Shown: one piece after another, positions 1 through 64,000 of the stretch
How the letters are laid out: each line of letters begins with the position of its first letter
How positions within the stretch are numbered: position 1 is the first letter of the stretch
From: Alistipes sp.
GTDB lineage: Bacteria; Bacteroidota; Bacteroidia; Bacteroidales; Rikenellaceae
Length of the DNA: 64,000 nt
Reading direction: 5' to 3'
Assembly: GCA_017555695.1 (NCBI GenBank)
Contig: JAFZFX010000045.1
Coordinates: forward strand, 1 to 64,000
Made by a program: the position numbers and the translations under genes
The notes under the pieces: model-generated
What the model saw: the letters and a program-made list of their open reading frames with translations, nothing else
Told to the model about the DNA's origin: nothing
Databases searched by the model: none

Positions 1-25
1 GAGTATTTCAGGATCAAATGGAAAT

Positions 26-55
26 GATAAATGCGGGAAAACACCCGCATTTATC
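26..55. repeat. 12-bp perfect inverted repeat
   Basis: GATAAATGCGGG and CCCGCATTTATC form a perfect 12-bp stem around a 6-base loop. It could be the terminator of a gene beyond the left edge, but no clear T tract follows on either strand. The right arm runs into the first of two direct repeats. Confidence 0.6.
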
Positions 56-115
56 TACTAATTCTGACCAATAAACAAATATTGCCCCGATTTTATCTAC
101 TATTTTGACCAATAA
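50..115. repeat. two imperfect direct repeats, about 42-bp period
   Basis: The motif TTTATCTACTA, two or three variable bases, then TGACCAATAA occurs at about 50-74 and again at 92-115. The region has no open frame. Its function is unknown. It could be the start of a longer array cut by the window edge or a pair of regulator sites. Confidence 0.5.
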
Positions 116-160
116 GCCCGAATTACGGAGCTTGAGAGGCCCGAGGCTTCAGCGCGACAC

Positions 161-195
161 AAAAAAATATGCTCGGCCACTTTGACCGAGCATAT
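161..195 (-). terminator. rho-independent terminator after rpmE2
   Basis: Read on the minus strand, TATGCTCGG and CCGAGCATA form a 9-bp stem followed at once by seven T. It lies about 20 bases past the L31 stop codon. Confidence 0.8.
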
Positions 196-216
196 TCACT
201 AAGCAATCTCTGTCGA

Positions 217-480
217 TTACTTGTTCTTCTTATCGTAGCGCTTTGCGTAACGGCTCATAAACTTATCCACACGACCGGCGGTATCAACCAACTTCATCTG
301 ACCAGTGTAGAACGGGTGAGATGTGTTAGAGATTTCCATCTTGTAAACTGGATAGGTTTCGCCGTTCACTTCGATGGTCTCTTTTGTCGAAACGGCGGAC
401 CTGCACAAAAACACGTGGTCATTCGACATATCCTTGAATGCCACTAAACGATAATTCTCTGGATGAATACCCTTTTTCAT
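217..480 (-). CDS. rpmE2: 50S ribosomal protein L31 type B
   Basis: An 87-residue basic protein that starts MKKGIHPENY, the usual opening of bL31. It is a component of the large subunit at the central protuberance and makes the B1b bridge with the small subunit. The CxxC zinc motifs of type A L31 are absent, and the length fits the type B (zinc-free, C-minus) form. It is transcribed alone, with a Bacteroidetes promoter at 518-548 and a strong terminator at 161-195. Type B L31 can replace the zinc form under zinc limitation in other bacteria. Whether this genome also has a type A copy cannot be seen here. Confidence 0.95.
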   Translation of the reverse strand: MKKGIHPENYRLVAFKDMSNDHVFLCRSAVSTKETIEVNGETYPVYKMEISNTSHPFYTGQMKLVDTAGRVDKFMSRYAKRYDKKNK

Positions 481-517
481 TTTCGTCTTTTTGTTTAATT
501 AAGTACTTAATTCGGCG

Positions 518-548
518 CAAAGGTAAGCAATTTATTTTCACTGACAAA
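518..548 (-). promoter_or_regulatory. promoter of rpmE2
   Basis: On the minus strand a -33 TTTG (545-548) and a -7 TACCTTTG (518-525) are 19 bases apart. This matches the primary sigma consensus of Bacteroidetes (TTTG, 19-21 bases, TAnnTTTG). The start codon is 37 bases downstream. Confidence 0.75.
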
Positions 549-607
549 CTTTTTTCAATAAAAATGTGAGTATTACACCCATTTATACGGCTTTAGCACT
601 CTCTGAC

Positions 608-630
608 TCGCCTTGGGGCGGGCTTTTTTT
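608..630 (+). terminator. plus-strand terminator-like hairpin with no plus-strand gene
   Basis: CTCGCC-TTGG-GGCGGG followed by seven T reads as a terminator on the plus strand. No plus-strand gene lies upstream: rpmE2 and its promoter point the other way. It may end a short unannotated transcript from 550-610, or be fortuitous. Confidence 0.4.
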
Positions 631-634
631 GAGG

Positions 635-892
635 CTAATCGATTCGGCGGGGCGCAAAGAGCGAGGCTATGCAGAGCAATACCACAGCACCGATGACCGA
701 GGCCAACAGTGCCCCAAATGTGGTGACGGGCACCCACCCCACCAGGCCGACGAGCCAGCCCCCGAGGAATCCGCCGATGATGCCGATGATGATATTGAGT
801 ACCATACCCGCGCCGCTACCTCTGACAATCAGGTTGGCGAGCCACCCGGCCACCAGACCTATAAGCAAATACCATAACCAAAACATAATCAC
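635..892 (-). CDS. GlsB/YeaQ/YmgE family stress-response membrane protein
   Basis: An 85-residue, very hydrophobic glycine-rich protein with three predicted membrane segments (about residues 4-20, 28-50 and 56-78). The pattern of a small first helix, GxGxGxxxNIIIGIIGGFLGG in the middle and a hydrophobic third helix is that of the transglycosylase-associated protein family. Members are inner membrane proteins linked to general, acid or envelope stress in several phyla, but their biochemical role is unknown. It stands alone, 154 bases from the start of rpmE2. No good Bacteroidetes promoter could be assigned. Confidence 0.85.
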   Translation of the reverse strand: MIMFWLWYLLIGLVAGWLANLIVRGSGAGMVLNIIIGIIGGFLGGWLVGLVGWVPVTTFGALLASVIGAVVLLCIASLFAPRRID

Positions 893-1072
893 AATATTTT
901 AGATGTTTCCACTCACTGCGGCTGCAAATTCTGTACCCAACCGCACCTCGGCCAAAAGCCTCGGAGCCAACCTCGCCAGAGAGATAAGCCGCAGACGGAA
1001 AGCGCACTGCGCCACAACACGACGGAAAGGATAGTCTGAAAGCGCGTAAAAATATATTTTTTGTATCGAGTG

Positions 1073-1103
1073 TTTCATTTTCAATTTTTTTATCATATCT
1101 TTG
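1073..1103 (+). promoter_or_regulatory. promoter of the CAU tRNA
   Basis: A -7 box TATCTTTG (1096-1103) lies 46 bases before the tRNA. A one-mismatch -33 (TTTC, 1073-1076) is 19 bases upstream of it. The fit to the Bacteroidetes consensus is good. Confidence 0.6.
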
Positions 1104-1149
1104 CACTCGCAAAACGCCCACATACTCAACGGGCAGTTTTGTTTTGTGC

Positions 1150-1223
<74 letters not shown>

Positions 1224-1228
1224 CAATG

Positions 1229-1263
1229 AAACCTGTATAACGAAAGTTATGCAGGTTTTTTGT
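1229..1263 (+). terminator. terminator after the tRNA
   Basis: AACCTG-ATAAC and GTTAT-CAGGTT pair around a GAAA loop and are followed by a T run, starting 5 bases after the tRNA. The T run also supplies the -33 element of the next promoter. Confidence 0.8.
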
Positions 1264-1290
1264 TTGTGTATGTAAAATTTCGTATCTTTG
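1259..1290 (+). promoter_or_regulatory. promoter of anmK
   Basis: TTTG (1259-1262), 20 bases, then TATCTTTG (1283-1290): an exact match to the Bacteroidetes promoter. The -33 lies inside the T tract of the tRNA terminator, so the two transcription units are packed back to back. Transcripts would start near 1296. Confidence 0.7.
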
Positions 1291-1322
1291 GATTTAACCA
1301 ACCACTAACACACAAACACGAT

Positions 1323-2474
1323 ATGTACGCCATAGGTATTATGTCGGGCACTTCGCTCGACGGCGTCGATGCGGCACTTGTCAGCATCGAGGGCAGAGGG
1401 GCTGCCACAAAGGTCAGCCTCATAGGATTCACCACAACCGAGATTCCCGATGAGCTTAAACGCGAGATACGCCAAGCCGTGAAACCCGCTACGGGCACGG
1501 TCGATTTGCTCTGTTCGCTCAACTTCAAGTTGGGCTACCTCTTCGCCGATGCAGCCAAGGCGGTATGTGCGGCGGCAGACTTCCCGATGGAGAGGGTCGA
1601 TTTCATAGCCTCGCACGGCCAGACCGTATGGCACATCCCCAAGCCCGACGGCTGTTTCGTACGCTCGACGCTGCAGATTGGCGAGCCAGCGGTGATTGCC
1701 TACGAGACGGGCGTCAAGGTGGTGTCGAACTTCCGCACGATGGATATCGCAGCGGGCGGTGAGGGTGCGCCACTTGTCCCCTACAGCGAGTTTGTGTTAT
1801 ACTCTTCGCCCAACGAGAATGTGACACTGCAGAATATTGGCGGTATTGGCAATGTGACCGTGCTACCCTCGACGGGCAATATGGCCGATGTATATGCCTT
1901 CGACACGGGCCCTGGAAATATGGTCATCGACGAGATGATGCAACGCCTCTACGCTCGCCCCTACGACGAGGGTGGAGAGGTGGCAACGAGCGGCTCGGTG
2001 AATGAGGAGATGCTGCGCGAGCTGATGTCGCACCCCTACATCTCGATGCCCCTACCCAAGAGTACAGGTCGCGAGATGTTCGGCGAGCAGTACACTGCGG
2101 CGCTATTGGAGAGGTGGGCTGCGCTACCCTCGGCCGACCTTGTCGCCACAGCCACAGCCTTCACTGCCCACACCATAGCCGAGGCCTACCGCCGCTTCAT
2201 CATACCCCGCTGGCCCATCAGCCGCACCGTACTCGGTGGAGGTGGAGCGCACAACGCCACCCTGCGCCGTATGCTGGCCGAGCAGTTGCCAGGCGTCGAG
2301 GTGCTGACGCAGGATGAACTGGGCTTCTCGTCGGATGCCAAGGAGGCCATCGCCTTCGCCATTATGGGCAACGAGACGCTACACGGCTACCCCTCGAATG
2401 TATGTTCAGCTACGGGTGCTTCGCGTCAGGTCATCCTGGGCAACATCACCCCCGCACCGAACAAGGAGTATTAG
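1323..2474 (+). CDS. anmK: anhydro-N-acetylmuramic acid kinase
   Basis: AnmK phosphorylates 1,6-anhydro-MurNAc released from peptidoglycan turnover while opening the anhydro ring, giving MurNAc-6-phosphate in the cytoplasm. The N-terminus IMSGTSLDGVDAAL is the family's ATP-binding signature. SHGQTVWH (about residue 97) and DTGPGNMVID (about 197) are further hallmarks. I start at MYAIGIMSG (1323): the extra 21 upstream residues of the open frame lie over the -7 promoter box, so cannot be translated from that promoter. The 383-residue length fits the family. MurQ and other recycling genes are not adjacent. The gene stands alone. Confidence 0.95.
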   Translation: MYAIGIMSGTSLDGVDAALVSIEGRGAATKVSLIGFTTTEIPDELKREIRQAVKPATGTVDLLCSLNFKLGYLFADAAKAVCAAADFPMERVDFIASHGQTVWHIPKPDGCFVRSTLQIGEPAVIAYETGVKVVSNFRTMDIAAGGEGAPLVPYSEFVLYSSPNENVTLQNIGGIGNVTVLPSTGNMADVYAFDTGPGNMVIDEMMQRLYARPYDEGGEVATSGSVNEEMLRELMSHPYISMPLPKSTGREMFGEQYTAALLERWAALPSADLVATATAFTAHTIAEAYRRFIIPRWPISRTVLGGGGAHNATLRRMLAEQLPGVEVLTQDELGFSSDAKEAIAFAIMGNETLHGYPSNVCSATGASRQVILGNITPAPNKEY

Positions 2475-2480
2475 GGGAAA

Positions 2481-2570
2481 AGGAAGAAATTCCCACGCAT
2501 CTGTTTTCCATAGTCATTACGAGGAGGGCCAGCCCGACGCGGTAATCTCAAAACAGATGCTCGGAATGAC
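2481..2570. repeat. nested intergenic hairpin element
   Basis: GCATCTGTTTT (2497-2507) and AAAACAGATGC (2550-2560) form an 11-bp stem. It encloses one copy of the window's REP-like unit (2513-2549, itself ATTAC/GTAAT and GGGC/GCCC hairpins). The flanks ATTCCCAC and CGGAATGAC match the ends of another unit type seen at 28535-28570, so one repeat appears inserted in another. Confidence 0.6.
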
Positions 2571-2573
2571 AAA

Positions 2574-2611
2574 TAAAAACGGGCTGTCGGAATCACCCAA
2601 CAGCCCGTTAT
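2574..2611 (-). terminator. terminator at the end of the surface-protease operon
   Basis: On the minus strand AACGGGCTGT and ACAGCCCGTT form a 10-bp stem followed by TTTATTT, 17 bases past the stop of the last lipoprotein gene. It closes the long minus-strand block that begins at susC. Confidence 0.8.
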
Positions 2612-2627
2612 CTCTCTACGAAGTGCC

Positions 2628-3077
2628 CTACTCCTCAAACGAGGGCAACTCCGAGCGGACATACACGCTCACATCGTTTCTATTATCGAGCGCCGTCCAG
2701 ACCATCCTATCGGCAGTGAGGTCGCTGACCACATAGCGGTGTGCCCAGTCGCCATTGCCGTAGTCGTAGTTACCACGAATGATTGCACCCTCCTCGGCAT
2801 CGGTGTAGATGTAGTAGCTACCCGTAATGGTACGCACATAGTGGGTATCCACGCTCTGATAGAGCGTATAGGTGCGGTCGGAGCGCTGAAAATCAATATA
2901 TACAAATGCGCCCTCGGCGATATCGCCACCACTCCAGCTATGCAGACGCCAAACACCCGCAATATTATTGGGCGTAACATCCAATGTGGCCTCCTGCGGC
3001 TCCTTCTCCGGGCTGCACGAAACGGCCAAAGCAACCATCACAGCCAAAAAGGCTCGTACAAAAATCGTGTTTTTCAT
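2628..3077 (-). CDS. small lipoprotein, lipocalin-like barrel suspected
   Basis: A 149-residue protein with a signal peptide and lipobox (LAVSC, Cys21) followed by SPEKEPQEA. The mature part opens NIAGVWRLHSW and has alternating beta strands, as in the lipocalin-like single-barrel lipoproteins common in gut Bacteroidales. This resemblance is by pattern only. It is the last gene of the block, 8 bases after the DUF1573 gene, and is followed by a terminator. Its function is unknown. It may bind a small ligand or act as an accessory of the neighbouring surface protease. Confidence 0.7.
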   Translation of the reverse strand: MKNTIFVRAFLAVMVALAVSCSPEKEPQEATLDVTPNNIAGVWRLHSWSGGDIAEGAFVYIDFQRSDRTYTLYQSVDTHYVRTITGSYYIYTDAEEGAIIRGNYDYGNGDWAHRYVVSDLTADRMVWTALDNRNDVSVYVRSELPSFEE

Positions 3078-3085
3078 TATCTCAA

Positions 3086-3874
3086 TTACTTTATATCCTT
3101 AAACTTTACTCTTATTAGGCGCTCACGCAACGGCAAGGCCAGACCTTTTATGTATAGGTTCAACCCCTTCTCCTGCTTCTCGGCACGGGGCGTGTAGGTC
3201 ACAACCAAATCTCCCTCGGCTCCGCCCTGCAACACTGCGGGCTCGCTCCTGAGTGTAATACCCGCCGACGAGAGCAGTGTGTCGGCCGACAACCTCATAG
3301 CCCTCTCGCTACTATTCAGGCAGGCAATTCTCACCTCCTGGCGTCTATCGCCATCCAACACCACCGTATCTTGTCGCAGACGCAACGCCCCACGATAGAA
3401 TGGGTAGTCGCCACGACGGTCAGCCGAAGGCTGCACCTCGCCACGCACCTTCACTACCGCTGTCGGCGTAGTATCCGAGAGGTTGGTATAGATATAGATG
3501 CGTTGCTCGACCTTACCTGGGTGACCCTTGGGGTAGTAGGCAACTGCGATTGTCGCCTTCTCGCCACCCTTCACCACCTTACGCTCGGCCTCTGCCTTCA
3601 GGCACGAGCAGGATGTGCGAACAGATGTTATCGTCAGCGGTTTATCGCCACCATTGCGCCACACAATCACCTTGCGCCACGCCGCCGAGTCCTCGCTGAT
3701 GCAGCCAAACAACACCACATCGCCACCCTCGACAACCATTCGCGCACCTGTCACCGTCTTGGGGTTGGCAACACTATCCAGCACCGACTGCGGGATAATC
3801 TTTATCTGGGCTCGGCACTCGGCACCAAGAGCCGACACGAGCAACCAGAGCAGTATGACCACCCCACGCACCAT
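3086..3874 (-). CDS. DUF1573-type secreted protein
   Basis: A 262-residue protein with an N-terminal signal peptide (cut near ECRAQ). A DUF1573 immunoglobulin-like domain spans about residues 55-145: FVWRN-like strand, TSVRTSCSC and a DTTPTAVVKVRGEV ending. The CSC pair after TSVRT is typical of the family. A second, similar sandwich follows at about 150-260. DUF1573 domains are abundant in Bacteroidetes envelope proteins and have no assigned activity. It starts 2 bases after the protease stop codon and 8 bases separate it from the next gene, so it is surely co-transcribed and probably translationally coupled with the protease. Confidence 0.8.
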   Translation of the reverse strand: MVRGVVILLWLLVSALGAECRAQIKIIPQSVLDSVANPKTVTGARMVVEGGDVVLFGCISEDSAAWRKVIVWRNGGDKPLTITSVRTSCSCLKAEAERKVVKGGEKATIAVAYYPKGHPGKVEQRIYIYTNLSDTTPTAVVKVRGEVQPSADRRGDYPFYRGALRLRQDTVVLDGDRRQEVRIACLNSSERAMRLSADTLLSSAGITLRSEPAVLQGGAEGDLVVTYTPRAEKQEKGLNLYIKGLALPLRERLIRVKFKDIK

Positions 3875-3876
3875 CG

Positions 3877-5913
3877 TTACAGCCAGCCGTTATCGGTTGC
3901 ACCCTCACGCACGGTGATGGTGAAGTTCTGCGAACTGCCATCCGAAGATTTAACCACTGCCGTAGTCACGCCCTGCTGCAGACCCTTGAAGACGAGCTTC
4001 GCGCCCTGCTCCTCGACGCTGGCAACAGCGCCATCGGCAATCACAACAGAGAATGTAGCACCCTCTGCAGCATCGAAATAGAGTGCGGGAGCAACCGCCA
4101 CCGTACCATTCAGCGCGATGTAGAGGTTGGGGAAGCGCATAGGCTCACCCGCGCCACCGATAGCCTCGAGGAACGCCGCGGCATCCACCTGACCCGAGCC
4201 CATAGCGCCCTTATACTGCGACAACTCTATCTGCATAGGCTGCTGAGGACCGATGTCGGCCACATAGCGGCGATAGATCTTTCGTCCTACCATATAATCT
4301 TCAATCGGGCGAGCCGTCTCGATGAGCAACTGCTGCAACTCTGCGGCCTTGAAGTGACGGCGCAACTGCGTAGCGTACGAGATACCCAATGCCACAACAC
4401 CCGACACCTGAGGGCAGGCCATCGAAGTACCCTCCATATAGCCATAGCCGCTCTTGCTAATGTTATAGGGCAGCGTTGAGAGTATGCAACCCACCTCGCC
4501 GTAGTTATGCTCGTCGTCCACATAGTCGTAGTAGTAGTCCTGGTCGCCACCAGGTGCCGAGATGCTCGTACCCAAGCCGTAGTTAGTGTAAACGGCAGGA
4601 GTGAAATCGGCAGCCGTAGCCGCAACCGACACATAGTCGTCCGAAGCACCAGGATAACCCGCCTGCGGAGCAGACTCGTTACCACCTGCAAATACTGCTA
4701 TACCACCGTCGATAATACCACTCGGCGAGCCAGCATTGTGCGTGAAGTAGTCGAGCGCATCCTTCTCGAGCGGAGCACCAGCCTCCCACTCCTCCTGCGA
4801 AGCGAAGCCAGCCGCACCCCAATCGTACTCGTTGGCGCAACCCGACACATAGCCCCAACTGCACTGCAAAACCACAGCGCCATTGTCGGCGGCATATTTG
4901 ATGGCTCGGGCCACTGCGATGCTCGATGAGCCCACATTACCCGAAAATATCTGACACGACATAATCTTCACGCCCGCACGGTCGGCATTACCTCCCGCAA
5001 CCGAGCTTACGCCCACGCCGTTGCCGTTGCGTGCCGCAACCGAGCCCGCCACATGAGTACCGTGACCCGAATCGTAGGCCGTATTCCAGGTGATGACACC
5101 CGAATCGCTGGCGAAGTTATATCCGTGGTAGTCGCCCGCAAAGCCGTTATTGTCGTTATCCGAAGTGGAACGATAAACCTCATCCTCGTTCACCCACATA
5201 GACTCCTTCAAGTCGGGATGCTCGATAAAGACGCCCTCGTCGAGGACAGCCACCACAACCGACTCATCACCCGAAGAGAGTTCCCACGCCCTCTCGCACT
5301 GCACATCGGCATCCTTCACCGACTTGACAACCTCACCCTCGGTGAACATATCACCGCGATTGATAAGGTGCCACTGCCCCACCAGCAGAGGGTCGTCCAT
5401 CGTGCTGCGTGTCGCAGAGGCCATTGCCTGCTGTAACTTCTTCTCCGATAGCGGAGTAGCCTTACCTGTATATGCACGCTTGATGGTGCGGTTGAAATCC
5501 ACCTTCTGCACCTCTCCGAGCGAAAGGAAGCGACGAGCCACCTGCTCGGCATCCTCCTCACCGCCAAAGCGCACCACATACCACTGGTTAAGACCCGACT
5601 GGCGGGTTATCTCCTCACGACGGCTGTCGATGGGGAATACACGCTCCAGCTGGCAAGCGCCCACCACCTCGAGGATCTCATCCACCGTAGCCTCGCCACT
5701 GCGCGTAGCATCGGCGCCGCGTGTGAGGTGCATCTGCTCAATCATATCAGCCACCTCGGGAGTGAACTTAACCAGCAACTCGCTCTTGGCGAAGGGCTGC
5801 TCGATATCGGTCTCTGCCTCTATAGGCTCACTCTTCTGGCAGCCGACCATCAGCGTGGCGGCAACCAGCAACATAAGATATATCTTAAACTCTCTTATCA
5901 TCGTCTTCTTCAT
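3877..5913 (-). CDS. S8 (subtilisin-like) serine protease, lipoprotein
   Basis: A 678-residue secreted protease. The signal peptide ends in lipobox MVGC (Cys25). Residues about 40-150 resemble an inhibitor-type prodomain. The S8 catalytic domain spans about 200-545, with Asp225 (VAVLDEG), His284 (DSGHGTHVAG), oxyanion Asn412 (FAGGNES) and Ser497 (GTSMACPQVSG). The catalytic set is complete. The C-terminal 90 residues form a beta sandwich like bacterial Ig domains. It is probably tethered to the outer membrane and cleaves proteins at the cell surface. It sits inside a block of leucine-rich-repeat lipoproteins downstream of susCD, which suggests a role in supplying peptides to that importer. 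Confidence 0.92.
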   Translation of the reverse strand: MKKTMIREFKIYLMLLVAATLMVGCQKSEPIEAETDIEQPFAKSELLVKFTPEVADMIEQMHLTRGADATRSGEATVDEILEVVGACQLERVFPIDSRREEITRQSGLNQWYVVRFGGEEDAEQVARRFLSLGEVQKVDFNRTIKRAYTGKATPLSEKKLQQAMASATRSTMDDPLLVGQWHLINRGDMFTEGEVVKSVKDADVQCERAWELSSGDESVVVAVLDEGVFIEHPDLKESMWVNEDEVYRSTSDNDNNGFAGDYHGYNFASDSGVITWNTAYDSGHGTHVAGSVAARNGNGVGVSSVAGGNADRAGVKIMSCQIFSGNVGSSSIAVARAIKYAADNGAVVLQCSWGYVSGCANEYDWGAAGFASQEEWEAGAPLEKDALDYFTHNAGSPSGIIDGGIAVFAGGNESAPQAGYPGASDDYVSVAATAADFTPAVYTNYGLGTSISAPGGDQDYYYDYVDDEHNYGEVGCILSTLPYNISKSGYGYMEGTSMACPQVSGVVALGISYATQLRRHFKAAELQQLLIETARPIEDYMVGRKIYRRYVADIGPQQPMQIELSQYKGAMGSGQVDAAAFLEAIGGAGEPMRFPNLYIALNGTVAVAPALYFDAAEGATFSVVIADGAVASVEEQGAKLVFKGLQQGVTTAVVKSSDGSSQNFTITVREGATDNGWL

Positions 5914-5925
5914 TTTTGTGCTATG

Positions 5926-7569
5926 CTACTCCTCAACCGAGGGGATGGCCCACGGCTCCTTGCTTGTGTATATCTCGTAGTAGTACTTCAAACTGCTCGG
6001 CTCGTTATCGAAACCTGCCTGCGTACCATCCTGTGCGCGTCCCTCCTGCGAGAAGACAAGGCTATAGGGCAACCACCAGTCGAGTGCGGGGTGATAGAGC
6101 AACCACTTGGGCAACTCACCCGACAGACGGTTGAAGTTGATGGCGAAGCGCTTGGTGTTGGGCATAACCTTCTTGATGCGGTTATCCACCAGGAACTGCG
6201 GCAGTGTGTCGGCACGCTCGATATCCTGCTGTGTATAGACGGGCACCGTGTCGTCGTCCTCGAAGTCGGGCAACTTACCCTGCAGGTAGTTCACCGACAA
6301 CACCAGAGTGTCGAGATCCCACTTGATAAGGTCCACGGGGAACTTCTCCTCGTCGATGAAACCGCCCAAACTTGTCTTCACGGTGTTGCTAAGGTCATAG
6401 ACCGAACTGCGCTGATTGGCATTCATCACAAGCGAGCGCAGCACGGGGAAGTTGCGCTTTGTGAGCACATCGGGCACACGCTGGAAGTTATTGGCGCAGA
6501 CATTCAGATACTCCAGATTCTTCAGATTCTTCAGACTCTCGGGCAGCGACACCAGACCGTAACCGCCGACAGTCAGACGGCGCAACTGTGTCAGCTCGCA
6601 TATATCCTCGCCAAGCTCAAGATTCTTGAGAAAGGTGTTGGCATTACCGAAGAAGTACAACTCCTCGGCAGCCGTCAAGTAGCGCACCTCGAAAGGCAAC
6701 TCCTCATTAGTGCTGAAGAGCATAAACTGCGCCGACTTCACGCGACCTACATTCTGCTCGGTACAGCCCTCCATAGACTCGTCCCACAGCACCACATTGT
6801 TCCACATAGTCATCGGCTGCGAAGCATCCCACTGTGCCATAACATCCAGGTTACGGGCAATGGCCAGCAAGGCGATAGAGTCGCCCGAGCGTGTATCGGG
6901 AATGATTGGCTCGGCAGCCTCCTGCTTGATGCTCAGCACATCGCTACGCGACGCCTCGACACCCTTTCGGGGTGAGAATGTAATCTCGGCAAGGCGCTCG
7001 GCAGCCATAGTGTTGATATCCCAATGGAAACGGAGCTTGGTCTGACGGGGACGCATACCGCGGTTGAGTACCAACTTATAATCGTCGCACTTGAGCCACT
7101 CCACATCCTCGGGAATATTCACATCGAACTCCACATTGGCACGAACCGCCACATCGAAGTAGCGCTTGTCTGCCGCCAGATAACTCTCCACATCAAACGA
7201 GTTGTCATACAGCTCGATGGTATAAGGGAATCCCTCCTGCTCAACGCTCACATCGTAAGATTTCATCGTACGCAGATTCTGGATACGCACCACGCCAGAG
7301 CGAGGCTCGACGGTCAGCGCCGAGTCAATCTTGAACTCGCACATCACAGCGCCAGCACCATTGGCGGGCGAAACGGTAATCCACGCATCGTCGGTCGAGG
7401 CAATCCAGCTGTCGGCAATATCGACCTTGAGCTGTTTCACACCACCGACAGCCGAAATCTCTATCTTGTCGGCGTCCAACATCACCCCAGCATCCGCATC
7501 GTCGTCGGCGCAGGAGCTGATAGCCAAGAGGCTAAACATCAAAAGCAAATATCTCTCTATAATCTTCAT
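5926..7569 (-). CDS. BACON and leucine-rich-repeat surface lipoprotein
   Basis: A 547-residue lipoprotein: lipobox ISSC (Cys20) followed by ADDDAD, an acidic run like the Bacteroidetes surface-export signal. Residues about 30-115 form a BACON-type sandwich (DSWIASTDDAWITVSPANG, ending in DVSVEQEG). A second BACON-like domain follows at about 125-225. Leucine-rich repeats cover about 270-500 (LTVGGYGLVSLPESLKNLKN, LEYLNVCANNF). No catalytic motif is seen. Such proteins usually bind ligands. It is 12 bases from genes on both sides of the block, upstream of the protease, and pairs with the larger LRR protein at 7.6-10.3 kb. Confidence 0.85.
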   Translation of the reverse strand: MKIIERYLLLMFSLLAISSCADDDADAGVMLDADKIEISAVGGVKQLKVDIADSWIASTDDAWITVSPANGAGAVMCEFKIDSALTVEPRSGVVRIQNLRTMKSYDVSVEQEGFPYTIELYDNSFDVESYLAADKRYFDVAVRANVEFDVNIPEDVEWLKCDDYKLVLNRGMRPRQTKLRFHWDINTMAAERLAEITFSPRKGVEASRSDVLSIKQEAAEPIIPDTRSGDSIALLAIARNLDVMAQWDASQPMTMWNNVVLWDESMEGCTEQNVGRVKSAQFMLFSTNEELPFEVRYLTAAEELYFFGNANTFLKNLELGEDICELTQLRRLTVGGYGLVSLPESLKNLKNLEYLNVCANNFQRVPDVLTKRNFPVLRSLVMNANQRSSVYDLSNTVKTSLGGFIDEEKFPVDLIKWDLDTLVLSVNYLQGKLPDFEDDDTVPVYTQQDIERADTLPQFLVDNRIKKVMPNTKRFAINFNRLSGELPKWLLYHPALDWWLPYSLVFSQEGRAQDGTQAGFDNEPSSLKYYYEIYTSKEPWAIPSVEE

Positions 7570-7581
7570 ATCAAAGGTCTG

Positions 7582-10260
7582 TTAGTCCAACATTGCGTCG
7601 CAGTTCAAAATATTCTGTGTCTTATCGTAGATGAGCATATAGGCACCCACCTGCCAAGCGTAGCATATATCCGAAGCGTCGAATATGATGTTGGGGTTGT
7701 CGCTGATGTCGAGTACATAAATCAGCGTAGAGATCGTGTCGTCAATCTTACGCAGGTCGTTCGAGCCGAGGTAGAGGCCACGCATACCACGATGGTTGCC
7801 AATGCCCGTAGGCCACTCCTTGAGGCATCGTGCGCCATTGGCATCGCGCTGGCTACGCACCGCCAGCACCGTAAGGCCTGAGCTATCCAGCGGCTGGTAG
7901 GGGAACGAGCTGAACGAATTGAACGAGAGCTCGACACCATAGAGATAAGGCAAGTTGGCCGCGTGCATATCGCGGGGCAGCGTGGTGAGTTTGTTGTATG
8001 ACAAATCGAGCGACTGCAAATCTACAGAGTTTCGATAGGTGAACGAACCCTCGGGGATGGTCTCGAGGCCACACGCACGCAGGATGATATATGCCACCGA
8101 CGAGTTGGTCTTGGCCAGAGCCTCGGGGTAGCGCTTCATATTGGGGTTGAGCGTAAGGGTGAAGGTCTCGACATTGATACCCTTGTATGTACCATTCTCC
8201 TCGCCCTCACAGCCTGTAATATCGTTGGCCGAGAAGTCCACCGACTTCATTCTGTAGTTGCTGTTTGCCGAGAAGATGTTGGGAATCTTCTTCAGGAGGT
8301 TGTACGACACCGAGAAGTTCTCGACATCGTCGCAGCCACAGAAGTAACCCTCATCATCGACGGGCAACGACTCAATCTTGTTATGGTCGAGGTAGAGCTG
8401 CACGAGCGACACCTTGCGACCCAGAGGGTGTAGTTTAGATATCTTATTGAACGCCAAGTCCAAAAGACCCAGCTTCTCCATATTACGGAACGATGCGGGC
8501 AACTCCTCGAGGTTGTTCTGGCGGGCGTAGAGAATCTGAATCTTGCCAGCCGATGGGCCCGTAGCCAGAGCGTCGAGACCAGCATAAATCTCCTCGGCCG
8601 ACCACTGGTAGTTGTTCGAGAGGTTGAGCGAGATAAGCTCCTCCATATTACCAATGGCAACGGGGAATCGCTCGAGGCGGGGGCAGTTGTAAATCTCCAA
8701 ATCGGTGAGCGAACTGAGCTCTGCCACCTCGTCGGGGATAGACTCAATCTCGCTGTTGGCGATGTAGAGATACTCCAACTTCTTCAGGTTGGCAATCTCG
8801 CGCGGGAGTGAGCGCAGACCGTTGCACAGCGTACCGTGGTTGGTATCGAAGAGGTGACGCTGACGCTGCTCGCCCGTAGCCATATCGAAAATCTCCTTCT
8901 CACCCATCGTCTCATAGAGCTTCGTAGCGGGTATCGAGATGCCACGCTCGGCCAATGCACGCGCCACAGGCTCCGACACCTGTACGGGCGTATGTATCAT
9001 ACCGAGGTATTGGCGATGGTTATCCATTCTGTTGCGGTTACGCTCGGCAAGACTCTTATCGAGCGAGAGCGAGGGGTCGTAATTGACCGTAGCCGAGTCG
9101 TTGTGCGTACCGAGGTACAACTCGATAAGCTCGGTGAGCTGACCCAACGCCGCAGGCATATCGCCACGGAAGCCAAAGCCGCTGATGTCGATGCGGGCTA
9201 CACGGCCATTCGAGTGGAGATAGACACCCGGCTGGTCGCCCCACAAATCCATATCTTTATTAAAATCCCAATTCACACCACGGCTATGCTCGCCACCATC
9301 GTAGTACCAATTCTCGCCGTCGAGCGCCTTCCATATCTCATACAGAGCGTAGTAGTCGCGCACATACTCGGCGCTGAGGTCTAACTTAAGGAACATATCC
9401 ACCTCGCTGGTCTGGTTGTCGGCCACCTCAAACTGACACGCCGAGAGGTTGTTGCGGCTCTCGAGCAGTGACTTGCTCTCGTCAAGAGTTTCATAAGCTG
9501 TCACAACATAACGACCTGCGGGCAACGAGATGAGCGAATCACACGCCAGCGACGAAGTCTGATAACCCTCCTTGTCGCTCACATCGTCATCCTCATCGAA
9601 ATGCACCGAGAACTTAACGGGCAGACCCTCAATCTTCACAGGGTTGGCCATTGCGCCCGAAGCGAGTCGCTGCACCACATTTACATTCACATAGGCCACC
9701 TCGTCGAAGGTGTACTCACGCACGGCGGCACGGCTTGCCTCAGCCTGCTGGATATCCTTCTTGAATGTAAATCTGACGCTTCCTCGCGGCTCAACATTGA
9801 CAGTCACATCGTGTGATGTAAGACCACCCTCCTCTACGGTAAATTCGCTCTGCGTATCGGGTGTACCGTTGTAGATTAGTTCGTCGAGAGAGTTGTAGAG
9901 CGAGAATGAGATGAGGTTATAGTGGCCCACCAGCAACTTTATCTTGTCACTACGCATACCAAACTCGGCCATAGAGGCATCTATGGTCGAAAGCGTAAGC
10001 GTCTGCGAAATGGTGATGCCATCATAGACCAGCGTCACCTTTATCTTGTGGGCATCGGCCAGGTAGTCGAGTTCATCCTTCACTGCACGCGTCTGGGCGG
10101 CGGGGCTATCACTCTCTCCATACGAAACCTTCTTATACAACTTGAACTGCGCATATCCGTAGTTATGCTCACGGTTATCGACTCTCTCGTCAGAACAGCC
10201 AACCATAAAGGCTGCACACAGAGCCAGCACTACGAACACTATTTCTCGGTAAAATCTCAT
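7582..10260 (-). CDS. large leucine-rich-repeat surface lipoprotein (DUF4458-like N-terminus)
   Basis: About 892 residues. The signal peptide ends AAFMVGC, followed by SDERVDNREH. I start at MRFYREIV (10260) rather than four codons upstream, because this gives a compact signal peptide. Residues about 35-300 are beta-rich repeats resembling the DUF4458 region of gut lipoproteins. Residues about 330-890 carry many leucine-rich repeats of about 23 residues (LKKLEYLYIANSEIESIPDE, LGLLDLAFNKISKLHP). It is likely a surface binding protein for a protein or glycoprotein. It begins a tightly spaced four- to five-gene run that includes the S8 protease. A stem-loop cluster separates it from the lipoprotein gene upstream. 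Confidence 0.82.
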   Translation of the reverse strand: MRFYREIVFVVLALCAAFMVGCSDERVDNREHNYGYAQFKLYKKVSYGESDSPAAQTRAVKDELDYLADAHKIKVTLVYDGITISQTLTLSTIDASMAEFGMRSDKIKLLVGHYNLISFSLYNSLDELIYNGTPDTQSEFTVEEGGLTSHDVTVNVEPRGSVRFTFKKDIQQAEASRAAVREYTFDEVAYVNVNVVQRLASGAMANPVKIEGLPVKFSVHFDEDDDVSDKEGYQTSSLACDSLISLPAGRYVVTAYETLDESKSLLESRNNLSACQFEVADNQTSEVDMFLKLDLSAEYVRDYYALYEIWKALDGENWYYDGGEHSRGVNWDFNKDMDLWGDQPGVYLHSNGRVARIDISGFGFRGDMPAALGQLTELIELYLGTHNDSATVNYDPSLSLDKSLAERNRNRMDNHRQYLGMIHTPVQVSEPVARALAERGISIPATKLYETMGEKEIFDMATGEQRQRHLFDTNHGTLCNGLRSLPREIANLKKLEYLYIANSEIESIPDEVAELSSLTDLEIYNCPRLERFPVAIGNMEELISLNLSNNYQWSAEEIYAGLDALATGPSAGKIQILYARQNNLEELPASFRNMEKLGLLDLAFNKISKLHPLGRKVSLVQLYLDHNKIESLPVDDEGYFCGCDDVENFSVSYNLLKKIPNIFSANSNYRMKSVDFSANDITGCEGEENGTYKGINVETFTLTLNPNMKRYPEALAKTNSSVAYIILRACGLETIPEGSFTYRNSVDLQSLDLSYNKLTTLPRDMHAANLPYLYGVELSFNSFSSFPYQPLDSSGLTVLAVRSQRDANGARCLKEWPTGIGNHRGMRGLYLGSNDLRKIDDTISTLIYVLDISDNPNIIFDASDICYAWQVGAYMLIYDKTQNILNCDAMLD

Positions 10261-10283
10261 CTTAAAAACCACTCTAAAACATC

Positions 10284-10328
10284 CTGTCTTTTAGACAGTG
10301 TAATCCCGCCCCCACATTCGGGTCGGGC
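10284..10328. repeat. two stem-loops in the leader of the LRR gene
   Basis: CTGTC-TTTTA-GACAG (10284-10298) and a GC-rich hairpin of CCCGCCCCCAC with GGGTCGGGC (about 10305-10328) lie between the terminator at 10352 and the LRR gene. They could stabilise the 5' end of a processed transcript. No promoter box was found. Confidence 0.45.
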
Positions 10329-10345
10329 ATAATCTTTTGGGTTAG

Positions 10346-10387
10346 AAAAAACTGCCACCCCACCCCCGTCTGAAGGCGGGGCGACAG
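10346..10387 (-). terminator. probable terminator after the 650-residue lipoprotein gene
   Basis: On the minus strand CTG-CCCC-GCC pairs imperfectly with GGGG-GTGGGG-GGCAG and is followed by six T. Read-through could still connect the susCD genes with the LRR-protease genes, since no new promoter is evident. Confidence 0.5.
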
Positions 10388-10411
10388 ATATTGTTTGCTT
10401 AAAATCAGGTG

Positions 10412-12364
10412 TTACTCCTTCGACATCAATGTGCAGAGGATAACCACCTTGTTAATCATATTGCCATCCTTAAATACCACAGCACCAGGCTCTGCGCTGT
10501 CGGCACCAGCCTTATCCATTATGATAGCGCCCATCTCCTCGTTGTAGGTGAGCCACTCTGCTACGGTTACAGGTGTTAGGCCACTCAAACCAGTGAGTGC
10601 AGCGTACTGGCAAGTGCTCTCGTCCAGAGGATGCTGGTATGTCAAGTGATAGAACTTGGCGGGCATAGCCGATGCGCTATACTCAGCGAAGTATGTCTCG
10701 TAGAGCTCGTCGCCAGACTTAAGCTCCTTCAACGATGCCTGCACGGCCTCGGCCAACTCGGGCTCAACGAAGGCTACGCCCTCGTCGCTTGAAGCTGTAG
10801 CAGCCTCGTTGTAGTGGAAGTAGATACCAGAGTATGAACCGTCGGTGTACTCAACCAAGATAACAGCCTCATAATCGCCAGTCGATACATTGAGCGAACC
10901 CTCGGCAGTTGCAGCCTTGATGTTGGTCTCAATCTTGAAGCGTGAAGATTTTTCGTCTGAGAAGAAGTTGTCGCACTCAATCCACGAGCCATCGGTCAGC
11001 TCGACGAAGCTACCCTCAACTGTGTAAGAGTAAACCTTGAACTGTGCAATCGGGCGTGATGTCACGAATGAGTTATCAGAGCCCCACTTTGCATCAGGGC
11101 CAAAGTACATAATGTCGTACTTGCTGCCGATGTAGAGGTTCTGCAGATCGCCCTCGGTAAACCAATAGTCGATGGCAGGGCTGGCCTCGGCAAACGAAGC
11201 GCAAGTGTCGTCGATCTCACCGTTTACAGCGATTGTAGCGGGTGTAGTGTACTGCACGGCTATGGTAGCCAGGTTAGCGGCATACTCCTCGGCAACAACG
11301 CCGTCAGCAACCAACTTCTCATTGGCTGCAGCATCGTTCTTGGCAAAGAGGAAGATGTAAGCCTTGCGAGATGAAGCAGAGGTATTCTCCTCAACATTCG
11401 CTGCGCTAACCATACGGTCCTGGATAGCGGCACCCTCGGCATCCCACTCCGAGAGAACAACATCAATCCACGACACCTCGGCGCCATTCTCGTCGCATAC
11501 CTTCACTACTACCTCCTGGCCAGCAGTCACAACGCCGCTAACGGCGCTCGCAGCCTTACCATCGCTGGTGTAGGCAGCCTGCTCGGCAAAACCTGTGAGC
11601 TGAAGGTAGTCGTTTACGCCCTGAATCTTGATGTCAAAGCTGGCAACCACATCATCTGTGTCAGCTACCATAACATCCACCTTTGCCACCTCTGTCGAAG
11701 CGGGAATCTTGGTGTTGTCGGCCTTGAAGACGAACTCTGTCTCGCCAGCCTCACCTGATTCAACGGCCTGCAACCACTCGGGTCCCACCAATGTGTAGGC
11801 GTAGTTGGCTACGACCTTTGCGGGGGTGTAGAATGTAGCCTCCATCTCGTCACCGAGCTCGGGTGTGCCATAGAGCATCAGCAGGCTCTCGCCAGTGGCC
11901 AGAGCGTTCTCTGCATACTCAGCCGAGAATGCGCCATACTCGTTCAATACGGGAGCATAAACCGCAAACTCGCGCTTTGTTGTGGGATAAGTGAGCTGTG
12001 CGATAACGGCCGACTCGCCATTCATCGTCAGCGTAACCTCGGCTACGGGAGCCTTATCGAAGATGGTAGCCGAAGCTACATTCACCTTGATGGTCTGCTT
12101 ACCCACACCACCCGAGAGGGTGTTGGTTGTGGTTGTACCGTTCAACAGCTGGAAGTAGCTGTATGTGTTCTGTGAGATTGTTGCTGTCCACGCGTAGTTG
12201 GCCTCGAATGAGAGCTCAACCACCTCGCCTGCAACAACGCTCTTTGTAACCTTCTTAGGGAATGACGGCGCCACGGCCGCTGTGTCGTCCTTCGAGCAAG
12301 ATGTTGCAATCAGGGCCACTCCCAACAGGATACTACTCAGAATAATGGAAAAACACTTTTTCAT
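10412..12364 (-). CDS. large surface lipoprotein with BACON-like domain
   Basis: A 650-residue lipoprotein: signal peptide, lipobox ATSC (Cys23), then SKDD, a good surface-export signal. Residues about 35-130 form a BACON-like sandwich (YAWTATISQNTYSYFQLLNG). The rest is beta-rich, in about five further domains without catalytic motifs. It resembles the unnamed multi-domain lipoproteins that follow susD in other Bacteroidales loci, where such proteins bind the imported ligand. Its codon use is more like highly expressed genes than that of the LRR genes. It is 114 bases after the preceding gene with no promoter between, so it is likely in the susCD operon. Confidence 0.75.
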   Translation of the reverse strand: MKKCFSIILSSILLGVALIATSCSKDDTAAVAPSFPKKVTKSVVAGEVVELSFEANYAWTATISQNTYSYFQLLNGTTTTNTLSGGVGKQTIKVNVASATIFDKAPVAEVTLTMNGESAVIAQLTYPTTKREFAVYAPVLNEYGAFSAEYAENALATGESLLMLYGTPELGDEMEATFYTPAKVVANYAYTLVGPEWLQAVESGEAGETEFVFKADNTKIPASTEVAKVDVMVADTDDVVASFDIKIQGVNDYLQLTGFAEQAAYTSDGKAASAVSGVVTAGQEVVVKVCDENGAEVSWIDVVLSEWDAEGAAIQDRMVSAANVEENTSASSRKAYIFLFAKNDAAANEKLVADGVVAEEYAANLATIAVQYTTPATIAVNGEIDDTCASFAEASPAIDYWFTEGDLQNLYIGSKYDIMYFGPDAKWGSDNSFVTSRPIAQFKVYSYTVEGSFVELTDGSWIECDNFFSDEKSSRFKIETNIKAATAEGSLNVSTGDYEAVILVEYTDGSYSGIYFHYNEAATASSDEGVAFVEPELAEAVQASLKELKSGDELYETYFAEYSASAMPAKFYHLTYQHPLDESTCQYAALTGLSGLTPVTVAEWLTYNEEMGAIIMDKAGADSAEPGAVVFKDGNMINKVVILCTLMSKE

Positions 12365-12478
12365 AATCTTGTTGTTTTAGTGCTAATAATTTTAGGTTTT
12401 ATTAATTTTTCGTTGATTCTTTGCTTTCGTTTGTTTTATACCTTTGCGTTTTTTTGTTCACGCCTTGCGGGAAATCGG

Positions 12479-13387
12479 CTACATACCCTCGGCACGCAGA
12501 CGCTCGGCCTCCTCGTCGCTAATCCACTCCAAGATATTGTAGTAGTGACCCACGGTGCCGATGGTCTGACCCAGATTCTCGACATAGACCTGATTCCACA
12601 ACTCCACAAAACGCTGGCACGAATTGAAGTACGAGGGGTAGTAGAAGCTGTGAGTTGTCAGGATGTGGTTATCACCCAGAATCTGACCAAATACCGACGC
12701 CTCGTCGCTTATCACCTGGTCTTTATCCATCGTCACAAGCGGATTGGCCGCATCCTCGGGATGGAATGTAATGGTGACATCGTAGCCATCGTAGAAGCAG
12801 CTGCGCAGAATTACGGTGTTCTTCTCGGTCGGGTGCGCCTCGGTGAAAATCAGTCGCTGGTACGACTCATTGTCGCCAGGATAGTCACGCAACAGGAGCG
12901 ATGTTAGGATGCACCAGCCAGTGAAGTTCTCGCGCTCGAAGGGACAACTCTTATACATCACCACCTCGGTGCGGTCGCTATTCTCGTAGAGATTCCATTT
13001 CAGCTGCTCGGGCATAACCAGACGCAACACAAAGCCGAGCGAGTCAGTAGGCTCGATGTTGTCGTACAGACCCTGCACCTTAACCTCGGTGGCCAGCTCA
13101 CCCGCGGGGATAGTGATGCTGTTGCTCGCCAGACGGTAGTGCTTACCCTCGATGGCATTGCTGCCCTCGTCCACAATCTCGATACCGAATGTGCGGTCGT
13201 AATCACACGCCACGGTCGAAGCCACGGGGATAGTAAAGTAGTCCTGGTCGGCTGTGACCATATTGATTGACTGCTCGTCGGCAAACATCACATACTCGGC
13301 ATCGGAGTAGGTGATATACTCCTCGTCGCACGCCACGCTCATCAGCAGCGCAGCCGACATAGCCAAAAGTGTATATATCTTCTTCAT
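12479..13387 (-). CDS. DUF4984-like susD-associated lipoprotein
   Basis: About 302 residues, starting MKKIYTLLAM. An in-frame ATG two codons upstream and a GTG overlapping the susD stop are alternatives. The signal peptide ends MSVAC and is followed by DEEYITY, a strong surface-export signal. The N-terminal half reads like a Calx-beta or DUF4843 sandwich (YFTIPVASTVACDYDRTFGI). The C-terminal half, with WNQVYVENLG, matches the pattern of DUF4984 lipoproteins. It immediately follows susD and is probably an accessory ligand-binding protein of the SusCD complex. No catalytic residues are visible. Confidence 0.75.
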   Translation of the reverse strand: MKKIYTLLAMSAALLMSVACDEEYITYSDAEYVMFADEQSINMVTADQDYFTIPVASTVACDYDRTFGIEIVDEGSNAIEGKHYRLASNSITIPAGELATEVKVQGLYDNIEPTDSLGFVLRLVMPEQLKWNLYENSDRTEVVMYKSCPFERENFTGWCILTSLLLRDYPGDNESYQRLIFTEAHPTEKNTVILRSCFYDGYDVTITFHPEDAANPLVTMDKDQVISDEASVFGQILGDNHILTTHSFYYPSYFNSCQRFVELWNQVYVENLGQTIGTVGHYYNILEWISDEEAERLRAEGM

Positions 13388-13398
13388 ATTCATCTTCA

Positions 13399-14937
13399 CT
13401 ACTTGTTACTCTTGTTGGGTTGCACCTCCGAGCCAGGAGCCTCAATCTCGTGCTGAGGGATGGGCCACACGAACAGAGGGTTGTCGGCCTTGATGTGGAG
13501 CGAACTACCCTCCTCAAGCGAATTGCTCTGGGGTGTGCGCTTGAAGCCCTCGCCGTTATTGTAGAGATTGCCCCAACGCTTCAGGTCGTTCAGGCGGAAG
13601 CCCTCCATATAGAGCTCACGCACGCGCTCGTCAGAGATTGTCTGGATAAAGTTATCCTTCGACACCGAGATAGAGCCTCCCGAAGAGAAGCGGCTCGCAC
13701 GCAGTGTCGAGAGGTCATTCGACGCCAAAGCGTAGTTGGGCGACGAGTGACGGCAGTAGGCCTCAGCACGAATCAGATACTGCTCGGCCAGACGGAATGG
13801 CTTGGGCATAGAGGTGTGGTAAATCAGCGCATTAGAGATAAAGTCCTGATTACCGTAATACTTCACCAGCAGAGGCCAAGTCAGGTTGTGGTCATATCCC
13901 GTAGCAAATGTTGCGAAGTAGGCGTTGTAACGCATATCGCTCGCTGCATAGAGGTCGAGCACCCACTGCGCAGGCACATAGTCGGGATAGTAGTACATAT
14001 AGTCATTGTTGAAGTTCAGGAAGTGCTGACCCAACGCGCCACCATAGGATGTGGTGGTGAAACCGATACGCCAGAGAATCTCGGTTGCCAGGTCGTACTG
14101 CCACATATAGTCGAAGTAGGTCATCGACGAAGTGTAGTAAGAGTTGGCCGACGAGAGCGCATAGGCCGAAGTGTTGTTGATTACTCGTGTCGAGTAGTCG
14201 ATGGCAGCATCCCAATCCTGCATATTCAGCGCCACACGAGCGTGGAGCGCATAGGCTACGCCCTGCGTAATAAATGCCGAGCTATACATATCGTTATCCT
14301 CATCGAGCAACTCCTCGGCCGCCTTCAAATCCTCAACCACAAAGGCGTAAGAGTCGTAGAGCGAAGCACGGCGGGCGGGCTCCTTCTCAGAGTACTTCTT
14401 GCGCAGTACCACACCCAACTGCTCGCGAGCCGTTGCGGGGTCGTAAGCCTCGCAGTAGTTCTTCAACAGCTCCGAGTAGGCCAAAGCGCGGATGGTATAG
14501 ACCTCACCCGTATATTGCTCCAGCGCATCGATGCGCTCGTCATCCACCTGCACAGCCATAACATCGTCGATGCGCTCGAGGTAGAAGTTGCAGTTCATAA
14601 TTACGCTATAGAGCGACGCATATACCGACTCGATCTCGGCACTTGTGGGGCGAATATCCCACTGCCAGAAGTTGCCGTAAGTGTTGGTGTTGCCATCGAC
14701 GGCATATACAAGGTCAGCCTGAATATCGGGCAACAGCGTCAGGTAACCGCTGAAGAGCGAACTACTCTTCAATATGGCGTAGATACCCGTAACAGTCTGC
14801 TCGGCATCCTCAAACGACTTCATCGCATCCTTCTCGGGGATGGCCGACGAGGGCTCCTTGTCAAGACAGGCTACCAGCGTAAGTGATGTGGCCACCACAG
14901 CCAACATCAGCTTTATGTTGTAAAAAATCTTTCTCAT
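13399..14937 (-). CDS. SusD/RagB family outer membrane lipoprotein
   Basis: A 512-residue lipoprotein (lipobox TLVAC, Cys24, then LDKEPSS). SusD proteins are the lids that sit on SusC channels and bind the nutrient. The N-terminal helices (SFEDAEQTVTGIYAILKSSS, ASLYSVIMNCNFYLERID) are tetratricopeptide-like. The C-terminal hallmark RVRELYMEGFRLNDLKRWG is complete. The final stretch, VWPIPQHEIEA, is also typical. It starts 6 bases after the susC stop. No glycoside hydrolase is encoded nearby, so the substrate may be peptide rather than glycan, as for RagAB of Porphyromonas. Confidence 0.95.
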   Translation of the reverse strand: MRKIFYNIKLMLAVVATSLTLVACLDKEPSSAIPEKDAMKSFEDAEQTVTGIYAILKSSSLFSGYLTLLPDIQADLVYAVDGNTNTYGNFWQWDIRPTSAEIESVYASLYSVIMNCNFYLERIDDVMAVQVDDERIDALEQYTGEVYTIRALAYSELLKNYCEAYDPATAREQLGVVLRKKYSEKEPARRASLYDSYAFVVEDLKAAEELLDEDNDMYSSAFITQGVAYALHARVALNMQDWDAAIDYSTRVINNTSAYALSSANSYYTSSMTYFDYMWQYDLATEILWRIGFTTTSYGGALGQHFLNFNNDYMYYYPDYVPAQWVLDLYAASDMRYNAYFATFATGYDHNLTWPLLVKYYGNQDFISNALIYHTSMPKPFRLAEQYLIRAEAYCRHSSPNYALASNDLSTLRASRFSSGGSISVSKDNFIQTISDERVRELYMEGFRLNDLKRWGNLYNNGEGFKRTPQSNSLEEGSSLHIKADNPLFVWPIPQHEIEAPGSEVQPNKSNK

Positions 14938-14943
14938 AGCGCA

Positions 14944-17895
14944 TTAAAAGGTTAGGTCCAAACCGAATGTGAACTGACGCGACATAGGATATTGTGCCGC
15001 GTAGATGTTAGAGGTACCCTCGGGGTCGAGACCCGAAAATTTGGTGAATGTCAGCAGGTTCTGCGCCTGTGCATAGATGCGCACACCGCTGAAGACGCGG
15101 CTCTTCTTGAGCAGAGTCTGCGGCAGTGAGTAGCTCAGCATCACATTCTTCAATCTGAGGAACGAAGCATCCTCCAGCAGGCGGCTATCGAACTCGGTGT
15201 ACTCGCCGTGGCGGGGAATGTCGGTGACATCACCCGGCTGCTTCCAGCGTGAAAGCAGACGCGCCGACTGGTTGTACGATGCGAAGCGACCATTCGACTC
15301 ATCGAAGTAGCGGTCGTTGTTAATCATCCATCTGTCGGCCACCCAGCTGAACTGCGCGCTCAAGGCGAGTCCCTTCCAGCTCAACGCCGTACCGAAACCA
15401 CCCTGCCAGGGGGCGTGGTAGCTCTTGCCGATGAGTACCTTGTCCTCATCACGCAACTCGGTGGTCAGTTCGCCATTCTTGTCATACCACAAAGCATCAC
15501 CATTGGCGGGGTTTACACCTGCGTAGCGGTTGATGTAGAACTCACCCAAGGCGTGGCCCACCACCAACTTGGTATTGGTGTTCGAGCGCTCATACTCTTT
15601 GACGCCGTTGTAGAGTTCGACAATCTCGTTGTGGTTGTACGATATGTTGTTATTCACCGTCCAGTTGAAATCCTTGGTGGCAATCAGCGTAGCCTGCAGG
15701 TTCACCTCAGCACCCGCATTGACCATCACGCCCACATTGTCCCAATAGTAGCCGTAGCCCGTCGTAGAGTATGGCGCGGGCACCTCCATAAGCATATCGG
15801 ATGTGCGCTTGTAGTAGAGTTCGACATCGGCCGTGAGGCGATTCCAGAAGCCTGCGTGGATGGCGAAGTTGCTGGTCCAGGGCTTCTCCCAACCCAGATT
15901 CTCGTTACCGGGCTGCATCAGTGCCACACCCGCACTACCCACATAGTCCAGGCCGCCACCAACCAGAGCCAGATGCTCGTAGTTGGGGATTGACGAGTTA
16001 CCCGAAGTACCTGTCGAGAGCGATACCTGCGCCGTGGTGAGCCACGATGCGGCCGAGCGCATAAACTCCTCGTTACGCAAATCCCACATAAAGCCCAGCG
16101 ACCAGAATGCCGCCCAGCGACGCGACGAGCCGAAGCGCGATGAGCCGTCGGCACGCACTGCCGCCTCAACGAAATAGCGGTTGCTGAAGTTATACTCGCC
16201 ACGCGAGAAGAATGAGAGGAAGCCATAGTCCGAATCGGTCGTGTCGCTCCACGATGTGGCGCGCGTACCTGTAGAGATGTTGGTCAAGCGGTCGTTGTTC
16301 TGACCTCGGGTCATCAGGCTGAAAGCCTCATAGTGGTAGTCCACACCCTCGTGACCCACCATCACATTGAACGAGTGGTCGTCGGCCACATTGAAACGGT
16401 AGTTGGCCGTGTTGGTGATGGTCAGCGTATGTCCATCGGTTGTAGAGCGCGATGCCGCACCCTGACCCTGATTGGGGGCATAGCTCGGGTACGACACGCC
16501 AAAACCTGTAGTATGCGAGTAGTCCACACCCACCTGCGAGCGCAACGAGAGTCCCTCGATGGGGGTAGCCTCGGCGTAGGCGGTGGTGATGAGCTTGTAT
16601 TTCTTGTATGTCACGGGGTTGTTGGCCAGCCACTCGAGGGGGTTCTGACCGTTACCCTTCCACGAGCCGTCGTTGATTGAGGCCAATGAGCCGTCGGCGC
16701 GGTGGGGATCCCAATAAGGCATCATAAATCGCGCAGCCGAGATGGGCGTCACCAATGTGTAGGAGCCTTCGTCAGCCTGCTGGATGTTCTGGAAGTTGAG
16801 CATCGTGTTGCTACCCACCTTCAGCCAATCGGCGGCCTTGCGGTCGAAGTTGGCACGCAGCGAGTAACGCTCGAACATCGAGCCTACGGCCGTACCATCC
16901 TGGCTGTAGTATCCGCCCGAGAGGTAGTAGTTGCTCTTCTCGTCAGCACCCGAGATTGCCACCTCGTGGCTCTGCAGCAGGGCCGAAGAGTTGAACACCT
17001 CCTCCATCCAGTTGATGTTGGTCTGCGAGAGGACTTTGTAGTTCTGACCCTCGGTCATACCAATCTCCTTCTCGTAGGCTATGCGTTGCTCGGTGTTCAT
17101 CAAGTCCCACTTGCCGCTTGCCACCTGCGAGAAACCCATCTGCATACGGTACTCGATGCGAGGGCGGTCGGCCATACGGCCACGCTTGGTGGTGATGACA
17201 ATCACACCATTGGCAGCACGCGCACCGTAGATTGAGGTAGATGACGCATCCTTCAGCACCGACAACGACTCGATGTCGGCGGGGTTGATGGTGTTGAAAT
17301 CGCTGCTCGAGATGGGCACTCCGTCGAGGATGTAGAGCGGAGCTGTGCCCGAATTGATAGAGTTAGTACCACGAATGGTCATCACGGCCGATGCCGAGGG
17401 CTCACCCGTATTGGAAAGTACGGTAAGACCCGCCACCTGACCCTGCAACGCCTGGTCGAAGGCTGCCGTCGGCGTGGACTCAATCTTTTCGGTCTTGACC
17501 GTTGCCACCGAGCCCGCTACGGTACCCTTCTTACGCGCACCATAGGCGATGATGACCACATCGTCGATAGACTCGCTGTCGGTCGTCATCTCGACATTGT
17601 GGACAACGCTCTTGGCATTGGCTGGCACCTGCCACTCGATGCTCTTGTAGCCCAAGTACTCGAACTTGAGGAGTGCGCCGCCCGCCACTTCAATGGCATA
17701 GTCGCCGTCGATACCCGACGAAACGCCCTGTGTGGGCCCTGCAATAACCGATACACCTATCAAAGGCTGTTTGTCGTCGGCCGAGATAATCTTACCGCTG
17801 ACCTTGACCGTTGCCCTCTCTTGTGACGAGAGCGTCGGGCAGATGAACAGCGCCAGCATAAGGCCGAGAAAAAGTGTGAAATTATTTATCTTCAT
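14944..17895 (-). CDS. SusC/RagA TonB-linked outer membrane transporter
   Basis: About 983 residues. The signal peptide is followed by a carboxypeptidase-like domain (about 30-110, KVSGKIISADDKQPLIGVSV), then the TonB plug (about 120-240, with LQGQVAGLTV, the marker SxxSIYGARAANGVI, and VLKDASS) and a 22-strand barrel ending in FGLDLTF. It imports bulky nutrients with SusD and energy from TonB. I start at MKINNF (17895). The longer open frame would begin inside the -7 box, which would put its start codon before the transcript start. There is no N-terminal STN domain, so anti-sigma signalling is unlikely. It is the first gene of the block. Confidence 0.95.
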   Translation of the reverse strand: MKINNFTLFLGLMLALFICPTLSSQERATVKVSGKIISADDKQPLIGVSVIAGPTQGVSSGIDGDYAIEVAGGALLKFEYLGYKSIEWQVPANAKSVVHNVEMTTDSESIDDVVIIAYGARKKGTVAGSVATVKTEKIESTPTAAFDQALQGQVAGLTVLSNTGEPSASAVMTIRGTNSINSGTAPLYILDGVPISSSDFNTINPADIESLSVLKDASSTSIYGARAANGVIVITTKRGRMADRPRIEYRMQMGFSQVASGKWDLMNTEQRIAYEKEIGMTEGQNYKVLSQTNINWMEEVFNSSALLQSHEVAISGADEKSNYYLSGGYYSQDGTAVGSMFERYSLRANFDRKAADWLKVGSNTMLNFQNIQQADEGSYTLVTPISAARFMMPYWDPHRADGSLASINDGSWKGNGQNPLEWLANNPVTYKKYKLITTAYAEATPIEGLSLRSQVGVDYSHTTGFGVSYPSYAPNQGQGAASRSTTDGHTLTITNTANYRFNVADDHSFNVMVGHEGVDYHYEAFSLMTRGQNNDRLTNISTGTRATSWSDTTDSDYGFLSFFSRGEYNFSNRYFVEAAVRADGSSRFGSSRRWAAFWSLGFMWDLRNEEFMRSAASWLTTAQVSLSTGTSGNSSIPNYEHLALVGGGLDYVGSAGVALMQPGNENLGWEKPWTSNFAIHAGFWNRLTADVELYYKRTSDMLMEVPAPYSTTGYGYYWDNVGVMVNAGAEVNLQATLIATKDFNWTVNNNISYNHNEIVELYNGVKEYERSNTNTKLVVGHALGEFYINRYAGVNPANGDALWYDKNGELTTELRDEDKVLIGKSYHAPWQGGFGTALSWKGLALSAQFSWVADRWMINNDRYFDESNGRFASYNQSARLLSRWKQPGDVTDIPRHGEYTEFDSRLLEDASFLRLKNVMLSYSLPQTLLKKSRVFSGVRIYAQAQNLLTFTKFSGLDPEGTSNIYAAQYPMSRQFTFGLDLTF

Positions 17896-17901
17896 AATCG
17901 G

Positions 17902-17909
17902 CAAAGATA
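17902..17909 (-). promoter_or_regulatory. -7 box of susC; possibly leaderless transcript
   Basis: The minus strand carries TATCTTTG, an exact -7 box, only 6 bases before the chosen ATG at 17895. The message would start at or within a few bases of the start codon. No clean TTTG lies at -33. A T-rich tract (17927-17938) occupies that place. Confidence 0.55.
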
Positions 17910-18100
17910 CCACTTATTTATGGGATAAAAAAAATTTAGCGCACATTTGGCCCATTTTCTCGCATCTTTCGCATCTTTCGCCCGCCCCACGCGCTCCATC
18001 CGATAGCAAAACCGAGGTTTCACACCCCTTTCCGCCTGAAAACAAGGCGATAACACCCAACCGCAGATGTAATTTTTATTAATAAAATTTTAACCAAAGA

Positions 18101-18132
18101 TTTGTTTCTAAAAAAAAAATCTTATTAACTTG
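18101..18132 (+). promoter_or_regulatory. weak promoter for the AT-rich lipoprotein
   Basis: TTTG (18101-18104), 20 bases, TTAACTTG (18125-18132). Spacing is right but the -7 box has two mismatches. The rest of the 280-base gap from susC holds no other signal that I can name. Confidence 0.35.
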
Positions 18133-18175
18133 CGCTCAAGAATCCACATACTAAACTTCTAAAAACTATTGGCTT

Positions 18176-18745
18176 ATGAAAAAATTGTTTACCCTGCTTG
18201 CTTTATCATTGGTAATGATAGCTTGCAACAAAGAGGAAGAGAATGAGCAACTGACGGGCTGGGATAAGATTATCGCAGACATGACCAGAACCGATAAGTC
18301 TGCAAGTGAAGTTCTAAATTCTTTGCAAGAAAATGAATATTGGTATCAAAATGCAGAAAGTTACTTTTTCCTTAAAGAAGGGGAAGTAATAGAGGATATA
18401 TTCCAACCAGAAGGAGAATTAATAGTAGGAGGTTCTACCACTATGCGTTTTGTGGATAATACAGTATATTATGTGGGTATGGGCGGAGATGGCTGGATAT
18501 ATAATAATTACGACGCAAAGATTATTAGTGATAACAATATCAAGTTTTCTTTTAATGGTAAAGAAGTTTTTGAATGGAAGATAATTGCATATGATGAAAA
18601 TAAATTATTAATAGAGAATTATCCATTACTTTCATCAGAAAATCATCCTATTAATGGTGAATACTTGTATTCTAAAACGATGTATATTCGCAAAAAGGAT
18701 GATGGTAAATTCTGGGAAAAGGCTACACCTGCAGTCGAAGAATAA
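18176..18745 (+). CDS. hypothetical AT-rich lipoprotein
   Basis: A 189-residue lipoprotein: MKKLFTLLAL signal, lipobox MIAC (Cys17), then NKEEENEQ, which fits the surface-export signal. The mature part has a short helix (TGWDKIIADM) and a beta-rich domain (TTMRFVDNTVYYVG). I do not recognise the family. Its base composition and codon use (many AAT, ATT, TTA) are much more AT-rich than the flanking susC and gad genes, which suggests recent acquisition. It stands alone between a weak promoter and a strong terminator. Small beta-barrel lipoproteins of this type in Bacteroidales are often prophage- or island-borne. Confidence 0.7.
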   Translation: MKKLFTLLALSLVMIACNKEEENEQLTGWDKIIADMTRTDKSASEVLNSLQENEYWYQNAESYFFLKEGEVIEDIFQPEGELIVGGSTTMRFVDNTVYYVGMGGDGWIYNNYDAKIISDNNIKFSFNGKEVFEWKIIAYDENKLLIENYPLLSSENHPINGEYLYSKTMYIRKKDDGKFWEKATPAVEE

Positions 18746-18768
18746 CATTTTTTCTGCATAAGCTAACG

Positions 18769-18800
18769 ACTCTCTCGCTTTCGGGCGAGGGAGTTTTTTT
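18769..18800 (+). terminator. terminator after the AT-rich lipoprotein
   Basis: ACTCTCTCGC-TTTC-GGGCGAGGGAGT followed by seven T. It ends the plus-strand gene just before the gadC terminator. Confidence 0.8.
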
Positions 18801-18819
18801 GTGCTTTTGAATTTTGAAT

Positions 18820-18862
18820 AAAAAAAGGGCCACCTTTTTTTTCGGTCGGCCCTTTTGGTTTT
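18820..18862 (-). terminator. terminator of the gadB-gadC operon
   Basis: On the minus strand AAAAGGGCC and GGCCCTTTT form a 9-bp stem followed by a T run. It begins within the gadC stop region. Confidence 0.75.
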
Positions 18863-20334
18863 TACTTCTTTTCTTCCCAATGGAACGGGGCGAACTCAGC
18901 CTGCGGGTTGCGCCACGAGGGTTTGCGGTTGGCGTAGATTATAAAGGGGATGACAACCATCACCACACAACCTATAATCAGCACCGAGTACCACACCTTG
19001 TTGTTGCCCGTAGCAATCTGACCCGGCGGCACGAAGCTCAGCACAAAGGCCAGCAACGAGCCGAGGAAGCCCACCACGCCCAGCAGCCACATCAATCCGT
19101 TGCCCTTGCCGAGGCGGAATGGGCGAGGCGTAGATTTCATCTTGTAGCGCAGCGTAATGCCCGCAGCGAACATCAGCATATACATTATGAGGTAGAGCAA
19201 CACGGTCAACTGCGACAATATCTGATAGAACGACTGCACCGACGGCATCACCACAAACAGCAGCGACAACAGCGTCACGATAGCGCCCTGAATGAGCAGA
19301 ATATTACGCTGTACGCCCTGCTTGTTGGTGCGCTGGAAGAAGGGCGGCAGGTAGCCTGCGCGACCCACCATAAAGATACCCTTCGAGGGGCCCGCCACCC
19401 AAGTCAGCACACCCGCCAACACACCGAACATCAGCGCGATAGCGATAATCGGGCCCGCCCACGAGAGGTGGAAGTGGCGGAAATAGTTATCGAAGCCAAT
19501 GAGCAGCGACTGCGTGAGGCTGATATCCTTTGCGGGGATGATAAAGCCCAGCGAGAATGTGCCCAAAATGAAAATCAGCACCGTAACGATAGAGCCGATG
19601 ATGATGGCTTTGGGGTAGTTGCGCGAGGGGTTGTTCACCTCCATCACATGCACACCCATCATCTCCATACCCGCATAGAAGAGGAAGATACTGCTGGCCA
19701 GCACCAGGTTATCCAACTTCGTCAGGTCGGGGAAGAAGCCCTGCGACATATCCATATTGTTGTGTCCGCCCGTGCCTATGTATATGAGGCCCAACACGAT
19801 GAGCAGACCCGCAGGGATAATCGTACCAATCATACCGCCCCACTTACTGATTTTGCCTACCCAATTAAGACCGCGCAACGCAATCAGCGTCGCCACCCAA
19901 TAGATAGCCAGCACCACAACGATGGTGAAGAGCTTGTTGGAGGCCAGCGCCGCATCGTGGGCGTCGTTCATACCGATGAAGGCTATCGACACGGCACCGA
20001 ATGTCAGCACCGTGGGGTACCATATCGTGGACTCAATCCACTGCAACCATATCGCCAGGAAACCGATGCGCGGGCCATAGGCCTCACCCACCCAGCGGAA
20101 GACTCCGCCCTGCTTGTCGGCAAACATCGCAGCCAGCTCGGCCGCGACCATAGCCGTAGGAATCAAGAAGACGATGGCCGCAAACAGATAGTAGAAGGCC
20201 GACGATAGGCCATAGACCGCCTCGGAGGGCAAGCCTCGAAGGCTCACCACCGCCGTCACATTCATAATGGCAAGCGTCATCACGCTCAACTTGAATCCCG
20301 TAGATTTTGTAATACTACTCTTACTCTCTGCCAT
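18862..20334 (-). CDS. gadC: glutamate:GABA antiporter
   Basis: A 490-residue inner membrane permease of the APC superfamily with about 12 membrane helices. The opening KLSVMTLAIMNVTAVVSLRGLP corresponds to the conserved first helix of the family, and VFRWVGEAYGPRIGFLAIW to helices 2-3. It exchanges extracellular glutamate for intracellular GABA, so each cycle with GadB removes one cytoplasmic proton. Gene order gadB-gadC on the minus strand with a 57-base gap supports this assignment over other amino-acid exchangers. In E. coli GadC a C-terminal plug closes the channel at neutral pH. Here the short tail (NRKPSWRNPQAEF) may serve likewise, but this is inference. Confidence 0.92.
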   Translation of the reverse strand: MAESKSSITKSTGFKLSVMTLAIMNVTAVVSLRGLPSEAVYGLSSAFYYLFAAIVFLIPTAMVAAELAAMFADKQGGVFRWVGEAYGPRIGFLAIWLQWIESTIWYPTVLTFGAVSIAFIGMNDAHDAALASNKLFTIVVVLAIYWVATLIALRGLNWVGKISKWGGMIGTIIPAGLLIVLGLIYIGTGGHNNMDMSQGFFPDLTKLDNLVLASSIFLFYAGMEMMGVHVMEVNNPSRNYPKAIIIGSIVTVLIFILGTFSLGFIIPAKDISLTQSLLIGFDNYFRHFHLSWAGPIIAIALMFGVLAGVLTWVAGPSKGIFMVGRAGYLPPFFQRTNKQGVQRNILLIQGAIVTLLSLLFVVMPSVQSFYQILSQLTVLLYLIMYMLMFAAGITLRYKMKSTPRPFRLGKGNGLMWLLGVVGFLGSLLAFVLSFVPPGQIATGNNKVWYSVLIIGCVVMVVIPFIIYANRKPSWRNPQAEFAPFHWEEKK

Positions 20335-20391
20335 AGAACATTGATTTTAGGTTAAACACATTTTTCTATCCCGTAAACCTTGCAGAGGGGA

Positions 20392-21807
20392 CTAATGCGT
20401 ATAGACTTTACCCTTCTGCTGCTGTTGCTTCTGGCAGGCGATGCGCGAGGGCGTAGGATACTCCAGTTTCTCGAGTTCGGCCACAGCGTTGATGATGTCG
20501 CCCATCAACATATCGGCCATATCGCGCGACATACCCTGACGCACCACGATACGCATCACCACCATATCTTCGATATTCTTCGGCATCGTATAGGCGGGCA
20601 CCATCCAGCCACTCTGCATCAGCTTATCCTGCAGGTCGAAGAGCGTCCACTTGGCCGTTTTGTCGTACTCCGAATCGAGTGACCAGATGAAGAGCGGGTT
20701 CTCCAACTCCTTGCTGTAGTTGCAGAAGCAGTGCATCTGACCGATGGCGTCGTGGCAGTACTGCGCTATGGCCATCGAGTTCTCGTGAATCTGCTTGTAG
20801 CCCTCATAGCCGAGGCGGATGAAGTTATAGTACTGACCCAAAATCTGCGCTGCGGGGCGTGAGAAGTTCAGACCCACCTGCGTGATGTTGGCACCCAAGT
20901 AATTCACACCGAACGACATCTCCTTGGGCAGATACTCCTTGTCGCGCCATACCACCCAGCCGAGGCCAGGATAGACCAGACCGTACTTGTGCCCCGAAGT
21001 GGAGATTGACTTTACGCACTTGAGGCGGAAGTCCCACTTCTTATCGGGCTTGAGGAAGGGCAGGATGAAACCACCCGAGGCGGCATCGACATGGATGGGG
21101 ATGTCGTAGCCCGTCTTTTTATTATACGCCTCGAGCGCAGAGTTCAAGCCCTCGATATCGTCGTTCATACCCGTCCAGGTCACACCCGCGATGGGAACGA
21201 TGCAGATGGTGTTCTCGTCACACATCTTGATGGCCGCGTCGATATCGAGCGTGGGGTTCTTATGCGTGATGGGCACCGTACGCATCTCAATCTGCCAGAG
21301 CTGGCAGAACTTCTCCCACACCACCTGATAGGCGGTACTCATCACCAGGTTGGGTTTGTCGAAGGGCTTACCCTCGGCCTTACGCCTATCGCGCCAGCGC
21401 AACCACGCCGCCACGCCACCCAGCATACAGGCCTCCGATGAGCCGATGCCGACAGCGCCCGTCTTCCACTCACTCTTTTCGGGCGAGTGCCAGAGGTTGG
21501 CCACCATATTAATACAGCGCCCGCACATCACGGCCACGCGCGGATACTCCGTCTCGTCGATGTAGTTGATGCCCACCGCCTCGTTCATCAGTCGCGTGGC
21601 GTAGTCATCCATATATGTAGTAACGAATGTTGCCAGGTTGAGTCGCGGCTGCGTCTGCGGGAAGGTCTCGTCCTTGACAATCTGATATGCTATCTCGGGC
21701 GGAGTCATTCCCAAGGGCAATGTTTCGGCGGGAGCCGACTGTTTCATCTCTGCCGAGCCGAATACGGCCGTAGCACCACTTTGCTGAGTCTTTGTTTTCT
21801 GATTCAT
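20392..21807 (-). CDS. gadB: glutamate decarboxylase
   Basis: A 471-residue PLP enzyme that converts L-glutamate to GABA and CO2, consuming a proton. PLP lysine is Lys274 in STSGHKYG and the cofactor-binding Asp241 lies in VDAASGGF. IGSSEACMLGG (about 121) is the glutamate-binding GAD signature. Length matches the bacterial enzymes. The C-terminus ends KVYTH, placing a histidine near the end, as in the pH-gated E. coli tail, though the context differs. It precedes gadC in the same operon. GABA production fits acid survival in the gut. No glutaminase or potassium channel gene, often linked in Bacteroides, is adjacent. Confidence 0.97.
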   Translation of the reverse strand: MNQKTKTQQSGATAVFGSAEMKQSAPAETLPLGMTPPEIAYQIVKDETFPQTQPRLNLATFVTTYMDDYATRLMNEAVGINYIDETEYPRVAVMCGRCINMVANLWHSPEKSEWKTGAVGIGSSEACMLGGVAAWLRWRDRRKAEGKPFDKPNLVMSTAYQVVWEKFCQLWQIEMRTVPITHKNPTLDIDAAIKMCDENTICIVPIAGVTWTGMNDDIEGLNSALEAYNKKTGYDIPIHVDAASGGFILPFLKPDKKWDFRLKCVKSISTSGHKYGLVYPGLGWVVWRDKEYLPKEMSFGVNYLGANITQVGLNFSRPAAQILGQYYNFIRLGYEGYKQIHENSMAIAQYCHDAIGQMHCFCNYSKELENPLFIWSLDSEYDKTAKWTLFDLQDKLMQSGWMVPAYTMPKNIEDMVVMRIVVRQGMSRDMADMLMGDIINAVAELEKLEYPTPSRIACQKQQQQKGKVYTH

Positions 21808-22128
21808 AGTCTAATGATTTAATGAAGAAAAAATGTATATCCGCCACTAATTCCATAAACTATGCCAATCACCCCATTTCTCAAGCGAACTACCCCGCCG
21901 CACCGCCCCTCGCAACGACAAAACAACCCGCCACCATCCGAAAAACAATTTTTTATTAAAAATAATCTATAAAAATACCTTATTATGCAACGGGAATTGG
22001 CACATCGGGTAACCCTATAAGACTTCCCATATTGAAACATTTTTTTCTCAATTTGCGTATTTGTTATTTTTTTTTATTACTTTAGCATTTGAAAACAGAC
22101 TAATATTTCTAACAAAAAATTAATTATT
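21808..22128. other. divergent intergenic region, gadB and 951-residue lipoprotein
   Basis: A 321-base AT-rich gap. Upstream of the lipoprotein gene there is a near-consensus -7 (TACTTTAG, 22078-22085) and TTTG at 22052-22055, 22 bases before it. I found no good promoter box for gadB and no conserved RNA fold. Confidence 0.5.
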
Positions 22129-24984
22129 ATGAACAAATTTTTCCGCAACTTGCTGGCTTACAGCACTATGATTTGCGTAGTGTTGGGTAGCCTTGTAGCG
22201 TGTTCGAAGGATGATACTACTCCTGGTGAGGAGCCTGAAGTTATCGTTCCCGAGCTTACCATCCCTGGCATTAGCGAGAATGGTGAGTTGGCAAACGCTG
22301 CTACATCTTGGAATTCTGCATCTGTAAAGATCGCAACAACATCAATCGTAGAGTACGCTTGGGTACTTCAGACTGCTGCGCAGACTGTTCCCAGCGAGGC
22401 TGTTATCTTCAAGACAGGTACTGTAGTAGTACCCGAGGGCGCTGAGTCTACTATCGAGCTCACTGACCTTGCTCGCTTGACTGACTACCAGCTCTGCATC
22501 GCTGCCAAGGTTCCCGCTACAGAGAACGCTACAAAGGCAGAGGCTACTGAGTACTACGGTGAGGTTATCACTGTTAAGTTCTCTACACCCGACTACTCTG
22601 ACGAGCTCACAGTAGTTAAGGTTAAGCAGGACGGTTTCGACTTGCACCTCAAGTTCCCCGCTGATGTTACAGAGCGTGGCAATGTTTTGAAGTGGGGTGT
22701 TGCTAACCTCGTTATGTACAACTCTAACAAGCAGAACGGTCAGAGCGACGCTCGTACAGTTATGCTTAACGACGAGGCTTATCCTTTGGCAATCATCAAG
22801 AACGATACTACTTTCGTTATTGAGGAGAACAACCGTTACATCAAGGACGAGAACGGTGACTATGTATTGGATGAGTGGTCAGGTGAGTATGTTTACTACT
22901 GGGATTTCATCGCTCCCGGTGAGCCTTTGGTATTCTTGATCTCAGAGTTCGGCTGGGGCGAGAGCGACTGGGGCTGGGGCGAAGGCTGGTACCAGATGCC
23001 TTTCGATGAGGATGGTTACTACAACGCCGTTTACGAGTCATACTGGAGCGACGACGCTGAGCCCGTTGATGAGGAGCAGTTCTGGAATGAGGGTGCTTAC
23101 CACAAGAAGATACAGCTCACTACTTTGCCTCCTGCAGAGTACGAGCACGGTGTAGAGGTTGCTACTGAGGACTTGGCTCCCAACGGTGGTATGATCTCTA
23201 TCACTCCCGATCCCGAGTCTACTTGCTTCTGCATGGGTGTAATGGATCACGCTACTTATACACAGATCGTTGATCAGTTCCTCGGCGGTGACGAGAGCTT
23301 AATGCAGTGGTTCTCTACTTCATACTACGCACAGTACACTGGTGTATTCAGCACTTGGTACACTAACGAGATCGTTGAGTACTATGAGGGTACAATCCAG
23401 ATTCCTATGTCAGAGTACTTCTGGGAGTTGGTTCCTGGTTCTACATACCATATCATCACTAACTCAATGGCTGGTAAGCCCAGCGCTGAGGATCCCGACT
23501 ACTTGGAGCCCGATCCTATGAAGCAGAACTACCAGCACTTCACATTCGATTTGCCCGACTACACTTTGGAGGCATCTGAGATTACAGTTACTGGTCTTCC
23601 CGCAACTTCAGCTTACAAGGTTGGTTTCAATGTTAAGTGTACTAACTACGATGTAGCTCCCGTTGCTGAGATCGCTTACGCAATGAACTATGTTCGCGAG
23701 TTCAACATGGAGCTCGAGTACTCTACATACGAGGAGATCGTTGGTTGGAACCGCGGTTACGCTGGCTTCAGCGAGGAGGAGATTGCTGCCGTTAACTCTG
23801 CTGAGGGTTACGATGTATGGTTCGACGCTCGCGAGAACTCTACTTCACGCTTGGCTGTAATGGGTTGGAACACAGAGGGTCGTCCCAGCACATTCGAGGG
23901 CGAGAATCCTTCTGCAGTTGCTGACGCTAAGTCTGCATCAATCCCCGCTGCTGAGCCCGTTGAGTCAGAGCTCTTCGAGGAGTTGGCTGGTGAGTGGACT
24001 GCTACAGCTACAGTTTCATACCAGGCTTACGGTGACCCCGATGGCGACGGTGTGAACGGTTACTATATGGTTGAGAAGGAGATGAAGTCTAAGGTTGTTA
24101 TCGGTGAGGCTACTTGCCCCGAGACTTTGACTGACGATGTTTACGCTCTCTACGAGGAGTTCGGTGTAAGCCCCGAGATGACTGACGCTTACTTCGCAGA
24201 GTTGAAGAATGGTGTTGCTGAGTTCAACCAGAGCGTACGCGGCCAGAACCGCATCCTCTGTACAGGTTGGGACTTCAACGCTAACGCTTCAGCTTACTAC
24301 AGCGAGCTTGAGTGCGCTACTCCTTGGGATTTGTTCATCAACCCCGACTACAACGCAGCTTATGTTGAGCCTTTGATGTACGAGTTCGGTCCTAAGTGGT
24401 TCTTGCAGGTTGCTGCTGACGGTTCAGTATTCGTTCCCGTTAATACTAACCGCGTAGCTCCTTTGACAGCTTGGGTTAATAGCTATGCTTACCACTTGGT
24501 AGGTGCTAACGCTACTGAGGGTGTTGTAAACGCTACTCCCGAGTCAGAGGAGGATTTGGATAATGTAAGCAAGTGGCCTAACTTGCCCGTTGAGGTATCA
24601 GAGGACAAGCAGACTATCACAGTTAAGGCTTACGAGAAGGATGGCATCACTTACTATCCTAATGTAATGTATGAGACTTCATGGGGTCCCTACCTCTACA
24701 GCAGCAAGATCAACTCAGATGTTGTTTTGACAAAGGGTTGGACAGGTGCTGACGAGGAGACTGATGTTGAGGCTGTTCGCAAGGCTGCTAAGAACGCTAA
24801 GGTTGATGGCGTAAAGGTTAAGAACAACAACAACGCCGAGATCAATGTAATCTCACCCAAGGCTCGCACAGCTTTCTTCAAGACAAAGAAGGTTACAAAG
24901 TTCTACGACGGTAAGGCAGTAACTTTCGAGGAGGTAAACTCTAAGATGAAGAATCTCGTTGAGAAGACTTCAGTACGCAAGTAA
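22129..24984 (+). CDS. large surface lipoprotein, probably abundant
   Basis: A 951-residue lipoprotein: signal peptide, lipobox LVAC (Cys25), then SKDDTTPGEEPE, a textbook surface-export signal. Residues about 40-150 resemble a fibronectin type III domain (EYAWVLQTA, LTDLARLTDYQLCIAAK). The rest is beta-rich with several similar sandwiches. An aromatic and glycine-rich stretch (FGWGESDWGWGEGWYQM, about 275-292) could form a binding platform. The codon use is strikingly uniform (GCT, GTT, TTG, TAC, AAC), like fba and unlike the rest of the region, which suggests very high expression. I do not recognise the family. It ends at a strong terminator and is not clearly linked to the next genes. Confidence 0.75.
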   Translation: MNKFFRNLLAYSTMICVVLGSLVACSKDDTTPGEEPEVIVPELTIPGISENGELANAATSWNSASVKIATTSIVEYAWVLQTAAQTVPSEAVIFKTGTVVVPEGAESTIELTDLARLTDYQLCIAAKVPATENATKAEATEYYGEVITVKFSTPDYSDELTVVKVKQDGFDLHLKFPADVTERGNVLKWGVANLVMYNSNKQNGQSDARTVMLNDEAYPLAIIKNDTTFVIEENNRYIKDENGDYVLDEWSGEYVYYWDFIAPGEPLVFLISEFGWGESDWGWGEGWYQMPFDEDGYYNAVYESYWSDDAEPVDEEQFWNEGAYHKKIQLTTLPPAEYEHGVEVATEDLAPNGGMISITPDPESTCFCMGVMDHATYTQIVDQFLGGDESLMQWFSTSYYAQYTGVFSTWYTNEIVEYYEGTIQIPMSEYFWELVPGSTYHIITNSMAGKPSAEDPDYLEPDPMKQNYQHFTFDLPDYTLEASEITVTGLPATSAYKVGFNVKCTNYDVAPVAEIAYAMNYVREFNMELEYSTYEEIVGWNRGYAGFSEEEIAAVNSAEGYDVWFDARENSTSRLAVMGWNTEGRPSTFEGENPSAVADAKSASIPAAEPVESELFEELAGEWTATATVSYQAYGDPDGDGVNGYYMVEKEMKSKVVIGEATCPETLTDDVYALYEEFGVSPEMTDAYFAELKNGVAEFNQSVRGQNRILCTGWDFNANASAYYSELECATPWDLFINPDYNAAYVEPLMYEFGPKWFLQVAADGSVFVPVNTNRVAPLTAWVNSYAYHLVGANATEGVVNATPESEEDLDNVSKWPNLPVEVSEDKQTITVKAYEKDGITYYPNVMYETSWGPYLYSSKINSDVVLTKGWTGADEETDVEAVRKAAKNAKVDGVKVKNNNNAEINVISPKARTAFFKTKKVTKFYDGKAVTFEEVNSKMKNLVEKTSVRK

Positions 24985-25000
24985 TATTGCTAAATATTTC

Positions 25001-25047
25001 CGCAATGAGGAGTTCCCCGCAAAGGGACTCCTCATTTGCGATTTTTT
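25001..25047 (+). terminator. terminator after the 951-residue lipoprotein
   Basis: CGCAATGAGGAGTCCC-type arms: CGCAA-TGAGGAGT-TCCC pairs with GGGACTCCTCATTTGCG around a short loop, then ATTTTTTA. It is a long, strong hairpin. Confidence 0.8.
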
Positions 25048-25069
25048 ATAATTAATAGTTACACACATT

Positions 25070-25558
25070 ATGAAGAGACTTTTGAGTCTGGTTGTACTGA
25101 TGATGAGCGTTATGTCTCTCTCGGCACAGCAACTGCCAGATGTAAAGATTGAGAATGCACAGGGCAAGATTGTTTCAATCCGCTCGGTGGCTAAGGGTAA
25201 GCCTATGATTATCTCATATTGGTCTATCACCTGCAAGCCCTGCATTCAGGAGTTGAATGCCATAAACGACGCCCTCGAGGAGTGGCGCGAGGAAGCAGAT
25301 TTTGAGGTGGTGGCAATCTCTACTGACGACGCTCGTATGAAGGCTTCGGCAAAGACCATCGCTTCGTCACGCGGTTGGGACTTCATCTGCCTGTTTGACG
25401 ACAAGCAGACACTCAAGCGCGCGATGAATGTATCGCTCACACCGCAGTCATTTGTGGTTGATGCCAACGGCAAGATTGTGTTCTCACACTCGGGCTACAC
25501 ACCTGGCAGCGAGCAGTTGCTATTCGACAAGATTTTGGAATTGAAAAAGAAAAAGTAA
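25070..25558 (+). CDS. TlpA-like thiol-disulfide oxidoreductase
   Basis: A 162-residue protein with a cleavable signal peptide (cut after SLSAQ). The thioredoxin-like domain has the redox pair Cys55 and Cys58 (CKPC) and the cis-proline in LTPQSFVVDANG. It acts in the periplasm, passing electrons to or from target disulfides. It is the first of three genes (spacings 6 and 24 bases) with an outer membrane barrel and an Omp28-like lipoprotein that itself has a CxxC. This suggests a shared thiol-redox task for the three, for example maintaining the cysteines of the third protein. That partner relation is inference. Confidence 0.85.
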   Translation: MKRLLSLVVLMMSVMSLSAQQLPDVKIENAQGKIVSIRSVAKGKPMIISYWSITCKPCIQELNAINDALEEWREEADFEVVAISTDDARMKASAKTIASSRGWDFICLFDDKQTLKRAMNVSLTPQSFVVDANGKIVFSHSGYTPGSEQLLFDKILELKKKK

Positions 25559-25564
25559 TTCCCG

Positions 25565-27142
25565 ATGAAACGCATAGCATTACTTATTGTGGCTCTTGCA
25601 GCCATTGGCTCGGCCTCGGCACAGGTGCAGTTCGGCGAAGGTCAGGTATCGGGTAGCCTGGAGACCAACACCATCTACTATATGGATGACTCAACGATTG
25701 GCGACACTCCCGAGGACCGTTTCGGCTCGAACAACTATATGAAGGTGGACTACTCTAACGGCCGCTTCACAGCAGGTGTGCAGGTAAACGCCTTCTTGCC
25801 CGTATTGCAGGGCTACAACGACTTGGCAACGGGTCGCAAGTTCTACCTCTCGTCAAAGTACATCCAGTGGCAGGACGACAACTACGAGTTGCTGGTGGGT
25901 GATATCTTCGACCAGCTGGGTAACGGACTTATCTTCCGCTCATTCGAGGATCGTCAGTTGGGTTTGAACAACTCGCTGGAGGGTATCCGTGGCGCATACA
26001 ACTTCGGCAACTATGTGCAGGTTAAGGGTATGTATGGTCGTCCCCGCCTCTACACCGAATATGCCGACAGTTGGGTACGCGCAGCCGATGTGAGCGTATC
26101 GCTCTCCGACATCTTCTCTATGGAGGAGTCGCTCTTCAACATCGAGGGTAGTTATGTAAACCGTAACCAAAGCCTCGCGTTGGACAATATGATTGACTTC
26201 GGTATGGCGGGCCTTACAAACCCCAACCTGAATATGTACTCTGCACGCGCTAACTTCGGCTGGAGAGGCCTCTCACTGCGTGGTGAGTATGTTGGCAAGG
26301 GCAAGGACCTCGCTGCTGCGGCACAGACTGCGGTGGCTGGCTCGGCTATCTTGGGTGAGGTTGGTTACAACTACAACACATTCAGCATTATGGGTACATT
26401 CCGTCAGCTGGATAATATGGCCACTCGCCTCTCGCTCTACGATTCAGGCATCGGTAACACACTTAACTATCTGCCCGCTTTGACACGCCAGTACACATAT
26501 ATGCTGGCAAACCTCAACCCCTATCAGGTGAACACCGAGGGTGAAATTGGTGGTCAGGTGGATGCTTGCTACTCGCTCCGCAGCGAGGAGGATCGCTACC
26601 GTTACTGGAATATGCATGTGAACTACTCTACATTCTACACTCTGCACAGCTACCAGAGCGCCAGCGGCAAGAGCGAGCGTCTGTGGCAGGACTTCAACTT
26701 CGATGTTGAGCGTCAGTGGAACAAGCAGTTGAAGACCATCTTCCTCTACTCGTTCCAGGAGTGGAACCCCTACCACGGCTACAAGCACCGCACCTATGTG
26801 TCAAACATCTTCGTGGGTGATGTAACCTACAAGTTCAACCGCAAGAACTCACTCCGCGTCGAGGCGCAGTATCTGTGGTCTGACGAGTACGAGGGCGACT
26901 GGGTAGCAGGTTTGGTTGAGTATAGTATGGCCCCCAAGTGGAGCATCTTCTTCAGCGATATGTACAATATCGACCTTACGAAGACCAACTACTACAGCGG
27001 TGGTTTCAGCTACACCCACAACCGCACACGCGTACAGTTGAGCTACGGCCGCAACCGTGCAGGTTATGTATGCTCGGGTGGCGTATGCCGTTACTCACCC
27101 GCATACACAGGCTTCAACCTTGTTCTCACATCATCATTCTAA
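25565..27142 (+). CDS. outer membrane beta-barrel protein, DUF6029-like
   Basis: A 525-residue protein with a signal peptide ending SASAQ. The whole mature chain alternates polar and aromatic residues in amphipathic strands and ends FNLVLTSSF, a C-terminal aromatic as in outer membrane barrels. It resembles the DUF6029 family of Bacteroidales. It is poor in cysteine apart from a CSGGVC pair near residue 505, close to the end, which could form a disulfide and be the target of the upstream thioredoxin. Function unknown; a porin-like or assembly role is possible. It is the middle gene of the thioredoxin-barrel-Omp28 operon. Confidence 0.78.
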   Translation: MKRIALLIVALAAIGSASAQVQFGEGQVSGSLETNTIYYMDDSTIGDTPEDRFGSNNYMKVDYSNGRFTAGVQVNAFLPVLQGYNDLATGRKFYLSSKYIQWQDDNYELLVGDIFDQLGNGLIFRSFEDRQLGLNNSLEGIRGAYNFGNYVQVKGMYGRPRLYTEYADSWVRAADVSVSLSDIFSMEESLFNIEGSYVNRNQSLALDNMIDFGMAGLTNPNLNMYSARANFGWRGLSLRGEYVGKGKDLAAAAQTAVAGSAILGEVGYNYNTFSIMGTFRQLDNMATRLSLYDSGIGNTLNYLPALTRQYTYMLANLNPYQVNTEGEIGGQVDACYSLRSEEDRYRYWNMHVNYSTFYTLHSYQSASGKSERLWQDFNFDVERQWNKQLKTIFLYSFQEWNPYHGYKHRTYVSNIFVGDVTYKFNRKNSLRVEAQYLWSDEYEGDWVAGLVEYSMAPKWSIFFSDMYNIDLTKTNYYSGGFSYTHNRTRVQLSYGRNRAGYVCSGGVCRYSPAYTGFNLVLTSSF

Positions 27143-27166
27143 ACCCATTAAAGATTATCACACATT

Positions 27167-28423
27167 ATGAAGACATTGAAATTTATTTCACTTCTCTGCG
27201 CAACACTCGTGCTGTGCAACTCTTGTTTGAAGGGTCTTGGATGGGAAGAGGAGCAGCTTGAGAATCAGGCTCCCGAGGATAAGCCCTTGATGGGCCTTGT
27301 GCTGACCGCTACACCTTCGACTATCATCGCCAATGGCGAGGATACAGCCGTGCTGAAGCTCACCTACGACGGCATCGAGGTAACCGAGGGCTTCACACTC
27401 TACGATGGCAAAACAAACAACATCGTTGAGTTGGAGAATATGGAGTTCCGCACAGACAAGGCTGGCGAGTACACATTCTGGGCAGAGTATAAGTCAGAGC
27501 TGACAAACAATAAGACCAAGACAACAGAGGAACTTCTCACAATCATTGCCAAGGAGCCCGTCGAGGAGAACCCCAATGTTCCCCAGGGTCCCGAGGATGA
27601 TGACCCCACGAACCTGAACTTCAAGCGCCGCGTGCTGCTTGTTCAGTTCACTGGTACGGGCTGTGGCTACTGCCCCGGTATGACAAGCACATTGCGTACC
27701 GTGATGTCTGACGAGGAGTATGCCGACAAGGCTATCTTGACTGCGGCTCACCGCTACAACCAGACCGACCCCGCATACCTGAGCGGCTATGCACTCGACC
27801 AGGCTATGGGCATCAGCGGTTACCCCGCACTGTCAGTAGATATGCGTACACGCACAAGCTACTACCAGTATCCCGACTACATCAAGGCGATGATTGACGA
27901 CTCGATGGAGCGCTCAGAGGCAAAGGCTGGTATCGCAGCGACATCTGTTGTCGAGGATGGTCAGATTATCATCAACGCAAGCGTGAAGGCAGCCGAGGAT
28001 ACCGAGTTGCGTATCGGCGTGTGGGTGCTCGAGGATGGCATCTATGGCCAGCAGAGCAACTACGGTGTAGCCGAGGGCGACTTCAACATCCACGACCACT
28101 GTATCCGCGTAGCCGACAGCAAGGTAAACGGCTATGACTACTCTGGTTACGCCATCGGTCCCGTTGATGAGGAGGGCAATGTACAGGCTATGAAGCGCGG
28201 TGAGACTGCCGAGCGTGTATTCACTATCGACATCAAAAACAAGTGGAAGCTGGAGAACTGCAGCTTGGTTATCTTTGTTTCAACTCCCGAGCGTAATGGC
28301 GGTGTTAAGTACTTCTATGTAAACAATGTAATCAAGATGCCTTTGGAGGGCGAGACTACATTCGAGTACGAGGAGGAGACTTCTGACGAGGATTCAGACG
28401 AGAATACTTCAGACGAGGAGTAA
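27167..28423 (+). CDS. Omp28-related lipoprotein with thioredoxin fold
   Basis: A 418-residue lipoprotein (lipobox CNSC, Cys20). Residues about 45-125 form an Ig-like sandwich. Residues about 155-290 form an Omp28/thioredoxin domain: RRVLLVQFTGTGCGYCPG with Cys166 and Cys169, and a cis-proline in ISGYPALSVD. The C-terminal domain is beta-rich and the chain ends in a 25-residue acidic tail of Asp, Glu, Ser and Thr. The family was first described as the 28-kDa outer membrane adhesin of Porphyromonas. The intact CxxC suggests redox activity. It closes the operon and is followed by a terminator. Confidence 0.88.
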   Translation: MKTLKFISLLCATLVLCNSCLKGLGWEEEQLENQAPEDKPLMGLVLTATPSTIIANGEDTAVLKLTYDGIEVTEGFTLYDGKTNNIVELENMEFRTDKAGEYTFWAEYKSELTNNKTKTTEELLTIIAKEPVEENPNVPQGPEDDDPTNLNFKRRVLLVQFTGTGCGYCPGMTSTLRTVMSDEEYADKAILTAAHRYNQTDPAYLSGYALDQAMGISGYPALSVDMRTRTSYYQYPDYIKAMIDDSMERSEAKAGIAATSVVEDGQIIINASVKAAEDTELRIGVWVLEDGIYGQQSNYGVAEGDFNIHDHCIRVADSKVNGYDYSGYAIGPVDEEGNVQAMKRGETAERVFTIDIKNKWKLENCSLVIFVSTPERNGGVKYFYVNNVIKMPLEGETTFEYEEETSDEDSDENTSDEE

Positions 28424-28446
28424 TTCCTCTCCGCAATAGACTATAT

Positions 28447-28479
28447 GAAAAGTCCGTCAGTGCTCTGGCGGACTTTTTT
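28447..28479 (+). terminator. terminator of the thioredoxin-barrel-Omp28 operon
   Basis: AAGTCCG and CGGACTT form the stem with a 12-base loop, followed by a run of T. Confidence 0.8.
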
Positions 28480-28486
28480 GTGTCAA

Positions 28487-28570
28487 TCATTGCAAGAGCC
28501 GTTAGGCTCGTGGCCATCTCATCCCGTTAGCAAGGAGATTCCCACAGTCGCTACGCTCCTTCGGAATGAC
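28487..28570. repeat. two REP-like hairpin units
   Basis: Unit 1 (28487-28520) has the form CATTGC-GAGCC-GTTA-GGCTC-GTGGCCATCTC. Unit 2 (28535-28570) runs in the other orientation from GAGATTCCCAC to CGGAATGAC. Both belong to the family of at least eleven ~36-base palindromic units in this window. Confidence 0.65.
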
Positions 28571-28576
28571 ATAACT

Positions 28577-29065
28577 ATTTAATAAAAATTCCTCCTCTAA
28601 GGCAAGAGGAGGTGGCACACTAAAAGTGTGACGGAGGAGTCTGCAAATTGGTAGAATATATCATTCAAAGAACAGACTCCCAAAATTAACACACTCCCTC
28701 CCCCTAAAGGGTACTCCCTCTAATTTAGAGGGAGAATTTTTTGTTAAACTGTCTGTCATTGCGAGGAGGAGTTTACTCCGACACGGCAATCTCATTTGGG
28801 AATATAGGAGATTACCACGAGCCTAACGGCTCTCGTAATGACAAATCCAATTTTGAATTCTGAATTTATCTGTGGTGCGAAGCCCATTCGCGGCAGGCAA
28901 GTTTTGGCTACCTTTTAACTGCCAAAAGGTGGAGGCATCAAAAAGATGCCATTTATTAAGTGAGAATCCTCTTCGCGCTAATGGATGGTGTCCCACCGCT
29001 GTGAGTGGGAGAATAGTTGTTGTATCTGTCATTACGAGGAGGGCAAAGCCCGACGCGGTAATCTC
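28577..29065 (+). repeat. composite intergenic repeat, copy A
   Basis: About 490 bases made of successive hairpins: 28591-28612 (CCTCCTCT stem), 28616-28630 (CACACT stem), 28714-28734 (CTCCCTCT stem), REP-like units at 28755-28793 and 28808-28842, 28911-28929 (CCTTTT stem), 28934-28950 (GGCATC stem), 28992-29009 (CCCAC stem) and a last REP-like unit at 29028-29065. A near-identical copy lies at 59379-59896 in reverse orientation. Compared with it, copy A has an extra stretch of about 17 bases (around 28676-28692) and a shorter middle. Short open frames in it are not genes. Confidence 0.85.
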
Positions 29066-29084
29066 ATTTGCTATGGTTATGTGG

Positions 29085-29120
29085 GAGATTGCCACATTCA
29101 CTTCGTTCATTCGCAATGAC
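29085..29120 (-). repeat. REP-like hairpin unit
   Basis: GAGATTGCCACATTC...TTCGCAATGAC: ATTGC/GCAAT arms flank a variable core. It is in the opposite orientation to the last unit of copy A. From here to 29317 I see only AT-rich sequence with a possible -7 box (TACCTTTA, 29248-29255) for the next gene. Confidence 0.6.
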
Positions 29121-29317
29121 AAATAAAACAATTTTGAATTTTGAATTCTTGCCATCCTCCCGCCTAAAAACCTATTCTACAAAACTATTATAACTCCAAC
29201 CGAAAAAATAAATCTCCTCGGCGGGGCGGAAATAATTATTTTATTACTACCTTTAGGGTTGAGAAAACCGTTTTACGCAAAAAAGCAAAATAATATACAA
29301 CCAAAAAACTAAAACTT

Positions 29318-30766
29318 ATGAGCGAGAAAATTTCACGCGGCGACTTCTTGAAGCGTTCAGGACTGGCCGCAGCAGGTGTGATGATGGGAGGATTGGCCTC
29401 TGCCTCTGAAGCTGCAAAACCGCAGGAGGACAAGAAGGCTCGTTTTGCCAAGTTGGGAAAGGTAAACATCGCTTGGGTCGGTATGGCAAATCGTGGCCGT
29501 GAAGTGATGCGCGAATTCGAGAAGACTGGCTTGGCTAACATCGTGGCTATGTGCGATGTGGACCCCAAATCAAAGGGCAGCCAGGAGTCTATCGCGGCTC
29601 ACCCCGATGCGAAGGTCTACACCGACTTCCGCAAGATGTTCGACGAGATGGGCAACAAGTTCGAGGCTGTCGTTGTCGAGACACCCGACTTCTCGCACTT
29701 CCCCTGCGTAATGCTGGCTCTGAACCAGGGCAAGCATGTATATGTCGAGAAGCCTATGGGCCGCACATTCCACGAGTGTCAGTTGATGATTGATGCCGCA
29801 GCGCGCAACCCCCACCTCGTAACACAGGGCGGTAACCAGGGTCACTCTGAGGCCAACTACTTCCAGTTCAAGGCGTGGAAGGATGCTGGCATCATCAAGA
29901 ATGTAACGCATGTAGATGCACATATGAACAACTCTCGCCGCTGGCACGGCTACGATGTGAACATCGACCGCTACCCGCAGGCACAGCCCATTCCCGAGGG
30001 TATGGATTGGGATTTGTGGCACACCACACAGCAGTTCCACGAGTTCAACGAGAAGTACCACCCTGGCAACTGGCGTAGCTGGTACGACTTCGGTATGGGC
30101 GCATTGGGCGACTGGGGTGCTCACCTGATTGACACCATCCACGAGTTCCTCGACCTGGGTCTGCCCTACGAGGTGGAGCCTATCAAGCTCGACGGCTGGA
30201 ACACATACTTCTTCCCGATGTCATCGACTCTGCAGTTCAAGTTCCCGCGCCGCGGTGATATGCCTGCAATGACCATCAACTGGTGGGACGGCATTGGCAA
30301 CTATCCTCCCGTGCCCGACGGCTACGGCGAGTCGAAGATGGGTAGCGATGTGCCGACAATCGGTGGCAAGCCCGCCGCAGCATCGGCCGTTAAGCTCAAT
30401 CCCGGTACTATTATGTACTCTGACGAGTTGATTTTCAAGCGTGGCTCACACGGCGCTATGACGCAGATCATCCCCGCAGCAAAGGCTAAGGAGATGGCCA
30501 GCAAGTTGCCCGAAGTCCCCAAGAGCCCATCGAACCACTACGAGAACTTCCTCTTGGCTTGTATGGGCGAGGAGAAGTCGCGCTCACCGTTCGAGAAGTT
30601 CGGCCCGCTGTGTCAGGTATTCTGCCTCGGCGTTATGGCTCAGCGCCTGAACAAGAAGATTGTCTTCGACCGCGAGAAGAAGATTGTTGTGAACGACCCC
30701 TTCGCAAATGCTATGCTCGTAGGCACACCGCCTCGCAAGGGTTGGGAGGAGTTTTATAAGATGTAA
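29318..30766 (+). CDS. Gfo/Idh/MocA family NAD(P)-dependent oxidoreductase, exported
   Basis: A 482-residue oxidoreductase. The Rossmann domain runs about 47-165 (KVNIAWVGMANRGREV; the EKP motif in YVEKPMGRTF carries the usual catalytic lysine). The C-terminal substrate domain includes DWGAHLIDTIHEFL with a conserved histidine. The leader SRGDFLKRSGLAAAGVMMGG has the shape of a Tat signal but only one of the two arginines. Related proteins in gut bacteria act on sugars or as NAD-dependent glycosidases (GH109); I see no decisive GH109 motif. It stands alone after the repeat region. Its substrate is unknown. Confidence 0.88.
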   Translation: MSEKISRGDFLKRSGLAAAGVMMGGLASASEAAKPQEDKKARFAKLGKVNIAWVGMANRGREVMREFEKTGLANIVAMCDVDPKSKGSQESIAAHPDAKVYTDFRKMFDEMGNKFEAVVVETPDFSHFPCVMLALNQGKHVYVEKPMGRTFHECQLMIDAAARNPHLVTQGGNQGHSEANYFQFKAWKDAGIIKNVTHVDAHMNNSRRWHGYDVNIDRYPQAQPIPEGMDWDLWHTTQQFHEFNEKYHPGNWRSWYDFGMGALGDWGAHLIDTIHEFLDLGLPYEVEPIKLDGWNTYFFPMSSTLQFKFPRRGDMPAMTINWWDGIGNYPPVPDGYGESKMGSDVPTIGGKPAAASAVKLNPGTIMYSDELIFKRGSHGAMTQIIPAAKAKEMASKLPEVPKSPSNHYENFLLACMGEEKSRSPFEKFGPLCQVFCLGVMAQRLNKKIVFDREKKIVVNDPFANAMLVGTPPRKGWEEFYKM

Positions 30767-30803
30767 AACACAACATATATACCCAAAAGTATATTGTACA
30801 ATA

Positions 30804-30850
30804 GAGAGTGGGCTGTCTAACCTTTTGGTCGGACAGCCCACTCTTATTTT
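30804..30850. terminator. bidirectional terminator between convergent genes
   Basis: GAGAGTGGGCTGTC and GACAGCCCACTCT form a 13- to 14-bp stem. A T-rich tract follows on the plus strand and a weaker one on the minus strand. It serves the oxidoreductase and the minus-strand LTA-synthase-type gene. Confidence 0.75.
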
Positions 30851-30883
30851 CGCTCGGCGGCGGGAGCCCCCGCACCTACCCCT

Positions 30884-32860
30884 CTACTCCTCTGCATCCA
30901 TATCCTCGTCGTCAGCAGCGGGTGCATCGACCACATAATCCTTGCGCTCGATATGGCTGTAGTAGCTCTGAATCATAGCCTTCAGATTCTGCTCTATGTG
31001 GCTGACATCGACCTTGCCCACGAGGTTGTCGGTGTGGTTGATATCCTCAACAGCATAGACCGCCGTTACGGCCTTCTCGTCGAACTGAACGAGGTACTTA
31101 TCGGTAATAGCCTGGAAGAGGTTGTTGTCGTAGTTCACCGCCATAGGCTCACGACCAAACTCATTGAACACATCGCGACCAAAGGCGAAGTAGGGCGTTG
31201 TGTTGCCCATCAGACCCAACAGCATAGGCATAATGTCAATCTGCGAAGTGACCTGATGATGCTCGCCGAAGAGTGCGCTCTCGGGTGCATAGATAAAGCC
31301 GAAGACCTGATAGTCGGCGGGTGAGCGACGGAACTCCTCCGAGAACTTCTCGCTCGACACATGGTCGGCCACAAACACGAAGATGGTATTATTGAACCAC
31401 TCCTCGCCCTCGTAGCGGGCAAAGAAGTTGCGGAAGGCGTTATCGACATACTCCACACAGCGGTGGTTGGCCGTAAGTCCAGCCTTGAAGCGCTCCTCAT
31501 AGCGTTCGGGGATGACAAACGGATGGTGCGACGAGAGAGTGAAGAGCGTCGAGAAGAAGGGTTGCTGCTGCTGAGATAGCACCTCACCCATATAGCCGAT
31601 GAACTCCTCGTCCCAAATACCCCAATAGCCGTCGAAGTCGCCATTGCCGTGCAGCTTTTCGTAATCCTCGCGGCTATAGAGATTCTCGATACCTACCGAG
31701 CGGGCAAAGGCGCCGAAACCCATCGAGCCACTATCCGAGCCACAGAAGAACATCGTCTGGTAGCCCTTGTCACGCAACATCTTTGGCAGAGCCTGCGTCT
31801 CGGCCATAGCCTGCGGCATCAACACGAAGGGCGACTTGAACGAAGGTATAGAGCTCCACACGGCGGGCAGAGCCTGAATCGAGCGCTTGCCGTTGGAGTA
31901 CATATTGTAGAATGTATAGCTCTGACGCATCAGCGAGTCGAGGAATGGCGTGTAGCCCTTCTTCTCCTTATTTGCGTAGATGTCGGGGCGCAGCAGAGCC
32001 GAGTGCTCGGCCGAGAAACTCTCCAGAATAAACATCACCACATTGCGCGAGGCCAACTCATTGGTGGCGTTACGCTTGATGGGACGGTGTTCGGGGGTAT
32101 AGACTGCGGGCAATTCCTCCTCCGTGAAGTATCTCTCATAGTGAATCTTACCGCTGGAGCCTATTGTACGCAACACACAGAACGGGTTGCTGAGAATCAT
32201 CGTAGCACGCATATTGTCGGCCGTATAGAGCGTAGCGTTGGAGAGCGTTACGGGGCGTGTCATCTTGGTAAAACCGCCTCTGATGCCGCCTATGGCAAGT
32301 CCCACAGCCAGAAGCAGCACCACCGTTGAAGTAACATAATAGAGCGCTCCCTTGAATACCGTCTGCGGCTTCACGCGCCTACCATATCCAAACGCCAACA
32401 CTACCAACAGCACCACACCCAAAAGCGTCAGCAGCCAATTCTCGGCAACGAACTTCAGCACCAACTGCAGCGAGTTGTCGTTATCGGCAAAGAATATCTC
32501 GTCGGCAGAGAATCGCTTTTGTGTATAACGGAAGTAGATGGCATCGGCCACATTGAAGCCTACGACCAACACTCCATTTACCACCACATAGTACCAATAC
32601 ATCACACTCTGCCACCATCCTCTCTCGCGCAGATGCAACGGCACGAGCGACAGCAGCACAAAGATGGCGTTGGCGTAGAGCAGCGACACGGTGTCGAACT
32701 GCAGTGCGCCCTTGAGCATTGCCCCAATCTCGGCGTCGGGCAACGGGCCGATGAGTGTAGAGTTATAGATATAGAATAGGACACGAAGCGACATCAGCAC
32801 CGCATAGAGCAGCAGCAATCGCCACACGAGCAGGGCCGTATGAGTCTTTAGAATCTTCAT
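30884..32860 (-). CDS. LTA synthase family (alkaline-phosphatase superfamily) membrane enzyme
   Basis: A 658-residue protein with five N-terminal membrane helices (about residues 8-190) and a large extracytoplasmic sulfatase-fold domain (about 265-560). Metal and catalytic motifs are visible: NVVMFILESFSAEH, SNGKRSIQALPAVWSSIP with a Ser at the nucleophile position, FFCGSDSGSMGF, and FVADHVS with metal-binding Asp-His. Gram-negative members transfer phosphoglycerol or phosphoethanolamine to glycans or lipids rather than make lipoteichoic acid; the exact product here is unknown. It follows rlmH by 3 bases and ends in an acidic tail (ADDEDMDAEE). Confidence 0.88.
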   Translation of the reverse strand: MKILKTHTALLVWRLLLLYAVLMSLRVLFYIYNSTLIGPLPDAEIGAMLKGALQFDTVSLLYANAIFVLLSLVPLHLRERGWWQSVMYWYYVVVNGVLVVGFNVADAIYFRYTQKRFSADEIFFADNDNSLQLVLKFVAENWLLTLLGVVLLVVLAFGYGRRVKPQTVFKGALYYVTSTVVLLLAVGLAIGGIRGGFTKMTRPVTLSNATLYTADNMRATMILSNPFCVLRTIGSSGKIHYERYFTEEELPAVYTPEHRPIKRNATNELASRNVVMFILESFSAEHSALLRPDIYANKEKKGYTPFLDSLMRQSYTFYNMYSNGKRSIQALPAVWSSIPSFKSPFVLMPQAMAETQALPKMLRDKGYQTMFFCGSDSGSMGFGAFARSVGIENLYSREDYEKLHGNGDFDGYWGIWDEEFIGYMGEVLSQQQQPFFSTLFTLSSHHPFVIPERYEERFKAGLTANHRCVEYVDNAFRNFFARYEGEEWFNNTIFVFVADHVSSEKFSEEFRRSPADYQVFGFIYAPESALFGEHHQVTSQIDIMPMLLGLMGNTTPYFAFGRDVFNEFGREPMAVNYDNNLFQAITDKYLVQFDEKAVTAVYAVEDINHTDNLVGKVDVSHIEQNLKAMIQSYYSHIERKDYVVDAPAADDEDMDAEE

Positions 32861-32863
32861 CGA

Positions 32864-33337
32864 TTATTCGTGATGATAAGGTTCGTTATTCAGAATCGTG
32901 AATGCACGATAGAGTTGTTCGGCGAAGATGGCACGCACAATCTGGTGCGAGAAGGTCATCTTCGAGAGCGAAATCTTCTGGTTCGAGCGTGCATATACCT
33001 CCTCCGAGAAGCCATAAGGACCGCCAATGACAAGCACCAATCGCTTCACACCGCTGAGCATACGCTTCTGCAACCACTGGGCATACTCCATCGATGTGTA
33101 CTGCGAGCCGTGCTCATCCATCAGCACCAGGTAGTCGCCATCGCTCAAACATTTGAGGATAGCCTCACCCTCCAGCTGCTTCTGGCGCGAGGGGGCCATA
33201 TTGCGCGTGTTGCGGACATCGGCAAGCGTAGTGATAGCGAACTTGCAGTAGCGGTTCACTCGCTTGGAGTACATCTCAACCAGCGCCTCAACCTCGCGGG
33301 AGTCGGTCTTGCCGACAACAATCAATTCGATATTCAT
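32864..33337 (-). CDS. rlmH: 23S rRNA (pseudouridine1915-N3)-methyltransferase
   Basis: A 157-residue SPOUT-class methyltransferase that methylates pseudouridine 1915 in helix 69 of 23S rRNA, on assembled ribosomes, using SAM. The knot region is clear: LVLVIGGPYGFSEEVYAR and the C-terminus KMTFSHQIVRAIFAEQLYRA. I start at MNIELIVVGK (33337), which gives the usual length; the open frame extends 12 residues upstream into the preceding gene. It lies 4 bases after the GH2-like gene and 3 before the LTA-synthase-type gene, so all three are one transcript from the promoter at 34.7 kb. Confidence 0.96.
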   Translation of the reverse strand: MNIELIVVGKTDSREVEALVEMYSKRVNRYCKFAITTLADVRNTRNMAPSRQKQLEGEAILKCLSDGDYLVLMDEHGSQYTSMEYAQWLQKRMLSGVKRLVLVIGGPYGFSEEVYARSNQKISLSKMTFSHQIVRAIFAEQLYRAFTILNNEPYHHE

Positions 33338-33341
33338 CTCG

Positions 33342-34649
33342 CTACAAATCGGTGTTCCACTCACCCTCGGCACCCTCGTAGAATACGGGGCGACGCTTTT
33401 CGACTGACTTTATCCACTCGTAGACTTTATACATATTGTAGCCATTACCCGAGTTCTCGCCCGCCAGACGGTAGGCGATGATGCACGAGTGGTTGCGCGA
33501 ACGGAAGTAGGCCGACTTAACGCGAGTCATATACTCCTCGCAGAGTGCGGGGTCGTTGGCTGGCGTACCACCCACCGAGCGGATGTTATAGTTAGTGGGC
33601 GAGTTGATGTTTATACGCTCGATGACAAACATACCCGCCTTGTCGCACATATCGTAGAACCACTTGGGCTGGGGATAGTCGGGGCAGAGTGTGTTGTAAC
33701 CACGCAGTTTCAACTGCTCGATAGCAACGAATGTCTGGTGACGGTCGCCAACAGCGTTAAAGTGCTCCTTCTTCTGGATGTGCAGCACATTATCGAAGCG
33801 GAAATACTTTTTGTCACGATATACCGTCTTGCCGAAGCCTATCTTCAACGGAATATACTCCCACAACATACCGTTGCGCTTGATGTAGAGCATCACATCG
33901 TAGAGCGGACGCTGACCATCGCCCCACTTGAAATTGTAGGCGTGGTAGATATCGGGGTTGAAGTGCAGAGTATCAATCGAGCGACCCTCAACCTCCAACT
34001 CATTCACGCTATACTCCTTGAGCTTGCCCTTGGGGTCGTAGATGTCGAAGCCCACCTGGATGGTCTCCTTGAAGTTGAAGTCGTTGGCAACGATGATATC
34101 CATCTTCAGCTTGGCATACTGGCGTGTGGTGTCGGGCTCGAGGATAATCTCGAAGTCGCGCACCGACAAACGGCGCTGTGCGAAGAAGTAGCTATTCTCG
34201 AACTGGGGGAATTCGGGCTGCACGATATTCTCCTGCAACTGAGGCGTACGACTCTGGCGCACACCCACCATAACCTCGTTCACACCCTGACGAAGGTAGG
34301 GCGAGAGCATAAAGTCGGCGGGAGTGATGGGGTCATCGACCTCGGCTACGGGCTCGTTGTTGATGAAGAGCGTATAGGCCATACCCACATTCTCCAGGTG
34401 GAAGAAGAGGTTATAGTCGTTCATCGTAGCGTCGATGGTCACCTTCTGGACATAGCGTGCCTCGCCACCTGCAATCGACACGGGCTGCGGCTTGAAATCG
34501 ACATAGCGTGCTGTCTCGCTGCGGTTGTCGGCCGCGGCATCCTCGCGCTTGTCGTAGGTCACAAACTCCGAGCGGAAGACACGCGGAGACTGCGCAAATG
34601 TGGTTATAATACTCAGTAGGGCTGCGCCCAGCAAGATGATTCTCTTCAT
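33342..34649 (-). CDS. truncated glycoside hydrolase family 2-like protein, probable pseudoenzyme
   Basis: A 435-residue secreted protein (signal ends ITTFAQ). Residues about 60-160 look like a GH2 sugar-binding domain, 165-285 like the Ig-like domain, and 290-430 like the first part of the TIM barrel (HFNAVGDRHQTFVAIEQLKL, YPQPKWFYDMCDKAGMFVIE). The acid/base motif GNEAG of the family appears as AGENSG, so Glu is kept but Asn is lost. The chain stops just after RPVFYEG, before the nucleophile segment (IQCEYAH in the complete enzyme at 41.4 kb). Hydrolysis is therefore unlikely. The end is clean, with rlmH only 4 bases on, so this is not a fresh frameshift. Confidence 0.75.
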   Translation of the reverse strand: MKRIILLGAALLSIITTFAQSPRVFRSEFVTYDKREDAAADNRSETARYVDFKPQPVSIAGGEARYVQKVTIDATMNDYNLFFHLENVGMAYTLFINNEPVAEVDDPITPADFMLSPYLRQGVNEVMVGVRQSRTPQLQENIVQPEFPQFENSYFFAQRRLSVRDFEIILEPDTTRQYAKLKMDIIVANDFNFKETIQVGFDIYDPKGKLKEYSVNELEVEGRSIDTLHFNPDIYHAYNFKWGDGQRPLYDVMLYIKRNGMLWEYIPLKIGFGKTVYRDKKYFRFDNVLHIQKKEHFNAVGDRHQTFVAIEQLKLRGYNTLCPDYPQPKWFYDMCDKAGMFVIERININSPTNYNIRSVGGTPANDPALCEEYMTRVKSAYFRSRNHSCIIAYRLAGENSGNGYNMYKVYEWIKSVEKRRPVFYEGAEGEWNTDL

Positions 34650-34694
34650 ATTAAACGGTGAATATTAATTCTATTTTTGGTCCTTTGACAATTT

Positions 34695-34711
34695 GTGGTA
34701 CTATGTACCAC
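34695..34711. promoter_or_regulatory. 17-bp palindrome over the GH2-like/rlmH transcription start
   Basis: GTGGTAC-TAT-GTACCAC is a perfect palindrome 4 bases downstream of the minus-strand -7 box, covering the expected start point. This is a classic repressor position. It lies 19 bases from the -33 of the divergent asnS promoter, which it might also affect. Confidence 0.5.
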
Positions 34712-34714
34712 TTG

Positions 34715-34745
34715 CAAAGGTACTTTTTTTTTGACAAATATCAAA
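34715..34745 (-). promoter_or_regulatory. promoter of the GH2-like/rlmH/LTA-synthase operon
   Basis: Minus-strand TTTG (34742-34745), 19 bases, TACCTTTG (34715-34722): an exact consensus. It overlaps the divergent asnS promoter, so the two may compete for polymerase. Confidence 0.75.
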
Positions 34746-34761
34746 TAATTATCTACCTTTG
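34730..34761 (+). promoter_or_regulatory. promoter of asnS
   Basis: TTTG (34730-34733), 20 bases, TACCTTTG (34754-34761): an exact consensus, about 70 bases before the start codon. Confidence 0.8.
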
Positions 34762-34830
34762 TGGATTGATAGCCACAATGTGGCTCAACATAACCCACGA
34801 AGATATAAACTAAAAAATAGAGCAAAAATT

Positions 34831-36219
34831 ATGAAGACACTGAGAATTGCAGAGATTCTGAAATCGGGTGCCGTTGGTAGCGACATCACCGTTAAGGGTT
34901 GGGTACGCACCAAGCGAGGCAACAAAAATGTAGCATTCATCGCACTGAACGATGGCTCGTGCGTGTCAAACATACAGATTGTAGTTGATTTGGCTAATGC
35001 CGACGAGGATACACTCAAGGCCGTAACTACTGGTGCTTGTATCCGCGTGGATGGCCAGTTGGTGGAGTCACCCGCATCGGGTCAGGGCGTAGAGGTTCAG
35101 GCTAAGTCAATCGAGATTTATGGCACTGCCGACCCCGAGACATACCCCTTGCAGAAGAAGGGTCACTCGTTGGAGTTCTTGCGCGATATCGCATACCTGC
35201 GCCCCCGTACCAACACATTCGGCGCCGTATTGCGTATCCGTCACGCTATGGCCTATGCCATCCACAAGTACTTCAATGACAACGGTTTCTACTACCTGCA
35301 CACTCCCCTTATCACAGGTTCTGACTGTGAGGGTGCTGGTGCAATGTTCAATGTCACTACTCTCGACATCGCCAACCCGCCCCGCACTGAGGAGGGTAAG
35401 GTAGATTACTCACAGGACTTCTTCGGCAAGCCCTGTAACCTCACCGTATCGGGTCAGTTGGAGGGTGAGCTGGGAGCATTGTCACTCGGCCGCATCTACA
35501 CATTCGGTCCTACATTCCGCGCCGAGAACTCTAACACTCCGCGTCACTTGGCCGAGTTCTGGATGATTGAGCCCGAGATGGCCTTCTACGAGTTGGAGGA
35601 CAATATGGAGTTGGCTGAGGACTTCCTCAAGTACCTCATCCGCTACGCATTGGAGAACTGCCGCGAGGATCTCGAGTTTATGAACAAAATGTGGGACAAG
35701 GAGCTTATCGAGCGTCTGGAGTTCGTCTTGAACAACGACTTCATCCGCTTGGACTACACCGAGGGTATCAACATCCTGAAGGCTTCGGGCCGCAAGTTTG
35801 AGTTCCCCTGCGAGTGGGGTTGCGACCTGCAGTCAGAGCACGAGCGCTACCTGGTTGAGGAGCACTTCAAGCGTCCCGTTATCCTTATCAACTATCCCAA
35901 GGAGATCAAGGCATTCTATATGAAGCAGAACGAGGACGGCAAGACTGTCCGCGCTATGGATGTACTCTTCCCAAAAATCGGCGAGATTATCGGCGGTTCG
36001 GAGCGTGAGGCCGACTATGGCAAACTTTCTGCAAGAGTGAAGGAACTCGGAATGAACGAGGCCGACATCTGGTGGTATCTCGATACTCGCCGTTGGGGCT
36101 CAGCTCCTCACTCAGGCTTCGGCTTGGGCTTCGAGCGTCTGCTCCTCTTCGTTACGGGTATGGGCAACATCCGCGATGTAATCCCCTTCCCCCGTACACC
36201 GAACAACGCAGAGTTCTAA
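34831..36219 (+). CDS. asnS: asparaginyl-tRNA synthetase
   Basis: A 462-residue class IIb synthetase that charges tRNA-Asn. The N-terminal OB-fold anticodon-binding domain covers about 15-110 ([19 protein letters not shown]). Class II motif 2 is visible at [20 protein letters not shown] and motif 3 at [16 protein letters not shown]. It ends [15 protein letters not shown], as in other AsnRS. I start at [10 protein letters not shown] (34831), since upstream codons of the open frame lie over the promoter. It is divergent from the GH2-like operon and is followed after 22 bases by an SGNH hydrolase gene likely on the same transcript. Confidence 0.97.
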
Positions 36220-36241
36220 ACAACATTGACACACGAATACT

Positions 36242-37036
36242 ATGAAGAGACTTGCTTTATGTCTTCTACTCATCTGCTTTGCTGGCTTGACGGCAACCTA
36301 CGCTAAAAAGTCGGAGGCGAAGCAGACCACTTATAACATAATTTACATCGGTAACAGCATCACCGCAGGTGCGCTGCACGCCGATGCAAAGAGTACTGCG
36401 CCCCCTATCCCTGCAACTGCCGCCGTGGCAAAGAAGATTGAGGGCAAGGGCGTGGAGGTTGCTGGCTTCAGCAACTGCGGCCGCTCGGGCGCCACTACGG
36501 TGGACTTCCTGCCCGAGAGGAATCGCGATTTCAAGCGAGTGGAGAAGGCCATCGAGGGTTACAAGGCCGCAGAGAAGGAGGGTACAAAGTATGTATTCTC
36601 GATTATGCTCGGCACCAACGACTCGGCTTCGCAGGGCCCCACAGGTTCGCCCGTGAGCAACGAAGACTACAAGAAGAATCTTCTCACAATCATATCTCGC
36701 CTGCGCGAGATGTGCCCCGATGCGATATTCGTACTGCAGCGTCCTATATGGTACAGCCCCAACACCTACAACGGCGCACGCTACCTGGTGGCGGGACTGA
36801 ACCGTATGACCGACTACATCACCGTGTTGGTAGAGTTGGCCAACGAGAATGGCGACATCTACCTGGGCGACTGCGATAGTTACGACCTATTCAAACACGA
36901 ATATAAGAAGTTGATGTTTGCCGAGGATGGCAAGGCCGGCACATTCTATCTGCACCCCACCGAGGAGGGCGCGGTAGAGCTGGCAAAGAACTGGGCCAAG
37001 GCGATTGTTGCAGCGATGAAGGCTGCGCGCCGCTAA
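36242..37036 (+). CDS. secreted SGNH/GDSL hydrolase
   Basis: A 264-residue protein with a signal peptide (cut near TATYA). All four SGNH blocks are present: Ser39 in YIGNSITAG, Gly in NCGRSGATT (about residue 82), Asn in MLGTNDS (about 124) and Asp/His in FYLHPTEEGA (about 240). It is expected to be an esterase or lipase acting in the periplasm or outside, perhaps a carbohydrate acetylesterase like those of gut Bacteroidales, but the substrate is unknown. It follows asnS by 22 bases, an odd pairing with no clear functional link. A second, unrelated SGNH protein is at 48.6 kb. Confidence 0.88.
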   Translation: MKRLALCLLLICFAGLTATYAKKSEAKQTTYNIIYIGNSITAGALHADAKSTAPPIPATAAVAKKIEGKGVEVAGFSNCGRSGATTVDFLPERNRDFKRVEKAIEGYKAAEKEGTKYVFSIMLGTNDSASQGPTGSPVSNEDYKKNLLTIISRLREMCPDAIFVLQRPIWYSPNTYNGARYLVAGLNRMTDYITVLVELANENGDIYLGDCDSYDLFKHEYKKLMFAEDGKAGTFYLHPTEEGAVELAKNWAKAIVAAMKAARR

Positions 37037-37168
37037 AGGATAGGCCCCGTCACTTTTGACTGAAATGAAGGAACCTGTCGAAGTGAAACAGGCACTCAAA
37101 GGCGTGTCTGCCAAATAGTTGTGCAGACGAGCAAAACCCTTGAGTCCATAAAACAGTTTAGAAAAAAA

Positions 37169-38590
37169 ATGGCTATTTCACAGCGTCAGATTCAGAAACA
37201 ACAGCAAACCCTCTCTCCGCAACAGATTCAGATGATAAAGTTGCTGGAGTTGCCCACCATAATGCTCGAGCAGAGGGTGAAGCAGGAGATAGAGGAGAAC
37301 ATCGCTCTCGAGGAGGATGAGCGCCCTGCAGAGGAGGGCGAGATGGAGGAGAACATCTCGGTGGACGACTACCTGCGTGACGACGAGGGGTCGGGCTACA
37401 AGGCTCGCCTGAACAACTACTCGAAGGATGACAAGCAGCGCCCGATAAACATCAGCGAGGGCCGTTCACTGCAGGATTACCTCATCGAGCAGTTGGGTTA
37501 TCGCAACCTCTCGGAACGCGACCAACGCGTAGCCGAATTCATCATAGGCAGCATCGACGAAGATGGCTACCTGCGCCGCGACCTCGAGTCGGTAGGCGAC
37601 GATGTGGCCTTCACTTTGGGCATAGATATTTCGACCGATGAGTTGGAGCGTCTGCTCGGCATCATCCACCAGTTGGAGCCTGCTGGCATCGGCGCCCGCA
37701 CATTGCAGGAGTGCCTGCTGCTGCAGATGGCACAGCGACGAATGGACTCGGCGGCCAAGCGATTGGCTAACAAGATTATAACATCGCACTTCGACGAGTT
37801 CGTAAAGAAGCACTACGAGAAACTTATCTCGCGTCTGGGCGTGGACGAGGAGCTCTTCCGCGACGCCATCGACGAGATTAAGCGACTCTCGCCCAAGCCA
37901 GGCAACCTCTACTCCGAGGATGGCATCGACAACACGCCCTACATCATCCCCGACTTCAGGCTCGACTATGCCGATGGCAACTTCGACCTGACGCTCAACT
38001 CCTACAACATTCCCGAGGTTAAAATCAACCGCCGCTATGTGGATATGATTCGCAATATGGTGTCGGCTGATGGCTCTGTCGCCGAGAGCAACCGCGAGGC
38101 TGTGCAGTTCGTCAAGAGCAAGATAGACTCGGCGAAGTGGTTTATCTCGGCCATCAAGCAGCGTCACGACACGCTGATGCGCACGATGCAGGAGATACTC
38201 TCGTTCCAGAAGGAGTACTTCAAGGATGGCGACAAGAGCAAGTTGCGTCCGATGATTCTGAAGGATATAGCCGACCGCACGGGACTCGATGTATCGACCA
38301 TTTCGCGCGTGGTGAACAGCAAATATGTGCAGACACACTTCGGCATCATACTCCTCAAGTCGCTCTTTTCGGAGGCTATGCAGACCGAGAGCGGCGAGAT
38401 TGTGTCGAGCTACGAGATAAAGAACATACTCCAGAGCTGCATCGACGACGAGGACAAGCGTCACCCGCTCACCGACGAGGCTCTGATGGATATCCTCAAC
38501 TCGAAGGGTTACTGTATCGCACGCCGCACGGTGGCGAAGTACCGCGAGATGTTGAGCATACCCGTTGCCCGCCTCCGCAAACAGCTATAG
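37169..38590 (+). CDS. rpoN: RNA polymerase sigma-54 factor
   Basis: A 473-residue sigma-54. The N-terminal Q-rich activator region (ISQRQIQKQQQTLSPQQIQM) is followed by an acidic segment, the core-binding domain (about 105-290) and the DNA-binding part with a helix-turn-helix (about 355-375, IADRTGLDVSTISRVVNSK) and the RpoN box ARRTVAKYRE near residue 455. It directs transcription from -24/-12 promoters with bEBP activators; in Bacteroides it influences carbohydrate and nitrogen use. I start at MAISQRQIQK (37169). A possible leader hairpin (GTCTGC/GCAGAC, about 37099-37125) precedes it. A membrane protein gene follows 32 bases on. Confidence 0.95.
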   Translation: MAISQRQIQKQQQTLSPQQIQMIKLLELPTIMLEQRVKQEIEENIALEEDERPAEEGEMEENISVDDYLRDDEGSGYKARLNNYSKDDKQRPINISEGRSLQDYLIEQLGYRNLSERDQRVAEFIIGSIDEDGYLRRDLESVGDDVAFTLGIDISTDELERLLGIIHQLEPAGIGARTLQECLLLQMAQRRMDSAAKRLANKIITSHFDEFVKKHYEKLISRLGVDEELFRDAIDEIKRLSPKPGNLYSEDGIDNTPYIIPDFRLDYADGNFDLTLNSYNIPEVKINRRYVDMIRNMVSADGSVAESNREAVQFVKSKIDSAKWFISAIKQRHDTLMRTMQEILSFQKEYFKDGDKSKLRPMILKDIADRTGLDVSTISRVVNSKYVQTHFGIILLKSLFSEAMQTESGEIVSSYEIKNILQSCIDDEDKRHPLTDEALMDILNSKGYCIARRTVAKYREMLSIPVARLRKQL

Positions 38591-38622
38591 CAGCTAACAA
38601 AATTTTGTGTAAAAGAGAACTA

Positions 38623-39231
38623 ATGAAAACGCTTTGCAAGATATTTTCCTATCTGCTGCACCCCTACCTGGTGCCGTTGTATATCGTGGCCACGATGCTG
38701 TTCGGAGCCACGAACTATACGATGTTGCCCGTGCGTTTGAAGTTGTATTTGATGTGGGTATTTACGCTATATGCGTTGATTCTACCCCTTATCACCACCG
38801 TTGCGGTGCGCCGCTTCGGTCATAAAAAACTGAAGGCGTGGTTTCACGGCCGCCGTCGTCGCATCCTGCCGCTGATGGTGGGTGCCATCTGCTACACGCT
38901 GTGCGCCATCACGCTGCTGAAAGCCCCCTCGTTGATGATTTTCCGCAAGTTAGCCATAGCGGGTATGTTGTGCGAATTGTTCTGCCTCTTCGTGCTGCCG
39001 ATGTGGCGCGTGAGCCTGCACCTGACGGCTATGGGTGCCGCCGTGGCACTGCTCATAGTGCTGAATGTTGCGGGTGCGCTGTCGCTCTTTTGGGCTATGC
39101 TCATAGCCATTATGTTGACAGGATTCCTCGCCTCGGCACGACTCTACATTGGCCGCAACAACGGTCTGCAGATACTTGTTGGATTTGCTGGTGGTTTTGC
39201 CATCGGTGTCATCTCATATCTCTACTTATAG
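38623..39231 (+). CDS. PAP2-like integral membrane protein
   Basis: A 202-residue protein with about six membrane helices and a basic loop (FGHKKLKAWFHGRRRR). The last helices carry SARLYIGRNNGLQI, which matches the third PAP2 phosphatase motif (SRxYxxxHxxxD) in spacing but has Asn in place of the catalytic His and Gln for Asp. RVSLHLTAMG stands near where PSGH would be. It is therefore probably a non-catalytic PAP2 relative or an enzyme with altered chemistry. It is likely co-transcribed with rpoN. I start at MKTLCKIF (38623), since the longer frame overlaps rpoN. Confidence 0.75.
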   Translation: MKTLCKIFSYLLHPYLVPLYIVATMLFGATNYTMLPVRLKLYLMWVFTLYALILPLITTVAVRRFGHKKLKAWFHGRRRRILPLMVGAICYTLCAITLLKAPSLMIFRKLAIAGMLCELFCLFVLPMWRVSLHLTAMGAAVALLIVLNVAGALSLFWAMLIAIMLTGFLASARLYIGRNNGLQILVGFAGGFAIGVISYLYL

Positions 39232-39315
39232 CCCCATCACATCTTTATTTGGTCGAAAGGCGAAATCTGGTCAAAGATTTTGCCGCGGTATTATGGTATT
39301 CTCGCAGAAAATCAT

Positions 39316-39323
39316 TACCTTTG
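39316..39323 (+). promoter_or_regulatory. -7 box before the ROK gene
   Basis: TACCTTTG lies 34 bases before the ROK start codon. No TTTG sits at the right distance upstream; the nearest is 33 bases away. Confidence 0.5.
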
Positions 39324-39357
39324 GTGAGAATTTAATACTTAAAAACTACAAATAACT

Positions 39358-40461
39358 ATGTATCGTAACGACCAAAGAACCGTCATCACACTCGATGCTG
39401 GTGGTACAAACTTCGTATTCGGAGCCATTCGCGCAAATAAGTTTATCGTAGACCCCATCACGCTGCCCGCAAATGCAGCCGACCTCGATGTATGCCTCGC
39501 TACCCTGGTTGAGGGTTTTGAGCGTGTCATCGCATTGCTCGACGAGAAGCCCGTGGCTATCAGCTTCGCATTCCCTGGCCCTGCTGACTATGCCAACGGT
39601 ATCGTGGGTGGTTTCTATATGCCCAACTTCCCCTCATTCCGCGACGGTGTAGCGTTGGGTCCCTTCCTCGAGGATAAGTTCGGTATTCCCGTATATATCA
39701 ACAACGACGCCGACCTCTACGCCTATGGTGAGGCTCTGGCTGGTGCCCTGCCCGAAATCAACGAGCGTCTGGAGGCTCTCGGTAGCGCCAAGCGCAGCAA
39801 GACTCTTTTGGGTTACACATTCGGTACAGGCTTCGGCTTCGGTTTCGTGAGTAACGGCGAGTTGCACACTGGCGACAACTCTTGCATCGAGACATTCTGC
39901 TTGCGCCACAAGTTTATGCCCGATGTAATGGTTGAGGATGGCGTAGCGGTAAGAGCCGTTAAGCGCGTATATGCCGAGGCTTCGGGTATCGACGACCCCA
40001 CTCTCGAGCCAAAGGATATCTTCGACATCGCCGAGGGCAACCGCGAGGGTGACCAGGAGGCTGCACGCAAGGCCTTCGCCACAATGGGTGAGGTTGCTGG
40101 TGACGCAATGGCCACAGCCGTTACACTCATCGACGGTGTTATCGTAATCGGTGGCGGTATCACAGCAGCCAAGAAGTATATTATGCCCGCCCTCTTGAAC
40201 GAGTTGCGCTCGAAGATGCGCTCGGTAGGTGGCGACGAGTTCGACCGCGTACAGATGAAGGTTTACGACCTGGACAACGAGGCCGAGTTCGAGGCTTACG
40301 CTCGTGGTGCATCACGCGACCTGAAGGTTTACGGCACCGACAAGGTGGTGACCTACGACCCGCAGAAGCGCATCGGCGTAATGACCACACACATCGGTGC
40401 AAGCACAGCCATCTCATTGGGTGCTTACGCTTACGCTCTGAACGAGGTGGACAAGAAGTAA
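39358..40461 (+). CDS. ROK family protein, divergent sugar kinase
   Basis: A 367-residue cytoplasmic protein of the ROK/ASKHA fold. The ATP phosphate loop is LDAGGTNFVFGA (12-23). The catalytic Asp lies in INNDADLYAYGEA (about 120) and the second phosphate motif is YTFGTGFGFGFVSNGEL. The usual ROK zinc site (GHxxx...CxCGxxGCxE) is not present; LHTGDNSCIETFC stands there instead. Most ROK proteins phosphorylate glucose, GlcNAc or ManNAc. Substrate cannot be read here. It heads a possible operon with an endonuclease/phosphatase-family enzyme and a beta-galactosidase, so phosphorylation of a released hexose is a reasonable guess. Codon use suggests good expression. Confidence 0.87.
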   Translation: MYRNDQRTVITLDAGGTNFVFGAIRANKFIVDPITLPANAADLDVCLATLVEGFERVIALLDEKPVAISFAFPGPADYANGIVGGFYMPNFPSFRDGVALGPFLEDKFGIPVYINNDADLYAYGEALAGALPEINERLEALGSAKRSKTLLGYTFGTGFGFGFVSNGELHTGDNSCIETFCLRHKFMPDVMVEDGVAVRAVKRVYAEASGIDDPTLEPKDIFDIAEGNREGDQEAARKAFATMGEVAGDAMATAVTLIDGVIVIGGGITAAKKYIMPALLNELRSKMRSVGGDEFDRVQMKVYDLDNEAEFEAYARGASRDLKVYGTDKVVTYDPQKRIGVMTTHIGASTAISLGAYAYALNEVDKK

Positions 40462-40501
40462 ACAATCAACGATAGGTCAATAAATTAAAAATCACACAAT
40501 A

Positions 40502-41425
40502 ATGAAAAAGATTCTTTTTGTATTTGCTTTTGCGGTGCTCTCTCTGTCAGTTGCAGCGCAGGAGTTTGTTGTGGGATCATACAACATCCGCAACAGCAAC
40601 AGCGGCGATGCCCGCAACGGTAATGGCTGGGACCTTCGCTGCCCCGTCATTTGTGACCAGGTAGAGTGGAACGACTTTGACATCTTCGGCGCACAGGAGG
40701 TTAAGCACAACCAGCTCGTCGATATGCTCAAGGGATTGCCCGGCTACGACTACGAGGGCGTAGGTCGTGACGACGGCAAGCAGGAGGGTGAGTACTCGCC
40801 TATCTTCTACAAGAAGTCACGCTTCAAGAAGTTGGACGGTGGTACATTCTGGATTTCAGAGACTCCCGAGAAGGTGGGTGTTAAGGGCTGGGATGCTGCT
40901 CTGCCCCGTATCTGCTCGTATGTGAGATTGCAGGACAAGGTTACAAAGAAGAAGATTTGGTTCTTCAACCTGCATATGGACCACATCGGCGTTGAGGCTC
41001 GTCGCGAGGGTGCCAAGCTCGTAGCTCGCAAGATTCTGGAGATGTGCAAAGGTGAGGCTGCTATCGTAACTGGCGACTTCAATGTGGACCAGACAAACGA
41101 GGCTTACCGCACAATCATCAACACAGGCGTATTGAAGGACTCTTTCGAGAAGGCCGAGAAGCGTTATGCTACAACAGGTACATTCAACAGCTTCGACCCC
41201 AACCTCTTCACCGAGAGCCGTATCGACCACATCTTCGTTACAGACCATGTGATTGTACACAACTACGCAGTCCTGACCGACAGCTACTTTACTCCCGTCA
41301 AGGAGAGCGACAAGAAGGTGAAGGGCGCAGCTGCTCCCCAGGAGATTGACTTCGCACCCTACCAGAGACGCTGTCCTTCAGATCACTACCCCATCGCTGC
41401 GAAGATTACGCTGAAGAAGAAGTAA
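40502..41425 (+). CDS. secreted endonuclease/exonuclease/phosphatase family protein
   Basis: A 307-residue protein with signal peptide MKKILFVFAFAVLSLSVAAQ. The fold's metal and catalytic residues are all visible: Asn28 (SYNIRN), Glu66 (GAQEV), FNLHMDHIGVEARREG, GDFNVDQ (about 197-203), RIDHIFV and the C-terminal SDHYPI. Relatives include DNase I, sphingomyelinase and inositol phosphatases. With export signal and no DNA-binding extension, a phosphodiesterase acting on lipids or extracellular DNA is likely. It lies 40 bases after the ROK gene and 21 before the beta-galactosidase. Confidence 0.9.
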   Translation: MKKILFVFAFAVLSLSVAAQEFVVGSYNIRNSNSGDARNGNGWDLRCPVICDQVEWNDFDIFGAQEVKHNQLVDMLKGLPGYDYEGVGRDDGKQEGEYSPIFYKKSRFKKLDGGTFWISETPEKVGVKGWDAALPRICSYVRLQDKVTKKKIWFFNLHMDHIGVEARREGAKLVARKILEMCKGEAAIVTGDFNVDQTNEAYRTIINTGVLKDSFEKAEKRYATTGTFNSFDPNLFTESRIDHIFVTDHVIVHNYAVLTDSYFTPVKESDKKVKGAAAPQEIDFAPYQRRCPSDHYPIAAKITLKKK

Positions 41426-41428
41426 TAA

Positions 41429-44536
<3,108 letters not shown>

Positions 44537-44602
44537 TTGATGTCACTCTCTATAAGAGGTTTACATATAAATTGTAACCCGAAACGAGAATAAATTATAA
44601 GC

Positions 44603-44641
44603 AAGGGGTTGTCCAACACTATGGACAACCCCTTATTCTTG
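44603..44641 (+). terminator. terminator after beta-galactosidase
   Basis: AAGGGGTTGTCC and GGACAACCCCTT form a 12-bp stem with an 8-base loop, followed by ATTCTT. Confidence 0.75.
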
Positions 44642-44713
44642 GAAGTTGTATAACAAGAGCTATTTTTCTTTATATATAAGTACAATTAATTTAATAATAA
44701 GATAACATAACTT

Positions 44714-44746
44714 TTTGAGATAATAGCGAAATAAGACATACTTTTG
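44714..44746 (+). promoter_or_regulatory. promoter of the Na/phosphate transporter gene
   Basis: TTTG (44714-44717), 21 bases, TACTTTTG (44739-44746): an exact consensus, 38 bases before the start codon. Confidence 0.75.
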
Positions 44747-44784
44747 CCGAAACGAAACATATATTTAATTAATAAATAAACACT

Positions 44785-46500
44785 ATGTTTTTACAACTTC
44801 TAACACTTCTTGGTGCGCTCGGTATGTTCCTCTACGGAATGAATCTTATGAGTGCAGGCTTGCAGAAGACGGCGGGTGACCGTCTGCGCAAAATCCTCGA
44901 AGCGATGACCTCAAACTCTGCAAAGAGTGTTCTGACGGGTCTTACTATCACCACCGCCATTCAATCATCGAGCGCCACAACCGTTATGGTCGTAGGTTTC
45001 GTAAATGCCGGTTTGCTGGCACTTACTCAGGCTATCGGTGTTATTATGGGAGCCAACATCGGAACAACCGTTACCGCTTGGCTTATCTCATTCCTCGGCT
45101 TCAAGGCCGACATCTCAATTTTGGCCGTGCCCCTTATGGCTGTCGGCTTTATATTGAGCATCTCGAAGAGCGAGAAGCGTCGCAACATCAGCGAGTTTAT
45201 CATCGGTTTTTCACTGCTCTTCCTGGGTCTTTCGTTGATGAAGAACTCGGTGCCCGACCTGCGCCAGACTCCCGAGGTGTTATCGTTCATCCAGAATTGG
45301 ACAGAACTCGGATTTGGCTCGGTAGTTATATTTATGTTCGTAGGTACGATTCTTACGCTCGTACTCCAATCATCAAGTGCGACTATGGCGCTGACCCTCA
45401 TTATGATGAGTTTGGGTTGGATACCGTTCCATATGGCCGCTGCAATGGTTCTTGGTGAGAACATCGGTACAACCATCACCGCCAACATCGCCGCCTCAAT
45501 CGGAAACACGAACGCCAAGCGTGCCGCACTTGCGCATACGCTATTCAACCTCTTCGGAGTTATTTGGGCACTCGCCGTTTTCCAGCCATTCTGCACACTC
45601 ATCGGCCACATAATTGCTGCGATGGGACTTCCTAATCCCTCTGATTTAGTCTATTCATCTACCACAACGCCTACGGCAGATGAATCTACTGCTGCACTTT
45701 ATGGTTTGTCGATGTTCCACACGCTGTTCAACACATTCAACACCGTTATCTTGATATGGTTTGTTCCCCAGCTGTCAAACATCGTGACAAAGATTATCAA
45801 GAGCAAGCCCACACAGGAGAAGGAGGTTGTACACCTGAAATATATTTCGGCAGGTCACACAGCCACAGCCGAGTTGTCGATTGGTCAAGCCGAGAAGGAG
45901 GTAAAGCACTTCGCACAGATTTCGCGTAATGGTCTGGAGTATATCAAGTCGGCCATCAATGCCAAGGACGAGAAGGAGTTTGAGTTCTATCGCCAGAAGT
46001 TGGTTAAGTACGAGGAGATTGCCGACCGCATCGAGTATGAGATTGGTACCTTCTTGAACTCTATTCCTCAGGAGGAGATTTCAGAGCATACCCGTACCAA
46101 GGTTAATATTATGTTCAACATAATCAACGAATTGGAGAGCCTCGGCGACTCGGGTGAGGCCATCAGCCGCATCATCTCACGCCGCAATATGCACGAACAG
46201 ACATTTACGGCCGAGAACATCAGCAACATCAACTCTATCCTCGAGCTTGTGGACCGCGCCTATGGCATTATGATTGACAACATCGCTGGCTCGAACAGCA
46301 AGGAGTTGGGTCTTAAGTTGGCCGTTGATTGCGAGATTGAGATTAACCAGCTTCGCACACAGTTGCGCGAGTCAGAGATTAAGCTCATCGAGCAGAACAA
46401 GAGCAATTACAGCAGCAGCGTTTACTACATAGACATCGTTTCAGAGGTGGAGCGAATGGGAGATTTCCTGATCAACATCTCGCAGAGCGCTTTGCAGTAG
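44785..46500 (+). CDS. Na/Pi cotransporter family protein
   Basis: A 571-residue protein. Two inverted halves of a sodium-phosphate symporter each carry the QSSSATT motif (about residues 59-65 and 196-202), with GANIGTTVTAW and GENIGTTITAN as paired elements, over eight to nine membrane helices (to about 350). The C-terminal 200 residues are a PhoU-like helical bundle (EKEVKHFAQISRNGLEYI, RIEYEIGTFLNSI) that probably senses or regulates. It imports phosphate or exports it under stress, driven by sodium. It has its own promoter and terminator. Confidence 0.92.
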   Translation: MFLQLLTLLGALGMFLYGMNLMSAGLQKTAGDRLRKILEAMTSNSAKSVLTGLTITTAIQSSSATTVMVVGFVNAGLLALTQAIGVIMGANIGTTVTAWLISFLGFKADISILAVPLMAVGFILSISKSEKRRNISEFIIGFSLLFLGLSLMKNSVPDLRQTPEVLSFIQNWTELGFGSVVIFMFVGTILTLVLQSSSATMALTLIMMSLGWIPFHMAAAMVLGENIGTTITANIAASIGNTNAKRAALAHTLFNLFGVIWALAVFQPFCTLIGHIIAAMGLPNPSDLVYSSTTTPTADESTAALYGLSMFHTLFNTFNTVILIWFVPQLSNIVTKIIKSKPTQEKEVVHLKYISAGHTATAELSIGQAEKEVKHFAQISRNGLEYIKSAINAKDEKEFEFYRQKLVKYEEIADRIEYEIGTFLNSIPQEEISEHTRTKVNIMFNIINELESLGDSGEAISRIISRRNMHEQTFTAENISNINSILELVDRAYGIMIDNIAGSNSKELGLKLAVDCEIEINQLRTQLRESEIKLIEQNKSNYSSSVYYIDIVSEVERMGDFLINISQSALQ

Positions 46501-46522
46501 GCTAAGTGCAAAATCACTTCAC

Positions 46523-46558
46523 ACTACACTCCGATTGCATCGGGGTGTAGTTTTTTTG
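46523..46558 (+). terminator. terminator of the Na/Pi transporter gene
   Basis: CTACACTCCGAT-TGC-ATCGGGGTGTAG followed by seven T. The stem is 12 bp with one G-T pair. Confidence 0.85.
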
Positions 46559-46645
46559 TTTTACGACAGCCCCAAAACTCAATTATTTTGTGGTAGCACA
46601 CTGAAAAATAGTAAATAAATATTTTTTCTCAAAACAATTATTTTG

Positions 46646-46690
46646 TATCTTTGCGACGATTATGGCTCCCCGCAATGGGTCGGCGGAGGC
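46646..46690 (+). promoter_or_regulatory. -7 box and 5' hairpin of fba
   Basis: TATCTTTG (46646-46653) puts the start of the message near 46659. The 80-base leader carries a stem CTCC-CCG with CGG-C-GGAG (about 46665-46689), which may stabilise the transcript. No clear -33 TTTG is at 19-21 bases. Confidence 0.55.
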
Positions 46691-46739
46691 AAATAGAGAG
46701 AGAAAGAGTAATTTTCTAATTTATAAACTTTATAGAACT

Positions 46740-47735
46740 ATGATTTCTTACAAGGATTTGGGTCTTGTGAACACTCGTGAGATGTTCAAGAAGGCTATTG
46801 AGGGTGGTTACGCTATTCCCGCGTTCAACTTCAACAACATGGAGCAGATGCAGGCTATCATCTCTGCATGTGTAGAGTGCTCTTCACCCGTTATTTTGCA
46901 GGTGTCTTCAGGTGCTCGTAACTACGCTAACCAGACTCTGTTGCGTTACATGGCACAGGGTGCTGTTGAGTTCGCAAAGGAGATGGGTAAGAACATTCCT
47001 ATCGTTTTGCACCTCGACCACGGTAACTCATTCGAGTTGTGCAAGAGCTGTATCGATATGGGCTTCTCTTCAGTTATGATCGACGGTTCACACCTTCCCT
47101 ACGAGGAGAATGTTGCACTTACTAAGAAGGTAGTTGATTACGCTCACCAGTTCGATGTAACTGTTGAGGGTGAGTTGGGCGTATTGGCAGGCGTTGAGGA
47201 TGAGGTATCTTCAGAGGTTGCTCACTACACTCGTCCCGAGGAGGTTGTTGATTTCGTAACAAAGACTGGTTGCGACTCATTGGCTATCTCAATCGGTACT
47301 TCACACGGTGCTAACAAGTTCAAGCCTGAGCAGTGCACTCGCAACGAGGACGGTATCCTTGTACCTCCCCCCTTGCGTTTCGACATCTTGGCTGAGATCG
47401 AGAAGCAGTTGCCCGGTTTCCCCATCGTTCTCCACGGTTCTTCATCAGTTCCCCAGGAGTATGTTAAGATCATCAACACTCACGGTGGTGCATTGAAGGA
47501 TGCAGTAGGTATTCCCGAGGAGGAGTTGCGTAAGGCTGCTAAGTCTGCAGTTTGCAAGATCAACATCGACTCAGACGGCCGTCTTGCTATGACCGCTATG
47601 GTTCGCAAGGTATTCGTTGACAATCCTGCCGAGTTCGACCCCCGTAAGTACTTGGGTCCCGCACGCGAGGAGTTGAAGAAGCTCTATATGCACAAGTGCG
47701 TAAATGTTCTTGGTTCAGCAGGTACAGTAGAGTAA
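46740..47735 (+). CDS. fba: class II fructose-1,6-bisphosphate aldolase
   Basis: A 331-residue zinc-dependent aldolase of glycolysis and gluconeogenesis: cleaves FBP to DHAP and G3P. Class II signatures are present: VLHLDHGNSFELCKSCIDMGFSS with a zinc His, EGELGVLAGVEDE, AISIGTSHGANKF with zinc His, and HGSSSVPQEY. I start at MISYKDLGL (46740), since the longer frame would start near the transcription start and lacks family similarity. Codon use is strongly biased (GCT, GTT, TTG, AAG), as expected for an abundant enzyme. It stands alone between its own promoter and a strong terminator. Confidence 0.97.
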   Translation: MISYKDLGLVNTREMFKKAIEGGYAIPAFNFNNMEQMQAIISACVECSSPVILQVSSGARNYANQTLLRYMAQGAVEFAKEMGKNIPIVLHLDHGNSFELCKSCIDMGFSSVMIDGSHLPYEENVALTKKVVDYAHQFDVTVEGELGVLAGVEDEVSSEVAHYTRPEEVVDFVTKTGCDSLAISIGTSHGANKFKPEQCTRNEDGILVPPPLRFDILAEIEKQLPGFPIVLHGSSSVPQEYVKIINTHGGALKDAVGIPEEELRKAAKSAVCKINIDSDGRLAMTAMVRKVFVDNPAEFDPRKYLGPAREELKKLYMHKCVNVLGSAGTVE

Positions 47736-47756
47736 TCACTTTGATTGCACTAAATA

Positions 47757-47790
47757 GAAAGGCGACCTTTTCGGGTCGCCTTTTCTTTAT
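47757..47790 (+). terminator. terminator of fba
   Basis: AAAGGCGACC-CTTTTC-type loop and GGTCGCCTTT followed by TCTTTATTTT. A strong hairpin. Confidence 0.8.
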
Positions 47791-47811
47791 TTTAATTATA
47801 CATTCAAATTT

Positions 47812-47827
47812 TAATTTTGTAAATTTG
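47812..47827 (+). promoter_or_regulatory. two overlapping -7 boxes before the HNH gene
   Basis: TAATTTTG (47812-47819) and TAAATTTG (47820-47827) both fit TAnnTTTG. No proper -33 is present, and the area is very AT-rich, so chance matches are possible. Confidence 0.35.
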
Positions 47828-47851
47828 TTGTATTAACAGGCATATTAGCAT

Positions 47852-48622
47852 ATGAAAAGGCGTGATTGGATAGATGATGAAATGATTTTAGCACTTGAGT
47901 TATATTTCAAACTTCCATACAACAAATTACACAGAAGAACTCCTGAAATACAAAAACTCGCCAAGCTACTTCAACGCTCAGAGAATTCTGTTGCGATTCG
48001 AATGGTAAATTTTGCCGCATGTGACCCTCATTTGACAGGACAAGGAAAAATAGGAATGACTGCAGGAATTCCCAAATGTCTTCCCTATTGGAATAAATTC
48101 GCAAATAACAAAGAAGAATTATTTTGGTTGGCAGAAAATATTAAAGCAAAATTAATTGGGTCACCTATTGAATCTAATTTTGACCTATCATTACAAGGGT
48201 TGGAAGGAAAAGAAAGAGAGGCAGTCATAAAGCAAAAAATAAATCAAGACGCCTTTAGGTTAATGATTTTGGCTAATTACAATGAGATGTGTGCTATTTC
48301 TGGCATAAATATCCCACAATTACTTATTGCCAGTCACATCATTCCCTGGGCTGACAATAAAGAAGAACGATTAAATCCTGAAAATGGAATATGTTTATCT
48401 ACATTGTATGATAAAGCATTTGACAAGGGTTTGATTGGAATTCGTCCTGATGATTATACTGTGATTTTATCTAAAGAATTAAAATCTTATGTAGATAAAG
48501 ATTTTTATAAAATCTATTTTGAGCATATTGAAGATAAACCTATAAAAATGCCAAAGAAGCATTCTCCCAATAGAACATTTCTGCAATATCACATTGACAA
48601 TATATTCTCAAAACATAATTAA
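47852..48622 (+). CDS. HNH endonuclease, restriction type
   Basis: A 256-residue protein. Residues 6-60 match the helical N-terminal module found in many stand-alone HNH restriction enzymes (DDEMILALELYFKLPYNKLH, SENSVAIRMVNFAACDP). Residues 140-200 are an HNH_2-type nuclease: Cys147 xxSG, ASHIIPW (His162), RLNPENGICLSTLYDKAFDKG with Asn178 and Asp187/Asp191. All nuclease residues are present. It is strongly AT-rich next to GC-rich neighbours, implying horizontal transfer. No methyltransferase or SRA domain is adjacent, so it may cut modified foreign DNA or be a defence enzyme with a partner elsewhere. One base separates it from the next gene. Confidence 0.85.
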   Translation: MKRRDWIDDEMILALELYFKLPYNKLHRRTPEIQKLAKLLQRSENSVAIRMVNFAACDPHLTGQGKIGMTAGIPKCLPYWNKFANNKEELFWLAENIKAKLIGSPIESNFDLSLQGLEGKEREAVIKQKINQDAFRLMILANYNEMCAISGINIPQLLIASHIIPWADNKEERLNPENGICLSTLYDKAFDKGLIGIRPDDYTVILSKELKSYVDKDFYKIYFEHIEDKPIKMPKKHSPNRTFLQYHIDNIFSKHN

Positions 48623-48623
48623 T

Positions 48624-49403
48624 ATGAAACGCATTCTCATTCTTCTACTGATGATGTTGCCGTGCGCCGTAATGGCACAAGAGGCTAAGCAGGATTCACT
48701 CAAGTTGCTCTTTGTAGGTAACAGTTACACCTACTACAACGACCTGCCAAAGATGGTATATGAGATAGCTAAGACACAGAAGAAAAAACTCTCTGTTACA
48801 AGCGTTACAAAGGGTGGCGAACGACTGAAAGGTCACCTCAAGAACGAGAAACTGCGTAAGATGCTCACCGAGCAGAAGTGGGACTTCGTCATCCTGCAAG
48901 AACAGAGCAGCGCACCCGCCAAACAGACCGAAACAGTTATCGCCGATATATATCCCGCCGCAAAATCATTGGATAGCCTTATCCATATAGGCTCACCCGA
49001 AGCGAAGACCATATTCTATATGACCTGGGGACACAAGAACGGCACCACGCACAAGATTGACAACTACCCGCTGGTTTACACCTACCAGGGTATGCAGGAA
49101 CGCATAAAGACCACCTATCTGGAGATGACCTACCAGAACAATGCAGTGTGCGCCCCCGTAGGTATGGCGTGGCAGCGTGTACACAACGAGCGTCCCGACT
49201 ACCAACTCTACACGCAGGACTGTTCGCACCCCTCGAAGTTGGGTAGCTATCTGGCAGCCAATGTCATCTATATGGTTCTTTTTGGTCAGCCCTACCAGAC
49301 CGACTACACCGCAGAACTCGACAGCGACAAGGCCGAATACATACAGCAGACAGCACAGAAGGTCGTGCTCGAAAATCTCGATGTGCTCAACATAAAAAGG
49401 TAG
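48624..49403 (+). CDS. secreted SGNH-fold hydrolase, DUF4886-like
   Basis: A 259-residue protein with a signal peptide (cut after AVMAQ). The Ser block is LLFVGNSYTYYNDLP and the final block is DCSHPSKLGSYLAANVIY, giving a Ser-His pair. VILQEQSSAP corresponds to the third block, with Gln in place of the Asn-Asp. This pattern is that of DUF4886 proteins, distant SGNH hydrolases with unknown substrate. I start at MKRILILLLM (48624), one base after the HNH stop. Base composition returns to the genome norm here, so the HNH gene was probably inserted upstream of it. It converges with the minus-strand gene 3 bases downstream; no terminator is seen between. Confidence 0.82.
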   Translation: MKRILILLLMMLPCAVMAQEAKQDSLKLLFVGNSYTYYNDLPKMVYEIAKTQKKKLSVTSVTKGGERLKGHLKNEKLRKMLTEQKWDFVILQEQSSAPAKQTETVIADIYPAAKSLDSLIHIGSPEAKTIFYMTWGHKNGTTHKIDNYPLVYTYQGMQERIKTTYLEMTYQNNAVCAPVGMAWQRVHNERPDYQLYTQDCSHPSKLGSYLAANVIYMVLFGQPYQTDYTAELDSDKAEYIQQTAQKVVLENLDVLNIKR

Positions 49404-49406
49404 GCA

Positions 49407-50387
49407 TCATTGCCTCCAGCCGCCGAAGTAGCGCATAAACTGCATACGCTCCAGCGAGTCGGCATTGTCGGCATCCGAGGCGCTCATACGGGCACGGAAC
49501 TCACCGATGGAGAAGAAACCGTGACGACTGCACCACTGCCCTATGGCATCCAGCGCCGAGCATATCCAGCCATTGCCCTCACGGTAGATGGCGCTGCAGA
49601 CCTCAACGGCCGACGCCCCCGCAAGTATCGCCTTCACCACATCTCGTCCAGACTGCACACCACCCGAGAGGGCGATGGGCAGCCCCTTTACTGCTGCCGC
49701 CGTAATACCCACCCACCGCAGGGGATTGACCAGGTCGGAGGGTTGGCTCACCACCTTGGCCGAGCGATACTCCATCTGCTCGACATCTATATCTATCTGA
49801 TAGGGACGATTGAACAACACCACACCCGCCGCACCGTGAGCCTTGAGCCTGTCGGCCACATTTACGGGGTTGGTGATGTTGGCCCCGAGTTTGACGATAA
49901 TAGGGATATTCACCCGCTGTCGCACGCTCTCGACGATGGCTATATGGTTGCGCTCAAAGGCACCGTCCTCGTAGTTGCGCGCAGTGGCCAACCCCATAAC
50001 ATTCAGCTCCAGCGCATCGGCCCCCGCACGCTCGATAGCCTCGGCAAAGGCCACCCACTCGCCTGCACTGCGGCAGCAGATGCTCGCAATGATGGGTATG
50101 GAGCAAAGCTGTTTCGAGCGGCGCACAACATCTATATACTCGCTGAGGGTCTCGTTGCGCAGATAGCCCTGCATATAGTCACCAGCCTCGGGGTGGTCGG
50201 CCTGATGGATGAGGTGGTCGGCCTGCCGCACGATGCTCTCCTCAAAGAGCGACTTCAGCACCACGGCCGCAGCGCCCGCCTGCTCGAAGGCGAGGTTATT
50301 CTCTGGCTTGTAGGTCAGCACGCAACTGCCGACGATGATAGGGTTGCGCAGGGCCAACCCCGCAAAAGTTGTCTTTAGGCTTATCAT
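49407..50387 (-). CDS. dihydroorotate dehydrogenase-like flavoprotein
   Basis: A 326-residue TIM-barrel FMN protein of the PyrD superfamily. FMN-binding parts are clear: GLALRNPIIVGSCVLT at the N-terminus, PIIVKLGANIT and IALSGGVQSGRDVVKAILAGASAVEVC. The PyrD active-site segment (NxSCPN, with catalytic Cys) is replaced by LNVMGLATARN, so true dihydroorotate oxidation is doubtful. Such paralogues are widespread in Bacteroidales and of unknown substrate. I start at MISLKTTFAG (50387), since the longer frame runs across the intergenic region. It is divergent from the AraC-type gene. Confidence 0.85.
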   Translation of the reverse strand: MISLKTTFAGLALRNPIIVGSCVLTYKPENNLAFEQAGAAAVVLKSLFEESIVRQADHLIHQADHPEAGDYMQGYLRNETLSEYIDVVRRSKQLCSIPIIASICCRSAGEWVAFAEAIERAGADALELNVMGLATARNYEDGAFERNHIAIVESVRQRVNIPIIVKLGANITNPVNVADRLKAHGAAGVVLFNRPYQIDIDVEQMEYRSAKVVSQPSDLVNPLRWVGITAAAVKGLPIALSGGVQSGRDVVKAILAGASAVEVCSAIYREGNGWICSALDAIGQWCSRHGFFSIGEFRARMSASDADNADSLERMQFMRYFGGWRQ

Positions 50388-50467
50388 ACTACTCGCGTTT
50401 AATTGTCCAATGTGCAAATTTGAGGCCGAAACTACCCCATAACGCCACAAAATCCGCCACCCGAGCG

Positions 50468-50481
50468 ACAAAATATTTTGT
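50468..50481. promoter_or_regulatory. 14-bp perfect palindrome, candidate operator
   Basis: ACAAAATATTTTGT lies in the divergent region between the DHOD-like gene and the AraC-type regulator gene, 81 bases before the former. AT-rich palindromes arise by chance fairly easily, so this is weaker than the direct repeats next to it. Confidence 0.35.
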
Positions 50482-50495
50482 TCGATTTGGCCACA

Positions 50496-50545
50496 AAAAA
50501 GTGATATCGGACATTGAAAAAGTGAAATCATATATAAATTTCACT
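50496..50545 (+). promoter_or_regulatory. direct repeats and palindrome at the AraC-type gene promoter
   Basis: AAAAAGTGATATC (50496-50508) and AAAAAGTGAAATC (50517-50529) are direct repeats matching 12 of 13, exactly 21 bases apart (two helical turns), the usual layout for AraC-type sites. AGTGAAAT (50521-50528) also pairs with ATTTCACT (50538-50545) as an inverted repeat ending at the -7 box. Autoregulation is likely. Confidence 0.55.
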
Positions 50546-50552
50546 ATATTTG
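50545..50552 (+). promoter_or_regulatory. -7 box of the AraC-type gene
   Basis: TATATTTG fits TAnnTTTG, 25 bases before the start codon. No TTTG lies at -33. The inverted and direct repeats occupy that place, which suggests activation by a bound regulator. Confidence 0.6.
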
Positions 50553-50577
50553 TATTGGAATACGCTGTTATAAGAGA

Positions 50578-51450
50578 ATGGCTGAAAAATTAACAAAACC
50601 GAAAACAAGCACAGGGCGCAAAAAGAGAATCAGCACGCCCTTTACATACATCGACAGCAGCGAATACGACTCGCTCATCAACCAGGACAACCTCCCCTAC
50701 GCTCTGCGTCGCGGCGGCATATTCATCTGCCTGGGTGGCGAGGGTGAGGTTATCATCAACGAACACAAGTACCACCTGAGCCGCAACACGATGTGTGTGG
50801 CATTCCCTGGCACCATAATACAGGCCTTCGACACCGAGGAGAAGTTCAAGAGCTATACGCTGGTCATCGACATCGACTTCCTGCGCGAGCTGAACATCCC
50901 GTCGGCCAATTCGGTGCATATGTCAATCAAAGAACACCCCTGCGTGATACTCACCGACGAGCAACTGAGCAGCATTATGGGCGTGTGCGAGATGATGCAC
51001 AACAAAGATAAGCGCTCGTCGCACCCCTACCACAAGCAGATAAACTCACTGATGCTGACGCTGTTGTGTTATGAGTTGGCAGGTGTATATATGCGCAACG
51101 CGGCCGTCAAGCGACAGCCCTGCTCGCGCCAAGATATGGTTTTCCGCCGATTTATGTCGTTGCTGGCCACCGACATCACCATCTCGCGCGAAGTGCAATA
51201 CTACGCCGACAAGCTCGACATATCGCCTAAGTATCTAACCATCATCACCCGACAGCTCTCATCTTACAGCGCATCGGACTGGATTATCAGAACGGCGATT
51301 ACTAATGCCAAGGCGTTGCTCGCAACGACGACGCTCACCGTACAGCAGGTTGGCGAGAGGCTCAACTTCCCCAACCCGTCATTCTTCGGCCAATACTTCC
51401 TGCGCCACACAGGTATGACGCCGCGCGAATTCCGACACTCAAAACTGTAA
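50578..51450 (+). CDS. AraC family transcriptional regulator
   Basis: A 290-residue regulator. Residues about 30-160 form a cupin-like effector domain (GGIFICLGGEGEVIINEHKY, TMCVAFPGTIIQAF). Residues about 190-290 are the double helix-turn-helix: YYADKLDISPKYLTIITRQ and the hallmark VGERLNFPNPSFFGQYFLRH-TGMTPREFR. The basic N-terminus (KPKTSTGRKKR) is unusual. The ligand is unknown. Its promoter carries the direct repeats described at 50496-50545, so it probably controls itself and perhaps the divergent DHOD-like gene. The radical SAM gene 13 bases on is likely co-transcribed. Confidence 0.93.
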   Translation: MAEKLTKPKTSTGRKKRISTPFTYIDSSEYDSLINQDNLPYALRRGGIFICLGGEGEVIINEHKYHLSRNTMCVAFPGTIIQAFDTEEKFKSYTLVIDIDFLRELNIPSANSVHMSIKEHPCVILTDEQLSSIMGVCEMMHNKDKRSSHPYHKQINSLMLTLLCYELAGVYMRNAAVKRQPCSRQDMVFRRFMSLLATDITISREVQYYADKLDISPKYLTIITRQLSSYSASDWIIRTAITNAKALLATTTLTVQQVGERLNFPNPSFFGQYFLRHTGMTPREFRHSKL

Positions 51451-51463
51451 AACAGAGTAGATT

Positions 51464-52234
51464 ATGACAGCACTATACAACAATATAATTTTCGGTCCCG
51501 TGAAGTCACGCCGTCTGGGACTCTCGCTTGGAGTAAACCTTCTGCCCATCGAGTCGAAGCTCTGCAACTTCGACTGCATCTACTGCGAGTGTGGCTGGAA
51601 CGACGACTACGCAGCCTCACGCCGCTTCAACTCGCGCGAGGATGTGCGACAGATGCTCGCCGAGACACTCGAGCGAATGTGCGGCGAGGGCACACCACCC
51701 GATGTGATAACCTTTGCTGGCAATGGCGAGCCAACGATGCACCCCGAGTTCGAGCAGATCATAGACGACACGATAGCCCTGCGCGATAGGCTCTGCCCCT
51801 CGGCCAAGGTGTCGGTGTTGAGCAACGCCACGATGATACACCGCGAGGAGGTGCGACGCGCCCTACTGCGTGTGGACAACAACATCCTGAAGTTGGATTC
51901 GGCCTTCGACTCAACCGTAAAGGCGATGAACAAACCCGCTGGCAACTACTCGGTAGAGAGGGTTGTCGAGGGGTTGAAACTCTTTGACGGAGAGTTCATC
52001 CTGCAGACTATGTTCCTGCGCGGCGAGTATCAAGGTCAGCCCATCGACAACACCACCGACGAGGAGGTGGAGGCGTGGCTGAGGATTGTCGAGCAGATAC
52101 GCCCCCGTCAGGTGATGGTCTATTCGCTCGACCGCGACACCCCCTGCAAAACCATCGAGAAGGTTACACGAGAGCAGTTGATGCTCATCGCCGAGCGTGT
52201 CGAGAAGTTGGGCATACCCTGCTCGGTAGCCTAA
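51464..52234 (+). CDS. radical SAM protein
   Basis: A 256-residue enzyme with the cluster motif CNFDCIYCEC (Cys34, Cys38, Cys41) that binds a 4Fe-4S cluster and SAM. FAGNGEPTMHPEF (about 86-98) is the conserved GGE-like segment. VLSNATM and the SLDRDTPCKT ending are typical of small radical SAM proteins related to pyruvate formate-lyase activators and YfkAB-like enzymes. No auxiliary cluster or substrate domain is visible. The opening FGPVKSRRLGLSLGVNLLP is characteristic of one widespread uncharacterised subfamily. Its substrate is unknown. It follows the AraC-type gene by 13 bases, so that regulator may control it. Confidence 0.88.
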   Translation: MTALYNNIIFGPVKSRRLGLSLGVNLLPIESKLCNFDCIYCECGWNDDYAASRRFNSREDVRQMLAETLERMCGEGTPPDVITFAGNGEPTMHPEFEQIIDDTIALRDRLCPSAKVSVLSNATMIHREEVRRALLRVDNNILKLDSAFDSTVKAMNKPAGNYSVERVVEGLKLFDGEFILQTMFLRGEYQGQPIDNTTDEEVEAWLRIVEQIRPRQVMVYSLDRDTPCKTIEKVTREQLMLIAERVEKLGIPCSVA

Positions 52235-52283
52235 ACTTATTACCAAAGGGCTTGCACATTTGGCAGAAAATCGCTATTTTTGA

Positions 52284-54176
52284 ATGATGGAAACTATGCA
52301 ACATATAGATTACGACCTATTATACAGGGTTAATTCGCCTGCCGATTTGAAGAAACTCTCGATTTCGCAGCTCCCGCAGTATTGCAGCGAGTTGCGTCAA
52401 TATATCATCGAGGAGTGTTCGAAGAATCCTGGTCACTTGGCATCGAGCCTCGGTACGGTGGAACTCACCGTAGCACTGCACTATGTCTACGACACCCCCT
52501 TCGATAAGTTGATTTGGGATGTCGGCCACCAGGCGTATGCCCACAAGATTATCACCGAGCGTCGTGACCTCTTCCCCACAAACCGCAAGATGGGCGGCAT
52601 CTGTGGCTTCCCGCGTATGGCCGAGAGCGAGTATGATGCCTTCGGTGCGGGACACTCGTCTACATCTATCTCGGCAGCCTATGGTCTGGCCAAAGCAGCC
52701 GAGTTGCAGGGCGTGGACAACCACACCGTGGCAATCATCGGCGACGGAGCTATGACGGGCGGTCTGGCCTTCGAGGGTATGAACAACGCGGGCGAGAAGA
52801 AGAAGGGCAAGTTGCTGGTAATCTTCAACGACAACGAGATGGCCATCGACCAGGCGACAGGTGCGCTGGATAACTACTTGGCCAAGATGTCGTCATCACA
52901 CTTCTACAACAGCATCAAGCGCCGTCTGTGGGCCGTACTTTCGCACACACCCACACTGCTGCGCCTCTGCCAGAGAGCGGGCAACGCCATCAAGCAGGGA
53001 CTGCTGAAAAATAGTAACCTCTTCGAGAGCCTCAACTTCCGCTACTTCGGCCAACTGGATGGCCACAATGTCGAGGAGTTGGTGCGTATGCTCTCGGCAC
53101 TGAAAGATATTGACGAGCCGAAGTTGCTGCACATCCGCACGGTAAAGGGCAAGGGCTACACCCCTGCCGAGGATAACCAGTCGGTATGGCACGCACCTGG
53201 TAAGTTCAACCCCGAGACGGGTGAGCGCATTCCATCGGTGGGTTCGGCGGCACGCTATCAGGATGTCTTTGGCGAGACTCTGCTCGAGTTGGCACGCCAG
53301 AACGATAAGATTGTGGGTATCACTCCCGCAATGCCTTCGGGCTGTTCGATGAATATTATGATGCGCGAGATGCCCGACCGTTGTTTCGATGTGGGTATCG
53401 CCGAGGGCCACGCCGTGACATTCTCGGCAGGATTGGCGGCTGGCGGTCTGCACCCCGTATGCAACATCTACTCTACATTTATGCAGCGCGCCTATGACAA
53501 TGTCATCCACGATGTGGCATTGCAGAAGTTGCCCGTGACATTCTGCCTCGACAGAGGTGGTCTGGTGGGCGAAGATGGCGCTACACACCACGGCGAATTC
53601 GACCTGGCCTACTTCTGCTGCATACCCAATATGATTGTAGCGGCTCCGATGGACGAGTTGGAGCTAAGGAATATGCTCTACACGGCGACCAACACACCAT
53701 CGCCCTTCTCTATACGCTACCCGCGCGGTTGCGGTGTGGGTCTGGAGTGGAAGGATCAGCCCTTCACCACAATTCCCGTAGGCAAGGGTCGCAAGTTAAA
53801 GGATGGTAAGGATATAGCCATACTGACCATAGGTCCCGTAGCGCAGTTCGCCGCAGAGGCCATTGCGCGCGTCGAGGCCAAAGGCTCGGCCACCATTGCA
53901 CACTACGACATTCGCTTCGCAAAGCCTCTTGACGAGGAGTTGCTGCACACGATAGGCGAGTCATTCGACAAGATTATCACCGTCGAGGATGGTATCCTGC
54001 GTGGCGGCGTGGGCGAGGCTATCGTGCAGTATCTCAACAACGACGGCTCGCGTGCAAAGGTGAAGTGCCTGGGTATCAACGACCTCTTTGTGGAGCACGG
54101 CACACCCGAGGAGCTGTATGCTCTGTGCGGCTACGATGCCGACGGCATAGAGAAACAAATCGAGGAGTTGCTGTAA
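52284..54176 (+). CDS. dxs: 1-deoxy-D-xylulose-5-phosphate synthase
   Basis: A 630-residue thiamine diphosphate enzyme; it joins pyruvate and G3P to DXP, the entry to the MEP isoprenoid pathway and a precursor of thiamine and PLP. WDVGHQAYAHKI carries the conserved catalytic His. The ThDP motif is IIGDGAMTGGLAFEGMNNAG, the central linker GHNVEELV, and the transketolase-like domain starts near 320 (GITPAMPSGCSM, DVGIAEGHAVTFSAGLA). It is near full length. Either of two adjacent ATG codons or MQHID four codons on could be the start. A TATTTTTG at 52275-52282 is close to the ATG, with a TTTG only 12 bases upstream, so it may not be a real promoter. Confidence 0.97.
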   Translation: MMETMQHIDYDLLYRVNSPADLKKLSISQLPQYCSELRQYIIEECSKNPGHLASSLGTVELTVALHYVYDTPFDKLIWDVGHQAYAHKIITERRDLFPTNRKMGGICGFPRMAESEYDAFGAGHSSTSISAAYGLAKAAELQGVDNHTVAIIGDGAMTGGLAFEGMNNAGEKKKGKLLVIFNDNEMAIDQATGALDNYLAKMSSSHFYNSIKRRLWAVLSHTPTLLRLCQRAGNAIKQGLLKNSNLFESLNFRYFGQLDGHNVEELVRMLSALKDIDEPKLLHIRTVKGKGYTPAEDNQSVWHAPGKFNPETGERIPSVGSAARYQDVFGETLLELARQNDKIVGITPAMPSGCSMNIMMREMPDRCFDVGIAEGHAVTFSAGLAAGGLHPVCNIYSTFMQRAYDNVIHDVALQKLPVTFCLDRGGLVGEDGATHHGEFDLAYFCCIPNMIVAAPMDELELRNMLYTATNTPSPFSIRYPRGCGVGLEWKDQPFTTIPVGKGRKLKDGKDIAILTIGPVAQFAAEAIARVEAKGSATIAHYDIRFAKPLDEELLHTIGESFDKIITVEDGILRGGVGEAIVQYLNNDGSRAKVKCLGINDLFVEHGTPEELYALCGYDADGIEKQIEELL

Positions 54177-55057
54177 TGAAGAGTATCTGCTCGCTCCTGT
54201 GCGCCCTGACGCTACTCACCACGGCGGCGCTGGCACAGCCCACAGCTGATGCCTTGAAGGATTTGGAGTTGGTGGCAAATGTCGCCGACCTGCTTCCCGA
54301 GGGGCAGAGTATAGAGGGCACAACGCAGGGCTTCGCCATCTGGGGCAGATATGGTTTCTCGATGCACGACAAGGGTCAGTGCGTCATCATCGACCTCAGA
54401 CGCAACCGTTTCGTCAATTCATTCATCATCGAAGGTAATACGGGCCACTGCAACAACGCCTCATTCGGCACCGAGCGAGCAAGCAAGGAGTCGCAATTCC
54501 CATTGCTGTATGTGACCGAATGTCGTGGCGAGAGAGCCTGCTATGTGAACGACATCACGCTCGACGGCGCAACCCTCGTGCAGAAGATTTTTTACGACGG
54601 CGAGGAGATCACGGGCCCGTGCGACTGGGTTGTGGATGCCAAAAATCAGCGTATATACCTCTACTGCACCATAGGCAACCTGCGATGGCTCAAGTGGTTC
54701 CGTCTGCCACGCCTTGCCGACTCGGACTCTCGAGGCGAGGTACACCTCACAACAAAGGATGCTCTGGGCGGCATACCCGCAGGCGAGATTGCCATACCGC
54801 AGGGCAGCCACATCTGTGGCGACTGGGTCTATTTGCCCGACGGCGTACCAACGCGCACATCAACACGACTACACATCACCAACATACGCAGCGCCGAGAG
54901 GCGTGCAGGGCTGCTGTTCGACTCGCTCGGCATCGAGCCCGAGGGCGTAGCCACACGACGAGGCTACCTCTACATCTCGTTCCACACGCCCCGAAAGAAC
55001 CGCGACAATATAATCTATCGCATACGCCTCAATCGACTCGACTCTTATCGAAGATAA
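54176..55057 (+). CDS. secreted protein of unknown function, coupled to dxs
   Basis: A 293-residue protein with a signal peptide (cut after AALAQ). Its start codon overlaps the dxs stop (TAATG), so translation is probably coupled. The mature part has repeated beta motifs (GFAIWGRYGFSMHD, PLLYVTECRGERACYVND, QRIYLYCTIGN, GDWVYLPDGV), with a likely beta-propeller of four to six blades. I do not recognise a catalytic motif or the family. Its last 29 bases overlap the end of the lipocalin gene on the other strand. A connection to isoprenoid synthesis is not evident. Confidence 0.72.
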   Translation: MKSICSLLCALTLLTTAALAQPTADALKDLELVANVADLLPEGQSIEGTTQGFAIWGRYGFSMHDKGQCVIIDLRRNRFVNSFIIEGNTGHCNNASFGTERASKESQFPLLYVTECRGERACYVNDITLDGATLVQKIFYDGEEITGPCDWVVDAKNQRIYLYCTIGNLRWLKWFRLPRLADSDSRGEVHLTTKDALGGIPAGEIAIPQGSHICGDWVYLPDGVPTRTSTRLHITNIRSAERRAGLLFDSLGIEPEGVATRRGYLYISFHTPRKNRDNIIYRIRLNRLDSYRR

Positions 55058-55571
55058 GCTGTGAGGTGTCGTATCCCCTATCGCGGGCCAGCATAAGAAT
55101 TTGATTTATCTCCACCTCCGTGAGCTTCGGCTTGCGCGAGAGTATCCACAGATACTTTGGCGAGCTGCTACCCACCAGCGCCCACTCGCCCGATGGGCCC
55201 ATAGCCATAATATTATAATCGGAGTAGAATATCCAGAAGAACGACACCCTGAGACGGCCCGCCTCGGAGGTGGTCTTGGCCTTGCCGATGGCCTCGGTAG
55301 GCTGCCCATCGCGCATGCCTCGATTCACGACGCTCACCGTACCGTCGGGCTGCAGCGTATAGTCGGCCGTCACATCGGTCATACCCCGCTCGAAGGAGTG
55401 GTCGAAGCGCGCCACCTCGTACCAACGCCCCATATAAGAGTCTAAATCCAACGATTTGATAACGCTGCGGTCCACCCCATTGCGAATGGAGCAACGACCC
55501 GTCAAGGCGCAGAGCGTAAAGAGAATGACAAGAGAGAGTAGCAAAGTCGTAAAGTTTAATCTATGTTTCAT
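55029..55571 (-). CDS. lipocalin (Blc family)
   Basis: A 180-residue protein with an N-terminal hydrophobic segment. The lipocalin signature is GRWYEVARFDHSFERGM (about 47-63). Strand motifs TADYTLQPDGTVSVVNRG and LWILSRKPKLTEVEI are typical of bacterial Blc, which binds lysophospholipids or fatty acids in the outer membrane. I start at MKHRLNFTTL. The cysteine lies in ALTGRCS, which is not a good lipobox (Arg before Cys), so lipidation is uncertain. It overlaps the convergent secreted-protein gene by 29 bases. It is AT-neutral and has no near promoter box that I can name. Confidence 0.9.
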   Translation of the reverse strand: MKHRLNFTTLLLSLVILFTLCALTGRCSIRNGVDRSVIKSLDLDSYMGRWYEVARFDHSFERGMTDVTADYTLQPDGTVSVVNRGMRDGQPTEAIGKAKTTSEAGRLRVSFFWIFYSDYNIMAMGPSGEWALVGSSSPKYLWILSRKPKLTEVEINQILMLARDRGYDTSQLIFDKSRVD

Positions 55572-55669
55572 AATACCATTTACCCTCTCCCCTCTGCAAA
55601 TACCATACATTTTTGTTAACTGAAGGAGCGAGTAACGCTACTCGATGTCGTTCCACCGCCGTAACCAAG

Positions 55670-55702
55670 GAGATGCCGCGTCGCGTTGCTCCTCGCAATG
55701 AC
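55670..55702 (-). repeat. REP-like hairpin unit
   Basis: GAGATGCCGCGTCGCGTTGC then TCCTCGCAATGAC: same family as the units in the composite repeats, in reverse orientation. It lies between the lipocalin start and the serine palmitoyltransferase terminator. The rest of the gap is featureless. Confidence 0.6.
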
Positions 55703-55745
55703 AAACAAAAAAACTCCGCAACCGTTATACAAACAGTTGCGGAGC
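55703..55745 (-). terminator. terminator of the serine palmitoyltransferase gene
   Basis: On the minus strand CTCCGCAAC and GTTGCGGAG form a 9-bp stem followed by seven T, about 20 bases past the stop codon. Confidence 0.8.
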
Positions 55746-55764
55746 ATCATCAGACTAATATTCT

Positions 55765-57036
55765 CTATCTAACTTTGAATTCGGGGTCAGCCTTCTGCGG
55801 AACAGGCATCGATGCGTAGTAGCCAGCATCGAACTTCTCACGTACAGCCTTGAAGGCCTCGATTGTGCGCTCAACATCCTCCATAGTGTGTGCCGCTGTG
55901 GGAATGATACGCAGGATAATCTCGCCCTTCGGGATTACGGGATAGACTACGATAGAGCAGAAGATACCATAATTCTCGCGCAAATCGACGATAAGGTTGG
56001 TACCCTCCTCTACACCGCCCTTCATATAGACGGGTGTCACGGGTGACTGTGTAACGCCAATCTCAAAGCCGTTATCCTTAAAGCCCTTCTGGATAGCGCG
56101 TGTAATCTCCCACAACTTCTCCTGATACTCGGGGTGGTTGCGGATAAGCTCGAGGCGCTTCAGCGCACCAATAACCATAGGCATCGGGAGCGACTTTGCG
56201 TAGAGCTGCGAACGCATATTGTAGCGGAAGAGGTTGATGAGCCAGCGAGGACCGCAAACGAATGCACCGATACCAGCCATTGACTTGGCGAATGTGTTGA
56301 ACAACACATCAACACCATCAACTACGCCGAAGTGTGCGGCAGTACCCTTACCGCCAGGACCCATAGTACCGAAGCCGTGAGCATCGTCCACCAACAGACG
56401 GAAGTTGAAGTCCTGCTTTGCCTTAACGATTACATCGAGGAAGCCGAGGTCGCCCTTCATACCGAATACACCCTCGGTGATTACGAGCACACCACCACGC
56501 TGTGACTCGGCCAAATCGGTTGCGTGTTGCAACTGCAGGCGGAGCGAATCCTCGTTGTTGTGAGCATAAACAAAGCGCTTACCCTTATGCATACGCAGAC
56601 CGTCGATGATACAAGCGTGGCACTCGGCATCGTAAACCACAACATCGCGGGGTGTGAGCAAGCAGTCGATGATAGATATCATACCCTGATAACCGAAGTT
56701 CAACAGGAAAGCATCGTCCTTGCCTACGAACTCAGCCAACTCGCGCTCCAACTGCTCGTGGTACTTTGTCTGACCACTCATCATACGGGCACCCATCGGG
56801 GCAGCCATACCGAACTCCTTGGCACCCTCAGCATCAGCCTCGCGTACCTCGGGGTGGTTAGCCAGACCGAGATAGTTGTTCAAACTCCAGTTGAGCATCT
56901 CCTTACCGCGGAAACGCATATGAGGACCCAACTCACCCTCCAACTTGGGGAAGGCGAAGTAACCGTGTACCAACTGCATATACTGACCAATCGGACCACC
57001 GGTATTCTTCTCTAATCTTTCAAAAATATCTACCAT
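55765..57036 (-). CDS. spt: serine palmitoyltransferase
   Basis: A 423-residue PLP enzyme of the alpha-oxoamine synthase family. It condenses serine with a long acyl-CoA to 3-ketosphinganine, the first step of sphingolipid synthesis, a marker trait of Bacteroidetes. PLP lysine is Lys251 (FNTFAKSMAGIGAF), with VDDAHGFGTMG (Asp217, His220) and PMGARMMSGQTKYHEQLE near residue 80. The N-terminus with GELGPHMRF and LNNYLGLANH is close to the Bacteroides enzyme. Glycine C-acetyltransferase (Kbl) is the close alternative, but the length and the N-terminal extension favour SPT. Downstream sphingolipid genes are not adjacent. Confidence 0.9.
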   Translation of the reverse strand: MVDIFERLEKNTGGPIGQYMQLVHGYFAFPKLEGELGPHMRFRGKEMLNWSLNNYLGLANHPEVREADAEGAKEFGMAAPMGARMMSGQTKYHEQLERELAEFVGKDDAFLLNFGYQGMISIIDCLLTPRDVVVYDAECHACIIDGLRMHKGKRFVYAHNNEDSLRLQLQHATDLAESQRGGVLVITEGVFGMKGDLGFLDVIVKAKQDFNFRLLVDDAHGFGTMGPGGKGTAAHFGVVDGVDVLFNTFAKSMAGIGAFVCGPRWLINLFRYNMRSQLYAKSLPMPMVIGALKRLELIRNHPEYQEKLWEITRAIQKGFKDNGFEIGVTQSPVTPVYMKGGVEEGTNLIVDLRENYGIFCSIVVYPVIPKGEIILRIIPTAAHTMEDVERTIEAFKAVREKFDAGYYASMPVPQKADPEFKVR

Positions 57037-57083
57037 AATCTTTGTAAAAGTTATTTAGTTTAGTTTCTGTTTTTTCACTTTCC

Positions 57084-57206
57084 CTATTCGCTCCACCGCT
57101 TGACGCTGGCCACCTCGGCATCGCTCGCTGGCGCACATTCAGCGAGGGCGCACAACATCACAATGGCTGCTGCAACGGCTATAATCGAGGGCCGTTTCTG
57201 CATCAT
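57084..57206 (-). CDS. possible 40-residue small lipoprotein
   Basis: A short open frame starting MMQKRPSIIAVAAAIVMLCA with a hydrophobic core and a cysteine (LAEC) followed by APASDAEVASVKRWSE. An exact -7 box (TATATTTG, 57225-57232) lies 18 bases upstream. It is 47 bases before the SPT start on the same strand. Its layout is like a signal peptide plus short tail, so it may be a real small lipoprotein or a leader. Coding is not proven by sequence alone. Confidence 0.35.
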   Translation of the reverse strand: MMQKRPSIIAVAAAIVMLCALAECAPASDAEVASVKRWSE

Positions 57207-57224
57207 CGTTTTCGTTATGTGTAG

Positions 57225-57232
57225 CAAATATA
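57225..57232 (-). promoter_or_regulatory. -7 box upstream of the small ORF and SPT
   Basis: TATATTTG on the minus strand matches the -7 consensus. No TTTG is at 19-21 bases upstream. It could drive both the small open frame and serine palmitoyltransferase. Confidence 0.4.
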
Positions 57233-57411
57233 AATAAAAAACGGGCGCTTGGTGCGCCAGCGGCCACAAAAGCCCAGGCGAGAGATTAAAAATAGGTATT
57301 TTTACCCATAGGCTCGAGGGCATATAACACAAAAGTGTGATGAAAATAATTTGTGGAGTATGAATTCACAAGATTTTTTCTTACCTTCGCAAAAGATAAA
57401 TATATACAGCT

Positions 57412-58122
57412 ATGAAATACTCAAGAATTTTACTGAAATTGAGCGGTGAGTCGCTCCAGGGTGAGCAGAAATATGGTCTTTCAACTGCCGTGCTGCAGTC
57501 GTATGCCGAGCAGATTAAGGCCGCAACCGAGACAGGCGTGCAGATTGGTATCGTAATCGGTGGTGGTAACATTTTCCGTGGTCTGCAGGGCGCAAAGAAG
57601 GGCTTTGACCGCGTAAAGGGCGACCAGATGGGTATGCTGGCCACAATCATCAACTCGTTGGCTCTGCAGTCTGCGTTGGAGGATAATGGCGTAAAGGCAA
57701 AGGTGCTGACATCTATCCGCATGGAGCCTATCGGCGAGTACTACTCAAAGGCGAAGGCTATCGAGTATCTTGAGGCTGGCTATGTTGTCATCATTGGCGG
57801 CGGCACATCTAACCCCTACTTCTCGACCGACACCGCATCGGCGTTGCGTGGCATCGAGATTGAGGCCGAGGTGATGTTCAAAGGCACACGCGTGGACGGC
57901 GTCTACACTGCCGACCCCGAGAAGGACCCCACAGCCACCAAGTTCGACCGCATAACATTCGACGAGGTTTACAACCGCGACCTGAAGGTGATGGATATGA
58001 CTGCCTTCACCCTCTGCAAGGAGAACGGCTTGGATATTATCGTATTCGATATGGACACCGAGGGCAATTTGGCCAAAGTTTTGCAGGGTGAGAGCATCGG
58101 AACGCTTGTATGCAAGGAGTAA
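57412..58122 (+). CDS. pyrH: UMP kinase
   Basis: A 236-residue amino acid kinase-fold enzyme that phosphorylates UMP to UDP with ATP, in the cytoplasm. It opens YSRILLKLSGESLQG with the phosphate loop, followed by VIGGGNIFRGLQG and GGGTSNPYFSTDTASALRGIE. Bacterial PyrH is hexameric and regulated by GTP and UTP. Gene order pyrH, a thioredoxin, frr places it next to ribosome recycling factor, as in many bacteria. A weak -7 box (TACCTTCG, 57382-57389) precedes it. Confidence 0.97.
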   Translation: MKYSRILLKLSGESLQGEQKYGLSTAVLQSYAEQIKAATETGVQIGIVIGGGNIFRGLQGAKKGFDRVKGDQMGMLATIINSLALQSALEDNGVKAKVLTSIRMEPIGEYYSKAKAIEYLEAGYVVIIGGGTSNPYFSTDTASALRGIEIEAEVMFKGTRVDGVYTADPEKDPTATKFDRITFDEVYNRDLKVMDMTAFTLCKENGLDIIVFDMDTEGNLAKVLQGESIGTLVCKE

Positions 58123-58145
58123 AACTTTTTAACACATTCACGACT

Positions 58146-58694
58146 ATGAACATCAGAAAATTCTGCCTCAGATTATCTCTCGTTGTTGCCGCTGTCATGA
58201 TGGCCGCAACATCATTCAGCGCATCGGCGCAGGACCAGAACGCCGAGATTGAGAAGACCACATTGGCGAAGGTTGGCGACAAGGCTGCCGACTTTACGGT
58301 AGAGATGCTTGACGGCAAGCAGATAACACTCTCGAAGCTCAAGGGCAAGGTGGTGTTGGTGAACTTCTGGGCCACTTGGTGCCCGCCCTGCCGTGAGGAA
58401 CTGAAGCATGTGCAGAAGGAGATTATCGACCGCTTCAAGGGTAAGGACTTCGTCTTTCTGCCCATCTCACGCGGCGAGAAGAAGGAGACTGTGATGGCTT
58501 TCCGCGAGAAGGCAGGCTACACATTCCCGATGGGACTCGACCCCAAGCAGAGCATCTTCAAGCTCTTCGCATCGAACTACATCCCCCGCAACTTCCTCAT
58601 CGGCAAGGATGGCAAAATCGTTTACCTGTCAGTGGGTTACGACGAAAAGGAGTTCAAGGAGCTGATTGAGGCCATCGACAAGGCGCTCAAGTAA
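58146..58694 (+). CDS. TlpA-family thioredoxin, exported
   Basis: A 182-residue protein with signal peptide ending SASAQ. The thioredoxin domain has Cys79 and Cys82 (WATWCPPC) and cis-Pro in YIPRNFLIGKDG. It is a periplasmic thiol-disulfide oxidoreductase of the TlpA/ResA class, acting for example in cytochrome maturation or protein disulfide reduction. I start at MNIRKF (58146), because the longer frame overlaps pyrH. It sits between pyrH and frr, an interruption of the usual pair. It is not closely similar to the protein at 25.1 kb (CPPC against CKPC). Confidence 0.88.
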   Translation: MNIRKFCLRLSLVVAAVMMAATSFSASAQDQNAEIEKTTLAKVGDKAADFTVEMLDGKQITLSKLKGKVVLVNFWATWCPPCREELKHVQKEIIDRFKGKDFVFLPISRGEKKETVMAFREKAGYTFPMGLDPKQSIFKLFASNYIPRNFLIGKDGKIVYLSVGYDEKEFKELIEAIDKALK

Positions 58695-58728
58695 CAGAAG
58701 GATAAAATTATAATATATAAAGACTACT

Positions 58729-59286
58729 ATGGATACTACAACTATTATCAATGGAGCAACCGACCGTATGAAGCGTACGGTGGACCACCTCGACGAGGAA
58801 CTGCTGAACATCCGTGCCGGTAAGGCATCTACAAACGCCCTGAACAGCGTATTTGTAGATTACTACGGTTCGCAGACTCCCGTATCGGGCGTAGCAAGCG
58901 TTACTGTACCCGATGCACGCACCATCCTCATCCAGCCGTGGGACAAGAATATGATTCGCCCCATCGAGAAGGCTATCATCGACTCTAACATCGGTCTTAC
59001 ACCTTCGAACAACGGCGAGACCATCCGTCTTACTATTCCCCCTCTCACAGAGGATCGTCGTAAGGAGTTGGTAAAGCAGGTTAAGGGCGTTGGCGAGACA
59101 GCTCGCATCAGCCTCCGCAATGCACGCCGCGACGCGGTAGAGGCTTTCAAGAAGGCTCAGAAGGAGGGTATGCCCGAGGACGAGGCCAAGGATGGCGAGA
59201 CAAGAGCACAGAAGCTCCTGGAGAAGTACTCAAAGGCGCTTGACGCTCTGATTGAGGCTAAGGAGAAGGAGATTATGACCGTATAA
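58729..59286 (+). CDS. frr: ribosome recycling factor
   Basis: A 185-residue protein that, with EF-G, splits the post-termination ribosome. Domain I helices (ATDRMKRTVDHLDEELLNIR, AGKASTNALNSVFVDYYGS) and the hinge with domain II (VSGVASVTVPDARTILIQPWD) match RRF, and the C-terminal long helix (AKDGETRAQKLLEKYSKALD) is complete. It follows the thioredoxin gene by 34 bases and ends at a terminator. Codon use indicates good expression. Confidence 0.97.
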   Translation: MDTTTIINGATDRMKRTVDHLDEELLNIRAGKASTNALNSVFVDYYGSQTPVSGVASVTVPDARTILIQPWDKNMIRPIEKAIIDSNIGLTPSNNGETIRLTIPPLTEDRRKELVKQVKGVGETARISLRNARRDAVEAFKKAQKEGMPEDEAKDGETRAQKLLEKYSKALDALIEAKEKEIMTV

Positions 59287-59307
59287 TCGGTTGAAATAAT
59301 TTACGCA

Positions 59308-59338
59308 AAGCGAGGTCTGCAGAGGCCTCGCTTTTTTG
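59308..59338 (+). terminator. terminator after frr
   Basis: GCGAGG and CCTCGC pair around a 10-base loop and are followed by six T. Confidence 0.75.
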
Positions 59339-59378
59339 TTTTATTACAAAGGAGTGGAGCAACTATGGCAATCTCCCA

Positions 59379-59896
59379 AGATTGCCGCGTCGGGTTACAC
59401 CCTCCTCATAATGACAGATACAACAACAATTCTCCCACTCACCGCGGTGGGACACCATCCATTAGCCGTAAGAGGATTCTCACTTAATAAAAGGCATCTT
59501 TTTGATGCCTCCACCTTTTGGCCCACAAAAGGTGGCGCCAAAATGGGCGCGGTGACAAGTTTTCGGGGTCGGTGCTTGCCGTCGGTAAAACTTGCCTGCC
59601 GCGGTTGGGCTTCGCACCACAGATAAATTCAGAATTCAGAATTGGATTTGTCATTACGAGAGCCGTTAGGCTCGTGGTAATCTCCTATATTCCCAAATGA
59701 GATTGCCGCGTCGGAGTAAACTCCTCCTCGCAATGACAGACAGTTTAACAAAAAATTCTCCCTCTATGTTAGAGGGAGTACCCTTTAGGGGGAGGGAGTG
59801 TGTTCTTGGAATGATATATTCTACCAATTTACAGACTCCTCCGTCACACTTTCAGTGTGCCACCTCCTCTAGCTTAGAGGAGGAATTTTTATTAAA
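59379..59896 (-). repeat. composite intergenic repeat, copy B (inverted)
   Basis: The reverse complement of this stretch follows copy A (28577-29065) hairpin by hairpin: REP-like unit 59379-59415, CCCAC stem, GGCATC stem, CCTTTT stem, REP-like units 59650-59684 and 59699-59736, CTCCCTCT stem, CACACT stem and CCTCCTCT stem. Copy B has about 47 extra bases in the middle (59530-59600) and lacks a 17-base stretch of copy A. Stems are the same while loops differ. Open frames in it are not genes. Confidence 0.85.
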
Positions 59897-59899
59897 TGA

Positions 59900-59962
59900 C
59901 AGAAACACCTACGGCTGTGGGACACTTTCTATTAGCAAGAGTAGTGCCCTCGCTTAATAAAA
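59900..59962 (-). repeat. degenerate copy of one composite-repeat module
   Basis: CTGTGGGACACTTTCTATTAG then CTCGCTTAATAAAA resembles the module GTGGGACACCATCCATTAG then CTCACTTAATAAAA at 59452-59490. It is an extra partial copy just outside copy B. Confidence 0.5.
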
Positions 59963-60345
59963 ACTCTGTTAATAAAAATATTATAGTGTATTGATGATGC
60001 TACTTATCCATCAAATACATCGCGAGCGAAACGAAAAATATAACAAGTTCTGCCATAACATTGTGCAGTGTGTCGCGGCTCAACGACTCGTATATAGGTA
60101 ATGAATGAAACAAATATAAAGAAAGTGCGAGCCTGCTTCTATCCGACGGTAGGCCTTCGACTGCCCAATGGTAGATATAACGACTCACACTTTGGGCTAT
60201 ATGCTTTGGATAAACATATAACATACCAAAATGAGCATCTTTACATCCCTACCATAATGAAGTGTCGAAGTTCACCGTCGAGGATAATAAAACGCTTTCA
60301 AATATATATGTCTGTCGCACCTTGCGACTATACAAAGGTAAGAAT
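59963..60345 (-). ncRNA. unexplained structured intergenic segment, possible RNA
   Basis: No convincing gene lies here. On the minus strand exact -7 boxes occur at 60333-60340 (TACCTTTG) and 60299-60306 and 60111-60118 (both TATATTTG). A hairpin GTCGCA-AGG-TGCGAC follows the first. Further on AAAGTGTGAG and CTCGCACTTT (about 60121-60196) close a stem of some 75 bases. An open frame of 74 codons at 60000-60224 has no family I know. The direction and the promoters suggest a stand-alone transcript, but I cannot name it. Confidence 0.3.
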
Positions 60346-60405
60346 AAATTTTATTCCCCCAACATCACACCCGCCGAAAAACCCACAAAATCCCTCCGAA
60401 AAGCC

Positions 60406-60437
60406 AAAAAAAAGCCCACTCCTTGTGGGAGCGGGCC
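60406..60437 (-). terminator. terminator of the infA-rplQ operon
   Basis: On the minus strand GCCC-G-CTCC-CACAA-GGAG-T-GGGC is followed by eight T, about 40 bases past rplQ. Confidence 0.8.
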
Positions 60438-60477
60438 TTCGTTGATATATTTCACGCGCCGTAAACGACGCTAAGAA

Positions 60478-61047
60478 TTACATCTTCTTACCTACATTGG
60501 TCTTCTTTGCTACGGGAGCAGCCTTTGCCTTTGCAGCTGACTTAGGAGCCTTAGGTGCCTTAGCCTTCTTCTCGGCAACTACAGTTGCATCCTCTACAGC
60601 ATCAGTCTTCTTTGCTGCGGGCTTGCGAGAACGACGAGTCTTAGGCTTAGCCTCCTCAGTTGAAGGCAACTTGCCGAATGTGTAAGCCTCGTTGAAATCA
60701 ACGAACTCGATGATACACATATCAGCAGCATCACCAAGACGGAAACCAGTCTTGAGGATACGAGTGTAACCACCGGGACGCTCAGCAATCTTGGGAGCGA
60801 TAGTGCGGAACAACTCGGTTACAGCCTCCTTCTGCTTGAGGTATGAGAATACTACACGACGAGAGTGAGTAGTGTCCTCCTTTGATTTGGTTACCAAAGG
60901 CTCGATGAACTTCTGAACAGCCTTAGCCTTTGCTACCGTTGTCTCGATACGCTTGTGCAGAATGAGCGATGATGCCATATTTGACAACATAGCCTTGCGG
61001 TGACCCGCCTGTCTGCCAAGGTGATTAAAATTCTTATTGTGTCTCAT
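60478..61047 (-). CDS. rplQ: 50S ribosomal protein L17 with C-terminal extension
   Basis: Residues 1-125 are a normal bL17, with [20 protein letters not shown] opening and [20 protein letters not shown]. It lies near the peptide exit. After residue 128 an unusual tail of about 60 residues follows, rich in Lys, Ala and Pro ([20 protein letters not shown]). Such basic tails are seen in other Bacteroidetes L17 and probably contact rRNA or interact with exit-site factors. It is the last gene of the operon, 2 bases after rpoA. Confidence 0.97.
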
Positions 61048-61049
61048 AA

Positions 61050-62042
61050 TTAGTCTTTATCAAGTTTGTAGAGTGATACGTCCATTCCGAACTTAAGATT
61101 GAGCGATGCCAGCAACTCGTCCAACTCAGTGAGTGACTTCTTACCGAAGTTACGGAACTTCAGCAAGTCGTTACGGTTGAGTTTTACCAAATCACCTACG
61201 GTATCAACATCAGCAGCCTTCAGGCAGTTCAAAGCGCGTACGCTCAAATCCTGGTCTGAGAGCTTAGTCTTCAGCAACTGACGCATACGCAATGCCTCGT
61301 CGTCCAAAGTGTCGTTCTCGCTGGTGTCGTCCATATTGATAGTAATCTTCTCGTCTGAGAAGAGCATAAAGTGCTGGATCAAAATCTTGGCGGCCTCTTT
61401 CAAAGCCTCCTTGGGATGAATCGAACCATCAGTAGTAATCTCCAAATTCAACTTTTCATAGTCGGTCTTCTGCTCGACACGGTAGTCCTCGATCGAGTAC
61501 TTGACATTCTTGATAGGTGTGAAGATAGAGTCAATCGGGAGTACATCAATTTCCTTATCCTCGGGAGTATTCTCCTCTGAGGGTACATATCCACGACCCT
61601 TACCGATGGTAATAGTGATCTGCATCTTTGTGCCGGGGGCCAAGTGGCAGATTACGAGCTCGGGATTGAGGACCTTGAATGATGAGAGATAATTTGAGAT
61701 ATAACCTGCTGTAAGCTCTGTTACGCCCGCTACATTTACAGTAACCTTCTCGAACTCCTCGTTCTCGACAGTGTGCAAAAAGCGAACCTGCTTGAGCTTC
61801 AGGATGATATCCATCATACCCTCCATCACACCCGGTATAGCGGCAAACTCATTGTTCACTCCGGCTACCTTTACGGTCGTAATTGCATAACCCTCCAATG
61901 ATGAGAGCAAAACGCGTCGCAAGGCGTTGCCGACAGTCATACCAAAGCCAGGCTCCAAGGGACGGAACTCGAACTTTCCGAACGAAGCTGTGGCCTCGAG
62001 CATAATAACCTTTTCAGGCTTCTGGAATGCTAATATTGCCAT
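61050..62042 (-). CDS. rpoA: RNA polymerase alpha subunit
   Basis: A 330-residue alpha subunit. The N-terminal assembly domain (about 1-235) includes [20 protein letters not shown], which dimerises and binds beta and beta-prime. The C-terminal domain (about 250-320) is the helix-hairpin-helix that contacts UP elements and activators: [20 protein letters not shown] and [15 protein letters not shown]. Length and gene order are standard. In Bacteroidetes this subunit pairs with the unusual primary sigma factor that reads TAnnTTTG boxes. Confidence 0.98.
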
Positions 62043-62067
62043 AAAATTATTGAATTTGTGTTAATTA

Positions 62068-62676
62068 CTACTTCGAGTAAAGGTTAACGATAAGTTGCTC
62101 CTTGATGTTCTCGGGAATCTCCTCACGCTCGGGCTGCTGGAGGAACTTGCCACTCATTGTAGCTGCGTCCCACTCCAACCAAGCGTAGCGGCTTCTTGCA
62201 GAACCTGATACAGACTCTGTGATAACCTCCAAGCTCTTCGACTTCTCGCGTACTGATACTACATCACCAGCCTTGAGTGCGTACGAAGGAATGTTTACTA
62301 CTGAGCCATTAACGCAGATGTGACGGTGTGAAACCAACTGACGCGCTGCTGCACGAGTCGGAGCGATACCCAAACGGTATACTACATTGTCCAGACGGCA
62401 CTCGAGCAACTTCAACAGGTTCTCACCTGTGATACCACCCATACGGGCTGCTGCCTCGTATGTACGTGCAAACTGCTTCTCCAAAATACCGTATGTGTAC
62501 TTTGCCTTCTGCTTCTCGCTCAACTGCTCTCCATACTCAGAGTTCTTCTTACGCTTGCGAGCAAGACCGTGCTGTCCGGGAGGATAGTTACGCTTCTCAA
62601 GCACCTTATCCGCACCATAGATAGCCTCGCCAAACTTACGGGCGATTTTTGATTTTGGTCCTATATATCTTGCCAT
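62068..62676 (-). CDS. rpsD: 30S ribosomal protein S4
   Basis: A 202-residue uS4, a primary 16S rRNA binder that nucleates small-subunit assembly and often autoregulates its operon. The N-terminal domain opens [20 protein letters not shown] and lacks the four zinc cysteines (C-minus form). The S4 RNA-binding fold is at [32 protein letters not shown], split here for brevity: [11 protein letters not shown] then [11 protein letters not shown]. It lies between rpsK and rpoA. Confidence 0.97.
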
Positions 62677-62755
62677 TGTTTTTACTTTTTTTAGTTTGTT
62701 CTAAAGTCTTTGTCTAAAGTCTCCGTGAATGTTATGCTTTGCTCCTGACGGCGCA

Positions 62756-63145
62756 TTATACGCGACGACGGTTGGGAGCACGGCAACCATTGTGGGGCAG
62801 CGGAGTAACATCGATGATCTCCATTACCTCGAGACCTGCACCGTGGATAGTACGAACGGCGCTCTCGCGACCCTGACCGGGACCCTTAACATAAACCTTA
62901 ACCTTGCGCAAGCCCATATCGAAGGCAACCTTTGCACAATCCTGTGCTGCAGTCTGTGCTGCATAGGGAGTATTCTTCTTCGAGCCGCGGAAACCCATCT
63001 TACCGGCTGAAGACCAGCTGATAACCTCGCCAACCTCGTTGGTGATGGTGATAATAACATTGTTAAAAGTCGAGTGTACGAAAGCCATACCCACGGCACC
63101 AACCTTAACAACCTTCTTCTTAACTGTTCCAGTTTTCTTTGCCAT
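62756..63145 (-). CDS. rpsK: 30S ribosomal protein S11
   Basis: A 129-residue uS11 of the small-subunit platform, contacting the mRNA exit region and S18. The core [19 protein letters not shown] and the C-terminal hallmark [18 protein letters not shown] are complete. It sits 13 bases after rpsM and 79 before rpsD. Confidence 0.98.
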
Positions 63146-63158
63146 AACTTCCTATTTA

Positions 63159-63539
63159 TTACTTCGTTGCCTTTTTCTTGTTTGCGACTGTCTTCTTGCG
63201 ACCCTTACGAGTACGAGCGTTGTTCTTAGTCGACTGACCGCGAACGGGAAGACCCAGACGGTGACGAATACCACGGTAGCAACCGATATCCATCAAACGC
63301 TTGATGTTGAGCTGAACCAGTGAGCGGCACTCGCCCTCTACCTTGATGCCCATCTCAGCGATTGTTGAACGGATAGCACCTACCTGCTCGTCAGTCCACT
63401 CGCTTACTTTAATATCTTCACTAATTCCTGCTGCTGCAAGAATCTTGCTCGACGTGCTGCGACCGATACCGTAGATATAAGTCAAGCCAATCACGCCTCG
63501 CTTGTTTTTTGGTAAATCTACACCAACTATACGTGCCAT
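63159..63539 (-). CDS. rpsM: 30S ribosomal protein S13
   Basis: A 126-residue uS13 in the head of the small subunit; it makes the B1a/B1b bridges and its C-terminal tail reaches the P-site tRNA. It opens [21 protein letters not shown] with a helix-two-turn-helix and ends in the basic tail [20 protein letters not shown]. Slightly longer than E. coli S13 (118). It follows rpmJ by 31 bases. Confidence 0.98.
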
Positions 63540-63570
63540 AAATTCTTTACTTTAATTAATCGTTTGAATA

Positions 63571-63687
63571 TTACCCTTGGCGCATTTTGAACTTAGGATT
63601 CTTCTTGCAGATAACATAAAGCTTACCCTTGCGCTTTACAATCTTACAATCCTCACTTCTCTTCTTGATTGATGCTTTTACTTTCAT
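63571..63687 (-). CDS. rpmJ: 50S ribosomal protein L36
   Basis: A 38-residue protein reading [15 protein letters not shown] at the start and [10 protein letters not shown] at the end. bL36 stabilises 23S rRNA near the A-site finger. Two of the four zinc ligands are lost: the first Cys is Ser and the last His is Phe, leaving Cys14 and Cys27, the common form in Bacteroidetes. It is normally missed in ORF searches because of its size. It lies between infA and rpsM, as expected. Confidence 0.97.
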
Positions 63688-63706
63688 AATTTTCAAGCAA
63701 TCTTAA

Positions 63707-63925
63707 TTATTTGTACCTAAAGGATATACGACCCTTACTCAAATCATAAGGAGTCATCTCCACTTTGACCTTATCACCGGGCAAAATCTTAATGTAGTGC
63801 ATACGCATCTTACCCGAGATATGAGCCGTGATAACGTGTCCGTTATCCAATTCGACACGGAACATAGCGTTTGACAACGCCTCGATGATAGTTCCGTCTC
63901 TTTCAATAGCAGTCTGTTTTGCCAT
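63707..63925 (-). CDS. infA: translation initiation factor IF-1
   Basis: A 72-residue OB-fold protein that blocks the A site during initiation. It opens [20 protein letters not shown] and has [32 protein letters not shown] and the ending GRISFRYK, all family hallmarks. It is the first gene of the operon visible here. In other Bacteroidales map or secY lies upstream, beyond the window edge. Confidence 0.98.
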
Positions 63926-64000
63926 AGAGTTTTACTTAATTGTTAAGTGCTTGTTCGATTATATTAAAGTCTGTCAAAATGTCTGGTCCGTCACGACGGA

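Follow-up and report, generated by a model that had tools for sequence, protein, structure and literature searches.

A and B, two inverted repeats in the window (the whole 64,000-nt stretch of DNA that was analysed), are mosaics of hairpin modules, part MITE-like and part REP-like, and their family is best read as REP/MITE mosaic repeats in a new form. They are probably non-coding intergenic mosaics of REP/BIME-like and MITE-like units that spread non-autonomously and mark rearrangements, rather than the arms of a dedicated 30-kb switch. Since A lies in an older gene junction and B at an inversion junction, the repeats appear to mark rearrangements at the 3' ends of genes and may occasionally act as substrates for them.

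The first-pass annotation described 28577-29065 and 59379-59896 as inverted repeats matching almost base by base, and alignment of A with the reverse complement of B (59379-59897) bears this out: bases agree in 442 of 470 paired columns (94.0%), and a further 68 columns are gaps. The 17-base gap that it gave as one difference between the arms appears as a 17-column gap; the central insertion that it described is also present in B, with a size of 49 columns instead of 47. The inverted match falls into ungapped blocks of 218 nt (97% identity), 158 nt (89%), 80 nt (94%) and 25 nt (100%); the two longest stretches shared without a mismatch measure 69 and 57 nt. In the genome-search blastn, identity over the whole match is 82%. 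A match by chance is excluded. In 60-nt windows, B is the closest copy to A over 28697-28906, and by a single letter at 28577, while elsewhere along A other copies in the genome equal or exceed B in closeness. Long copies have probably been homogenised in patches by recombination. Family homology reaches beyond the core first noted, so that A spans about 28487 to 29150, and the outer V-like stretch of B has 40 of 56 letters identical to the V module of A (E 5e-8).

Table 1. Coordinates of the composite repeats, their modules and the adjoining genes in the window.
Feature	Position	Strand	Remarks
Composite repeat A, full extent	28487..29150	+	Core 28577-29065; the orthologous Omp28-Gfo/Idh gap has no copy in G014 or G071
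R module, outer copy in A	28487..28571	-	Pair of REP-like hairpins
PQ module of A	28577..28745	+	MITE-like; family-form terminal inverted repeats TAAAAATTCCTCCTCT / AGAGGGAGAATTTTTA; TTAA often flanking
R module of A	28752..28845	+	TGTCATTGCGAG ... CTCGTAATGACA
S and TU hairpin modules of A	28846..28951	+	S is CAATTTTGAATTCTGAATT; without the 49-column stretch present in B
V module of A	28952..29026	+	
Further R module copy of A, then S	29025..29123	+	
Composite repeat B	59332..59961	-	Minus-strand order V-PQ-R-S-TU-V-R; frr and rplQ converge on it
Outer V-like stretch of B	59906..59961	-	
PQ module of B	59747..59897	-	Internal gap relative to A
R module of B	59647..59740	-	99% identity with the R module at 28752 in A
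V module of B	59417..59491	-	
Omp28 family gene (PF11551)	27167..28423	+	Left of A
Gfo/Idh/MocA family gene (PF01408)	29318..30766	+	Right of A
frr (ribosome recycling factor)	58729..59286	+	Left of B; 3' end is a derived breakpoint
rplQ (L17)	60478..61047	-	Right of B; 3' end is a derived breakpoint

Searched with the 489 bases of A, the 2.18-Mb draft genome of this gut bacterium (Bacteroidales) gives at least 99 matches, counting self and overlapping pieces, which rules out a unique repeat pair; this and the other match counts are lower bounds, as 40 of 75 first-look candidates were scored, and at most 15 per genome in the relatives. In 381,689 bp of the draft, picked mainly for holding matches, there are 49 repeat clusters, of which 45 lie mainly outside ORFs and four are over 30% within them; before the count, ORFs shorter than 600 nt that were more than 35% repeat were removed, which favours the intergenic outcome. 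Matches to single modules number 30 for PQ, 43 for R, 25 for TU and 26 for V, and modules occur in both orientations. They are separable units, being found also alone or in other orders. Matches covering less than 80% of a module were omitted from the alignments, which kept 22 of the 43 for R and 19 of the 30 for PQ; 18 PQ rows were aligned. A plasmid or phage origin was rejected, as neither collection gave a match at E 1e-3. So was a known RNA family, since the whole window yields only a tRNA at gathering scores; at B there are two weak matches far below them. Literature searches by motif letters or element gave no title on bacterial repeats of this kind among the matches listed, and the match for the gcaatctc motif with palindrome, intergenic and repeat terms was a plant paper.

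Hairpins in A and B are much stronger than in shuffled sequence (z -7.4 with 100 shuffles and -8.1 with 20 shuffles, respectively). In the R module a 5-bp outer stem leads into an inner stem that is variable and interrupted. TGTC is invariant in all 22 aligned copies, the tail is CTC, and 20 of the 22 modules have unlike halves. The outer stems (ATT.C / G.AAT) are paired in 98.2% of 220 cells, and both sides have changed in 20 cells against 5.8 in shuffles, a value that none of 500 shuffles reached; two of five measures (pairs changed on both sides, further pair types) are not above shuffles, and the copies are related. Inner stems vary yet remain complementary, with at least 4 bp in 15 of 21 distinct inserts of R (2.1% of shuffles) and in seven of nine inserts of PQ (3.3% of shuffles). 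Structure probably matters more than sequence. A divergent hairpin adjoining rplQ in G014 begins, by eye, with CGTCATTCC.

PQ resembles a MITE. It is about 165 nt long with terminal inverted repeats of about 16 nt in the 18-row alignment, within the MITE range of 70-300 nt and 15-30 nt, and is taken as non-coding from ORF length, the largest ORF that overlaps the B copy having 86 aa. Of 18 copies, 13 have TTAA at the 5' end, 14 at the 3' end and nine at both; a 19th copy lacks one end. Neither a target-site duplication nor a nucleotide-exact empty site could be established, the intergenic DNA of G014 and G071 being too diverged. Most likely the repeats spread as non-autonomous mobile DNA. A search for a transposase with matching ends, made for the Y1 family, identified none: Y1_Tnp (RAYT) has no match in the genome itself (88.5% complete) or in any of 61 genomes of the genus, whereas five of 14 control genomes were positive, and REPs driven by a RAYT were rejected on this ground. 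Y1_Tnp occurs in 12 of 14 other Bacteroidota that have R-type hairpins, which says little without a background rate, and such hairpins are missing from all 14 Y1_Tnp loci retrieved in 12 other Bacteroidota. Should the repeats move about and rearrange chromosomes with no dedicated transposase, they would make the movement of transposase-less palindromic repeats testable in a gut lineage.

BIMEs are mosaics of paired palindromes between genes, and the present repeats, like BIMEs and GTAG REPs, are intergenic mosaics of paired palindromes. GTAG REPs go with RAYT transposases in the account of PMC3733652, unlike these repeats, with no Y1 transposase in the 61 genus genomes. The same account describes CGTC-tagged REPs in Bacteroidetes, with a CGTC tag, an 8-9 bp stem, a 4-5 nt loop, a CCA tail and no dedicated transposase, often as dimers, with most families favouring heterodimers, and rarely in clusters (PMC3733652). 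R shares with them a stem that opens with a paired A-T after the GTC tag, frequent dimers, a preference for unlike halves and the lack of a transposase link, judged here for Y1. It differs in its tag (TGTC), tail (CTC) and stem architecture, and clusters are common here. Neisserial intergenic mosaic elements with dRS3, as outlined in PMC9778887, likewise combine repeat units with short inverted repeats into mosaics between genes, exist in many copies and occur at rearrangement borders; they belong to another phylum and have other modules. PQ is like bacterial MITEs, including BrickBuilt of Porphyromonas gingivalis, in size, terminal repeats, intergenic location and breaking of assemblies, as these are presented in PMC10969869 and PMC5771137; unlike them it is fused with other hairpin families and has neither a parent insertion sequence nor a target duplication assigned to it. 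It is conceivable, but rather unlikely, that the repeats belong to a phylum-wide superfamily of framed hairpins with fixed shoulders (CATT.CGAG ... GG.AATCTC) and stems rewritten yet self-complementary, which would spread without RAYT, fuse with unrelated MITE-like units and, in Bacteroidales, mark breakpoints of inversions at the 3' ends of genes.

The Omp28-Gfo/Idh junction that holds A is colinear and repeat-free in both closest relatives, G014 and G071, so that A appears to have entered a junction that already existed. In the more distant species G011 and G056, the AhpC-DUF6029-Omp28 group faces frr, so gene order here is fluid.

B sits on a derived breakpoint. In relatives, frr adjoins a phosphoesterase, directly in G014 and with GDPD first in G071, G001 and G062, while rplQ faces EF-G in G001, G049 and G062. 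In this genome frr faces rplQ with B between them, and on contig C28 EF-G (239835-241997, plus strand) faces the phosphoesterase (242133-243125, minus strand), with Pfam matches for the gene identities. The two junctions are the reciprocal signature of an inversion, which would have made the frr-rplQ junction, and give a well-bounded event with a mosaic repeat at one end. The EF-G/phosphoesterase gap of 135 bases contains two terminator-like hairpins (by eye) and no module copy, which leaves it unproven that a repeat led to the inversion. GH57, the other old neighbour of the phosphoesterase, no longer adjoins it in this genome either, so at least one further rearrangement is needed.

The first-pass annotation proposed that A and B are substrates for RecA, which would flip 29.1-59.4 kb and leave both orders in the population. 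The pair should be able to recombine, being long inverted repeats with a 69-nt exact run, and the patch in which B is the nearest copy of A is what a gene-conversion tract would leave. Gene order does differ among relatives, and one of the two junctions predicted by such a flip, Omp28-frr, is that of G011 and G056. The other, with the start of Gfo/Idh facing the end of rplQ, was not seen on the rplQ side of 11 relatives, two of which end within 1.5 kb. Junction A is shared by G014 and G071 without any repeat, the breakpoint reciprocal to B lies on C28 and not at A, and many other copies could pair equally well, which makes a flip by this pair very unlikely. Recombination between B and a copy at EF-G/phosphoesterase that has since been lost would also account for the breakpoint coinciding with B. 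G014, with the older frr order, already has hairpin repeats about 235 bases downstream of rplQ, and PMC9778887 reports that rearrangements in Neisseria are associated with NIMEs more often than with other elements. The module-free reciprocal gap speaks against this origin, as does the other partner of the frr 3' end in G011, a genome without a match to the repeat among the matches listed, and it is a possible but somewhat unlikely explanation.

Insertion as mosaic mobile DNA is also preferred over retention of the modules for a hairpin action on RNA at gene ends, such as termination or mRNA stability. Their intergenic position and conserved pairing would fit such a role, as would their scarcity in divergent gaps (3 of 32 clusters flanked by genes on both sides, background 17 of 71). 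However, 23 of the 32 are codirectional (background 42 of 71) and six convergent (12 of 71), all by a simple ORF caller that labels B codirectional through a spurious ORF at 60101-60445 when its true neighbours are convergent. A terminator-like hairpin after Omp28 already precedes A (by eye), the modules lie both ways round and the site of A is empty in sister genomes, so an RNA role seems quite unlikely. Junction B could instead be an assembly chimera through the repeat, since the assembly breaks at repeats, and repeats, largely IS and MITE, are described in PMC5771137 as breaking contigs and causing misassembly in Porphyromonas gingivalis, with fragmentation of Bacteroidia drafts tracking repeats. 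This is most improbable: EF-G and the phosphoesterase are joined inside repeat-free sequence of the 303-kb contig C28, so frr and rplQ have each been separated from their former neighbour. Of 106 contig ends, at least 15 have a copy of the repeats, against 4.1 expected at a generous rate (P 1.5e-5), a count taken from listed matches and fetched contigs, with contigs lacking listed matches regarded as repeat-free; two of 17 clusters classed as at contig ends are ends of a fetched piece. The mosaic repeats thus offer a reason for the fragmentation of this genome on assembly.

The composite hairpin repeats A, between the Omp28 and Gfo/Idh genes, and B, between frr and rplQ, are an inverted pair, as the first-pass annotation had claimed: 28577-29065 aligns with the reverse complement of 59379-59897 with 442 of 470 paired columns identical (94.0%) and 68 gap columns. 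The longest exact runs they share are 69 and 57 nt, and four ungapped inverted blocks of 25-218 nt each show 89-100% complementarity. Family homology around A reaches further, from about 28487 to 29150, and B has an additional outer stretch resembling module V at 59906-59961. When A is scanned in sliding 60-nt windows, B is its nearest copy across 28697-28906, and at 28577 by a margin of one letter; in the remaining windows other copies equal or exceed B in closeness.

The 489 bases of A have at least 99 matches in the own genome (53 contigs totalling 2,177,604 bases, completeness 88.5%), counting A itself and overlapping pieces. Because most matches are partial, with breaks that tend to recur at the same points, A and B are mosaics of modules. 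The 381,689 bases read contain 30 matches to PQ, 43 to R, 25 to TU and 26 to V, in 49 repeat clusters, four of which overlap ORFs by more than 30%. Two 41-kb contigs, C26 and C33, are repeat-dense, with 16 and 7 clusters respectively, and 59 kb read from the interior of contig C28 has none. Of 106 contig ends, at least 15 fall inside these repeats or no more than ~120 bases away, where a generous rate predicts 4.1 (P 1.5e-5). According to an excerpted account (PMC5771137), the assembly gaps in P. gingivalis are marked by repeats, with IS or MITEs accounting for two thirds of these.

Coordinates of repeat modules and genes (C28, a contig of the own genome; other positions refer to the window)
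Feature	Location	Remarks
PQ module of A	28577-28745	
R module of A	28752-28845	two more copies within A
S, TU, V		remaining named modules of A/B
Block 3' of rplQ	60105-60340, minus strand	~200 nt
EF-G gene	C28:239835-241997	93% identical to EF-G of G049
Phosphoesterase gene	C28:242133-243125	83-84% identical to G014 and G071

PQ is MITE-like. Its terminal inverted repeats commonly read TAAAAATTCCTCCTCT / AGAGGGAGAATTTTTA, and TTAA lies outside the 5' end in 13 of 18 copies, the 3' end in 14 and both in 9. R is a pair of REP-like hairpins with TGTC tags facing outwards, its halves being unlike in 20 of 22 copies (a count that takes in elements read in either orientation). The outer stems of R are paired in 98.2% of 220 cells, and each has one clearly variable pair (G-C, A-T or C-G), a position paired in 60 of 62 half-units of a wider sample. 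Both sides have changed in 20 cells; shuffling gives 5.8, and none of 500 shuffles reached 20. Two other covariation measures for these stems were not above shuffles. The inner stems of R and PQ have been replaced wholesale with complementarity kept: an inner stem of at least 4 bp is found in 15 of 21 distinct R inserts (2.1% in shuffles) and in 7 of 9 PQ inserts (3.3%). As single-stranded DNA, A and B fold far above shuffles, with z of -7.4 (100 shuffles) and -8.1 (20 shuffles).

R shares with the CGTC-tagged REPs, as far as these are described in an excerpt of PMC3733652, a stem that opens with paired A-T, a tendency to form dimers and the absence of a linked transposase (here for the Y1 family). 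It differs in tag, stem length and tail; it is akin to them in its workings, yet not a member. The Y1 (RAYT) transposase was not found in the own genome or in any of 61 genomes searched in the genus; the same search was positive in 5 of 14 control genomes. Of 296 Bacteroidota genomes, 24 (counting the own) have the R shoulder pattern, spread over 18 of the 140 genera, and the reversed control gave 0 throughout. Y1_Tnp is present in 12 of 14 other Bacteroidota having the pattern, and none of 14 Y1_Tnp loci examined there (1.8-3.4 kb each) carries R hairpins. Matches to A itself occur in 6 of 41 genomes (the own, 24 of the same genus and 16 of the same order), own included, every one within the genus; no match was found among plasmid or phage records. 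Downstream of rplQ, the closest relatives G014 (L051:13180-13956) and G071 (L054) have, by eye, hairpin repeats alike in layout and unlike in letters, for example CGTCATTCC ... GGAATCTC, which suggests lineage-specific versions.

A entered a pre-existing junction in the lineage of the own genome. G014 and G071 are 95-96% identical to it in frr and Gfo/Idh and 99% in rplQ, and in both the Omp28 and Gfo/Idh genes adjoin in unchanged order across a repeat-free gap of 263 and 227 bases, respectively (894 in the own genome), making A the later entry. The sulfatase block that comes after Gfo/Idh in the window also comes after it in G049.

B lies at a rearranged junction. Among the 13 relatives whose frr side was read, none has frr facing rplQ. 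In G014, frr directly faces a phosphoesterase gene; a GDPD gene comes first after frr in G071, G001 and G062, with the phosphoesterase turned in G001 and one extra ORF in between in G062. G015 has GDPD and then other genes beyond frr, G049 a contig end, and G066 differs. On the other side, the gene facing rplQ encodes EF-G in G001, G049 and G062, and the neighbors differ in G015 and G066; the contigs of G014 and G071 end 0.7 and 1.4 kb beyond rplQ, G014 with a repeat match ~235 bases 3' of rplQ. In the own genome, genes of these Pfam families, EF-G and phosphoesterase, face each other across 135 bases, so that a single inversion leads from frr-phosphoesterase and rplQ-EF-G to frr-rplQ and EF-G-phosphoesterase. 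This reciprocal junction has none of the A/B-type repeats, which argues against a chimeric contig at B; recombination between two copies is then possible only if one has since been lost. The phosphoesterase no longer adjoins GH57 in the own genome, implying at least one additional rearrangement.

The first-pass annotation had proposed a RecA inversion of 29.1-59.4 kb between A and B. Of its two predicted junctions, one was seen, with an AhpC-DUF6029-Omp28 gene group facing frr in G011 (DUF6029 confirmed) and G056, and the other, the Gfo/Idh start against the rplQ end, was not. G011 and G056 are more distant species (frr 83% identical) whose Omp28 genes show only 27-32% identity and are paired, and G011 has no match to A. 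Judged from gene order and repeats, a 30-kb switch through A and B is unlikely. The 3' ends of frr and rplQ look like recurrent breakpoints, because across the genus they face a number of different genes. The A/B composites resemble the Neisseria NIMEs in arrangement and in their position at rearrangement borders, as these are described in part of PMC9778887.

In G057 (L086, C5:190000-209999), rplQ faces a sigma-54 gene (by Pfam) orthologous to window 37121-38590, one more partner for the 3' end of rplQ. Set against window 30884-59286, contig C10 of G015 (L056, L057) has the block 30884-46662 inverted, beyond frr and GDPD, an alternative order of the same genes showing that the region is fluid.

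The block 3' of rplQ is conserved in the own genome, G015, G001 and G062. It had no Rfam match over threshold and folds as a single long rod with 70 consensus pairs, six of them changed on both sides among the four sequences. Upstream lies a TAnnTTTG-like motif, which we take to be a promoter, and the block is perhaps a candidate for an unnamed 6S-like RNA.
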